Part shown: in pieces, positions 1 to 42,621 of the stretch | Layout of the letters: the number at the start of each line of letters is the position of its first letter | How positions within the stretch are numbered: the stretch's first letter is position 1 | Assembly: GCA_938040365.1 (NCBI GenBank) | Contig: CALHXU010000090.1 | Span: forward strand, 1-42,621 | DNA: 42,621 bases | Reading direction: 5' to 3' | Source of the DNA: an uncultured Acidimicrobiales bacterium | Lineage (GTDB): Bacteria; Actinomycetota; Acidimicrobiia; Acidimicrobiales; SHLQ01 | Made by a program: the position numbers and the translations under genes | Notes under the pieces: model-generated | The model's database searches: none | What the model was told of the DNA's origin: nothing | The model's input: only the letters and a program-made list of their open reading frames with translations

Positions 1-152
1 GCGTGATCCCGGCAGCGCCGATACACGAATCGGTAGACCTCGTCGACGTGGGCGTCATAGAGCGCGGCGACCGCTTCAGATCGAGTGGCGGGAGCGCGCG
101 TGGTCGGGGTCAGACCCGCAATCTCTCCGATCGCACCATCGGGCCTGTTCAT
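1..152 (-). CDS. ECF (RpoE-like) sigma-70 factor, N-terminal fragment, runs off the left edge
   Basis: Reverse-strand reading from ATG at 152: MNRPDGAIGEIAGLTPTTRAPATRSEAVAALYDAHVDEVYRFVYRRCRDH; LYDxHxxxVYRFxYRR resembles sigma-70 region 2. Confidence 0.65.
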   Translation of the reverse strand, partial: MNRPDGAIGEIAGLTPTTRAPATRSEAVAALYDAHVDEVYRFVYRRCRDH

Positions 153-416
153 CCCCGCTCAATCCCCTTTTCCAGTACAGCATTCACGATTTAGGATCGC
201 CGAATTCTTCGCGTGGCTTCCTGCCGGGTGCACAAAAGTGCCCGGCTATCTCGTTCATCGCTTAGGTAGGTGAAAACCCCTCGCGGGAGGTCCGATTAGG
301 GGTAGGCGCCGATGCGGTTCATCTTTGAGGAGAAGATCCTCAGCGTTTCGAACGGGTCGGGTTCACTTTCTCGCACCGCTCGGGTTATCGGCGTCGGTGG
401 TCGTCTACCCTCGCGT

Positions 417-983
417 ATGGTTCGTTGGCGGTTGCTTGTTCTGATCATCGTTTCGTGTGTTGTGCTCGTGGCTTGTTCCACTGACGGTGAGGTCGCTATC
501 GAAACGTCGCCGACCGCCGAATCAGAAGAGTCGACTGTCGAGCCAGATGAGCCCGCTCCCGAACTAGAAGAGCCGGCCGTAGAAGAAGACGGTGCGCTTC
601 GGAGCGCCGCAGAGTTCGATCAGCGCCAGCCCCCGCCAGTTGAAATAGTTCAGGGTGAGTCCGTTATACCGATCGCGCCTACTTCCTATTGCTGGGGAGA
701 GGAATGCGCAAGTGGTGAAGAGATAGTGATCGACGAGCTGACAGTCGTTGCGGCTACAGACGGCGAGATTCGATTTAGGTTCCCTATCGACGGTTGGCGA
801 TTCAGTGCCTTTGCCTCGGTCGATGGCGGACCAGGTCGCAACGAGATCGATGTTGAGTCATTAGGAGACGGCGAGTTCTCCGTCGTGCTGACGGACCCGA
901 CCCAACCCGTCGTCGATCTCTTCGGCCAAGGGCCGACCCCGGGTCTATCCGGCGACGTCGGCGTGACGTTCCTCGTCCAGTAA
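417..983 (+). CDS. Putative lipoprotein with acidic linker, unknown function
   Basis: MVRWRLLVLIIVSCVVLVAC signal peptide with lipobox LVAC, then Glu/Pro-rich spacer. Internal ATG at 417 preferred over ORF start 312. Confidence 0.6.
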   Translation: MVRWRLLVLIIVSCVVLVACSTDGEVAIETSPTAESEESTVEPDEPAPELEEPAVEEDGALRSAAEFDQRQPPPVEIVQGESVIPIAPTSYCWGEECASGEEIVIDELTVVAATDGEIRFRFPIDGWRFSAFASVDGGPGRNEIDVESLGDGEFSVVLTDPTQPVVDLFGQGPTPGLSGDVGVTFLVQ

Positions 984-1072
984 GACTCGCAGCGAAGGGT
1001 TGAGCTGAGCGGAAGCCTCCGCCCGCCTATATCGAGGATGCCGGACTGGCGGGATTGAGCGGACCGGAAAAA

Positions 1073-1918
1073 TCAGTTCTGTTCGCGCCAGTCGGACTTG
1101 GGGTAGGTGCCGATTCGTTTCATCTTCGAGCAGAAGAACTGCAGCTCTTCGAGTGCATTTTGTACGGCCGGGTCTGATGGGTGGCCTTCGACCTCGGCGT
1201 AGAACTGGGCGGCGGTAAAGCTCTGGTCGATGATGTAGCTCTCGAGCTTGGTGATGTTCACGCCGTTCGTGGCGAATCCGCCGAGTGCTTTGTAGAGCGC
1301 ACCGGGGACGCTGCGGGTTTCGAACACGAGGCTCGTCATTGCGGGGCCAGCGAGCGGGTCGGGCTCAGATGATGAGCGCGACATGATGACGAAGCGGGTC
1401 GTGTTTCCAATGCGGTCTTCGATACGGCTGCGCAGGATCTGCAGGCCGTAGGTTTCGGCAGCGAGTTCGCTCGCAATAGCGCCAAAAGATGGGTCGTTGC
1501 GCTCGGCTGCTTCTTTCGCTGCGCCGGCCGTATCACCGAAATCCATTGGCTCGACGCCGAGCTCTTTGATGAGGTCGCGACACTGGGCAAGGCCTTGCTC
1601 GTGCGAAGCGATCGTTTTCAGCGAGTCGAGCGTGGCGCCAGCCGGTGCGAGGAGTTGGTGGCGAATTGGCTGGTAGTGCTCGCCAATGATGAACAGGCTC
1701 GACTCGGGTAGGAGGTGGTGGATGTCGGCCACTCGTCCACCGAGCGTGTTCTCGATCGGGATCATGCCAAGATCACAATCGCCCGATTCCACGGCCGCAA
1801 AAGCCTGGGCAAAAGTGTCGAAACCAACCGGGTTCATGTCGGGGTATGCGGCTGAGCAGGCGAGGTGCGAATACGCCCCTGGTACGCCTTGGAATGCAAT
1901 ACGGTTTCGAGAAGTCAC
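1073..1918 (-). CDS. pheA: Prephenate dehydratase
   Basis: IAFQGVPGAYSHLA, GMIPIENTLGG, NTTRFVIMSR and a C-terminal ACT-like ESYIIDQSFTAAQFYAEVEGH segment. Confidence 0.93.
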   Translation of the reverse strand: MTSRNRIAFQGVPGAYSHLACSAAYPDMNPVGFDTFAQAFAAVESGDCDLGMIPIENTLGGRVADIHHLLPESSLFIIGEHYQPIRHQLLAPAGATLDSLKTIASHEQGLAQCRDLIKELGVEPMDFGDTAGAAKEAAERNDPSFGAIASELAAETYGLQILRSRIEDRIGNTTRFVIMSRSSSEPDPLAGPAMTSLVFETRSVPGALYKALGGFATNGVNITKLESYIIDQSFTAAQFYAEVEGHPSDPAVQNALEELQFFCSKMKRIGTYPKSDWREQN

Positions 1919-1971
1919 ACGATGATTGTACCCACGGAGGAAATCTTCAGGATCTTTGCCACGATAGGGCT

Positions 1972-2736
1972 GTGGATGAACACGCGCTGAGGGCGCTCAT
2001 TACCCAAATCCAGAACGGCGAAACCACCGCCGACGAAGCGGTCGCCGAACTTGCACGGCTGCCGTTCAACGACCTCGGAAACGCAACGCACGCCCGAATC
2101 GATCACCATCGGGCACTCCGGCAAGGCTTGCCCGAAGCGATCTACGGACCCGGCAAGAGCGCCGACCAGTGCGTCGCCATCGTCGCAGAGTTTCTCGACA
2201 ACGGCACCGGGCCCGTTGTCATCACCCGCGTGGATGACTCCCAACGCGAAGCGCTCGTCGGTGCTCACCCCGGCGCGGTCGAACTCGGCGGAGTTCTGAG
2301 CTGGCGACACGCCCCGCTCGACGGGACGCGCTGTGTCGCGGTTGTGAGCGCAGGTACTGCCGATACCCCCGTCGGCGACGAGTGCGAAGCAACCCTCACC
2401 GCATACGGCACACGGGTCGATCGGTTGAGCGATGTGGGCGTTGCCGGCATCCATCGATTGCTCGCCGAAGTCGATCGCATTCGCGAGGCCGATGTGGTCA
2501 TCGTGATCGCCGGGATGGAAGGCGCCCTCGCATCGGTTGTCGGTGGGCTGTGCGCGCGGCCGGTTATCGCCGTGCCGACCAGTGTTGGATACGGTGCCGG
2601 ATTCGAAGGGGTGACGGCGTTGCTCGGCATGCTCGCCACTTGCGCAGCAGGAGTCAATGTTGTCGGTATCGACAACGGCTACGGGGCTGCGGTGAGCGCG
2701 ATCAAGATGTTGCAGCTGGCAGACGACGCTCGATGA
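1972..2736 (+). CDS. larB: LarB-like pyridinium-3,5-biscarboxylic acid mononucleotide synthase (AIR carboxylase fold)
   Basis: GTG start VDEHALRALITQIQNGETTADEAVAEL, VVSAGTADTPVGDECEATLTAYG, VVIVIAGMEGALASVVGGL; overlaps larC by ATGA. Confidence 0.88.
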   Translation: MDEHALRALITQIQNGETTADEAVAELARLPFNDLGNATHARIDHHRALRQGLPEAIYGPGKSADQCVAIVAEFLDNGTGPVVITRVDDSQREALVGAHPGAVELGGVLSWRHAPLDGTRCVAVVSAGTADTPVGDECEATLTAYGTRVDRLSDVGVAGIHRLLAEVDRIREADVVIVIAGMEGALASVVGGLCARPVIAVPTSVGYGAGFEGVTALLGMLATCAAGVNVVGIDNGYGAAVSAIKMLQLADDAR

Positions 2737-3893
2737 CCGCGATCTGGATTCATCCGTTCAACGGCATTGCCGGTGATATGACGCTCGGCGCGCTGATCGA
2801 CGCCGGAGTCGATGTCGAACAGCTGCGAACAGATCTCGGGAGGCTCGACGTCGACGGCTGGGAGCTCAAGGTCGAGAAGATTTCGCGCAACGGAATCGGC
2901 GCAACGAACGTGACCGTCGAAACGAACGAAGGGCACTCGCACCGCACCGCTGGAGACATCATCACGCTCGTCGAGGCCGCCGGCCTTCCAACACGAGCAA
3001 CCGACCGTGCCGTTGCCGTGTTTACCGCACTGGCCGAAGCCGAGGGAAAGATCCACCAGGCCGACCCGGCATCGGTGCACTTTCACGAGGTCGGCGGAAT
3101 CGATGCGATCATCGATGTCGTCGGCACGTGCCTTTGCCTTGAAGCGCTCGATGTCGACCGCATCGTCGTCGCCCCGGTGGCGATGGGTCAGGGAATCGCG
3201 AAGAGCGCCCACGGAAAGATCCCGAATCCCGCTCCGGCAACGGTCGCGCTGCTCGAGGGAGTACCCGTAAAGGGCCTCGATGTCAGGGTCGAACTGACGA
3301 CGCCTACGGGTGCGGCGATCGTCGCAGCGCTCGCCGATGCGTTCGGGCCGATGCCCGACATGGTCATCTCGGCGTCGGGGTTTGGCGCTGGAGACAACGA
3401 ACTCGACGAGCACCCGAACGTGCTTCATGTCGTTCTCGGTGAGGGTGTCGCTCACAGCACCGAACAACTCGTCGTGCTCGAGGTCAACATCGACGACCTG
3501 AGCGGTGAGTACCTCGCCCATGCCGTGACCCAGCTGCTGGCCGCCGGAGCGCTCGATGCGTGGATCACGCCGATCGAAATGAAACACCGACGACCTGCCG
3601 CAACCGTTTCGGCTCTGGTCGAACCCCACCTGATCGAACCGGTCGGCGACGTCCTGCTCAAAGAAACTGGCTCTCTCGGTTACCGGGCCCATGGGGTTGA
3701 CCGCAGGGCGATCGACCGGACGATCGAGGTGGTCACCTTCGAAGGCCACGACGTTCGAGTGAAGGTCACGACCAACACCGCAAAGGCCGAGTTTGCTGAC
3801 GTGATCAGGGCAGCAGTTGCCCTCGACCGTCCAGCTCGCCAAGTCGCAGCCGACGTCGAGGCTGCGTGGAACGTACAATCCACCAATGACTGA
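2733..3893 (+). CDS. larC: LarC-like nickel insertion protein (single ORF, no frameshift)
   Basis: MTAIWIHPFNGIAGDMTLGALIDAGVD, VHFHEVGGIDAIIDVVG, VELTTPTGAAIVAAL, VNIDDLSGEYLAHA. Confidence 0.9.
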   Translation: MTAIWIHPFNGIAGDMTLGALIDAGVDVEQLRTDLGRLDVDGWELKVEKISRNGIGATNVTVETNEGHSHRTAGDIITLVEAAGLPTRATDRAVAVFTALAEAEGKIHQADPASVHFHEVGGIDAIIDVVGTCLCLEALDVDRIVVAPVAMGQGIAKSAHGKIPNPAPATVALLEGVPVKGLDVRVELTTPTGAAIVAALADAFGPMPDMVISASGFGAGDNELDEHPNVLHVVLGEGVAHSTEQLVVLEVNIDDLSGEYLAHAVTQLLAAGALDAWITPIEMKHRRPAATVSALVEPHLIEPVGDVLLKETGSLGYRAHGVDRRAIDRTIEVVTFEGHDVRVKVTTNTAKAEFADVIRAAVALDRPARQVAADVEAAWNVQSTND

Positions 3894-4602
3894 CGATCGC
3901 TTCTACTTCCGCCAACTGCTCTCGGGTCGAGACTTCGCAGAGGACAATCCAATGGCAGCCCAGATGGTCAATTTCGTCTACCTCATCGGCGACCGTGAAA
4001 CCAAAGAGGCAATCGTGGTCGACCCCGCCTATGACCCGGCTGGAATTCTGGAGGTGCTCGAAGCCGACGGCATGACGTGTGTCGGCATGCTCGGCACGCA
4101 CTATCACGCCGACCACGTCGGTGGATCCATGATGGGATTCGAGCTGCAGGGGGCAGCTGAGCTACTCGAGCAAATCAATGTGCCGCTGCACGTGCAGGCC
4201 GACGAGGCCGACTTCGTAAAGAAGGTCACCGGGCTTACCGACGTGAACCTTGTGCAACACAACGGCAGTAGCGCGATCGATGTCGGCGAGATCGCAATCG
4301 AACTGTTGCACACGCCCGGCCATACCCCCGGGTCCCAGTGCTTTCTGGTCGAAAACCGGCTCGTCGCCGGCGACACTCTCTTCCTGCAAGGATGTGGTCG
4401 AACTGACCTGCCCGGTGGCGACCCCGAACAGCTCTACCGCAGCCTCACCACGGTGCTGTCGAAGGTCCCCGATGATGCGATTCTGTTCCCGGGCCACCAG
4501 TACTCGCCCGCACCGTCGGCAACAATGGGCCAGACCCGCAAAGACAACTTTGTGTTCGCACCATCGAGCGCCGAGGAATGGCTCGCGATGTTTGGCGCTT
4601 AG
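3886..4602 (+). CDS. MBL-fold hydrolase, hydroxyacylglutathione hydrolase-like
   Basis: THYHADHVGG metal motif, HTPGHTPGS, VAGDTLFLQGCGRTD, FPGHQY. Confidence 0.88.
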   Translation: MTDDRFYFRQLLSGRDFAEDNPMAAQMVNFVYLIGDRETKEAIVVDPAYDPAGILEVLEADGMTCVGMLGTHYHADHVGGSMMGFELQGAAELLEQINVPLHVQADEADFVKKVTGLTDVNLVQHNGSSAIDVGEIAIELLHTPGHTPGSQCFLVENRLVAGDTLFLQGCGRTDLPGGDPEQLYRSLTTVLSKVPDDAILFPGHQYSPAPSATMGQTRKDNFVFAPSSAEEWLAMFGA

Positions 4603-5567
4603 CGGCCCGTTTCGGCCCAAATGTGTCCACACAAGTCGCAGCGAATGTGCAACTGACCCGACACGGGATCGACGATGTCGACCTTCGAAACATGCTCGCA
4701 TACCGGACACGGCAGCGACTCGGGTACGGCGTGCGCGTGATGAACTGGCTGGCTTTGTTGCTGGTTGCGGGCGGCCGCCCTTTCACGTTGGGCTCGGGCC
4801 TTTCGCCGCTCATCGCCGCCGAAGAACTTGGGACGGTTCGCCCAGAACGTGATCTTTTCGGGTTCGTTCTTCGGCCGCAGCTGACCCCATGGATCATCGG
4901 GGTCGGCCCCGCGAGACGTTGGCGCCGGGGCCTGCTGAGCATCTAACTCGGTCCCATCGACATCTGCTTCGAGCGGCGGCCCGACCGGATCGAACAGGCC
5001 AGCAAGGCTCATCACTGCGGCAGGCTCCGGTGGAGTGAACGGCGCAGAATCGAGTACCTGAGTCGTCGGCGCGGTCGACGTGATTTCGGGTTCGGTCGCC
5101 TCTACGTCTTGGGCTGTGTGGGTGACCCAACCGTCGTCGTCGTCGAACGAATTGACCCAATCGACCGGATCGACCGTTTCGCCGGTGTCGTCTTCGCCGA
5201 ACGCCGATTGCGGTTCCACCGACTCGATGGTGTCGATCTCGACGGACTCTTCGATCGAAATATTCTTCGTTGAGAAGGGCTCGTCAAATTTGGCGAGGAT
5301 TTCGCCCGGACCAGGGTTGTCGAGATCGATGATGTCGTCGTAGAAGTCTGGTTCGACGACCTCGGGCAGCGGCTCGAGTGCAGCCTGAAGATCGGGGTCG
5401 TCAAATGCGATAGATGAGTCAAATGCGGTATCTACATCGATGGGAGCGGACGTCGCCTCTTCGATGGCGAGCTCGGAAACACGTTCGCGGGCGGTTGGTG
5501 TACCGGGTGCGATTTCGCCGAAGACCGACTCGAACGTCGGCCACTCCGATTGCTCTTGCTCTGACAT
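4599..5567 (-). CDS. Acidic protein with C-terminal zinc ribbon, unknown function
   Basis: Start MSEQEQSEWPTFESVF at 5567; long acidic middle; C-terminal CPVC...CDLCGHIW. Confidence 0.6.
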   Translation of the reverse strand: MSEQEQSEWPTFESVFGEIAPGTPTARERVSELAIEEATSAPIDVDTAFDSSIAFDDPDLQAALEPLPEVVEPDFYDDIIDLDNPGPGEILAKFDEPFSTKNISIEESVEIDTIESVEPQSAFGEDDTGETVDPVDWVNSFDDDDGWVTHTAQDVEATEPEITSTAPTTQVLDSAPFTPPEPAAVMSLAGLFDPVGPPLEADVDGTELDAQQAPAPTSRGADPDDPWGQLRPKNEPEKITFWANRPKFFGGDERRKARAQRERAAARNQQQSQPVHHAHAVPESLPCPVCEHVSKVDIVDPVSGQLHIRCDLCGHIWAETGR

Positions 5568-5730
5568 TCCTACATATCTCCGACAGTCGCCTAAAGAATA
5601 GTCTGTCGTACGAAGCCCGATTCCACTATGGGTCGATCGGCTGAGGTGAGGTGCGAAGTGAACACGCCGCGCATTGGCCCACTCGAACCCTGAACCATTG
5701 ATATCTCGATCGAAATGCCGATAGTCCACG

Positions 5731-6132
5731 ATGTCTTTGTCAACATCTCCTGATGCCGCAAACCAAAGGATCCAACGTCTCGAAGATGCGCTTGTAGTCG
5801 AGCGTGCCCGGGCAGATTCTGCTGAGAGGCAACTGCGAGAGGTTCAAGAAGCGGTCCGGGCGTTTGAACAAAGACAAGAGGTCGTCATTCGTGCCCGAAA
5901 GGCACGTGAAGCAACGATGCTCGAGCAAGCTCGTCTCGAAGGTCAGCGAGGAGCGCTACGGCCCGCCGGCCATCACGGCTCCGAACAGCTTGTGGACGTC
6001 CGAACCATCATCGATGCGGGAGTGGCCGCGGCGTGGGGTGACCCCGATCCAACACTCGATGACCGACTCGATCGGTACCTCGAGAGCAGCTTTGAACCCG
6101 ACCGTTCTCGCGACTGGATGCTTGAGGGCTGA
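5731..6132 (+). CDS. Small coiled-coil protein, unknown function
   Basis: MSLSTSPDAANQRIQRLEDALVVERARADSAERQLREVQEAVRAFEQRQ; long charged helix. Confidence 0.55.
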   Translation: MSLSTSPDAANQRIQRLEDALVVERARADSAERQLREVQEAVRAFEQRQEVVIRARKAREATMLEQARLEGQRGALRPAGHHGSEQLVDVRTIIDAGVAAAWGDPDPTLDDRLDRYLESSFEPDRSRDWMLEG

Positions 6133-6138
6133 CAGCGC

Positions 6139-6471
6139 CTACCAGGCGAGGTCGCTCAGCGCTTGTTCGAAGCGCTCCTCGTCGTTGAGTCCCTCTCGGA
6201 AATCAAGGACGTCAGAGTCAGTGATGTCAGCGCCGATGTGGACGCGAGGACCCACTCGAGGGATCGTCCAGAAGTCGACCTTGACCTTCAATGAACTCAA
6301 CGCCTCGAGGATCTGTTGGGTGCATGTCTTGACCACCGTTGCGTCACAAAAATTGCATGTGAAGTGGTACTCAGAGGCGTGGGTATCAACGCACACACGA
6401 GCAAGGACATCTCCTGGAGAAACCTCTTGGTCCCCACAGGTTGGACATGTAACTTTCACTTTCGCTGCCAC
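6139..6471 (-). CDS. Zinc-ribbon-containing hypothetical protein
   Basis: CPTCGDQEV...CNFCDATV. Confidence 0.6.
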   Translation of the reverse strand: MAAKVKVTCPTCGDQEVSPGDVLARVCVDTHASEYHFTCNFCDATVVKTCTQQILEALSSLKVKVDFWTIPRVGPRVHIGADITDSDVLDFREGLNDEERFEQALSDLAW

Positions 6472-6571
6472 GCTCTGTTAGTCGGCAGGGTCTTAACGTT
6501 CTCAAGGAGTAGTCGCCGATTTTTCGAATTTCGCTTCCGAAATCGGCTGTAGACGCGCTAAAACAACAACC

Positions 6572-6853
6572 ATGTTGAACGTAAACGAGTACTTCGATGG
6601 GAACGTGAAGTCGATTGGTTTCCAAGGCGATCCGCTGGCGTCGTCGGTCGGCGTCATGGCACCAGGTGAGTACGAGTTCGGTACGAGCCAGAACGAGGTC
6701 ATGACCGTTATTTCCGGCGAGCTAGTCGTTTCGCTTCCCGGCAGCGACGAGTTTGCCCCCTACCCAGCGGGAAGTTCGTTCGAAGTGGCGGCGAACGAAA
6801 AGTTCCAACTCAAGGTCGCCGTCGAAACGGCGTACCTCTGCACCTACGAATAG
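6572..6853 (+). CDS. ppnP: Pyrimidine/purine nucleoside phosphorylase (PpnP/DUF1255 cupin)
   Basis: [57 protein letters not shown]. Confidence 0.9.
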
Positions 6854-6863
6854 GGGAGATGAA

Positions 6864-7229
6864 ATGTCGGACGACAAAGCGTTGCAGCGGATCTACGACA
6901 TGACGTTTGGGTACATGTACCCGTTCTACGTCGCGAAGGCGGAACGTAAGGGGTACAGCAAACGCGATGTTGACAAGATCATCCGTTGGCTAACCGGCTA
7001 TGACCAACGCCAGCTCATGGCACAGACCCGCAATGAGAAGACGTTAGAGAATTTCTTCGCTGATGCTCCGGCTATGAACCCGAATCGGTCGTTGATCACC
7101 GGTGTGATCTGTGGTGTTCGGGTCGAAGAGGTTGAGGAAGCTACGATGCGCGAGATTCGCTACCTCGACAAACTCATCGACGAGCTCACCCGAGGCAAGA
7201 AGATGGAGTCGATCCTGCGAAGCGGTTGA
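6864..7229 (+). CDS. DUF2200 family protein
   Basis: [46 protein letters not shown]; start preceded by GGGAGA. Confidence 0.8.
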
Positions 7230-7246
7230 GGATCTGAGCTGAACCG

Positions 7247-8146
7247 TTAGGCGTTGATGTCGAAGCCGTCCAGTGTGAACTCGACTCGGCGGTTGAGGGC
7301 CCGTCCTTCTGCCGTGGCGTTGTCGGCAATTGGTTGGCTCTCGCCTTCGCCCGACGTGAAGATACGAGCATCGTCTCCGCCCCGCTCTACGATCCATTCA
7401 CGGACCGCTTCAACTCGTTGCTGTGATAGTTCGAGGTTCGCTGCGTCGTCACCTTGTGAATCGGTATGGCCGAACACCCACAACGTAGCTTCGGGCTGTT
7501 CTTCGAGAAGTAGAGGGCTGAACGCGAGGATCGATTCGAACTCGGGGGTGATGACGGCGCTGCCCGTTTCGAACAGGACGTTGTCCTTCAAGAACACGGC
7601 CTGAGAGGCTTCGCTGTCGAAGGGAACATCGGGATCGATCGTGTATTCGGCAACGACGTTTCCATCGCCGAGAATCCGCTCGAATGCATCGACGGTCAGG
7701 TCTGAGATTGCGGGCGATGGGACGGTTCCTCGAAGGTAGATCTTCCCATCGGCGAGGATGGCGTGATTTCCCTCGGCATGGGCGGGTGATGGAGGCGAGT
7801 CAGTCCCAACCGGAGAGACATCGCCAGGCGCGTCGGCGGAGCTGCCGGACGGATTGCCCGCAGCAACGGCGGCCAGTGCTTCTGGAGGTTCGCCATCGGT
7901 GCTTCTGTCGGCTGGGATGAAGTTGGCGGTCTCAGCAGGGTTTGCGTCGGTCCCGGAGGTCACCTCGGTTTGAGCATTGGTCGAACCACCGCAGGCAGCG
8001 AGTGCAATCACGAGCGCGGCCGAGGCAGCATACGCTCGCATGCGAGGCGAGAAGCTGAGCTTCGGTACGACGGACTGGTCGATGTTGTTGTTGCTGGTGG
8101 GAAGGACGACGCCGATGAAATCGTGGGGTTGCGTTCTCTGTTCCAT
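7247..8146 (-). CDS. OmpA-family lipoprotein (start at 8041 also possible)
   Basis: C-terminal VFGHTDSQGDDAANLELSQQRVEAVREWI...NRRVEFTL; MRAYAASAALVIALAAC lipobox from an internal Met. Confidence 0.8.
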   Translation of the reverse strand: MEQRTQPHDFIGVVLPTSNNNIDQSVVPKLSFSPRMRAYAASAALVIALAACGGSTNAQTEVTSGTDANPAETANFIPADRSTDGEPPEALAAVAAGNPSGSSADAPGDVSPVGTDSPPSPAHAEGNHAILADGKIYLRGTVPSPAISDLTVDAFERILGDGNVVAEYTIDPDVPFDSEASQAVFLKDNVLFETGSAVITPEFESILAFSPLLLEEQPEATLWVFGHTDSQGDDAANLELSQQRVEAVREWIVERGGDDARIFTSGEGESQPIADNATAEGRALNRRVEFTLDGFDINA

Positions 8147-8242
8147 GCCCGGGGATCGGGCAGAAAAAATCACCGCTTGAGGCTCCCGCCCAAAAGTTCA
8201 GAAGTTCGCAACCTCGGGCGTTGACGGCGCGAACGAGTCGCC

Positions 8243-8641
8243 CTATTCCTCAGGCGTCGCCCCAAAGGTAAGGCCGCTGCTGCTGAAGGTCGTCCCGTAG
8301 GTGACCGCCAGAGTTGCGACCTGCATGAGCGCATCGACCAACTGGGTGTCGACGAGTTCGGCGAGCGGGTGGATAAACGCGCTCCACAGGTATTCGCCAG
8401 ATGCGGCGTAGCGAGCATCGAGGGCGCGATCGAAATTCGCTGACAGACACGTCGAGACATCCTCGGGGCTCATGTCGGCAATCTCGGCAACTGGGGTGAT
8501 GATGCGCATTCGGTTGGCCCGTTCGTCGGACAGAACGATCAGGGTTCGACCGAAGTAGTCGAACTGCCACGAACCAGGTTGGGCCTGGTGCATAAGGTCG
8601 GCGTTCTCATGTAGCAGCGCATCAAGTTGCGTGATGTCCAT
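8243..8641 (-). CDS. YbjN/Tir-chaperone-like hypothetical protein
   Basis: WQFDYFGRTLIVLSDERANRMRIITPVAEI resembles the YbjN-type fold; length and context only. Confidence 0.45.
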   Translation of the reverse strand: MDITQLDALLHENADLMHQAQPGSWQFDYFGRTLIVLSDERANRMRIITPVAEIADMSPEDVSTCLSANFDRALDARYAASGEYLWSAFIHPLAELVDTQLVDALMQVATLAVTYGTTFSSSGLTFGATPEE

Positions 8642-8717
8642 TGCAAACCAGTCTACGCGTCGGCTCAGTGTGCGAGCATCGCCCCTTCCAGCGCTGACGA
8701 ACCCGTGCAGCGTCCCG

Positions 8718-8745
8718 TTTCGTAGGGGCAGGCACCCTTACGAAA
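8718..8745. repeat. Palindrome TTTCGTAGGGG-CAGGCA-CCCTTACGAAA, family member A
   Basis: 11-bp arms, one mismatch; same arm sequence as 9677-9706. Confidence 0.8.
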
Positions 8746-8840
8746 TTTCCCTAGCGAAGTTGGGCGTTAGAGGTCGATGCGGCAAGCGTCGGTGTCGGTC
8801 TCGATATAGGTTGCTCTCTCTCTTGAAGTGAGGAACCCCC

Positions 8841-9665
8841 ATGCCATCACTCGACTTTGACCGTGAAACGGTCGAGCTCACAAACGACAACGCTGCTCGC
8901 CTTCGAAAGTTGAACCTCGGAGCTGGTTTGCTGCACCTCATTACCGGTGTGATCATCATCGTGATTGGCGACCTCGACTTCGAACTTCCGGTCGGCGGCT
9001 TCAACATCAGTGGTCCACCCGGAACTCCACTAAGCAATGGCGTGCTCAATGAGTTCTTCGGCATTCCGCTGGCAATTGGGGTCGCCGCATTCTCGTTACT
9101 GTCGGCGTTCTTCCACTTCCTGATCGCCGTACCCGCGTTCGGTGGATACAAGAGCGAGCTTCGCCGTGGCCGCAATCGGTTCCGTTGGGTCGAGTACTCG
9201 TTGTCCTCGACGCTCATGATCATCCTGATCGGTGCGACGACCGGCATAGTCGACCTCGGGGCGCTGATCGCGCTTGCGTTTGCCAACATCTCGATGATCT
9301 TGTTCGGCTGGATCATGGAGATGGTCAACATCACCGGCGACGAAGCGCCTTCCGAAAAGGTGTGGTTCACTCCGTTCTGGATGGGCTGCATTGCCGGTGT
9401 TGGACCGTGGCTCGCAATTCTCGTGCCGCTGTGGTTCAACGTTTCACAGGACGGAGCGCAAGGCCCGCCCGGGTTCGTGTACGGCATTATCGTGTCGATC
9501 TTCTTCTTCTTCAACACGTTCGCGATCAACCAATGGCTGCAGTACAAACGGGTGGGAAAGTGGGCTGACTATCTGCACGGCGAACGGGTCTACATCATCT
9601 TGAGTTTCGTTGCGAAGAGCGTGTTGGCGTGGCAGATCTTCGCCAACACCCTGATCCCGGTCTGA
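8841..9665 (+). CDS. Heliorhodopsin
   Basis: Seven hydrophobic segments; RWVEYSLSSTLMI (putative counterion Glu118) and YIILSFVAKSVLAWQIFANTL (putative Schiff-base Lys259); FVYGI..SIFFFFNTFAINQWLQYKRVGKWADYLHGE. Confidence 0.92.
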   Translation: MPSLDFDRETVELTNDNAARLRKLNLGAGLLHLITGVIIIVIGDLDFELPVGGFNISGPPGTPLSNGVLNEFFGIPLAIGVAAFSLLSAFFHFLIAVPAFGGYKSELRRGRNRFRWVEYSLSSTLMIILIGATTGIVDLGALIALAFANISMILFGWIMEMVNITGDEAPSEKVWFTPFWMGCIAGVGPWLAILVPLWFNVSQDGAQGPPGFVYGIIVSIFFFFNTFAINQWLQYKRVGKWADYLHGERVYIILSFVAKSVLAWQIFANTLIPV

Positions 9666-9676
9666 CCACGGCCCTA

Positions 9677-9706
9677 TTTCGTAAGGGTGCCAGATCCCTT
9701 ACGAAA
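9677..9706. repeat. Perfect palindrome TTTCGTAAGGG-TGCCAGAT-CCCTTACGAAA, family member B
   Basis: Perfect 11-bp inverted arms just after the heliorhodopsin stop. Confidence 0.9.
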
Positions 9707-9712
9707 CGGTGG

Positions 9713-10069
9713 CTAGATCTCGATGCGCGGTGCGGCGGTTTCGGGATCGCCAGAGTTCGGCGTGTTCGCCCGCTCGATGAGCAGGACCTCGACTTCGTCT
9801 TCGCAATACGGTTGGTGTTCAACGCCTTGAGGGACGACGTATAGCTCGCCCGGGCCGAGATGGACGTCGCCATCGCGAAGCCGAATGGTGAGTTTGCCGG
9901 AGAGGACGAGGAAGAAGTCATCGGTGTCATCGTGGTGATGCCACGTGAACTCGCCTTTGAGCTTGGCAACCATGAGGTCGTGGCCGTTGAAGCCGCCCAC
10001 GACCCGAGGAGACCAGTGCTCGTCGAACGTTGCGAGCTTCTCTGACAGGTTGACCGATTGATGCGTCAT
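9713..10069 (-). CDS. Cupin-domain protein
   Basis: FTWHHHDDTDDFFLVLSGKLTIRL...LGPGELYVVPQGVEHQP. Confidence 0.85.
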   Translation of the reverse strand: MTHQSVNLSEKLATFDEHWSPRVVGGFNGHDLMVAKLKGEFTWHHHDDTDDFFLVLSGKLTIRLRDGDVHLGPGELYVVPQGVEHQPYCEDEVEVLLIERANTPNSGDPETAAPRIEI

Positions 10070-10139
10070 ACCGAAACGTAACACGGCTACCAATTTCGCG
10101 ATGGTGCTGGTTGAATGAGCGACTACGAAGGGTTGGTAG

Positions 10140-10766
10140 TTGGTGGCGAACGTTTGGTACGCAGCGTTTGGTTCGAATCTGTTGTACTCGCGCTTTTCGA
10201 CCTATCTCGAAGGTGGAGATCCAGGACTATCGCCAAGGTCGATCCGCGAAGTCGGGGCGAGGGATCCGTCGCCGCCGACCGGCTTTGATGACTTGGTCGT
10301 TGCACACAGGTTGTACTTCGCACATTCATCACCGAAGTGGAACGGCGGCGGGGTGGCCTTCCTCGACAGCGAGAGGAACGAGACCGAGGCAACGATGTGT
10401 CGGCTCTATCGGCTCACTCTCGAACAGCTCGCCGATGTGCAGGCACAGGAAGCGCGTCAAGACTCGCCGGCGTTCATCAACATCGATGACGTTATCGCTC
10501 GTGGTCATATCGACTATTCGACAGGACTCTACGGACGCCTTCTCTTTCTCGGGCACCACGAGAGCGGCGAGCCGGTTTTCACTATCACCACAGGGCGAGC
10601 CGATCTCGAAAGGAACAATCCTGACCCGAGCTACTTGCGGACGATCGCCCGAGGACTCAAAGAAGCGTTCGCCCTCACGAATGCCGAGGTAGTCGACTAC
10701 CTGAGTCGGACAGAGGGGGTCAACCTCGCGAGTGATCATGAGCTCTGGGCCGACATTGTCACTTAG
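10140..10766 (+). CDS. Gamma-glutamylcyclotransferase-like fold protein
   Basis: WYAAFGSNLLYSRFSTYLEGG (YxxxGSN motif). Confidence 0.55.
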   Translation: MVANVWYAAFGSNLLYSRFSTYLEGGDPGLSPRSIREVGARDPSPPTGFDDLVVAHRLYFAHSSPKWNGGGVAFLDSERNETEATMCRLYRLTLEQLADVQAQEARQDSPAFINIDDVIARGHIDYSTGLYGRLLFLGHHESGEPVFTITTGRADLERNNPDPSYLRTIARGLKEAFALTNAEVVDYLSRTEGVNLASDHELWADIVT

Positions 10767-10806
10767 CGGTCGAAGTCGGTACTCACTGTGCCAAGAACAG
10801 TCTCCT

Positions 10807-10841
10807 CACTTCGTCAGGGTGCCTGGCACCATAACGAAGTG
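10807..10841. repeat. Palindrome CACTTCGTCAGGGTGCC-T-GGCACCATAACGAAGTG, related to members A and B
   Basis: 17-bp arms, 15/17 complementary; between convergent 10140-10766 and the Crp gene; TTCGT..GGG core shared. Confidence 0.75.
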
Positions 10842-10845
10842 GTGG

Positions 10846-11583
10846 TTAGTCGTTTTGGGCGAGGGCGATGAGTTGGTCGAGGTTGTTGATCTTCACTCGC
10901 TTACGGCCGGTCTCGATAATGCCTCTGGTTCGAAGCGCGCTCAGTCCTTTGCCGGTGCCCTCGCGAGACAGTCCAGACCATTGCCCGAGCTCTTGTTGAC
11001 TGATTGGCAACTTGAGTTCGATCGACCCGTCGGCGTTGGCTGTGCTCCGGCCGAGGGACTGCTCGATCTCTACAAGGCGCGCCAACCGGGCGGCGACGCG
11101 ACTTGGCGCGTCCATGATCGACGTCTCGACGAATTGCGACGATTGCTCCCGGAATCGGTGCGTCACGGTGCGCAGCACGGCAGCTTGCAGCTCGCTATCG
11201 GCGGCCAGCATCTGACGGAAATCAGCGGCACTGACGATGTGCACTGTGGTTTCGGTGATGGTGACAACGGTGGCAGACCGAGGCTGATGGTCGATCGCTG
11301 CAATCTCGCCAAACACCCGACCGACGGTAGCGAGGTCGAAGAGTACGATCCGTCCCGACCGTGTTGAGTGCTCGATTCGAGCTAGGCCAGATTCGATTGC
11401 GAACACATCGGTCGGTTCGGCCCCCTCATGAAAGATGAAGCTTTCAGCTGCATACGTTCTGCGTGCACCGACCGAACGCAGACGTTCGGCAACGAGCTGG
11501 CGGTCGCGATCGAGCGGGCGGGAGGTCATCGGGATCAAAGATGTCAGAAATTTCTCGTTCTGCGCAATTGTACGCAGACGCAT
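10846..11583 (-). CDS. Crp/Fnr-family transcriptional regulator (start 11583 or 11529)
   Basis: Cyclic-nucleotide-binding-like N-terminus and HTH ISQQELGQWSGLSREGTGKGLSALRTRGIIE. Confidence 0.85.
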   Translation of the reverse strand: MRLRTIAQNEKFLTSLIPMTSRPLDRDRQLVAERLRSVGARRTYAAESFIFHEGAEPTDVFAIESGLARIEHSTRSGRIVLFDLATVGRVFGEIAAIDHQPRSATVVTITETTVHIVSAADFRQMLAADSELQAAVLRTVTHRFREQSSQFVETSIMDAPSRVAARLARLVEIEQSLGRSTANADGSIELKLPISQQELGQWSGLSREGTGKGLSALRTRGIIETGRKRVKINNLDQLIALAQND

Positions 11584-11622
11584 CGGGCAATCTCGGCAAT
11601 AGTGGTTCTTGGCGGGATGCTC

Positions 11623-11711
11623 TGAGGCGGGGTGGGCTCTCATATGAGAGGCGCCTCAGGCAACTCCCCCCCACATGTGGTCCCTCCCGATCATTACCAT
11701 GTGGGGGAGTT
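11623..11711. repeat. Nested palindromes between the ALDH 3' end and the Crp gene
   Basis: TGAGGCG(11623)...CTCTCATATGAGAG(11637-11650)...CGCCTCA(11658), then AACTCCCCCCCACATG(11662-11677)/CATGTGGGGGAGTT(11698-11711). Confidence 0.7.
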
Positions 11712-11773
11712 CCCGCGTCCGGGCCCGTTTCGCCATCGGCAGGGCCGCTACGCATCTCGAAAGAAGTTGCGGA

Positions 11774-13231
11774 TCAGCTCGCCGAGTCCGACAAGATCAT
11801 GAGCGTCTTGACATCGCTATGGAAATCGAGTGCCCAGTCCCCGCCCTCTCGGCCGATTCCACTGATGCCACAACCCCCGAACGGTGCGGTTAGGTCACGA
11901 ACGAGGAACGTGTTCACCCAAACGAGACCACAGCGAAGGGCCCGGCCCACTCGTTCGGCACGTTCTCGTGAGGTCGTCCACACGAGTGCCGACAGGCCAT
12001 AGTCGGTGCTGTTCGCAAGCTCGATCGCTTCAGCCTCGTCTTGGAAGGTTTGGAACGTCAGGACAGGGCCGAAGATCTCGTGCTGCACGACCTCGCTGTC
12101 ATTTGAGGCGGGTTCGATCAAGGTTGGTTCGTAGTGCAACGTTCCTTCGACGATGTTGCCGCCGCGCACGATCGTGTCACCGTTCGCTCGGGCCCGTTGC
12201 ACAAACCCGTCGACGTTGGCGAGATGATCGGGGTGCACCATCGGTGCAATGTCGGTGCTGTCTTCGCGACTGTCGCCGAGCACAAAGCCGTCGACGATGG
12301 CGTGGAACTTTTCAAGGAATTCGTCGCGCACGGACTCCTCGACCAACAGGCGAGTGCCGGCAAGACAGATCTGGCCCGAGTCGTCGTATTGCCATGCCGC
12401 ACGATGCGCTGCTTGGTCGAGGTCGGCATCGGCGAACACGATCAGCGGACCCTTGCCACCCAACTCGGCGGTGAATGGAACGATGTTCTCGGCCGCTGCC
12501 TTGCCGATGTGGCGGGCGGTTGCTGGCGAGCCGGTGAAGGTGATCCGCCGAGCGCGATCGTCGGCGACCAACGCAGCACCAACTTCTTGTCCAATGCCCT
12601 GCACGAGGTTGAACGCACCTGCCGGCATGCCAGCCTCGTTTGCGAGCCTGGCGAGGATCGCGGCGGTTAGGGGCGACCATTCGGCAGGCTTGTGAATCAC
12701 GGTGTTGCCCGCTGCGAGGGCAGGGGCGAGTTTCCACGTCGACAACATGAACGGCGCGTTCCACGGGGTGATCACGACGGCCGGACCAGCAGGCATGTGT
12801 TGGACGGTGTTGTCCATGTTCTTCGCGTCCCAGTGGCGCTCTTCGCGCTGCACGATGAGGTCGGCGTACAGTCGGAAGTTTGCCGCGCCGCGGGCGACCA
12901 AACGGTCCCGCATCGACGCGTACATGAACGCCATGTCGAGCGTCTCGACCGTGGCGATCTCCTCGTTGTTCGCTTCGATCAGGTCGGCGAGACGATGCAA
13001 AACCTCGGAGCGTTCGGCCGGACTGTAGGCACCCCAGGTTTTGAATCCCTCGGTGGCGGCGGCCATCGCTGCATCAGCGGCGGCGGCGTCGCCGCGAGCG
13101 ACATCAGCAATCGGACCCGCATCCCAATCGAGAGGGGAGCGGCTCTCAAAGGTGTTCGGTGAGCCAACCCATTCGCCGCCGATGAAGTGGTCGACCGGGA
13201 CGTCGAAGCCGCCGATGGTTGCGGTCCGCAC
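11774..13231 (-). CDS. Aldehyde dehydrogenase, HpaE / hydroxymuconic-semialdehyde dehydrogenase-like
   Basis: VITPWNAPFMLSTWKLAPALAAGNTVIHKPAEWSP, ITFTGSPATARHIG, ELGGKGPLIVFADADLD, GQICLAGTR; GTG start 3 nt after the FAA hydrolase stop. Confidence 0.85.
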   Translation of the reverse strand: MRTATIGGFDVPVDHFIGGEWVGSPNTFESRSPLDWDAGPIADVARGDAAAADAAMAAATEGFKTWGAYSPAERSEVLHRLADLIEANNEEIATVETLDMAFMYASMRDRLVARGAANFRLYADLIVQREERHWDAKNMDNTVQHMPAGPAVVITPWNAPFMLSTWKLAPALAAGNTVIHKPAEWSPLTAAILARLANEAGMPAGAFNLVQGIGQEVGAALVADDRARRITFTGSPATARHIGKAAAENIVPFTAELGGKGPLIVFADADLDQAAHRAAWQYDDSGQICLAGTRLLVEESVRDEFLEKFHAIVDGFVLGDSREDSTDIAPMVHPDHLANVDGFVQRARANGDTIVRGGNIVEGTLHYEPTLIEPASNDSEVVQHEIFGPVLTFQTFQDEAEAIELANSTDYGLSALVWTTSRERAERVGRALRCGLVWVNTFLVRDLTAPFGGCGISGIGREGGDWALDFHSDVKTLMILSDSAS

Positions 13232-13233
13232 GA

Positions 13234-14154
13234 TTAGGCCTCCGAATCGCCCGTTGCCGCATCGGCGGCTGGCTTGTCGTCGAGCGTTGAACCGTACAGC
13301 TTCGCGCCGAGTCCCATTGGCTTGCGGATGCCGCGGAACTCCCAATCGCCGCCTTGTGCGGTAGAGAGCACCTCTTCAGAATCCGATGGCTGTGCGCCGA
13401 CGTCGGTGCGGATCGGAGTCGGGCCGCTGACGATGGTGTTGGTGAGTTCACCCAGGCCTTCGACGCTTACGGTCACCACATCGCCGGGGTAGACGGTGCG
13501 CGAATTCGCAGGTGTACCCGAGAGCAGAACATCACCAGGCACGAGGGTGATCGTGCGGGCAATGTCGGAAACGAGGTAGTGCATATCCCACTTCATTTCA
13601 GCGGTCGACGCGTCTTGCTTGACCTCGCCGTTGACGATGGTCTGGATTCGCTTGTCACGGAAATCCCAATCGGTCACTAGACCTGGGCCGAGCGGGCACA
13701 AGGTGTCGCTGCCCTTCACCCGAAGCATGGAACCAGCGTCGGTGTCTCGAAAGTCGTGTAGGCCGTAGTCATTGGAGACCGTGTAGCCAGCAATGTAGTC
13801 GCCCGCTTCCTCAGGGGAGATGTTTCGGCACGTCTTCCCAATAACTATTGCGATCTCACCCTCGTAGTTCAACCACTCACAACCCTCGGGGCGCACAACG
13901 TTGCTCTGGTGTCCCGTGAGCGCCGTGATCGGCTTGTGAAAATACGTCGGCGCTGCGGGCAACTTCGTCATGAATTCGTCCACCCGACTCGCGTAGTTCA
14001 GATGCACGCAAATGATCTTCGTCGGTTCAACGGGGGCGAGGTGCACCGCGTCGGCAATCGCAACCGAACGGCCGTCACCAGAAATGAGCGTGTCGCCATT
14101 GCGTTGGACTTCGGTTGGGTAACCGTCGAGAAGGATCCTGCGTGTTTCGGCCAT
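13234..14154 (-). CDS. Fumarylacetoacetate hydrolase-family protein with C-terminal extension
   Basis: LNYASRVDEF, YFHKPITALTGHQ, LNYEGEIAIVIGK, GYTVSNDYGLHDFR, GDVLLSGTPA. Confidence 0.88.
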   Translation of the reverse strand: MAETRRILLDGYPTEVQRNGDTLISGDGRSVAIADAVHLAPVEPTKIICVHLNYASRVDEFMTKLPAAPTYFHKPITALTGHQSNVVRPEGCEWLNYEGEIAIVIGKTCRNISPEEAGDYIAGYTVSNDYGLHDFRDTDAGSMLRVKGSDTLCPLGPGLVTDWDFRDKRIQTIVNGEVKQDASTAEMKWDMHYLVSDIARTITLVPGDVLLSGTPANSRTVYPGDVVTVSVEGLGELTNTIVSGPTPIRTDVGAQPSDSEEVLSTAQGGDWEFRGIRKPMGLGAKLYGSTLDDKPAADAATGDSEA

Positions 14155-14251
14155 GGTGAAGTTCCCTACGTAGAAGATCGGCTTGGGCCGTGACGGGGTG
14201 GCCCAGATGTCTGGTCAGCGCTGCCTCGTTAGCATAGGGCAAACAAAACTA

Positions 14252-14265
14252 GTTCGGTACCGAAC
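14252..14265. promoter_or_regulatory. Putative operator, perfect palindrome GTTCGGTACCGAAC
   Basis: Between the divergent FAA-hydrolase and MarR genes; motif recurs at 16287, 19136 and 36164. Confidence 0.7.
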
Positions 14266-14326
14266 GAATATGGGATGCTGGCAGCGCGGGTTGACCGAGT
14301 CAGGTATGTCTATTGTGTGGGGCGCC

Positions 14327-14836
14327 ATGAGTTCAGAGAAACAATCGACCGAATCTGCGTGGCTCCTTGCTGCTGAACGCGACGTGCAGGAGCGGCTCGG
14401 CGACAGCGAATTCGACTTCGCCTCGCTGGACGCCATCTCGAATCTCTACCGGGCAGCCGCGGCGATCCGCCGCCGTGCCGAGGGCGAGGTGCTGGCGCCC
14501 TACAGCCTGTCGTTTGGCGCGTTCACGATCCTGTGGGTGCTGTGGATTTGGGATGACATGGAGACCGCCCAGCTCGCTCAGGAATGCAACCTTGCCAAAG
14601 GGACGCTGACCGGAATGTTGAATACCTTGGAGAAGCGCGGCCTAGTCGAGCGAAACCGCATGGAGGCAGACATGCGTCGGATGATGGTGTGCCTCACCAG
14701 CGAAGGTCGAAGCACCATCACCGAAGTGTTCCCAAAGTTCAACTCGTTCGAGGGAGAGATGAGCAACGGGCTGACGCTCGCCGAAAAGGCTCAGCTCGCC
14801 GACCTTTTGCGCCGGGTCACCAAGAACGCCCAATAG
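14327..14836 (+). CDS. MarR-family transcriptional regulator (paralogue 1)
   Basis: LSFGAFTILWVLWIWDDMETAQLAQECNLAKGTLTGMLNTLEKRGLVER wHTH; clear similarity to 30762-31277. Confidence 0.85.
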   Translation: MSSEKQSTESAWLLAAERDVQERLGDSEFDFASLDAISNLYRAAAAIRRRAEGEVLAPYSLSFGAFTILWVLWIWDDMETAQLAQECNLAKGTLTGMLNTLEKRGLVERNRMEADMRRMMVCLTSEGRSTITEVFPKFNSFEGEMSNGLTLAEKAQLADLLRRVTKNAQ

Positions 14837-14881
14837 TTGCTCGCTAGGACAGTGAAGCGATCGCCTTACCGATCGCATCTA

Positions 14882-14987
14882 GGTATTGCGGCGGTCCTGG
14901 CGGACCTTCGCAAACTCGCCTTTTCGCCTGCGTCGGTATTGCGGCGGTCCTGGCGGACCTTCGCAAACTCGCCTTTTCGCCTGCGGC
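14882..14987. repeat. Tandem direct repeat, 2 x 53 bp
   Basis: ggtattgcggcggtcctggcggaccttcgcaaactcgccttttcgcctgcgtc (14882-14934), then a near-identical copy (14935-14987). Confidence 0.95.
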
Positions 14988-14998
14988 GAAAACGCTTC

Positions 14999-16240
14999 CT
15001 AGGGCAGCGTTCCGATTGCGGCGGTTATGGCGTCGAGGGCGATTTGGATCTCTTCTTCGTTGACGGTGAGCGGCGGCATGAAGCGGATCGTGTTGCCCTT
15101 CGCCCCTGCGGTCATGAGAAGCAGGTTTCCCTCGTGGAAACAGTGTGCGAGTACAGCCTTTGCGTCCTCTGCGCTCCGTAGGTCACAGGCGATCATGATG
15201 CCGGGACCGCGGACATGTTCGACGATGGGACCATTTGCCATAAGTGCCTCAAGGCCGGCACGAAGCTGATCGCCACGAGCGTTCACGTTGTCGATAAATC
15301 CATCGGTGGTGATGACGTCGATCGTTGCGAGTGCGGCAGCACAGCCAATGGCGTTGCCGCCGTAGGTGCCGCCATGTGACCCGGTCGGCCACTTGTCGTC
15401 GAGCTCTCGGCGAGTACCGAGGGCCGAAAATGGAAACCCTGAGGCGATGCCTTTGGCCATGCAAATGATGTCGGGTGCAATGTCGAAGTGGTCGATAGCA
15501 AACATCGACCCGGTGCGAGCAAAGCCACTTTGCACCTCGTCGGAGATGAACAAAATGCCGTGGTCGGCGCACCGTTGCGCAATCCCTTCGAGGAATCGCT
15601 TTGGTGCGAGTTTGTAGCCACCTTCGCCGAGGACCGGCTCGACGATCACGCACGCCGTTTCGCTCGGTGCGGTCGACCCGGCGAGCAGACGGTCGAAGCC
15701 GGTCAGGCATGCATCGATTTCGGCTTCGTGATCGGCGGCGCGTGGGTCGGGAAATGGTGCGGTGAAGACGCCACCGGGCAACGGCGCATGGCCAGCTCGG
15801 TAGACGTTCTTCGAGGTGGTCATCGCCATTGCCATATGTGTGCGGCCGTGAAAACTGCCTTCAAAAACGATGGTGTGTGGTCTCCCGGTCGCTTGCTTCG
15901 CGAGTTTGATCGCGGCTTCGGTGATCTCGGCCCCAGAGTTCGCGTAGAAGAAGGTATCGATGCCCGGGGGAGTGATCGCTTCCAGCCGAGCCGCCAACGG
16001 TTGCATCATGTCGTTTGTGAACACGTTTGCTTGAAGGTGAATACCTCGGGCTGCCTGGGTCGCGATCGCCTCCACAACCTTTGGATGGGAGTGCCCGGTC
16101 GAGATGACCGCAATCCCCGAAACGAAGTCGAGGTACTTCTCTCCGTCTGTGGTCGTGACCCACGAGCCAGATCCCTCAGCAACCTCAAGGTCGGTGAGTT
16201 TGAACCAGACGTTCGAAAGGTTCTTGGTGTCTGCAGCCAT
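14999..16240 (-). CDS. Class-III aminotransferase (GabT-like)
   Basis: FYANSGAEITEAAIKLAKQATGR, FEGSFHGRTHMAMAMT, ISDEVQSGFARTG, CMAKGIASGFPFSA (PLP Lys). Confidence 0.9.
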   Translation of the reverse strand: MAADTKNLSNVWFKLTDLEVAEGSGSWVTTTDGEKYLDFVSGIAVISTGHSHPKVVEAIATQAARGIHLQANVFTNDMMQPLAARLEAITPPGIDTFFYANSGAEITEAAIKLAKQATGRPHTIVFEGSFHGRTHMAMAMTTSKNVYRAGHAPLPGGVFTAPFPDPRAADHEAEIDACLTGFDRLLAGSTAPSETACVIVEPVLGEGGYKLAPKRFLEGIAQRCADHGILFISDEVQSGFARTGSMFAIDHFDIAPDIICMAKGIASGFPFSALGTRRELDDKWPTGSHGGTYGGNAIGCAAALATIDVITTDGFIDNVNARGDQLRAGLEALMANGPIVEHVRGPGIMIACDLRSAEDAKAVLAHCFHEGNLLLMTAGAKGNTIRFMPPLTVNEEEIQIALDAITAAIGTLP

Positions 16241-16286
16241 TTGGTTCTTCCAATCACTAGGCCAACCGTCGAGCGGTGACAAAATC

Positions 16287-16300
16287 ATTCGGCACCGAAC
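16287..16300. promoter_or_regulatory. Putative operator ATTCGGCACCGAAC
   Basis: TTCGG-CA-CCGAA palindrome between the divergent aminotransferase and P450-1. Confidence 0.6.
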
Positions 16301-16338
16301 AACCTACCGCGGTTAAAGTTTCGCTACCTCGGCGGGCG

Positions 16339-16410
16339 GTGACCGCTGCCTTTTGAGATGCAGTTGCCGCTGCCTTCTGAGAGGCAGTTACCGCTGCCTT
16401 CTGAGAGGCA
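16339..16410. repeat. Tandem repeat, 3 x 24 bp, each with a CTGCCT/AGGCAG hairpin
   Basis: gtgaccgctgccttttgagatgca / gttgccgctgccttctgagaggca / gttaccgctgccttctgagaggca, immediately upstream of P450-1. Confidence 0.95.
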
Positions 16411-16438
16411 GTCCGCCACCAACGAACAGGAGTGTTCC

Positions 16439-17593
16439 ATGTCGTTAGGATCCGAAATCGATCTCGCTGCACTCGAAGCAGACCCCGACCCAATACTCGC
16501 CCAGCTACGGGCTGACGAGCCGGTGGCCTACATCGATGCGCTCGAGATGTGGTTCGTCACCCGCTGGGATGATGTTGCCGCGGTTGAGGCCGACTACGAG
16601 ACGTTCCGTTCCGCGACCGAGCCGTCCTTTCTCGCACGAGCGCTCGGCACGAACATGTTGACGCTCGACCCACCCGAGCACACAAGGGTGACCGCCATGA
16701 TTCGGCCCGAGTTTCGATCGAGCGGAAGAAGCGGATCCTTCGTGACCGAGGAACTCACAGCTATGGCAAATCACGTTCTCGACGCGGTCGAGCCGGGTGG
16801 CTTCGATGTGATGACCTCCTATGCCCAACCCCTTGCAGCAGGTGCGTTGGCGACGGTGCTCGGGCTCGATCATCACGGCGCGAGCGTTATGTGGAGCTGG
16901 TGCGAGGGCTTGTGCGCCGACATCGCAAACTTCGAGAACGACCCCGATATCAGCAAACGAACCGAAGTCGTCAAGGCCGAACTCGGTGAAGCGATTCGTG
17001 AACGGATCGCTGAAGCCAACGAAGGCGATAACTCGGCGATTGCTCGCTTCGTACAGGCAGGGGCGACGCCCGAGGAAATCATCAACAACGTGCGGCTCAT
17101 GATCTCGGGCGGCATCAACGAACCGCGCGATGGTATTGGCCTCGTGACGTGGGTCTTGTTGAGCCAGCCAGAGTTACGAGAACGCGTCACCGCCGAACCA
17201 AGCGACATGCGACGCCTCATCGAAGAAGTGTTCCGCGTGTACTCGCCGGTCGGGACCGTAACCCGTCAGGCCACCCGAGACGTCGAGCTTGGCGGGGCAC
17301 TCATCAAAGAGGGCGATTTAGTTTCAGGTGTCCTCCGTTCGATCAACCTCGATGAAGCGCATTGGACAAATCCAATGGTGATCGATCTCGATCGTCGCGA
17401 AGGCGCACACGCCGCCTTTGCGCTCGGCACGCACCGCTGTCTTGGCGAGTGGCTCGGTCGTCAAGAAGTCAAGGTTGGTGTAGAGCGGTTGTTCGCTCGC
17501 TTCGAGAATCTCCGCCTCGACCCAGCCGCCGGCCCGGTCGAACTGACCGGCTTCGAGTTTCGAGGACCGAAGTCGGTGAACGTGTTGACCTAG
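16439..17593 (+). CDS. Cytochrome P450 (P450-1), atypical I-helix
   Basis: Heme loop FALGTHRCLGEWLGR, ExxR EEVFR, I-helix MISGGINEPRDG; ATG preceded by ACAGGAG. Confidence 0.9.
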   Translation: MSLGSEIDLAALEADPDPILAQLRADEPVAYIDALEMWFVTRWDDVAAVEADYETFRSATEPSFLARALGTNMLTLDPPEHTRVTAMIRPEFRSSGRSGSFVTEELTAMANHVLDAVEPGGFDVMTSYAQPLAAGALATVLGLDHHGASVMWSWCEGLCADIANFENDPDISKRTEVVKAELGEAIRERIAEANEGDNSAIARFVQAGATPEEIINNVRLMISGGINEPRDGIGLVTWVLLSQPELRERVTAEPSDMRRLIEEVFRVYSPVGTVTRQATRDVELGGALIKEGDLVSGVLRSINLDEAHWTNPMVIDLDRREGAHAAFALGTHRCLGEWLGRQEVKVGVERLFARFENLRLDPAAGPVELTGFEFRGPKSVNVLT

Positions 17594-17602
17594 CGGTTTG
17601 CC

Positions 17603-18319
17603 TTACGCACCATTTCGACGAGCTGCCATTCTGACGATCCAGGAAAACGAAGGGTCGGTGTCGCGCGTGTCGAGCATCTCGGGATGCCACTGGACCGCAA
17701 TCATTGGAAGCTCACGATGTTCGAGGCCCTCGACGGTTCCGTCGCCGCTGCGCGCCGTCACGACGAGATCGGTGCCGGGGGTATCGACGGTTTGGTGATG
17801 GAGCGAGTTCACCGAAACGCTGCCGCCATAGATTTGCGCGAGCGTTGACCCGTCGGTGGTGGTGATCGTGTCGCTTAGCGTGGACGGGTCGATGTCATAG
17901 CGTGCGTGTTCGGGGACGTCCTGGTGGAGTGTGCCACCAGCGTGAACGTTGAGGAGTTGTAGGCCCCGGCAGATGCCGAGCATCGGCAGCTCTCGTTCGG
18001 CGGCAAGATCGAGAAGCGCCAACTCGTACGCGTCGCGAATGTCTTCGAACTCGGTGGTCGGGTCCAGCGCCGCGCCATATCGGTCGGGGTTCACGTCAGC
18101 GCCGCCACTGATCAGCACACCGTCGAGGTGATCGGCAAACTCGTCTGGTGCTGCATCGAGGGGAAGATGAACGGGTAGCCCGCCTGCGGCGAGTACCCCG
18201 CGCGCGTAGTCCGCGTAGTACCAATCGCCTTCGAGGTGCCGAAGCGATTCTGGAGTGCCCTCGAGTTGGCTCGCGACCTTCCGTCGGCCGCTCAGTCCGA
18301 TGAGGGGGCGTCGGCTCAT
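17603..18319 (-). CDS. PuuD-like gamma-glutamyl-amide hydrolase (peptidase C26)
   Basis: VLISGGADVNPDRYG, PMLGICRGLQLLNVHAGGTLHQD, VNSLHHQTVD, AVQWHPE. Confidence 0.88.
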   Translation of the reverse strand: MSRRPLIGLSGRRKVASQLEGTPESLRHLEGDWYYADYARGVLAAGGLPVHLPLDAAPDEFADHLDGVLISGGADVNPDRYGAALDPTTEFEDIRDAYELALLDLAAERELPMLGICRGLQLLNVHAGGTLHQDVPEHARYDIDPSTLSDTITTTDGSTLAQIYGGSVSVNSLHHQTVDTPGTDLVVTARSGDGTVEGLEHRELPMIAVQWHPEMLDTRDTDPSFSWIVRMAARRNGA

Positions 18320-19113
18320 TGTTCTTCTCCTGTGGTCGTTTTTGTTTGCAGCGAATCAGCGTTCGCCGGTTCGGGTGGGGAGCTCTCTGGAAAGGCAACG
18401 TCATCGAGGAACCAGTCGACGAGACGACGACATTGTTCACTATTGCGCGCCTCGTTCTCTGCCATCTCGGAGGTAACGAGCTCCCGATCGACACCGTACT
18501 CAGCAAAGTACTCGTCGTAGCTCGGGTCGGCGTTCGATAGGAACTCGGTGACTTGAGCCATGTTGGCCTCGGGGTGAAACTGTGTTCCAGCGAAGCGTCC
18601 GATTGTGAACAGTTGGGGAGCCGTCTCGTTTTGGGCCAGAACCGTTGCATTGGGCGGCGGGATGATCCGGTCGTGATGCCACTCGAGCCAAGGTCCTGGG
18701 CCAACCGGGTTCGACTGGCCGGGAGCGTCGTCGATCGTGAACCACCCAATCTCGGTTTGGGGTGAGGCTTCGACCGCACCACCGAGTGCATCGGCAATGA
18801 GTTGCGCGCCGAAGCACACACCGAGCAGCGGCTTGTCTGCCTCGAACGTTGCTCGGATTGCATCGAGCTCGTCGTATACCCACGAGGCAATCTCGTCTTT
18901 GTTGGTCAGTGAGCGAATCGATCCCATGACCACAATGAGGTCGTAGTCAGCGAAGTTGGGGAAGGACTTGTCGCCCTCGACCGGGTCGGCCGGATGAGAA
19001 ATGAGGTGGGTGTGTATCGAGAATCCGCGATCGCCTAGGCATCGGGCGACTTCTCCGCCGATCTGGTCAGCTTCGTGGGCAACGATCAGGCAAGACCTAT
19101 CAAACCGACGCAT
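18316..19113 (-). CDS. Class-I glutamine amidotransferase domain protein (stand-alone)
   Basis: LLGVCFGAQLIADALGG (Cys), EWHHDRI, GTQFHPEAN (His-Glu); ATGA overlap with the PuuD-like gene; paralogue of 39148-40152. Confidence 0.88.
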   Translation of the reverse strand: MRRFDRSCLIVAHEADQIGGEVARCLGDRGFSIHTHLISHPADPVEGDKSFPNFADYDLIVVMGSIRSLTNKDEIASWVYDELDAIRATFEADKPLLGVCFGAQLIADALGGAVEASPQTEIGWFTIDDAPGQSNPVGPGPWLEWHHDRIIPPPNATVLAQNETAPQLFTIGRFAGTQFHPEANMAQVTEFLSNADPSYDEYFAEYGVDRELVTSEMAENEARNSEQCRRLVDWFLDDVAFPESSPPEPANADSLQTKTTTGEEQ

Positions 19114-19135
19114 TCACGCTCCTCCAAAAATCAAC

Positions 19136-19151
19136 CGTTAGCTACCGAACG
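19136..19151. promoter_or_regulatory. Putative operator CGTTAGCTACCGAACG
   Basis: Imperfect palindrome between the divergent GATase-PuuD and ABC operons; ACCGAACGATT matches the site at 36164. Confidence 0.5.
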
Positions 19152-19310
19152 ATTTCGATGATACTGTCACCGTCCAGCTGTTCGGCAAACGTTCTTCGCT
19201 TGCTGCCTAGACCTTGCCTAGCTCTATGGCATAGCTTTACAAAACAAGTTTGGATACAAACTACTTGGACTGGGTCGTAAACCGCGACCCGCCAAACGAG
19301 GGGGAAAACC

Positions 19311-20558
19311 GTGAAATATCGCCAATTACTGGCGGCGCTCGTTGCGCTAAGCCTTATTGCTGCTGCATGTGGCAGCGATTCGGGTGACGGAGATACCGCA
19401 TCCACATCGGGGAGCGACACCGAGGATTCCGGTGGCGGCGCGGCTTCGGCCGGCATCGATGTCGACGCCATCTTGGCCGCCGACCTCGACAACTGTGTCG
19501 ACGCACCGACCGGCGACTCCATCCAGGTGGGTGCCGTACTCGACTTCAGTGAAGCTGCTGGCTTTGTTGATATCCCTGGCGCCGACGTCATGCCTTATGT
19601 CGCAGACCTCATCAACTGCACCGGTGGCATCGACGGCCGCCCGGTCGAGGTGAACGTTCGTGAGGCGGGCGACGATCCAGCTCTCGCAACCCAAGAACTC
19701 ATCGACTGGGGCGCACAATTCTTCGTCGGCCCACCGTTTGCCGACGCAACCCTTCCAATGGCACAGGCCGGCGGCGGCGAGTACGCCATCTTCGCTGCTG
19801 CATCGACCGAGCCAACGCTCGCCGATGCCGAGAACAACACCTTCCTCGTCACCTTCGATGACGTTGGCCAGTCGAGCGCATCAGCGCAGTTCGCATGGGA
19901 TCAAGGTTTGACCGAAGCGATCATCTTTACCGAGGGTGAAGGCGTTCCGTACTCGGGCGTCAACCCTGATGCGTTCATCGAGACCTTCGAAGGACTCGGC
20001 GGCACGATCATCAGCACCCAAACCTACGGATGGTTCGTCGATACCGACTTCTCGTCACAGGCAAATGACGTCGCTGGTGTTGCCGACGGCGACGAAGTGT
20101 TCTTCTCGGCTGCAGCGAACTTCCAGATCACCGCACTCAAGGCGCAGCTCGAAGGTCAAGGCCTCGAGGGAATCACCTACATGGGAACCGATGCCTTCGA
20201 CGCAACCGGAACCCTCTTCGACCCAGAGGCGGAGGGCTTCATCCACACGCCACACGCCATCGTCGAACCAGGAAGCGACCTCGAAGCCGTGCTCGCTGGA
20301 TCGGGCACCCTCGAGAGTGATGCTCCGAACTTCATGCCGCTTTACATCGATTCGATGCTGCTCGGTATTCAAGGCATCCTCGATTGCGGATGTGATGAGC
20401 CTGCAGATATTGCCGAGGCCGTGAAGAACATCTCGGGCTTCCCAGGAACCTCTGGTGAGATCACCTACGCCGGCACGAACGGTATCCCACCAAAGGCCGT
20501 TGACATCGTGCAGAACAGCGACGGTGCGTACAACGTGCTGGGAACCATCGGCGGCTAA
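19311..20558 (+). CDS. Liv-type ABC transporter substrate-binding lipoprotein
   Basis: MKYRQLLAALVALSLIAAACGSD lipobox; VGAVLDFSEAAGFVDIPGA periplasmic-binding fold. Confidence 0.85.
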   Translation: MKYRQLLAALVALSLIAAACGSDSGDGDTASTSGSDTEDSGGGAASAGIDVDAILAADLDNCVDAPTGDSIQVGAVLDFSEAAGFVDIPGADVMPYVADLINCTGGIDGRPVEVNVREAGDDPALATQELIDWGAQFFVGPPFADATLPMAQAGGGEYAIFAAASTEPTLADAENNTFLVTFDDVGQSSASAQFAWDQGLTEAIIFTEGEGVPYSGVNPDAFIETFEGLGGTIISTQTYGWFVDTDFSSQANDVAGVADGDEVFFSAAANFQITALKAQLEGQGLEGITYMGTDAFDATGTLFDPEAEGFIHTPHAIVEPGSDLEAVLAGSGTLESDAPNFMPLYIDSMLLGIQGILDCGCDEPADIAEAVKNISGFPGTSGEITYAGTNGIPPKAVDIVQNSDGAYNVLGTIGG

Positions 20559-20566
20559 TCCACCCA

Positions 20567-21268
20567 ATGCTTGAAGTACGTGGGCTCACAACCAAATACG
20601 GTGCGATCTCTGCACTTCGAGATGTAAGCCTGTCCGTGGGGGCCGGTGAGGTAGTAGGCCTCATCGGCCCTAACGGGGCAGGAAAGACAACACTTCTCGG
20701 ATCGATAACAGGGCTGCTCGAGAAATCGGCGGGAACGGTCACCTTCGACGGAAACGACATCACCAACACCGCTCCGGAAAAGATTCTGCGCAGTGGTCTC
20801 GCGCTCGTTCCTGAGCATCGTCGAATCTTCGCCGACATGACGATCGAGGAGAACCTTCGCATTGGAGGGGCGGTACGGACCGCTGCTGAGCGAGCCGAGA
20901 CCATGGAAGAGATGTACGAACTGTTTCCGGTGTTAGGCGACCGGCGTTCGAACGCCGCTGGTTTCCTCTCCGGAGGTGAAGCACAGCAACTCGCCATTGC
21001 GCGGGCCTTAATGTCGCGTCCGCGGCTGATCATGATGGACGAGCCGTCGCTCGGGCTTGCGCCGATCCTGGTCGACCTTGTCTTCGACCTCATCGACCAG
21101 CTTCGAGATCAGGGAAGAACGATCCTCGTGGTCGAACAGAATGCAACTCGCATGCTTTCTGCCGCGGACCGTGCCTATGTATTGCGCAGTGGCGACGTCG
21201 TCGCAGACGGAACTGGTCGAGAGTTGCTCGAGCGTTCCGATCTCTTTGACACTTTCATTGGAGGCTAG
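20567..21268 (+). CDS. Branched-chain amino acid-type ABC ATPase (LivF-like)
   Basis: GLIGPNGAGKTTLL, LSGGEAQQLAIARALMSRPRLIMMDEPSLGLAP. Confidence 0.93.
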   Translation: MLEVRGLTTKYGAISALRDVSLSVGAGEVVGLIGPNGAGKTTLLGSITGLLEKSAGTVTFDGNDITNTAPEKILRSGLALVPEHRRIFADMTIEENLRIGGAVRTAAERAETMEEMYELFPVLGDRRSNAAGFLSGGEAQQLAIARALMSRPRLIMMDEPSLGLAPILVDLVFDLIDQLRDQGRTILVVEQNATRMLSAADRAYVLRSGDVVADGTGRELLERSDLFDTFIGG

Positions 21269-21276
21269 CTCTCGAC

Positions 21277-22164
21277 ATGGTCGAACTCCTGCAAAACATC
21301 ATCGACGGTTTGGGACGGGGCGGGATCTACGCGCTCCTCGCCCTCGGTATTGCGGTGGTCTTTGGCATCATGCACCTGCTCAACTTCGCGCACGGCGAGT
21401 TGATTACCATCCCCGGATACCTCACGTTCTGGGCGTTCAACAACGGGTTCAACTGGTGGACGGTCGTGCCGCTGATCATCATCTCGGCGGTGATCACCTC
21501 GCTGGTGATCGAACGCATTGCCTTTAGCCGGGTCCGAGGTGCCACCGACTTCACACTCTTGTTGACCTCGTTCGGTATCCACTTCATCGTGTCCGCTCTC
21601 TTTTTGGTGTACGTCTCTGCGTCGGTGCAGAGCATTCCTCGGCCGTCGTGGTTTGCCGACACGATCGCAGTGGGCCAACTCAACCTCGAGGTCTTTGACC
21701 TGCTCGTAATCGGAGTCACGATCGTCGTTCTCGCCGGTACGACATGGCTGCTGCAACGCACTATGTTCGGCTTGGCGCTTCGGGCTGCCGCAGACGACTT
21801 CGACACAGCCCGACTCATGGGAATCAATTCCGACTCGGTCATCCGTGGCGCCTTTGCACTCTCTGGCTTTCTCGCTGGTGTCGCTGGCATCTTCTGGCTG
21901 ATGCGGGCAGGTTCGGTTACTCCGAGCGCCGGATTGAACCCGATGATCAGCGGTGTGTTGGCCGCCCTCATCGGCGGACTCGGAAGTCTGAAGGGTGCGG
22001 TACTTGGAGGTTTGGCCCTCGGTATGGCCGAGGTGCTCATCCGATCGTGGCTGCCCGGCGGCATTTCGCAGCTGACCGATGGCTTTGTATTCGTGTTGAT
22101 CGCGCTGCTGTTTATCTTCCGGCCCGGAGGCTTGCTGTCGGTGCCGAGCGTGGAGCGAGTCTGA
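21277..22164 (+). CDS. ABC permease (LivH-like)
   Basis: GRGGIYALLALGIAVVFGIMHLLNFAHGELI, polytopic. Confidence 0.92.
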   Translation: MVELLQNIIDGLGRGGIYALLALGIAVVFGIMHLLNFAHGELITIPGYLTFWAFNNGFNWWTVVPLIIISAVITSLVIERIAFSRVRGATDFTLLLTSFGIHFIVSALFLVYVSASVQSIPRPSWFADTIAVGQLNLEVFDLLVIGVTIVVLAGTTWLLQRTMFGLALRAAADDFDTARLMGINSDSVIRGAFALSGFLAGVAGIFWLMRAGSVTPSAGLNPMISGVLAALIGGLGSLKGAVLGGLALGMAEVLIRSWLPGGISQLTDGFVFVLIALLFIFRPGGLLSVPSVERV

Positions 22165-24023
22165 TGTTTCCGGACAAGCGACGCGACATCCTCTCGCCGA
22201 TCCTCGGCTCGGTCGCGCTGTTCGTCCTGCTCGTTGGCGGCGGCCTCATCTATCAGACCATCCTCGGCTCGGGTTCGGCCGAGCGGCTCGTCACCACGAT
22301 GCTGATCGACGCGATCATCGTGATCGGCATTCAGGTGTACATCGGGAACACCGGGATCTTGTCGTTCGGTCACATTGGGTTTGGAGCGATTGCCGGGTAC
22401 GCCTTTGCGGTCTTTGCGATCTCGCCCGAAGAGAAGGTGAAACGTATCCCAGATGCTCCGTTCGGGCTGCTCGACGTGCAGCTCCCACCGGTCGTCGCCA
22501 TTTTCATTGCGATCGTGGTGGCGTTGATCGCTGCGGTCATTATCGGGATTGGTCTGGCTCGTTCGGGAGCAAAATCTGGCGCCGTCGCTCCGACTATCAT
22601 CACGCTCGCGCTGCTGTTCGTTACCCACGAGGTCACGCAAAATTGGTCCGATCTCACCGGCGGTAATCGCGGTGGTTTGGCCTTTGGTATTGGTGACTCG
22701 CTGAACTCTCGCTGGCCAATCCTGCTCGCACTCTTCGCAACGTTGTTGGTTGCTCGCTTTTTTGGCCAGTCACGGGCAGGCAAGCTCGCGGTGGCGGCAC
22801 GCGAAGACAACCTTGCGGCCCGCGCAATGGGTGTGAACCCCTTGGTACAACAGATGAGCGCGCTGTTGGTGTCTGTTGCCATCGTGGCTGTTGGTTCTTC
22901 GCTGCGGGTATTCGAGATCGGGTCGATCCTGCCCGATCGCTTCTTCTTCGACTACACGATCCTCACCGTCGCCATGCTGATCGTCGGTGGGCGCAACAGC
23001 GTGACTGGCGCAGTGCTTGGTGTTGCGGTCATGACCGCAGCACTCGAGCTTGCCCGTCGTCTCGGCCAAGATGGTTTCGAAATCTTTGGAATTGGCCTCG
23101 ACGATGCTCCGCTCGATTGGGTCTTCCGAGAGAACCTCAACACGGTGGTTCTCGGCGTGTCGATGGTCGGCTTCATGATCTGGCGGTCGAAGGGCTTGCT
23201 CGAAGATTGGGAACTCGACCAATGGCTTTTCGACAAGTTCCGTGGTGAGGACGACCCCGAACCCGATCGGCTGGCCGAGCTCGAAGATCCAGGCTCGTTT
23301 GAGTTTGCGGCCTCGGGTATCCACGTGAGTTTCGGTGGCTTCAAGGCGCTCAGCGACGCGGGTATCACCGCGAAGAGCGGCGAAATCGTCGGAATCATCG
23401 GTCCGAACGGTGCGGGAAAGACGACGTTCGTAAACGTCATTACCGGCATGGTCGAGGCGCAGCGGGGCGACTTTAGAATCGACGGCGAGGACCTCTTTGG
23501 TAAGCCGTCTTACGCGCTTTCTCGCCGAGGCCTCGTCAGAACGTTCCAGAACCTTCGTCTCTTCAATGCCCTCACCGTCAGGCAAAACGTCGAAGTCTCC
23601 GCGCTTGTCGCCGCGCAACACCGCGACGGACGCGTGCATCGCGACCCAGATGCGCTGGTTGCTGAGGCGGGGCTTTGGGAGCACCGAAACCGACGAGCTC
23701 GGGAGCTCGATTACGGCAATTCGCGCAGACTCGAGCTTGCCCGCGCTGCCGCGATGTCACCAACATTTCTCTTGCTTGACGAACCGACGAGCGGAATGAG
23801 CGACAGCGAATCGGTGGCCATGATCGAGCAGGTCCGTCACATGGCGCGCACGGTCGGGGCGGGAGTGATTGTGATCGATCACGATCTTGCCTTCATCACC
23901 GGTATTAGCGATCGCATCTACATGTTCGATCAAGGCGAGGTTCTGGCCGTTGGTACCCCCGAGGAGATCCAAGCAAACCCTGCGGTGAAGGCCGCCTACC
24001 TCGGATCTTCTGCGGTCACATGA
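22164..24023 (+). CDS. LivM-LivG fusion: ABC permease plus ATPase in one polypeptide
   Basis: Permease NTGILSFGHIGFGAIAGYAFA followed in frame by ATPase IIGPNGAGKTTFVNVITG and LLLDEPTSGMS; ATGA overlap with LivH. Confidence 0.92.
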   Translation: MFPDKRRDILSPILGSVALFVLLVGGGLIYQTILGSGSAERLVTTMLIDAIIVIGIQVYIGNTGILSFGHIGFGAIAGYAFAVFAISPEEKVKRIPDAPFGLLDVQLPPVVAIFIAIVVALIAAVIIGIGLARSGAKSGAVAPTIITLALLFVTHEVTQNWSDLTGGNRGGLAFGIGDSLNSRWPILLALFATLLVARFFGQSRAGKLAVAAREDNLAARAMGVNPLVQQMSALLVSVAIVAVGSSLRVFEIGSILPDRFFFDYTILTVAMLIVGGRNSVTGAVLGVAVMTAALELARRLGQDGFEIFGIGLDDAPLDWVFRENLNTVVLGVSMVGFMIWRSKGLLEDWELDQWLFDKFRGEDDPEPDRLAELEDPGSFEFAASGIHVSFGGFKALSDAGITAKSGEIVGIIGPNGAGKTTFVNVITGMVEAQRGDFRIDGEDLFGKPSYALSRRGLVRTFQNLRLFNALTVRQNVEVSALVAAQHRDGRVHRDPDALVAEAGLWEHRNRRARELDYGNSRRLELARAAAMSPTFLLLDEPTSGMSDSESVAMIEQVRHMARTVGAGVIVIDHDLAFITGISDRIYMFDQGEVLAVGTPEEIQANPAVKAAYLGSSAVT

Positions 24024-24065
24024 TGGTCACGATTCTGTTGAGCGAATCCTAGAAAGGTGGAAGTC

Positions 24066-25235
24066 ATGGTCGATCGTGCGAACGAACCACTCGATGAGAT
24101 TCGTTCTGAGGTCCGTCGCTTGTGCGACAAGTATGGGAACGAATACTGGCGCGGCCTTGAGCCGTCGACGTACCCCGAAGAGTTCGTTCGCGAGTTGACG
24201 ACGCAAGGTTGGCTCGGGTCGCTAATTCCCGAGGAGTACGGCGGTGGCGGGCTCAGCCTTGGGGGAGCGTCGGTCATCCTTGAAGAGATCTCGGCCAGCG
24301 GCGGAAACCCGAGTGCCTGCCATGCCCAGATGTATGTCATGGGCACCGTGCTTCGCCACGGGAGCGACGAACAAAAGGAAAAGTATCTTCCGCTCGTCGC
24401 GAACGGTTCGAAGCGATTGCAAGCATTTGGCGTCACTGAACCGGGGGCCGGCTCGAACACGACAGCGATCACGACCAAAGCGGTTCGCGACGGCGACACC
24501 TATCGGGTCAGCGGCCAAAAGATCTGGACTAGCCGCGCCGAGTACTCCGACCTCATGGTGTTGCTCGCTCGCACTACACCGGCCGATGAGGGGAATGACC
24601 GGTTGGCTGGCTTGTCGGTGTTCTTGATCGAGATGCGAAACGCCGATGGTTCACTCATCGATGGGCTGACGATCAAGCCGATCGAGACAATGATGAACCA
24701 CAGCACGACCGAGGTGTTCTTCGACAATGTGGTCATTCCTGCTGATTCGCTGATCGGCGAAGAGGGTCAAGGGTTCCGGCACATTCTGAGCGGCATGAAC
24801 GCCGAGCGGATTCTCATCGCAGCCGAATGCATTGGCGACGGCCGGTTCTTTCTCGAACGTGCGTCGGCGTATGCCAACGAACGGGTCGTCTTCGATCGGC
24901 CGATCGGCCAGAACCAAGGCGTGCAGTTTCCCTTGGCGAAGGCCCACATTCAGCTCGAGGCTGCCGATTTGATGCGGTGGAAGGCCGCCGATCTCTACGA
25001 CGCGGGCGAGTCCTGTGGTGTCGAAGCAAACATGGCGAAGCTCCTCGCGAGCGAGGCGTCGTGGGCTGCTGGTAACGCTGCGGTCGATACTCATGGCGGG
25101 TTTGGTTTTGCGGCCGAGTACGACATTGAGCGAAAGCTTCGCGAGACCCGGCTGTATCAAGTCGCACCGATTAACAACAATTTGATCCTCGCCTTCGTCG
25201 CACAAAAGTGCCTCGGACTTCCAAAGAGCTACTAG
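24066..25235 (+). CDS. Acyl-CoA dehydrogenase family protein (ACAD-1)
   Basis: LIPEEYGGGGLSLGGASVILEEI, FGVTEPGAGSNTTAI; NAER in helix G; C-terminal VAPINNNLIL instead of YEGT. Confidence 0.9.
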   Translation: MVDRANEPLDEIRSEVRRLCDKYGNEYWRGLEPSTYPEEFVRELTTQGWLGSLIPEEYGGGGLSLGGASVILEEISASGGNPSACHAQMYVMGTVLRHGSDEQKEKYLPLVANGSKRLQAFGVTEPGAGSNTTAITTKAVRDGDTYRVSGQKIWTSRAEYSDLMVLLARTTPADEGNDRLAGLSVFLIEMRNADGSLIDGLTIKPIETMMNHSTTEVFFDNVVIPADSLIGEEGQGFRHILSGMNAERILIAAECIGDGRFFLERASAYANERVVFDRPIGQNQGVQFPLAKAHIQLEAADLMRWKAADLYDAGESCGVEANMAKLLASEASWAAGNAAVDTHGGFGFAAEYDIERKLRETRLYQVAPINNNLILAFVAQKCLGLPKSY

Positions 25236-25246
25236 GAGGAACTCCC

Positions 25247-26227
25247 ATGCGCGCTGTCATCCTCGACCAACACAAGACCCCACTTCGGTACTCGACAAAT
25301 CATCCCGAACCCATCGCCGATGGGGGAGAGGTCCTCGACGTGACGGCCTGTGGCGTCTGCCATTCCGATATTCACGTGGTCGACGCCGATTTCGGCAAGG
25401 AACCGCCAATCATTCTTGGCCATGAGGTCACTGGAGTGCACGACAAACTCGGTCCAGTGATGCTGTACGCCCCGTGGGGATGTCGGGATTGTGAAGAATG
25501 CGCCGAGGGCAACGAGAATATCTGTTCGAATTCGAGCGAGGCGGGCCTGTTCGTCGATGGTGGGTACGCCGAGAAGGTACGAATTCCAGGTCTCGAGTAT
25601 CTCGCTCCACTCGATGGCCTCGATCCATATGACGCTGCACCTTTGGCGTGTGGAGGCCTCACGGCATACCGCGCCGTGTTGCAGGGCCTCGCTCGGCTTC
25701 GTGAGCGCGGGCCGGATGCCCGGGCGTTGGTCATTGGTGCCGGTGGCTTGGGGCAGTATGCGATTCGGTATCTTCGGCTGCTGTCCGATGCAACGGTGAC
25801 TGCGCTGGATCTCTCTGAGTCGAAGCAGGCCAGGGCGGTCGACATTGGCGCTCACGTCGCAACCGGCGAGCTCGAAGCCGATGCGCGGTTCGATTTCGCG
25901 ATCGATTTCATTGGGGCGGAGTCCACGTTGAAGATTGCCGCAGACAGCATTGCGAAGCTCGGGGTGGTGGCCCTCGTTGGCTTGGCGGGCGGGACGATCC
26001 CGTTTGGGTTTGGTGCTGGGGTTCCGCTCGAAGCGAAGCTGGTGGCGAGCGCGTGGGGAAGCCGTAGTCAGCTCGACGAGCTGCTCGATCTGGCGCGCCG
26101 GGAGCCGTCGATCGTGCATCCGGTGCAGGTGTTGCCGCTCGCCGAAGCCGAAACGGCACATCAACGGTTGCGTGCCGGCGACTTACGTGGCCGGATTGTC
26201 CTCGACATTGCAGGACAACGAACATGA
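25247..26227 (+). CDS. Zinc-dependent medium-chain alcohol dehydrogenase
   Basis: CGVCHSDIHVVDADFGKEPPIILGHEVTG, structural-Zn Cys cluster CRDCEECAEGNENIC, VIGAGGLGQYAIR. Confidence 0.92.
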   Translation: MRAVILDQHKTPLRYSTNHPEPIADGGEVLDVTACGVCHSDIHVVDADFGKEPPIILGHEVTGVHDKLGPVMLYAPWGCRDCEECAEGNENICSNSSEAGLFVDGGYAEKVRIPGLEYLAPLDGLDPYDAAPLACGGLTAYRAVLQGLARLRERGPDARALVIGAGGLGQYAIRYLRLLSDATVTALDLSESKQARAVDIGAHVATGELEADARFDFAIDFIGAESTLKIAADSIAKLGVVALVGLAGGTIPFGFGAGVPLEAKLVASAWGSRSQLDELLDLARREPSIVHPVQVLPLAEAETAHQRLRAGDLRGRIVLDIAGQRT

Positions 26228-26271
26228 TTTTGGACAGACAGTTAGCGAAACAAAGACACTAGGGGGATTTT

Positions 26272-27621
26272 GTGGCTGGAATTGCAAAGACACTCGATGA
26301 GCTGAAGAAGATGGCCGAGGCTGCGAACGTTCATACGATCGAGCTCGCCGCGGTAGATACGCAGGGGCGCCTGCGTGGGAAGCGAATTCCGGTCGATCGT
26401 TACTTCGCTGATAGTCATTCGGCGGGGGCGAATATTTGCGAGGCGATCTTTGTCTTCGACGTTCTCGATGACCTTCCCGACAACGACTTCGTCAACATGG
26501 ACACGGGCTACATCGATTGTCACCTCACGCCCGACAATGCGACCGGTCGCTTGCTCACGCATCGGCCCGGTTACGCACTGGTCTTTGCCGACACCGAGAA
26601 CGAACACGGCGAGCCTCATGAGCTGTCGCCACGGCAATTACTTGCGAACCAGATCGAGCGATGTCGAGCAGCCGGCCTGGATCCGGTCGTCGCAACCGAG
26701 TTGGAGTTCTATCTGTGCACACCGGATTGGGAGCGGGCGCAGAAACACATTCAGTACAGCTCGCTCACCGATGCGTTGGGCTTTGAGTCGGCGTTGGCCG
26801 ACATGCGTGAGGCACTTCTCGGCGCCGGTATTGACGTCGAGAGCTCGAACGCCGAGTACGGACCTGGCCAGATCGAGATCAACGTCAGCTATGACGATGC
26901 CATGACGACCGCCGACAACACGGTGTTGTTTAAGTCGATCGTGAAGCAGGTTGCGGTTCAGCACGGCCTGCGGGCGACCTTTATGCCGAAACCGTGGGCC
27001 GACCAGTCAGGGTCGGGCATGCACGTGCACACCAGCCTTAATGGTGAGGGCGGCAACCTGTTTGCCGACTGTGTCGAGGGTGAGCCCAACGAGCTGATGA
27101 GTCAGTGGCTTGCTGGACAGATGGCTCATGCCGAGGCGCTGACCTTTCTCGGCACGCCGAATGAGAATGGTGCGAAGCGCATCCGTCCGTACACCTTTTG
27201 CCCATCGCACATTGCGTGGGGGCTCGACAACCGCACGGTCTTGGCACGCTGTATTACCGAAGCTGGTTCGCAGGCGAACCGCGTCGAGTATCGCGGTGCG
27301 GGCGCGGATGCGAATCCGTACCTGATCATCGCCGGCCTCCTCGCTGCGGGTCTCGATGGGGTTGAGAACACGCTCGACCCGGGCCCGATAAGTGAGGGTG
27401 ATTTGTACACGAACCCCGGCGACGCGAAGCCGCTACCGGCCGATCTCACCTCAATCCTTGCCGCCTACCGGGGGAGTGCGCTCGCGCAGGCAATTGGCGA
27501 GAAGTTCTCCACGAGCTACGCGAGCATTTCCGATGCCGAGGTCGCACTTGCCGCAGAGAACAACCCAGACCCCGACGATGTGAATGACTGGGAGCGCCAG
27601 CGCTTCTTGGAGCATTCCTAA
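26272..27621 (+). CDS. Glutamine synthetase-like gamma-glutamylamine/amide ligase (PuuA/IpuC/AtdA1-type candidate)
   Basis: ELEFYL, EYGPGQIEINVSY, MPKPWADQSGSGMHVHTSL, NRVEYRGAGADANPYL; GTG start. Context argues against a housekeeping GlnA. Confidence 0.87.
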   Translation: MAGIAKTLDELKKMAEAANVHTIELAAVDTQGRLRGKRIPVDRYFADSHSAGANICEAIFVFDVLDDLPDNDFVNMDTGYIDCHLTPDNATGRLLTHRPGYALVFADTENEHGEPHELSPRQLLANQIERCRAAGLDPVVATELEFYLCTPDWERAQKHIQYSSLTDALGFESALADMREALLGAGIDVESSNAEYGPGQIEINVSYDDAMTTADNTVLFKSIVKQVAVQHGLRATFMPKPWADQSGSGMHVHTSLNGEGGNLFADCVEGEPNELMSQWLAGQMAHAEALTFLGTPNENGAKRIRPYTFCPSHIAWGLDNRTVLARCITEAGSQANRVEYRGAGADANPYLIIAGLLAAGLDGVENTLDPGPISEGDLYTNPGDAKPLPADLTSILAAYRGSALAQAIGEKFSTSYASISDAEVALAAENNPDPDDVNDWERQRFLEHS

Positions 27622-27625
27622 ATCG

Positions 27626-28882
27626 ATGGCCGACATTACTTTGCCTCAGTCGCCGAACGTCACCGATGGGTCGTTGTATCTAGACGGCATTCCACACGAG
27701 CGGTTTGCCGAGTTACGCGATACGCCCGGCCTGTTGTGGCACGAATACGACGGCGGCGGCTTTTGGGCAGTTGCGCGCCACGCCGATGTAAAGACGGTCT
27801 CGAAAGATGGTGGGGTGTTCTCGTCTGCGGTTGGTCACACCAACCTGTGGGACCTCGAGGCCGATGCACTCGAGGCGCGGAGGTCATTGATCGACACCGA
27901 CGCCCCCGATCACACCCGACTTCGACGACTTGTTGCCCGGGCGTTTACGCCCAAGAACATTCGCAGGTGGGAGTCCACTATTCGAGAGATCACCGTCGAG
28001 CTACTCGACGATTTTCTCGCGAAGGGGTCGGGGGATTGGGTTGCCGAGGTTGCTGCGCCGCTCCCGATTCGAGTGATTTTGTCGATGCTCGGAATCCCGC
28101 TCGAGGACGCCGATTACCTCGTGGACTTGTCGAACTATCTCGTCGAAGGCACCGCAGAGAAGCAGTCGATCCCACCCGATGCTTTTGGCAACACGACCGA
28201 GCTGCGCTTGCTGCCGTTCAACAGTCCGGCGAGCCATGCCTTGTTTGAGTACGGCGAGAAGATCGGTGAAGCCCGACGGGCAAACCCACAAGATGATCTG
28301 GTCACCTCGCTGGTCCAGGCCGAGGCCGAAGATGGCGACCGGTTGAGTGGGAGCGAGTACCGAAACTTGTTCCACCTGTTGATTTTTGCGGGAAATGAGA
28401 CCACACGGACCGCGATTTCCCATGGGGCGATGGCGCTTGCTGATTACCCCGATCAATGGCAGCGCGTGCTCGACGACTCGTCGTTGGCCGATAGTGCGGT
28501 CGAGGAAGTTCTTCGTTGGGCGACGCCGGTTCTGCACATGCGGCGCACGACGACCGAGCCAACAGAAATCGCCGGCACGTCTATCGGCGCAGGCGAGAAG
28601 GTAGTGATGTGGTACGCCTCGGCCAATTGGGACGATGCGGTGTTTGCCAATCCGAGTTCGTTCGATGTTGGCCGCGCCGACAACCCACACTTCTCCTTCG
28701 GCGGCGGCGGTCCGCACCTGTGCCTCGGCGCATTTCTTGCCCGCTTAGAGGTCTCGGTGTTGCTCGAGGAGATGGCCGCTCGCAATATCTCGCTCACTCG
28801 GATGGGTGATGCGCAACTCATCGCGTCGAACTTTGTGCGCGGCGTGCTTTCGGTCGAGCTCGCAGCTGAGGCTCGGACATGA
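27626..28882 (+). CDS. Cytochrome P450 (P450-2)
   Basis: I-helix LIFAGNETTRTA, EEVLR, heme loop FGGGGPHLCLGAFLAR. Confidence 0.95.
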   Translation: MADITLPQSPNVTDGSLYLDGIPHERFAELRDTPGLLWHEYDGGGFWAVARHADVKTVSKDGGVFSSAVGHTNLWDLEADALEARRSLIDTDAPDHTRLRRLVARAFTPKNIRRWESTIREITVELLDDFLAKGSGDWVAEVAAPLPIRVILSMLGIPLEDADYLVDLSNYLVEGTAEKQSIPPDAFGNTTELRLLPFNSPASHALFEYGEKIGEARRANPQDDLVTSLVQAEAEDGDRLSGSEYRNLFHLLIFAGNETTRTAISHGAMALADYPDQWQRVLDDSSLADSAVEEVLRWATPVLHMRRTTTEPTEIAGTSIGAGEKVVMWYASANWDDAVFANPSSFDVGRADNPHFSFGGGGPHLCLGAFLARLEVSVLLEEMAARNISLTRMGDAQLIASNFVRGVLSVELAAEART

Positions 28883-28983
28883 GTCCCGTACCGAGGTGCA
28901 CATGAGTCCCGCACCGAAGTGCACATGAGCAATGAGAATCGCGACCTGATGGTCCGCCGGATTGAATGGAGATGACCACATGA
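28877..28983 (+). other. 23-bp tandem repeat (2 copies plus partial) and a chain of four ATGA-linked mini-ORFs
   Basis: acatgagtcccgtaccgaggtgc/acatgagtcccgcaccgaagtgc/acatgag; mini-ORFs 28879-28905, 28902-28928, 28925-28975, 28972-28983 each overlap the next by 4 nt. Confidence 0.9.
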
Positions 28984-29234
28984 CAGAGACAACCCCAACC
29001 GATGAGGTCGGGCTGGCCGTCGATGAGGAGAAGTGCATTGGCGCTGGGCAGTGCGAGATGCTCGAAGAGGAGATCTTTCTCATCGATGACGACATGGTTA
29101 TCGCAAAGGTCATCGGTGCGGGCAAACTGCCCCGCGACCGAGCCAACGTAGTCGTCGAACGGTGTCCGTCGCAGGCCATCTCGATCATCGGCGGCGACTC
29201 CGATGTCGACGCTGATTCGGAGGTCGTCAGCTGA
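28980..29234 (+). CDS. P450-type ferredoxin, probable [3Fe-4S]
   Basis: DEEKCIGAGQCEMLEEEIF...VVERCPSQAISI: CxxAxxC plus CP. Confidence 0.88.
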   Translation: MTETTPTDEVGLAVDEEKCIGAGQCEMLEEEIFLIDDDMVIAKVIGAGKLPRDRANVVVERCPSQAISIIGGDSDVDADSEVVS

Positions 29235-30703
29235 TGACTACCGAGACGTTTGATAATTGGATCGACGGTGCGTTCTCAGCGCCGAGCAACGGCGAGCGAA
29301 TGGCGACGACGAACCCCTTTACCGGTGAGGTTTGGGCTGAAGTTGCCGATGACCCCGCTGCGGTTGACGATGCTGTTCGGGCTGCCCGCGTGGCGTTCGA
29401 GGAGGGCCCGTGGGCCACGATGCCGGCCAGTGAGCGAGCACGACTCATGCGGGCACTCGGCGCGGCGCTGACCCGAGACGCAGATGTCCTCGCCGCAGCC
29501 GAGACCCGCGACAACGGCAAGATCATTCGCGAGACAACAGCGCAAGCAAAGAGCCTCGAAAGCTATCTCGACTACTTCGCCGGAAGTGCCGACAAGCTCG
29601 CAGGCCAGCAACTCCCGACCCCGTCGCCAAACTTCTTGGTGTACACCGAGCGCGTCCCTAAGGGCGTGGTCGGTGCCATCATTCCGTGGAACTCGCCGCT
29701 GTCGCTTCTCGTTTGGAAGCTCGGTCCGGCGCTGGCCGCTGGGTGCACGGTGGTCGTGAAACCTTCAGATATCACGCCGGTTACGGCGTTGATGCTGGCC
29801 GAGCGCGCAGGCGAAGTGGGCTTCCCGCCAGGCGTCATCAACATCGTCACCGGAGGTGGCGCGGTTGGGGCAGCGCTCAGCTCGCATCCCGGAATCGACA
29901 AGCTCACGTTCACCGGCGGTGGAACTACCGCCAAGCACGTGGCTCGTGCAGCTGCCGAGAACCTCACCCCTGCAGTGCTCGAATTGGGCGGCAAGTCGCC
30001 GCAGATCATCTTTGGTGACGCCGATATCGAGGCGGCGACCAACGGCTTGCTCGCTGGCATTTTCGCGGCGAGCGGCCAGACGTGCGTCGCTGGTTCGAGG
30101 GCCTATATCCACACTGATGTTGCCGACGAGATTATCGATCGTCTCGTGGCTCGTGCGGGCGAACTCGTGCTCGGCGACCCGGCAAGCCAAGCGACCGAGA
30201 TGGGTCCGGCGGCATCTGACGATCAACGCGACCGTATCTTGGCCATGATCGATGCTGCTCGCGATGAGGGGGCGACGATTGCTGCAGGTGGTGTGGTCGA
30301 CGCGGAGCTCGGTGGCCGATTCGTTCGACCGACGATCATCACCGATGTCGATAACCAGTGTTCGATCGTCCGAGAAGAAGTCTTCGGACCTGTGCTCGCC
30401 ATCATGACGTTCGACGACGAAGACGAGGTTGTGGCCCTCGCGAACGATTCTGACTACGGACTCGCCGCGGGTGTGTGGACGAACGACATCCGTCGCGGAC
30501 ATCGCATGGCTCGAAAGCTCAACGTCGGCACGGTCTGGATCAACACGTATCGAAACGTCAGCTATATGGCGCCCTTCGGTGGCTTCAAGCAGAGCGGCTA
30601 TGGCAAGGACAATGGCCTCGAGGCAATCGATGCGTTCTTGCAAACCAAGACCGTCTGGGTCGAGTTGGAAGGCGCAACTCGCGATCCATTCGTCATTGGC
30701 TAG
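29234..30703 (+). CDS. Aldehyde dehydrogenase
   Basis: IIPWNSPLSLLVWKLGPALAAGCTVVVKPSD, LTFTGGGTTAKHVA, LELGGKSPQIIFGDADIE, FAASGQTCVAGSR, EEVFGPVLAIM. Confidence 0.94.
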   Translation: MTTETFDNWIDGAFSAPSNGERMATTNPFTGEVWAEVADDPAAVDDAVRAARVAFEEGPWATMPASERARLMRALGAALTRDADVLAAAETRDNGKIIRETTAQAKSLESYLDYFAGSADKLAGQQLPTPSPNFLVYTERVPKGVVGAIIPWNSPLSLLVWKLGPALAAGCTVVVKPSDITPVTALMLAERAGEVGFPPGVINIVTGGGAVGAALSSHPGIDKLTFTGGGTTAKHVARAAAENLTPAVLELGGKSPQIIFGDADIEAATNGLLAGIFAASGQTCVAGSRAYIHTDVADEIIDRLVARAGELVLGDPASQATEMGPAASDDQRDRILAMIDAARDEGATIAAGGVVDAELGGRFVRPTIITDVDNQCSIVREEVFGPVLAIMTFDDEDEVVALANDSDYGLAAGVWTNDIRRGHRMARKLNVGTVWINTYRNVSYMAPFGGFKQSGYGKDNGLEAIDAFLQTKTVWVELEGATRDPFVIG

Positions 30704-30734
30704 TCCCGCGGCACGATTCCAAAAAGGGGGGGAG

Positions 30735-30769
30735 AACGGTAAGGGAGGGTCTGACCCTGGCTTACCGTT
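30735..30769. terminator. Palindrome AACGGTAAGGGAGGGTC-T-GACCCTGGCTTACCGTT, possible bidirectional terminator
   Basis: 17-bp arms with 2 mismatches between convergent genes; overlaps the MarR-2 stop codon. Confidence 0.55.
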
Positions 30770-31277
30770 GTTCGGTCTTGGGCTGATGGACGATGACCGA
30801 TTCGAGGAGCTCGGCGAGCTGAGATTGTTGCCCTTCGGCAAGTCCGCCGAATCTGTTGGCGGACCATTCGTTGAACTTCGGGAGGAGCGCTTCCAACATC
30901 GTTGTCCCCGCAGCTGTCAGTCCAACGTTGACGACGCGGCCGTCGGTCGGGTCTTCGCTCCGGTCGACGAGGCCACGAGCCTCCAAGGTCTTTCGTACTC
31001 CTGTGAGGGTCCCGAGAGTGAGGCCAACTTCTCCGGCGAGCCTGCTCGAATCCATCTCACCCCAAATCCAGAGGACCCACAGGACGACAAAGGCGCTCCA
31101 CGACAACTTCTCTTCGCGCAGAAACTCGCGCTCGGCGGATCGGCTGACCACAGTCGCTGCTCGGTAGAGGTTCGAGATCGTCCGCTGCACTTCGAGGTCG
31201 ACCTGGTGGCCAGCGAGACGTTCGCGAATGTCGGATTCAGCTTCGCGAAGTGAGTCGGGGTTGTATTCGAATGGCAT
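30762..31277 (-). CDS. MarR-family transcriptional regulator (paralogue 2)
   Basis: ISNLYRAATVVSRSAEREFLREEKLSWSAFVVLWVLWIWGEMDSSRLAGEVGLTLGTLTGVRKTLEARGLVDRS, paralogous to 14327-14836. Confidence 0.88.
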   Translation of the reverse strand: MPFEYNPDSLREAESDIRERLAGHQVDLEVQRTISNLYRAATVVSRSAEREFLREEKLSWSAFVVLWVLWIWGEMDSSRLAGEVGLTLGTLTGVRKTLEARGLVDRSEDPTDGRVVNVGLTAAGTTMLEALLPKFNEWSANRFGGLAEGQQSQLAELLESVIVHQPKTEQR

Positions 31278-31281
31278 CAGC

Positions 31282-31317
31282 TCTTGACGATAGTTTGGGC
31301 CCAAAGTATCGTCAAGA
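31282..31317. promoter_or_regulatory. 36-bp palindromic operator TCTTGACGATAGTTTGGG/CCCAAAGTATCGTCAAGA
   Basis: 18-bp arms with a single mismatch pair, filling most of the 41-bp gap between the divergent MarR-2 and P450-3 starts. Confidence 0.85.
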
Positions 31318-31318
31318 A

Positions 31319-32554
31319 ATGGTCGATCTTGCAAGCAGCTTGCACGACCCGCACGCATTCTCGGCGGGGATTCCCCATGAGCTCTTCGAGACGATGCGAC
31401 GCTCTCCTGGGTTGACCTGGTCTGACGATAGCGACGACGGCACCCGCGGTTTCTGGTCGGTCACGCGCCACGCCGACCTCGTCGAAGTTTCACGCGATGC
31501 GCAGACCTATTCGTCGGGTGTCGGCCACATTCAGATCTATGACATCGACGAGGACGCGCTCGACGCTCGGGCGTCCATGATCGATATGGATCCCCCGATC
31601 CACACTCGCCTTCGGCGCATCGTCTCATCCGCATTCACACCGAAACGAGTGCAGGACTACCAAAGATCAGTGCGCACCCGAGTCGTGGCTGCGCTCGACG
31701 AGCTCGAGGCTGCGGGCGGTGGCAATTGGGTCGACATCGTCGCAAAGCCAATCCCGATCGGGGTGATCTGTGACCTCATGGGAGTCCCATCTGCCGATCA
31801 CGACTATCTCATCTCACTCACCGACCATCTCGTCGCCGGTACGAGTGCCGAGCCGCTCGAACCGAACGCCTATGGCAACACGATTCCGCTCCGGCTCTTG
31901 CCATTCAACAGCCCGGCGGCGTTCGCCATGTCGCAGTACGCGACCGAACTCGCCGAGCTCCGCCGCGACGATCCGCAGGACGACTTGGTGACGGCATTGA
32001 TCAATGCCGAGATCGACGGAGAGAAGCTGACCGACGAAGAGTTTGCGAACTTCTTCCGCTTGATGATCTTCGCCGGAAACGAAACGACGCGATCGACAAT
32101 GGCGCACTTAGCACTCCATTGGGTCCAGTACTCCGAACTATTCGAACAGGTAAAGACCGATCGAAGCCTGCTGACCGCAGTGACCGACGAGGTCATTCGC
32201 CACGCCAGTTCGATTCTCTACTTTCGCCGGACCGTGACCACTGCAACCCAACTCTCTGGGACCGAACTTTCTCCCGGCGACAAGGTCGTGATGTGGTACT
32301 GCTCAGCCAACTTCGATGAAGACGAGTTCGAAGCTCCCCGAGAGTTTCGACTGGACCGGCCTGTGAAGCCCGCGCACGTCGCCTTTGGTGGCGGGGGTGT
32401 GCACTTCTGCCTCGGCGCGTCGCTCGCTCGACTCGAGGTCGCTGAGTTGATTGACGAAATGCTGGATCGCGACCTTCGTTTCGATTTCGGATCGGTCGAG
32501 TACACCGAATCTAACTTTGTGAACGGTCTCGAGGACGTTCAGGTGAAGTGGTGA
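31319..32554 (+). CDS. Cytochrome P450 (P450-3)
   Basis: I-helix LMIFAGNETTRSTMAH, heme loop FGGGGVHFCLGASLAR; upstream start at 31271 also possible. Confidence 0.93.
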   Translation: MVDLASSLHDPHAFSAGIPHELFETMRRSPGLTWSDDSDDGTRGFWSVTRHADLVEVSRDAQTYSSGVGHIQIYDIDEDALDARASMIDMDPPIHTRLRRIVSSAFTPKRVQDYQRSVRTRVVAALDELEAAGGGNWVDIVAKPIPIGVICDLMGVPSADHDYLISLTDHLVAGTSAEPLEPNAYGNTIPLRLLPFNSPAAFAMSQYATELAELRRDDPQDDLVTALINAEIDGEKLTDEEFANFFRLMIFAGNETTRSTMAHLALHWVQYSELFEQVKTDRSLLTAVTDEVIRHASSILYFRRTVTTATQLSGTELSPGDKVVMWYCSANFDEDEFEAPREFRLDRPVKPAHVAFGGGGVHFCLGASLARLEVAELIDEMLDRDLRFDFGSVEYTESNFVNGLEDVQVKW

Positions 32555-33771
32555 TTATCGACCGCTGGGGTACGCCGTTGGCAGCGAGTGATGATGCATC
32601 GGCCATGGCGTGGAACGATGCTTGGGAACAGGCGCTGCATTTCATTGGTGACCCGTTCGCAACCCTTGCTCCAGCGATCGAGGCCGATGAGACGTTCGCG
32701 CTCGGTTCGGTGTTTTGCGCGGCGTATCGAGTGCTCGGTGGCCTCCCCGGAAACGATGCCGATGTTGTTCGCGACATCGAATTGGCCGAATCGCGGGCAG
32801 ATGCAGACCGAGAGCGGGCGCACGTCGACGCGGTCAAGCACCTCGCTATGGGGAACTTCACGGCGGCGGGTATGCAGTGGGATTCCATTGCACAAGAGCA
32901 TCGTGACTTCGCCGCCGTTCGCTTCGCCCACGATGTGTACCTTCACGTCGGCGATGCAAAGCGTCGACTCGATTCTTCGACCTCGGCCGTGGCGCTCTTC
33001 GGCGATGCGGAGGGCTCGAACTTTATTGCGGGGCAGTACGCGTTTGCGCTCGAGGAACTGCAACAGTTCGCCGAGGCAGAACAGGTCGCCTTCGATGCGT
33101 TCGACGCCGACCCGCTCGACCTCTGGGCGTTGCACGCGCTCGCTCACGTCTATGAACACACCGAGCAAACCAAAGAGGCGATCGAATTCTTGGACAGCCG
33201 CGCAGCTACCTGGTCGGCCCAAGACGGGCTCGCCGTGCACATTTGGTGGCACCTCGCGCTCCGTTTGATTGCCGATGGTCAGTTCGATCGGGTCCTACAA
33301 ATTTGTGATGATCTCGTTCCGGTAGCGACGACCCCGTTTCGCCTCAGCGACCTCATCTCGATCTTGTGGCGTCTCGAACTACAGGGCGTCGACGTGGGTG
33401 ATCGTTGGGACCACGTTGCCGATGCAATGGCGGATCGACCCGAGTGGCACACGACGGGATTCTTGGACCTTCACTCGGCGCTCGCGTACATTCGCCGGCC
33501 ATCCCATCGCGCTGCTGGAAGTTTCTTTTCGGGCGTCGCTAACGCCCACCAAGGGTCGACCTCGGAGAACGCCGAGATCTTTCGCGACGTTGTTCGTCCG
33601 CTCATCAACGGGTTGAACATGCTCGACGATGACCCGGCCGCCGCGCTCTCTGCGCTTACCGACCTCGATCATTCGCTGCACCGGATCGGCGGCAGTAACG
33701 CCCAACGCGAACTGGTGTTACTCACCTGCGCGCACCTCAACGCAACAACCCCCGAAGTGGAGACCCCATGA
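32548..33771 (+). CDS. TTC38-like tetratricopeptide protein
   Basis: LWALHALAHVYEHTEQTKEAIEFLDSRAATWSAQDGLAVHIWWHLALRLIADGQFDRVLQICDDLV and HRIGGSNAQREL; GTG start overlaps the P450 stop. Confidence 0.75.
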   Translation: MVIIDRWGTPLAASDDASAMAWNDAWEQALHFIGDPFATLAPAIEADETFALGSVFCAAYRVLGGLPGNDADVVRDIELAESRADADRERAHVDAVKHLAMGNFTAAGMQWDSIAQEHRDFAAVRFAHDVYLHVGDAKRRLDSSTSAVALFGDAEGSNFIAGQYAFALEELQQFAEAEQVAFDAFDADPLDLWALHALAHVYEHTEQTKEAIEFLDSRAATWSAQDGLAVHIWWHLALRLIADGQFDRVLQICDDLVPVATTPFRLSDLISILWRLELQGVDVGDRWDHVADAMADRPEWHTTGFLDLHSALAYIRRPSHRAAGSFFSGVANAHQGSTSENAEIFRDVVRPLINGLNMLDDDPAAALSALTDLDHSLHRIGGSNAQRELVLLTCAHLNATTPEVETP

Positions 33772-34988
33772 GTGCCTTCCAGTTGACGAACGACCAAGTG
33801 AAGTTGCAAGCAAAGGCCAAGGCGCTCGCAGAAGAGGTCATTGCGCCCCGGGCTGCCGCTGTCGATGAGGCCGAGCAATACCCGTGGGAGAATGTGCATG
33901 CCCTGCGCGACGCAGGGTTTACCGGCATGACCGTCCCGAAGGAGTACGGCGGCCCCGGACATTCGTTCCTCGACGCGGTCCTCGTGGTCGAGCAGATGGC
34001 CAAGGTGTGTGGCGTGACCGGCCGAATTTCGGTCGAGGCCAACATGGGTGCGATTAGCGCCATCATGGCCTACGGCACCGAGGAACAGAAGCGACTTGCG
34101 GCAGAACTGGTGCTCGCCGGCGACAAGCCCGCAATCTGCATCACCGAGCCAGGCGCCGGAAGCGCGGCCTCGCAGATGACGACCCGCGCCGACCGCAAGG
34201 GCGATACCTACATCATCAACGGCACCAAGCACTGGATCACCGGTGGCACGGTCTCGAAGCTTCACCTGATCTTTGCTCGCGTGTTCGACGAGGACGGAAA
34301 CGAAGAGGGCATCGGCGGTTTTATCGCCATCCTCGACGAGACACCTGGCCTGACCTTCGGCGAGCGTGAACCAACGATGGGCTTGCGGGCCATCCCCGAG
34401 ATGGAGGTGATCTTCGACAACATGGAGGTCGGCCACGACATGATGGTGATGCCACCGTCGGGGCTGAAGCGCGGCTTTGGCGACCTGATGAACGCCTACA
34501 ACAGTCAACGCGTCGGGGCCGGAACGGTCGGCCTCGGAATCGCTGCTGGTGCATACGAACTCGCCATTGCCTTCGCTAAAGAACGAGAGCAGTTCGACCG
34601 TCCCATCGCCGAGTTCCAAGGGCTCCAGTGGATGCTGGCCGACATGTCGGTGCAGCTCGAAGCTGCTCGAAGCCTGACCTACCGGGCTGCCGAGTCTCGG
34701 GGGCCGGGCGGTTCGCCGTTCCCCGATGCAACGATGGCTGCCCAGGCGAAGATCTTCACCGCCGAAGCTTCGATCAGGGTGGTGAGCGACGCACTTCAGG
34801 TCTTTGGTGCTGCTGGATACAGCCGCCGCAACCCACTAGAACGCATGTACCGAGACGTCCGAATGTTCACCATTGGCGGTGGCACGGCGCAGATTCTCCG
34901 CACGGTCGTTGCATCTCGGATCCTCGACATGAAGCTGCCGCAAGGTCGCGGCGGCTTTCTCCCCAAAGATGGCGGAGGCAGCCAATGA
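33768..34988 (+). CDS. Acyl-CoA dehydrogenase family protein (ACAD-2)
   Basis: ICITEPGAGSAASQMTTRA, HWITGG, KEREQFDRPIAEFQGLQWMLADM, RDVRMFTIGGGTAQILR; overlaps its neighbours by ATGA. Confidence 0.92.
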   Translation: MSAFQLTNDQVKLQAKAKALAEEVIAPRAAAVDEAEQYPWENVHALRDAGFTGMTVPKEYGGPGHSFLDAVLVVEQMAKVCGVTGRISVEANMGAISAIMAYGTEEQKRLAAELVLAGDKPAICITEPGAGSAASQMTTRADRKGDTYIINGTKHWITGGTVSKLHLIFARVFDEDGNEEGIGGFIAILDETPGLTFGEREPTMGLRAIPEMEVIFDNMEVGHDMMVMPPSGLKRGFGDLMNAYNSQRVGAGTVGLGIAAGAYELAIAFAKEREQFDRPIAEFQGLQWMLADMSVQLEAARSLTYRAAESRGPGGSPFPDATMAAQAKIFTAEASIRVVSDALQVFGAAGYSRRNPLERMYRDVRMFTIGGGTAQILRTVVASRILDMKLPQGRGGFLPKDGGGSQ

Positions 34989-36145
34989 GTAAACCTCTCA
35001 CCGGAGTCCTCGTCGTTTCGCTCGAACAGGCGGTGTCGGCCCCATTTGCCACCCGACAGCTCGCCGACCTTGGCGCTGAGGTTCTGAAGGTCGAACGAAA
35101 GGGTGAGGGCGACTTTGCGCGCCACTATGACACCGCCGTTGGTGGGTCCGCGTCGTTCTTCGTGTGGGCGAACCGTGGCAAACAGAGCATCGAGCTCGAC
35201 CTGAAAGACGCAGCTGACCGGGCGACGTTCGATGAGCTGATCGCCGGTGCCGATGTCTTTGTTCAGAATCTGTCTCCTGCGGCTGCTGGTCGGATGGGTG
35301 TGCTTGCCGACCAGCTCCGAGAGAAGCATCCTTCACTCATTGCGTGCGATGTGTCGGGGTATGGAATGGGTGGTCCGCGCACCGACGACAAGGCATATGA
35401 CCTGGCGATTCAGGCGGAGGGCGGCGCAATCGCGCTCACCGGAACGCCCGAGCAGGCAAGCAAAGTGGGGCTCTCGATCGCCGACATTTCGGCGGCGATG
35501 TACTCGCTCTCGTCGATACTCGCCGCGCTCTACCGCAAGCAGGCAACGGGGGAGGGCGCTTCGGTCGAGGTCACGATGCTTGAGAGCCTCGCCGAATGGA
35601 CCTCGGCACCGACGCTCTATGCGGTCGGCACGGGAGCTGTTCCGCCTCGATCCGGTCACCGACACACGACGATCGCACCGTACGGCTTGTATGGGTTGAG
35701 CGACGGGAGCGATGTTCTTGTTGGCGTACAGAGCAATCGCGACTGGGCGGCGTTCGCCGAGCATGTGCTGGCTGATTCTTCGCTCATCGACGACGTTCGG
35801 TTCGCGTCGAACCCGGATCGCATTGCGAACATCGACGAGCTCGAAGCGGTGATCAACACCTGTTTCGCTTCGGAGTCTGCAGACGAGATCTTGGCTCGCC
35901 TCCGGGCCGGTGGCATTACCCACAGCAAGGTTCGAGACCCGCTCGGGCTTTGGGAGCACGAACAGCTTCGGGCGCGCGACCGCTTCATGACGGTGACGAC
36001 CCCGACCGGTGAGGCCGAGGTATACCGATCGCCCTTCAATATCAGCGACATTGGCGAAACGCAGGACTATGTCCCTGACCTTGGTGAGGACCGGACCGGG
36101 CTGGTCGAACGACTTGTTGAACGAGGCCGTGAGGGCGACGTATGA
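34985..36145 (+). CDS. Class-III (CaiB/BaiF) CoA-transferase
   Basis: LTGVLVVSLEQAVSAPFATRQLADLGAEVLKVE, NRGKQSIELDLKD, DKAYDLAIQAEGG (catalytic-type Asp). Confidence 0.92.
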   Translation: MSKPLTGVLVVSLEQAVSAPFATRQLADLGAEVLKVERKGEGDFARHYDTAVGGSASFFVWANRGKQSIELDLKDAADRATFDELIAGADVFVQNLSPAAAGRMGVLADQLREKHPSLIACDVSGYGMGGPRTDDKAYDLAIQAEGGAIALTGTPEQASKVGLSIADISAAMYSLSSILAALYRKQATGEGASVEVTMLESLAEWTSAPTLYAVGTGAVPPRSGHRHTTIAPYGLYGLSDGSDVLVGVQSNRDWAAFAEHVLADSSLIDDVRFASNPDRIANIDELEAVINTCFASESADEILARLRAGGITHSKVRDPLGLWEHEQLRARDRFMTVTTPTGEAEVYRSPFNISDIGETQDYVPDLGEDRTGLVERLVERGREGDV

Positions 36146-36163
36146 AACTAGTCGCCCCGGTTG

Positions 36164-36185
36164 AATCGTTAGGTACCAAACGATT
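36164..36185. promoter_or_regulatory. Putative operator, 22-bp palindrome AATCGTTAGGT/ACCAAACGATT
   Basis: 11-bp arms with one mismatch, 12 bp upstream of the 36197 start. Confidence 0.7.
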
Positions 36186-36196
36186 ACAGTAGCCGA

Positions 36197-37012
36197 ATGG
36201 GTGAACATTTTGGGCTGATGTATCCGCGCACGCCGACCGGAAAAGGTTCGATCCTGCCTTCGCCGCCGTGGCACTACAGCGGCGAGATGTTGACCATCGA
36301 GTTCCGCACCGACCCTGCCAATGTCGCCGAGCTGTTACCGCCGCGACTCGAGCTCGCCGATGACGATCCTGGAGCGGTAGCGATCATCTGGGCCGACTGG
36401 CAAAGCTGTTCAGACAGCTTCGACGAGCTGCTCGACCCTGCCCGAGCGCAGTACAAGGAAGTTTTTGTCGTCGTGCGCTGCAAGTACGAAGGCCAAACCT
36501 ATAGCCGGGCTGCCTACATCTGGGTCGACAAAGACTTCGCCATGGCGCGCGGTCACATTCAGGGCTACCCAAAGAAGATGTCTGAAATCTGGATGACCCG
36601 CCCGGTTGCGTTCGGTAAAGCTGGGCCGCGCCTCGAACCCGGCGGTCGGTTCGGCGCAACGCTCAGCACGTGGGGGCGACGAATTGCCGATACCCGTTTC
36701 ACGATTACGGGAATTGCCGAGACCGCAGGCTTTGTGAACGGTCATCCCATGCTGCACAGCAGGCAGATGCCAGCGATCGAGATGGACGGGCGCGACTCGC
36801 TCGACGAACTTGTCACGATGCGAGGTTTCGATGCTGAGGTTGGCCCGGTGTTTTCCGGCGATGCCGAACTCGAACTCTTCGACACTCCAACAGAAGAACT
36901 CACGCGCTTTGGTGACATCGAGGTCATCGGCGGCTACTACCGCCAAGTCGGAACGTCGATGCACGAAGGAACAACCGTGTGGGCCGCGCCGAACCCAATG
37001 GCGGGGGAGTAA
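36197..37012 (+). CDS. Acetoacetate decarboxylase-fold protein
   Basis: SPPWHYSGEMLTIEFRTDPANVAELLPPRLELA, HIQGYPKKMSEIW (ADC-type double Lys). Confidence 0.85.
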   Translation: MGEHFGLMYPRTPTGKGSILPSPPWHYSGEMLTIEFRTDPANVAELLPPRLELADDDPGAVAIIWADWQSCSDSFDELLDPARAQYKEVFVVVRCKYEGQTYSRAAYIWVDKDFAMARGHIQGYPKKMSEIWMTRPVAFGKAGPRLEPGGRFGATLSTWGRRIADTRFTITGIAETAGFVNGHPMLHSRQMPAIEMDGRDSLDELVTMRGFDAEVGPVFSGDAELELFDTPTEELTRFGDIEVIGGYYRQVGTSMHEGTTVWAAPNPMAGE

Positions 37013-37014
37013 CC

Positions 37015-38295
37015 GTGGAACTTACGGGAACGACACACGTCGATGACTACCTGGCCGACCTCGGCGACGACGACGTCGACATCACGAGCCACGATGCTTA
37101 TACCTCGGGGGTTCCCCACGCCACGTTTGCTCGACTTCGAGCAGAGGACCCCGTCCATTGGACCGAGGAGACGGACGGCTCGGGGTTCTGGTCGATTCTG
37201 AAGTATGACGATGCAATCTCGGTGAGCCGAGATGTCGACACGTTCACCTCAACGGGCGGGATACGCCTCGAGGAGATGGACGCCGAAGAGTCCGAAGCTC
37301 GTCGCACCATGATGGAGATGGATCCGCCCGAACACACTCGTTACCGGCGCTTAGTGAGCAAGGGGTTCACGAGGCGCAGCGTCGAGTCCTATGAGGAGAC
37401 AATTCGTCAGCTCGCGGTCGAGGTCATCGACGCCGCGTTGGAACACGACGAGTTCGACTTCGTGAAACTCATTGCCGAGCAGCTCCCGATGCGAATGCTC
37501 GGACGCCTGCTCGGGACGAGCGACGATGACGGCCACAAACTCGTCGAGTGGGGTGACGCGCTGCTCGGCAACACCGACCCCGACTTCACCGACTACCCGG
37601 TCGACCTCGTCGACACCGAAGAGTTCCGGATGGTCCCGTTTCGTAGCCCTGCCTCGTTGCAGATCTTCCAGTTCGCGCAAGAGCAAGCCGATCATCGGCG
37701 AGGATGCCCGACGACCGATGTAATCAGCCAGCTCCTTGCGCCAACGACCGATGGCACAACAATTACCGACCACGAGTTCAATAACTTCTTCACCTTGCTC
37801 GTCGCTGCCGGCAACGACACCACCCGCTACACGTTGACCCACGGCCTGCGGACGCTCGTGGAGCACCCCGAGCTCTGGTACGCGTGGAAGGCCGACCCCG
37901 AGCTCACCCTGTCGGCAACCGAAGAGATTCTTCGGACGAGTTCGGTCACGATGCATTTCCGTCGCACGGCGACCACAAACGTCGAACTCGGTGGCAAAGA
38001 GATCAAGGCCGGGGACAAAGTCGCTATCTGGTTTAACTCGGCCAACCACGACGAGGATCGATTCGACAAGCCCTTCCGGTTCGATCTCGAACGGCCCGAC
38101 AACCTGCACATGGCGTTCGGTCGAAACGGGCCGCACTTATGCTTGGGCGCGTGGCTTGCACGGATGGAGGTCCGGTTGGTCTTCGAAGAACTGATGAAGC
38201 GGGTCGATCGTTTCGAACCGAACGGCGATGTGTCGTACCTGCGATCGAATTTCATTGCGGGGATTAAGTCGATGCCGGTGAAGGTGGTTCGCTAA
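37015..38295 (+). CDS. Cytochrome P450 (P450-4)
   Basis: I-helix LLVAAGNDTTRYTLTHG, heme loop FGRNGPHLCLGAWLAR; GTG start. Confidence 0.93.
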   Translation: MELTGTTHVDDYLADLGDDDVDITSHDAYTSGVPHATFARLRAEDPVHWTEETDGSGFWSILKYDDAISVSRDVDTFTSTGGIRLEEMDAEESEARRTMMEMDPPEHTRYRRLVSKGFTRRSVESYEETIRQLAVEVIDAALEHDEFDFVKLIAEQLPMRMLGRLLGTSDDDGHKLVEWGDALLGNTDPDFTDYPVDLVDTEEFRMVPFRSPASLQIFQFAQEQADHRRGCPTTDVISQLLAPTTDGTTITDHEFNNFFTLLVAAGNDTTRYTLTHGLRTLVEHPELWYAWKADPELTLSATEEILRTSSVTMHFRRTATTNVELGGKEIKAGDKVAIWFNSANHDEDRFDKPFRFDLERPDNLHMAFGRNGPHLCLGAWLARMEVRLVFEELMKRVDRFEPNGDVSYLRSNFIAGIKSMPVKVVR

Positions 38296-39158
38296 TGGGA
38301 GAAATCGTTGGCGCTGCGCTGGTGTCCCATGTCCCGCCGCTGGTGCTTCCTGAGGAGATTCGCCGTGAGCTAAACGGCGGGGACGACACGACGCTGTTTC
38401 AAGGCCTGCACGACATGCGCGCAGAAAAGCTGGGCCCGCTCGAGGCCGACACGGTCGTGGTGATCGACACGCATTGGTTCACCACGATCGAACACATCGT
38501 GGCAAGCCACGAACGACGTGAGGGTCTGTACACCAGCGAAGAGCTACCCCGGGGCATGAAGCAGATGCCCTACGACATGGCGGGCGATCCTGAGCTTGCC
38601 TTGGCGTGGGAAGCACAAGCCAATGGTCGTGACGACACCTGGATTACTGCGATCGACGACCCGTACCTTCCCGTGCACTACCCGACGATCAACTTGTTGG
38701 GTTTCTTGCAGGGAGATGAGAATTGGATCTCGGCCGGTGTCTGCCAGACCGGCGAGCCTGCTGACTTCCTGCTCTTTGGGCAGTTGCTCGCCGAGGCAGT
38801 AGCGAAGACGGACCGACGTGTTGTCGTGCTTGCGAGCGGTGGGTTGAGCCACCGCTTCTGGCCGCTGCGCGAGTTCCGTGACCATGAGGGCGCCGACCCC
38901 GACCTTCACATTCGTACCCCCGAAGCTGCTGCAGCCGACCGGCGTGTGCTCGGCCACATGCTGGCGGGTGAACACAAGGCGATTCTGGACTTCCTTCCCG
39001 AGTTCGCAAGGCACGCTCCCGAAGGATATTTCGCGCACTATCTCACGATGCTCGGAGCGCTCGGCGGCGGCGACTGTACGCTTCGCGGTACACAGTTCGG
39101 GGAGTATGAGGCCGTGGCAGGTACGGGACAAGCACATGTGTGGTTCGATGTCGCCTAA
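38295..39158 (+). CDS. LigB-type (class III) extradiol ring-cleavage dioxygenase, HpaD-like
   Basis: GAALVSHVPPLVLPEE, VVVIDTHWFTTIEHIV, VVVLASGGLSHRFWPL; TAATG junction with P450-4. Confidence 0.87.
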   Translation: MGEIVGAALVSHVPPLVLPEEIRRELNGGDDTTLFQGLHDMRAEKLGPLEADTVVVIDTHWFTTIEHIVASHERREGLYTSEELPRGMKQMPYDMAGDPELALAWEAQANGRDDTWITAIDDPYLPVHYPTINLLGFLQGDENWISAGVCQTGEPADFLLFGQLLAEAVAKTDRRVVVLASGGLSHRFWPLREFRDHEGADPDLHIRTPEAAAADRRVLGHMLAGEHKAILDFLPEFARHAPEGYFAHYLTMLGALGGGDCTLRGTQFGEYEAVAGTGQAHVWFDVA

Positions 39159-40152
39159 CGCTGCTTCGGCCACCGATCGCTTCGCGGGATATACCGCGCT
39201 TGTTCTTGCACACGAACCCGACGGGCCGGCAGGTCAGGTCGGCGTGCGGCTGGAACAACGCGGCTTTACCGTTCATACCCACGTCATCACGTCGGATTAC
39301 GACAACCCGCAAGACTTCGAGCCGTGGCCCGACCTTTCCGACTATGACCTCGTTCTTCCGATGGGTTCGGTGCGGTCGCTCACCAGGAAAGACGAAGCCG
39401 ACTGGCTCGAGGCAGAGATAGCCGACCTCGCTGCCGCCCACGATGCCGGGACGCCGATCCTCGGCGTGTGCTTTGGCGGACAACTCATCACCGAAGCGCT
39501 CGGCGGTTCGATAGAACCAGCCCCTTCGGCCACGATTGGCTGGCGGCCGATCGGTGATGGCCGGGATGGCCCGAACCCCGCTGGACCCGGACCGTGGATG
39601 CACTGGCACCACGACCGCATGGTTCCGCCCGAGGGCGTTGACGTGTTGGCCGAGACCGACGAGGCAGTGCAAATAATTCGATCTGGGACGACGGTCGGCA
39701 CCCAGTTCCACCCAGAGGTCGATGTTGCACATATTGCCGAGTGGGGCAACGGCGCTCCCCAGGAGTATCTCGACGAGCACGGGATCGACTTCCCAGCGGT
39801 GCTCGCCGAAGTTGCCGAAAACGAAGCGCGAAACATCGAACAGTGCGCCGCTTTTGTCGACTGGTACCTCGACACGGTTGCCTTCCCCGAGGCCGCCGTA
39901 ACCGGAGGCGCCGAATCCAACAGCAACGGCAGTACTACAGAGGAGAGTGCGATGGGGTTCAAAGTTGTCGTCGACTACGAGATGTGTGAGGGCAATGCCA
40001 TGTGCCTCGACGTCGCCCCTGAGGTCTTCGATCTCGATGATGAGGACGTCGTTGTTCTGCTCACCGATTCGCCAGGGGAAGCTCTGCGCGAAAAGGTTGC
40101 TTCAGCGGTCGAACGGTGCCCAAAGCAGGCGCTGTCGATTTCTGAATCGTGA
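39148..40152 (+). CDS. Fusion ORF: class-I GATase domain plus C-terminal P450-type ferredoxin domain (start 39136 also possible)
   Basis: GATase ILGVCFGGQLITEALGG...HWHHDRM...GTQFHPEVD; linker TGGAESNSNGSTTEESA; ferredoxin MGFKVVVDYEMCEGNAMCLDVAPEVFDL...VERCPKQALSIS; no stop between. Confidence 0.85.
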   Translation: MSPNAASATDRFAGYTALVLAHEPDGPAGQVGVRLEQRGFTVHTHVITSDYDNPQDFEPWPDLSDYDLVLPMGSVRSLTRKDEADWLEAEIADLAAAHDAGTPILGVCFGGQLITEALGGSIEPAPSATIGWRPIGDGRDGPNPAGPGPWMHWHHDRMVPPEGVDVLAETDEAVQIIRSGTTVGTQFHPEVDVAHIAEWGNGAPQEYLDEHGIDFPAVLAEVAENEARNIEQCAAFVDWYLDTVAFPEAAVTGGAESNSNGSTTEESAMGFKVVVDYEMCEGNAMCLDVAPEVFDLDDEDVVVLLTDSPGEALREKVASAVERCPKQALSISES

Positions 40153-41348
40153 GTGGGTCGATGGAATCTATTGCAGTCATCGGGGCATCACTCGCAGGCC
40201 TGCGTGCAACCGAAGCGCTTCGTAGAGAAGGTTTCGAAGGCGAACTTCATCTCGTTGGTGATGAGGGTGAGTTGCCCTATGACCGGCCGCCACTCTCGAA
40301 GAAAGTGCTCGATGGTGAGAGGAATGTTGAAGAGACCGGCCTTGTCACCAACGAGGCGCTCGACGATTTGAACGTCACCCGCCATCTCAACGACACTGCC
40401 GTCTCTCTCGACAGCGCGACGCTTGTAGTCACGCTCGGATCGGGTCGTGAGCTCGATGTCGACGGGGTAATCATCGCTACCGGTGCGCGGGCGCGGACGA
40501 TCCCAACCGAACTCGACGGGGTGTACGCGCTTCGGACAATGGCCGACTCAGCTGCGATCGCGGCGGCCTTCGACGCTGCGCCTTCCCGAGTCGTGATCGT
40601 CGGCGCTGGCTTTATCGGAGCCGAAGTCGCTGCCGCAGCTCGGGGTCGCGGTCTCGACGTAACTCTGGTCGAGATGGCCAACGCGCCGTTCGAGCGGGTG
40701 CTGGGTGCCGAAGTTGGCCAGGTAGTGGCTGATATCCATTCCGAACATGGAGTCGATTTACGGACCGGTGTTGGGCAAAGGGCCTTTCACGGCGACGGAT
40801 CGATCGAAGCGGTCGAGCTCACCGATGGATCTTCGATCGACGCCGACCTTGTCGTCGTCGGGGTCGGCGCGATCCCAAATGCCGAATGGCTCGAGGGCAG
40901 CGGCCTCACCATCGATGATGGCGTTCAATGTGACGAGACATTGTCGGCTGCTCCAGGCGTCGTCGCTATTGGAGACGTGGCGAATTGGTACAACCCTCGC
41001 TTTGATGCGCGCATGCGCGTCGAACATTGGGAGAACGCAATCATCTCCGGTCAGCATGGGGCGAAGCGTCTGTTACATGGCGAGGCTGCCGGGGCCTATG
41101 ACCCGGTGCCGTGGTTCTGGAGCGATCAGTACGACCACAAACTTCAGCTCGCCGGGCGCACTGCCGGCTACAACAGCTTCGAGATTGTCGAGGGCGACGT
41201 CGAGAGCCGCCGCTTTGTTGCGCTCTATGGCCGCGATGGTGTTTTCACCGGCGTCTTTGGCATGAGCCGTCCCCGCCACGTCATCAAGTACCGCCAGCTC
41301 ATCGCCGCCGGCGCGACGTGGGCCGAGGCGCTCGCCGCCGAAATCTAG
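40149..41348 (+). CDS. FAD-dependent NAD(P)H:ferredoxin reductase (start 40149 GTG or 40161 ATG)
   Basis: ESIAVIGASLAGLRATEALR, PYDRPPLSKKVL, VVIVGAGFIGAEVAAAARGRGLDVTLVE, GVVAIGDVANW. Confidence 0.93.
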   Translation: MSGSMESIAVIGASLAGLRATEALRREGFEGELHLVGDEGELPYDRPPLSKKVLDGERNVEETGLVTNEALDDLNVTRHLNDTAVSLDSATLVVTLGSGRELDVDGVIIATGARARTIPTELDGVYALRTMADSAAIAAAFDAAPSRVVIVGAGFIGAEVAAAARGRGLDVTLVEMANAPFERVLGAEVGQVVADIHSEHGVDLRTGVGQRAFHGDGSIEAVELTDGSSIDADLVVVGVGAIPNAEWLEGSGLTIDDGVQCDETLSAAPGVVAIGDVANWYNPRFDARMRVEHWENAIISGQHGAKRLLHGEAAGAYDPVPWFWSDQYDHKLQLAGRTAGYNSFEIVEGDVESRRFVALYGRDGVFTGVFGMSRPRHVIKYRQLIAAGATWAEALAAEI

Positions 41349-41358
41349 AGTTGTCGAA

Positions 41359-41712
41359 CTAGTAGGTCTCGTAACGGGCGGAAAGCATCGACATATCGTC
41401 GGGGTCGCCGGTGAGCACGAAGGTGCCGAGCATTTCTGCGACGACAACGAGATGGGCGTCCACCACGTCTGCGGTTTCGGAATCGGCGAGCTTGAGGCCT
41501 ACCGATACGGCGTCGTCGAGTGCGTGTATCTCGAAGTTCCGTAACGCCCTTGCGAGGTTGGCTTGGCGTCTTGGCTGTCGCCAGACTTGAGCAAGCACGG
41601 GGTGTGTGGTGTGCAGCTCGCCTCCGCGTTCGAGGTTTCGCTTCACCAATGCCCAGAGCCGCGAATTGACGCGCTCTCCGTCGACGATGAATGGTGTGGC
41701 ATCGACGATCAC
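41359..41712 (-). CDS. PIN-domain (VapC-like) toxin
   Basis: MIVDATPF..., DAVSVGLKLADSETADVVDAHLVVVAEMLGTFVLTGDPDDM. Confidence 0.75.
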   Translation of the reverse strand: MIVDATPFIVDGERVNSRLWALVKRNLERGGELHTTHPVLAQVWRQPRRQANLARALRNFEIHALDDAVSVGLKLADSETADVVDAHLVVVAEMLGTFVLTGDPDDMSMLSARYETY

Positions 41713-41954
41713 GCTTGCAGCCCCTGACGATCGAGTACTTGATCGGCCCAGTCCAAATGCTCTTGATCGATAGGGCCTTGCTCATCTTCCCAAGTAGCGA
41801 TGAGCCCGAGCATGGCCTGACGCCGACGCCGTCGTTGCACCTCGGCGAGAAGAGATCTCTTGATGGCGAGGGTCTTCGTGCCATCAAGCTGCATCAGTTC
41901 GGCGAGCGCTGCTTCCATTTCGTCGTCGAAATTGATTGTCGTCTTTGTTGCCAT
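41709..41954 (-). CDS. VapB-type antitoxin
   Basis: MATKTTINFDDEMEAALAELMQLDGTKTLAIKRSLLAEVQRRRR ribbon-helix-helix-like; ATGA overlap with the PIN gene. Confidence 0.72.
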   Translation of the reverse strand: MATKTTINFDDEMEAALAELMQLDGTKTLAIKRSLLAEVQRRRRRQAMLGLIATWEDEQGPIDQEHLDWADQVLDRQGLQA

Positions 41955-41989
41955 ATTTGTATGGTATCAGTGCCACACAAATATGGCAA
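41948..41989. promoter_or_regulatory. Inverted repeat TTGCCATATTTGT-N16-ACAAATATGGCAA, TA operator candidate
   Basis: Perfect 13-bp arms; left arm overlaps the antitoxin start codon. Confidence 0.75.
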
Positions 41990-42204
41990 AAGTGTTGATG
42001 CTGCGCTGGTGGTAGGCAGGTAGCGGTCTGTTTCCCAGTCGTTGCGCATTACGGGCGCGACGATGTCTTATCTCGAGCCGTAGCGACCGGCCGTCGCGTC
42101 ACGTCGTAAAATACCCATCAGGTATCTGACCTTGGGCGTCGTGATATGTGACCTTGACGGCCGAGATCTAGCTTGGTTTTTCGTTTCTGGGCCGTTCGCC
42201 GACC

Positions 42205-42621
42205 TCATTCGCGGGGCGTAATTCCTGGGGGCTCAAAACTTTGTGCCCGTGCGATTTGAGGCCGTTGATCGGCGCGAGGCCGTTGGTGCGGGATCTCGTC
42301 GGGGGTTGCTTGTCTGAGTTCCCAGCCGCCGTTGGCGTTGCGGAACAGTGTTTGGTTGGTGTCGTGGATGAAGTGGTGGCAGTCGGTGCATACCAACGCC
42401 ATGTCTTCGATGTTGGTTTCGCCTTCGCGAGGTGCGTTCCACGGGATCAGGTGGTGGGCCTCGCACTCGCTGATGTCGGCACGACAGCGGACGCATCCTC
42501 TGTCTCGTGCGATGAGGCCACGGATTTGTGCAGGCGTGGCGTAGCGGTGCTCGCGTCCGTGGTGGATGACTTCGCCGTCGGCGTCGAACACGGTCGCGGC
42601 GATCGTGCCGTTGCAGGCGTA
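42205..42621 (-). CDS. HNH endonuclease-domain protein (13E12/DUF222-type), N-terminus beyond the window
   Basis: CVRCRADISECEAHHLIPWNAPREGETNIEDMALVCTDCHHFIHD; frame open to the window edge. Confidence 0.85.
   Translation of the reverse strand, partial: YACNGTIAATVFDADGEVIHHGREHRYATPAQIRGLIARDRGCVRCRADISECEAHHLIPWNAPREGETNIEDMALVCTDCHHFIHDTNQTLFRNANGGWELRQATPDEIPHQRPRADQRPQIARAQSFEPPGITPRE

Follow-up and report, generated by a model that had tools for sequence, protein, structure and literature searches.

The window, 42,621 nucleotides of an uncultured Acidimicrobiales bacterium (contig CALHXU010000090.1), carries the following genes, whose products were scored against the curated cut-offs of Pfam and NCBIfam.

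11774..13240, minus strand: HpaE-like aldehyde dehydrogenase (ALDH); HpaE (TIGR02299) is the top NCBIfam model, 504 bits, below its 638 cut-off
13234..14154, minus: HpaG-like FAA-fold decarboxylase; PF01557; HpaG-C (TIGR02303) 207 bits, below its cut-off of 276
14183..14836, plus: MarR regulator, HpaR-like by best match; PF01047; TIGR02337 56 bits, below cut-off
14999..16288, minus: class III aminotransferase, candidate GABA aminotransferase; PF00202; GABA and acetylornithine transaminase models below cut-off
16358..17593, plus: P450_1; PF00067; nearest PDB entries 6g71 and 8u09
17603..18319, minus: PuuD-like gamma-glutamyl amide hydrolase; PF07722 182 bits; PuuD model PRK11366 85 bits, below its cut-off of 266
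18316..19113, minus: GATaseA, class I amidotransferase; PF00117; GVCFG and HPE motifs
19311..24023, plus: Liv-type ABC importer (binding protein, LivF, LivH, LivM-LivG fusion); PF13458, PF00005, PF02653
24057..25235, plus: ACAD1, acyl-CoA dehydrogenase (ACAD) fold; PF00441, PF02770, PF02771
25250..26227, plus: Zn-dependent alcohol dehydrogenase (ADH); PF08240, PF00107
26272..27621, plus: GS1, predicted IpuC-like gamma-glutamyl-amide synthetase; PF00120; 38% identity to IpuC, residues, tree
27626..28882, plus: P450_2; PF00067; nearest PDB entry CYP125MRCA
28962..29234, plus: small ferredoxin Fd1, three Cys, [3Fe-4S]-like by Cys count; PF13370/PF13459
29234..30703, plus: ALDH2, second ALDH; PF00171; BADH best; PuuC model 384 bits, below its cut-off of 850
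30762..31358, minus: second MarR regulator; PF01047 48.7 bits
31274..32554, plus: P450_3; PF00067; 47% to P450_2
32548..33771, plus: TPR-repeat protein; PF13428
33768..34988, plus: Acd, 3-sulfinopropionyl-CoA desulfinase homolog; NF042439 658 bits, above its cut-off of 600
34985..36145, plus: family III (CaiB-type) CoA-transferase; PF02515 332 bits
36197..37012, plus: MppR-like protein (ADC), proposed hydratase-aldolase; PF06314; MppR model 212 bits, below cut-off; PDB 4JM3, 4ZBO
37015..38295, plus: P450_4, conserved with LigB; PF00067; nearest PDB entry CYP125MRCA
38295..39158, plus: LigB-family extradiol dioxygenase; PF02900; HpaD_Fe (TIGR02298) 128 bits, below its cut-off of 316
39142..40152, plus: GATaseB fused in frame to a 3-Cys ferredoxin; PF00117 and PF13459 in one frame
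40149..41348, plus: ferredoxin reductase (FdR); PF07992, PF14759

Every gene named in a sequence-only reading of this DNA is an open frame with a family match above the Pfam curated cut-off. By motif, the heme cysteine is present in all four P450s and the Cys and His-x-Glu motifs in all three amidotransferases; P450_1 has GGINEPRD where the I-helix acid/alcohol pair is usual. That reading had listed ACADs. Two proteins have the fold, but NCBIfam identifies the one encoded at 33768-34988 as a 3-sulfinopropionyl-CoA desulfinase (658 bits). It had passed over the second ALDH, the Zn-ADH, both MarR regulators, the TPR protein and the MppR-like acetoacetate-decarboxylase-fold protein. It rightly saw no Rieske component: none is among the annotated genes of the window, and the genome's 12 matches all lie elsewhere. 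The annotated genes include neither an HpaH hydratase nor an HpaI aldolase, and the HpcH/HpaI-family proteins of the host genome are found on other contigs only.

The catabolic gene set is genuine and conserved in evolution: it recurs, rearranged, across families of the host's order. GS1 and LigB occur together in 17 of 198 genomes (each in 22 in total; Fisher p = 4e-16) and are then usually linked. The gamma-glutamylation, P450 and meta-cleavage genes previously read as a unit do form one conserved set. Two same-order relatives, G107 and G181, have most parts in one locus, including the GS1/Acd set, and three genomes (G150, G176 and G070) have LigB and GS1 with no Acd match. The HpaE-like gene adjoins FAAH/LigB in relatives, and the HpaG-like protein shares 71-79% identity with the LigB-adjoining copy in many actinomycetes. 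Relatives keep the Liv importer beside GS1, the identity of ACAD1 in linked relatives is mostly 75-87%, and most linked relatives have the TPR gene between P450_3 and Acd. Most relatives have not conserved the class III aminotransferase. FdR is not conserved in relatives and was rejected as a core component in the order, having no strong homolog on linked Acidimicrobiia contigs; the GATaseB-ferredoxin fusion, not seen in relatives, was likewise rejected as a key part. The earlier idea that P450s replace a Rieske oxygenase holds only in part: they are core, but five relatives carry a VanA-type Rieske gene in addition.

At the ammonia-site positions Asp50 and Ser53 and the flap position Glu327 (D, S and E in E. 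coli GlnA), GS1 has C, I and F and IpuC has C, I and W, and the GS1 changes match IpuC/PuuA. The GS1 clade is sister to the IpuC clade (support 95/88) in a GS tree that has no AtdA1/TdnQ row, and GS1 is not PuuA by model (NF045547, 236 bits against a cut-off of 650). Because the ammonia site and flap glutamate are lost and the protein groups with IpuC, GS1 is assigned as a predicted gamma-glutamyl-amide synthetase; a canonical NH3-dependent enzyme, which would have counted against the sequence-only reading, is ruled out by the active-site residues. The same reading had paired this ligase with ring cleavage. The tree places the GSs of LigB clusters in other clades, together with GS2, the second GS of the host genome (contig C65), so it is the GS2 type that travels with LigB.

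In LigB, H12, H60, E243 and H186 are invariant across 15 homologs; by what is established for LigB enzymes, the first three are iron ligands and H186 is the catalytic histidine. The two histidines, one glutamate and catalytic histidine of a class III (LigB) extradiol dioxygenase are all present. Each of LigB, HpaE, HpaG, PuuD and ADC scores below the curated NCBIfam cut-off of its named family, and their specificities are therefore only putative. Relatives of the module are found in Streptomyces, Actinomadura, Novosphingobium and Brevibacillus, next to a non-GS1 GS of the GS2 type, HpaE, HpaG, an MppR-like protein and PuuC- and PuuD-like enzymes. Among 64 long LigB loci across phyla, GS is present in 52, FAAH in 51, P450 in 50, ADC in 47 and PuuD in 38, and hydratase or aldolase homologs in only 2. 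The MppR-like protein stands in LigB loci where the hydratase and aldolase would be expected, and the MppR fold has been proposed as the retro-aldolase of an archaeal meta-cleavage pathway. ADC, GS and PuuD are missing from a LigB cluster of Sphingobium that has hpcG and hpcH. The minimal cluster of S. lunaelactis, with no P450, consists of permease, GS, ADC, PuuD, ALDH, HpaE, LigB, HpaG and a decarboxylase that best matches tyrosine decarboxylase models; in S. canus the PuuD-adjoining ALDH has PuuC as its best model (568 bits, below cut-off).

About a dozen loci from two lineages have an aromatic-amino-acid-decarboxylase-type gene near LigB; among them are G107 and G181, where the GS1/Acd set is also found. 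This linkage, like that of GS2 to LigB, is seen in relatives only, the host's own decarboxylase homolog being on a separate contig (C60). Diaminobutyrate and histidine decarboxylases belong to the group II decarboxylase family as well, and the genes of one lineage score highest, though far below the cut-off, with the NCBIfam model for diaminobutyrate decarboxylase. Together with the HpaE/HpaG and PuuC/PuuD-like enzymes, the linked decarboxylase-type genes suggest arylethylamine substrates, and the amine is probably tyramine- or dopamine-like.

To the LigB module the window adds a predicted IpuC-like GS/P450 operon and a putative CoA-transferase/3-sulfinopropionyl-CoA desulfinase pair. Acd scores 512 bits to 5AF7; the ACAD glutamate base is replaced, with FTIGGG at the YEG position (AGG in 5AF7), and the Arg of GRIS is kept. 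A score above 600 to NF042439 and loss of the glutamate base are both as expected for a desulfinase, and the gene adjoins that of the family III CoA-transferase.

Having computed gene presence, families, residues, conservation and co-occurrence, we infer all substrates and reactions of the following route, to which we give an even chance: an amine would receive a glutamate cap and keep it through P450 oxidation and breakdown, by way of a LigB and a GS1 module, and most of the route would be encoded in the window. In the LigB module (HpaE, HpaG, ADC, P450_4, LigB, PuuD and, from the other contig, GS2), a tyramine/dopamine-type arylethylamine would be gamma-glutamylated, P450_4 would bring the capped amine to the catechol and LigB would open the ring. 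The semialdehyde would be oxidised by the HpaE-like ALDH, decarboxylated by the HpaG-like enzyme, and hydrated and split by ADC into pyruvate and gamma-glutamyl-4-aminobutanal. ALDH2 or a similar enzyme would convert the latter to gamma-Glu-GABA, PuuD would hydrolyse this to GABA and glutamate, and the class III aminotransferase would process GABA further. The ALDH roles in this scheme are interchangeable. The glutamate cap plausibly blocks cyclisation of the free amine onto the ring-cleavage product. Overall, the scheme would join a homoprotocatechuate pathway to the lower part of the Puu pathway, and the predicted chemistry fits conversion of gamma-glutamyl-dopamine to GABA. The GS1 module (Liv, ADH, GS1, P450_2, Fd1, ALDH2, P450_3, TPR, Acd, CaiB) may carry out a gamma-glutamylation/P450 step like that of Ipu on an additional alkylamine part, and the CoA-transferase/desulfinase pair may free sulfite from a fragment resembling 3-sulfinopropionate. 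Dopamine chemistry does not account for the GS1/Acd part or the NicX-like module. We only tentatively propose a widespread route, so far undescribed, in which catecholamine-type amines are gamma-glutamylated, ring-cleaved under the cap and drained to gamma-Glu-GABA, an MppR-type protein performing the hydratase-aldolase step. In Acidimicrobiia a second ligase, further P450s, a protein resembling 2,5-dihydroxypyridine dioxygenase and the CoA-dependent desulfinase would extend it to a sulfur-containing aromatic amine.

An ordinary homoprotocatechuate (4-hydroxyphenylacetate) meta-pathway beside an unrelated Ipu/Puu-type cluster scavenging nitrogen from gamma-glutamyl-amines would explain why two genes have HpaE and HpaD_Fe as their top NCBIfam models, with HpaG-C among the top for a third, and why GS is absent from the divergent LigB loci G174, G060, G143 and L228. 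We regard it as unlikely, given the frequency of GS and ADC in the long LigB loci across phyla, the co-occurrence of GS1 with LigB, the near-complete lack of HpaH/HpaI homologs from LigB loci and scores below every cut-off of that pathway. An aniline/aminophenol-type route, in which the aromatic amine is gamma-glutamylated and P450s act in place of a Rieske enzyme before meta-cleavage, follows the analogy drawn in the sequence-only reading. It draws on the presence of GS, GATase and extradiol genes together and on the distant kinship of LigB to 2-aminophenol 1,6-dioxygenase subunits. The analogy is weak because the HpaE/HpaG, PuuC/PuuD-like and decarboxylase-type genes point to arylethylamines, the last two having no role on an anilide; GS1 and GS2 group with IpuC and the LigB-cluster GSs, respectively, in the tree without AtdA1/TdnQ, and the genome's Rieske matches are all off this contig. 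Aniline chemistry is thus unlikely, and we hold this particular route to be hardly probable.

GS1, P450_2 and Fd1 could instead be a secondary-cyclic-amine system like that of piperidine/morpholine degradation (PipA/MorA, of the CYP151 family, with an adjacent GS gene), since P450 and GS genes are consecutively numbered in a predicted PipA/MorA-like N-heterocycle system (PMC9477822) and Fd1 shows the 3-Cys pattern. This appears improbable, as the solved structures nearest to P450_2 are CYP125/CYP124 and GS1 is sister to IpuC in a tree that has no PipA/MorA-linked GS. An extension of the preferred capped-arylethylamine route rather than a strict alternative is that a single larger aromatic diamine containing sulfur is the substrate of the entire locus, with GS1 and GS2 each capping one of two amines and Acd/CaiB taking off a sulfinate fragment. 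The two GS types, an Acd above the equivalog cut-off beside a family III CoA-transferase, as in Advenella (PMC5373536), and the joint loci of G107 and G181 speak for it; we consider it possible, with reserve, since no thiol dioxygenase (Mdo) was recognised in the window, the specificity of Acd is predicted, and G150, G176 and G070 do without an Acd match.

If the capped-arylethylamine route is true, it provides a second logic for the use of tyramine/dopamine-like amines besides amine oxidase, namely to cap the amine and then open the ring. It would account for the GS-like, PuuD-like and MppR-like genes recurring beside LigB in many actinomycetes and give a role to many GS paralogs that now carry no more than the label "glutamine synthetase family protein"; the full pathway would be testable in cultivable Streptomyces. 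A partial literature search found no papers on gamma-glutamyl-dopamine/tyramine catabolism or on GS with homoprotocatechuate and P450; both halves of the set are known from other systems, and their combined form is without a description that we found. The sequence-only interpretation is partly supported.

It had not recognised the coupling of gamma-glutamylation to P450s as a described pathway, but the Ipu pathway of Arthrobacter/Paenarthrobacter aurescens TC1 comprises IpuC, a multicomponent P450 acting on gamma-glutamyl amides and an amidotransferase (PMC6776027), so coupling a gamma-glutamyl ligase to P450s is not new, and the LigB module is the more novel part. Of the named GS-like ligases, IpuC is closest to GS1 both in identity and in the tree, and P450, ferredoxin, amidotransferase, ALDH and ADH or SDR genes are clustered in both; however, Ipu has no aromatic ring-cleavage genes, the IpuC-GS1 identity is only 38%, and the window has the Liv importer and Acd/CaiB. 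The homoprotocatechuate (Hpa) pathway is matched by HpaD/LigB-, HpaE-, HpaG- and HpaR-like genes in the expected roles, whereas the window has ADC in place of HpaH and HpaI, contains GS, PuuD and P450, scores below the Hpa cut-offs, and has no recognised HpaBC. With Puu it shares gamma-glutamylation, an ALDH, a PuuD-like hydrolase, a class III aminotransferase and a predicted convergence on gamma-Glu-GABA, but GS1 is not PuuA, no PuuB was recognised in the window and the aldehyde would come from ring cleavage; with PuuD at 85 against 266 bits and PuuC at 384 against 850, the functional likeness rests on context. In aniline degradation, GS-like and GATase-like genes (AtdA1/A2, TdnQ/T) stand upstream of ring cleavage, whereas the window is without a Rieske dioxygenase and its side-chain chemistry differs. 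The 3-sulfinopropionate module of Advenella mimigardefordensis likewise places an Acd homolog beside a family III CoA-transferase gene, with CoA activation there by SucCD, whereas the pair in the window sits in a GS/P450 operon.

The window gene set is real, conserved and informative, and it appears to be partly accounted for by known chemistry of the isopropylamine (Ipu), homoprotocatechuate (HPC; Hpa) and putrescine (Puu) pathways. Translating the open frames of the window and scanning them for family matches confirmed every gene type listed in the sequence-only reading. The heme cysteine is kept in all four P450s, the Cys and His-x-Glu motifs in all three amidotransferases, and three cysteines in each of both ferredoxin modules. 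Genes missed by that reading are as follows.

29234-30703: second aldehyde dehydrogenase (ALDH2)
36197-37012: acetoacetate-decarboxylase-fold protein (ADC), closest to MppR
In the window: zinc alcohol dehydrogenase
In the window: two MarR regulators
In the window: TPR protein

Most named families score under the curated specificity cut-offs; claims of membership are therefore limited to the LigB dioxygenase class (38295-39158, reactions predicted), the IpuC-like clade (the putative ligase GS1, 26272-27621) and the Acd family (33768-34988, activity putative). P450_1 (16358-17593, + strand) has GGINEPRD in place of the I-helix acid/alcohol pair, similar to its nearest PDB relative 6g71 (GGLNEPRD), and is possibly an unusual or peroxide-using P450. 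At 39142-40152 (+) a GATase and a three-cysteine ferredoxin share one frame, and relatives match the GATase part only; the arrangement may be a genuine fusion or a join specific to this locus. Upstream of the cluster lies a heliorhodopsin gene (8841-9665, +; PF18761, 301 bits). Close to the window start (1073-3893), one prephenate-dehydratase-like frame and LarB/LarC-like frames were recognised by eye only.

Both genes previously read as ACADs are present, but Acd instead matches the NCBIfam 3-sulfinopropionyl-CoA desulfinase (658 bits, cut-off 600) and aligns with the crystallised Advenella enzyme at 512 bits. As in that enzyme, the dehydrogenase Glu base is missing; the motif at this position is treated in PMC8360864. 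A family III CoA-transferase gene directly follows Acd, the same type of neighbour as at the Advenella acd locus (PMC5373536).

Compared with E. coli GlnA, whose residue roles we take from established GS knowledge, GS1 retains the metal sites in the alignment together with the phosphate- and glutamate-binding arginines and histidines, while Asp50, Ser53 and flap Glu327 are replaced by Cys (Ala in orthologs), Ile (Met or Ile in orthologs) and Phe; the equivalent residues are C, I, W in IpuC and P, V, Y in PuuA. A GS tree that left out AtdA1/TdnQ and the pip/mor ligases placed GS1 beside IpuC (support 95/88) and GS2, a second GS-like ligase of the host, in a 100/100 clade with LigB-cluster GSs of Novosphingobium and several MAGs; the Streptomyces-type LigB-cluster GSs formed a clade of their own. 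On this basis GS1 is Ipu-like, and GS2 is most likely the ligase that goes with ring cleavage.

The linkage of a GS-like ligase with the dioxygenase, proposed from the window alone, recurs across the order. Among 198 Acidimicrobiales genomes, LigB homologs and GS1 orthologs each occur in 22 (plus one 38% match to GS1) and together in 17 (Fisher p = 4e-16, related genomes not being independent), with both on one contig in the window, G034, G107, G118, G150, G166, G176, G181 and G196; in most remaining genomes LigB or GS1 lies close to a contig end. GS1 is present in 15 of the 16 genomes with Acd orthologs. The homolog search found no Acd match in G150, G176 and G070, which carry LigB and GS1, so Acd is not strictly obligatory. 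Gene order is rearranged among relatives, with four blocks retained.

Liv-ACAD1-ADH-GS1-P450_2-Fd1-ALDH2
P450_3-TPR-Acd-CaiB
ADC-P450_4-LigB
HpaE-HpaG-MarR

An extra block in relatives, joined there to the window-type cluster, holds GS2, a 2,5-dihydroxypyridine dioxygenase homolog (E = 3.5e-53 to 7CN3), an ACAD-fold protein and an alpha/beta hydrolase; the host copy lies at G000:C65:1669-6141 (L126). In G166 (L060, 8053-10776), two divergent GS1-like genes (52% and 55-56% to GS1) adjoin on opposite strands.

Outside the order, LigB relatives (50-57%) are carried by S. canus, S. lunaelactis and Novosphingobium plasmids and are also present in Actinomadura, Amycolatopsis, Lentzea, Nocardioides, Mycolicibacterium and Brevibacillus. 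The neighbours at 64 long LigB loci include GS (52), FAAH (51), P450 (50), ADC (47) and PuuD (38), and hydratase or aldolase homologs in two; a Sphingobium cluster has hpcG and hpcH and lacks ADC, GS and PuuD. The P450-free S. lunaelactis cluster (permease, GS, ADC, PuuD, ALDH, HpaE, LigB, HpaG and a PLP decarboxylase best matched by tyrosine decarboxylase models) reads like a minimal pathway. Aromatic-amino-acid-superfamily decarboxylases of two lineages occur at about a dozen LigB loci. The first lineage is nearest to 5HSI and to 6EBN, a decarboxylase of the non-canonical aromatic amino acid type; the second matches 4OBU, a decarboxylase from desferrioxamine biosynthesis, and DOPA decarboxylases. 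G107 and G181 combine such a gene in the LigB locus with the GS1/Acd set of the window; the host homolog, on contig C60, is not linked to the LigB cluster. VanA-type Rieske proteins at five loci and a GcvT-like protein at two suggest demethylation in some species. In S. canus (L225, 26181-29041), GcvT-like, FolD and PurU genes come after the LigB cluster, which suggests that a substrate methyl group is passed to folate. A contig labelled Planctomycetaceae (L161, PBOU01000120.1) carries an Acidimicrobiia-like LigB locus (64%), through either mis-binning or transfer.

HPC degradation yields pyruvate and succinic semialdehyde through 2,3-cleavage, dehydrogenation, decarboxylation, hydration and aldol cleavage; the terminal CH2COOH of the semialdehyde stems from the side chain. 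By HPC and Puu chemistry, the same steps on a CH2CH2NH-gamma-Glu side chain would yield gamma-glutamyl-4-aminobutanal, the PuuC substrate, and from it gamma-Glu-GABA, the PuuD substrate. Such a route would account for the GS, LigB, HpaE, HpaG, ADC, ALDH, PuuD and decarboxylase genes together. If left free, the amine would be expected to cyclise onto the product of ring cleavage, much as happens in betalain chemistry; this would give a reason for the gamma-glutamyl cap. Candidate substrates are tyramine, dopamine and a methoxylated relative. Dopamine chemistry does not explain the GS1/P450_2/P450_3/TPR/Acd/CaiB/ACAD1 and NicX-like blocks; these may act on a second part of a larger substrate, possibly one that bears sulfur, or form a separate co-regulated pathway. 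MppR, to which ADC is closest, acts as an aldolase-type enzyme. A meta-cleavage role has been proposed for an MppR-like protein in Saccharolobus (PMC7820114).

Our literature search found no description of GS/P450 coupling joined to ring cleavage. The coupling itself, which the sequence-only reading did not recognise, is known in outline from the Ipu pathway of Arthrobacter aurescens TC1, for which P450 action on gamma-glutamyl amides is described (PMC6776027), from a Microbacterium cluster, and from a PipA/MorA-related system predicted to degrade N-heterocycles, in which P450 and GS genes are consecutively numbered (PMC9477822). In the two TC1 clusters and the Microbacterium cluster, genes for GS, amidotransferase, P450, ferredoxin, reductase, SDR and ALDH stand together.
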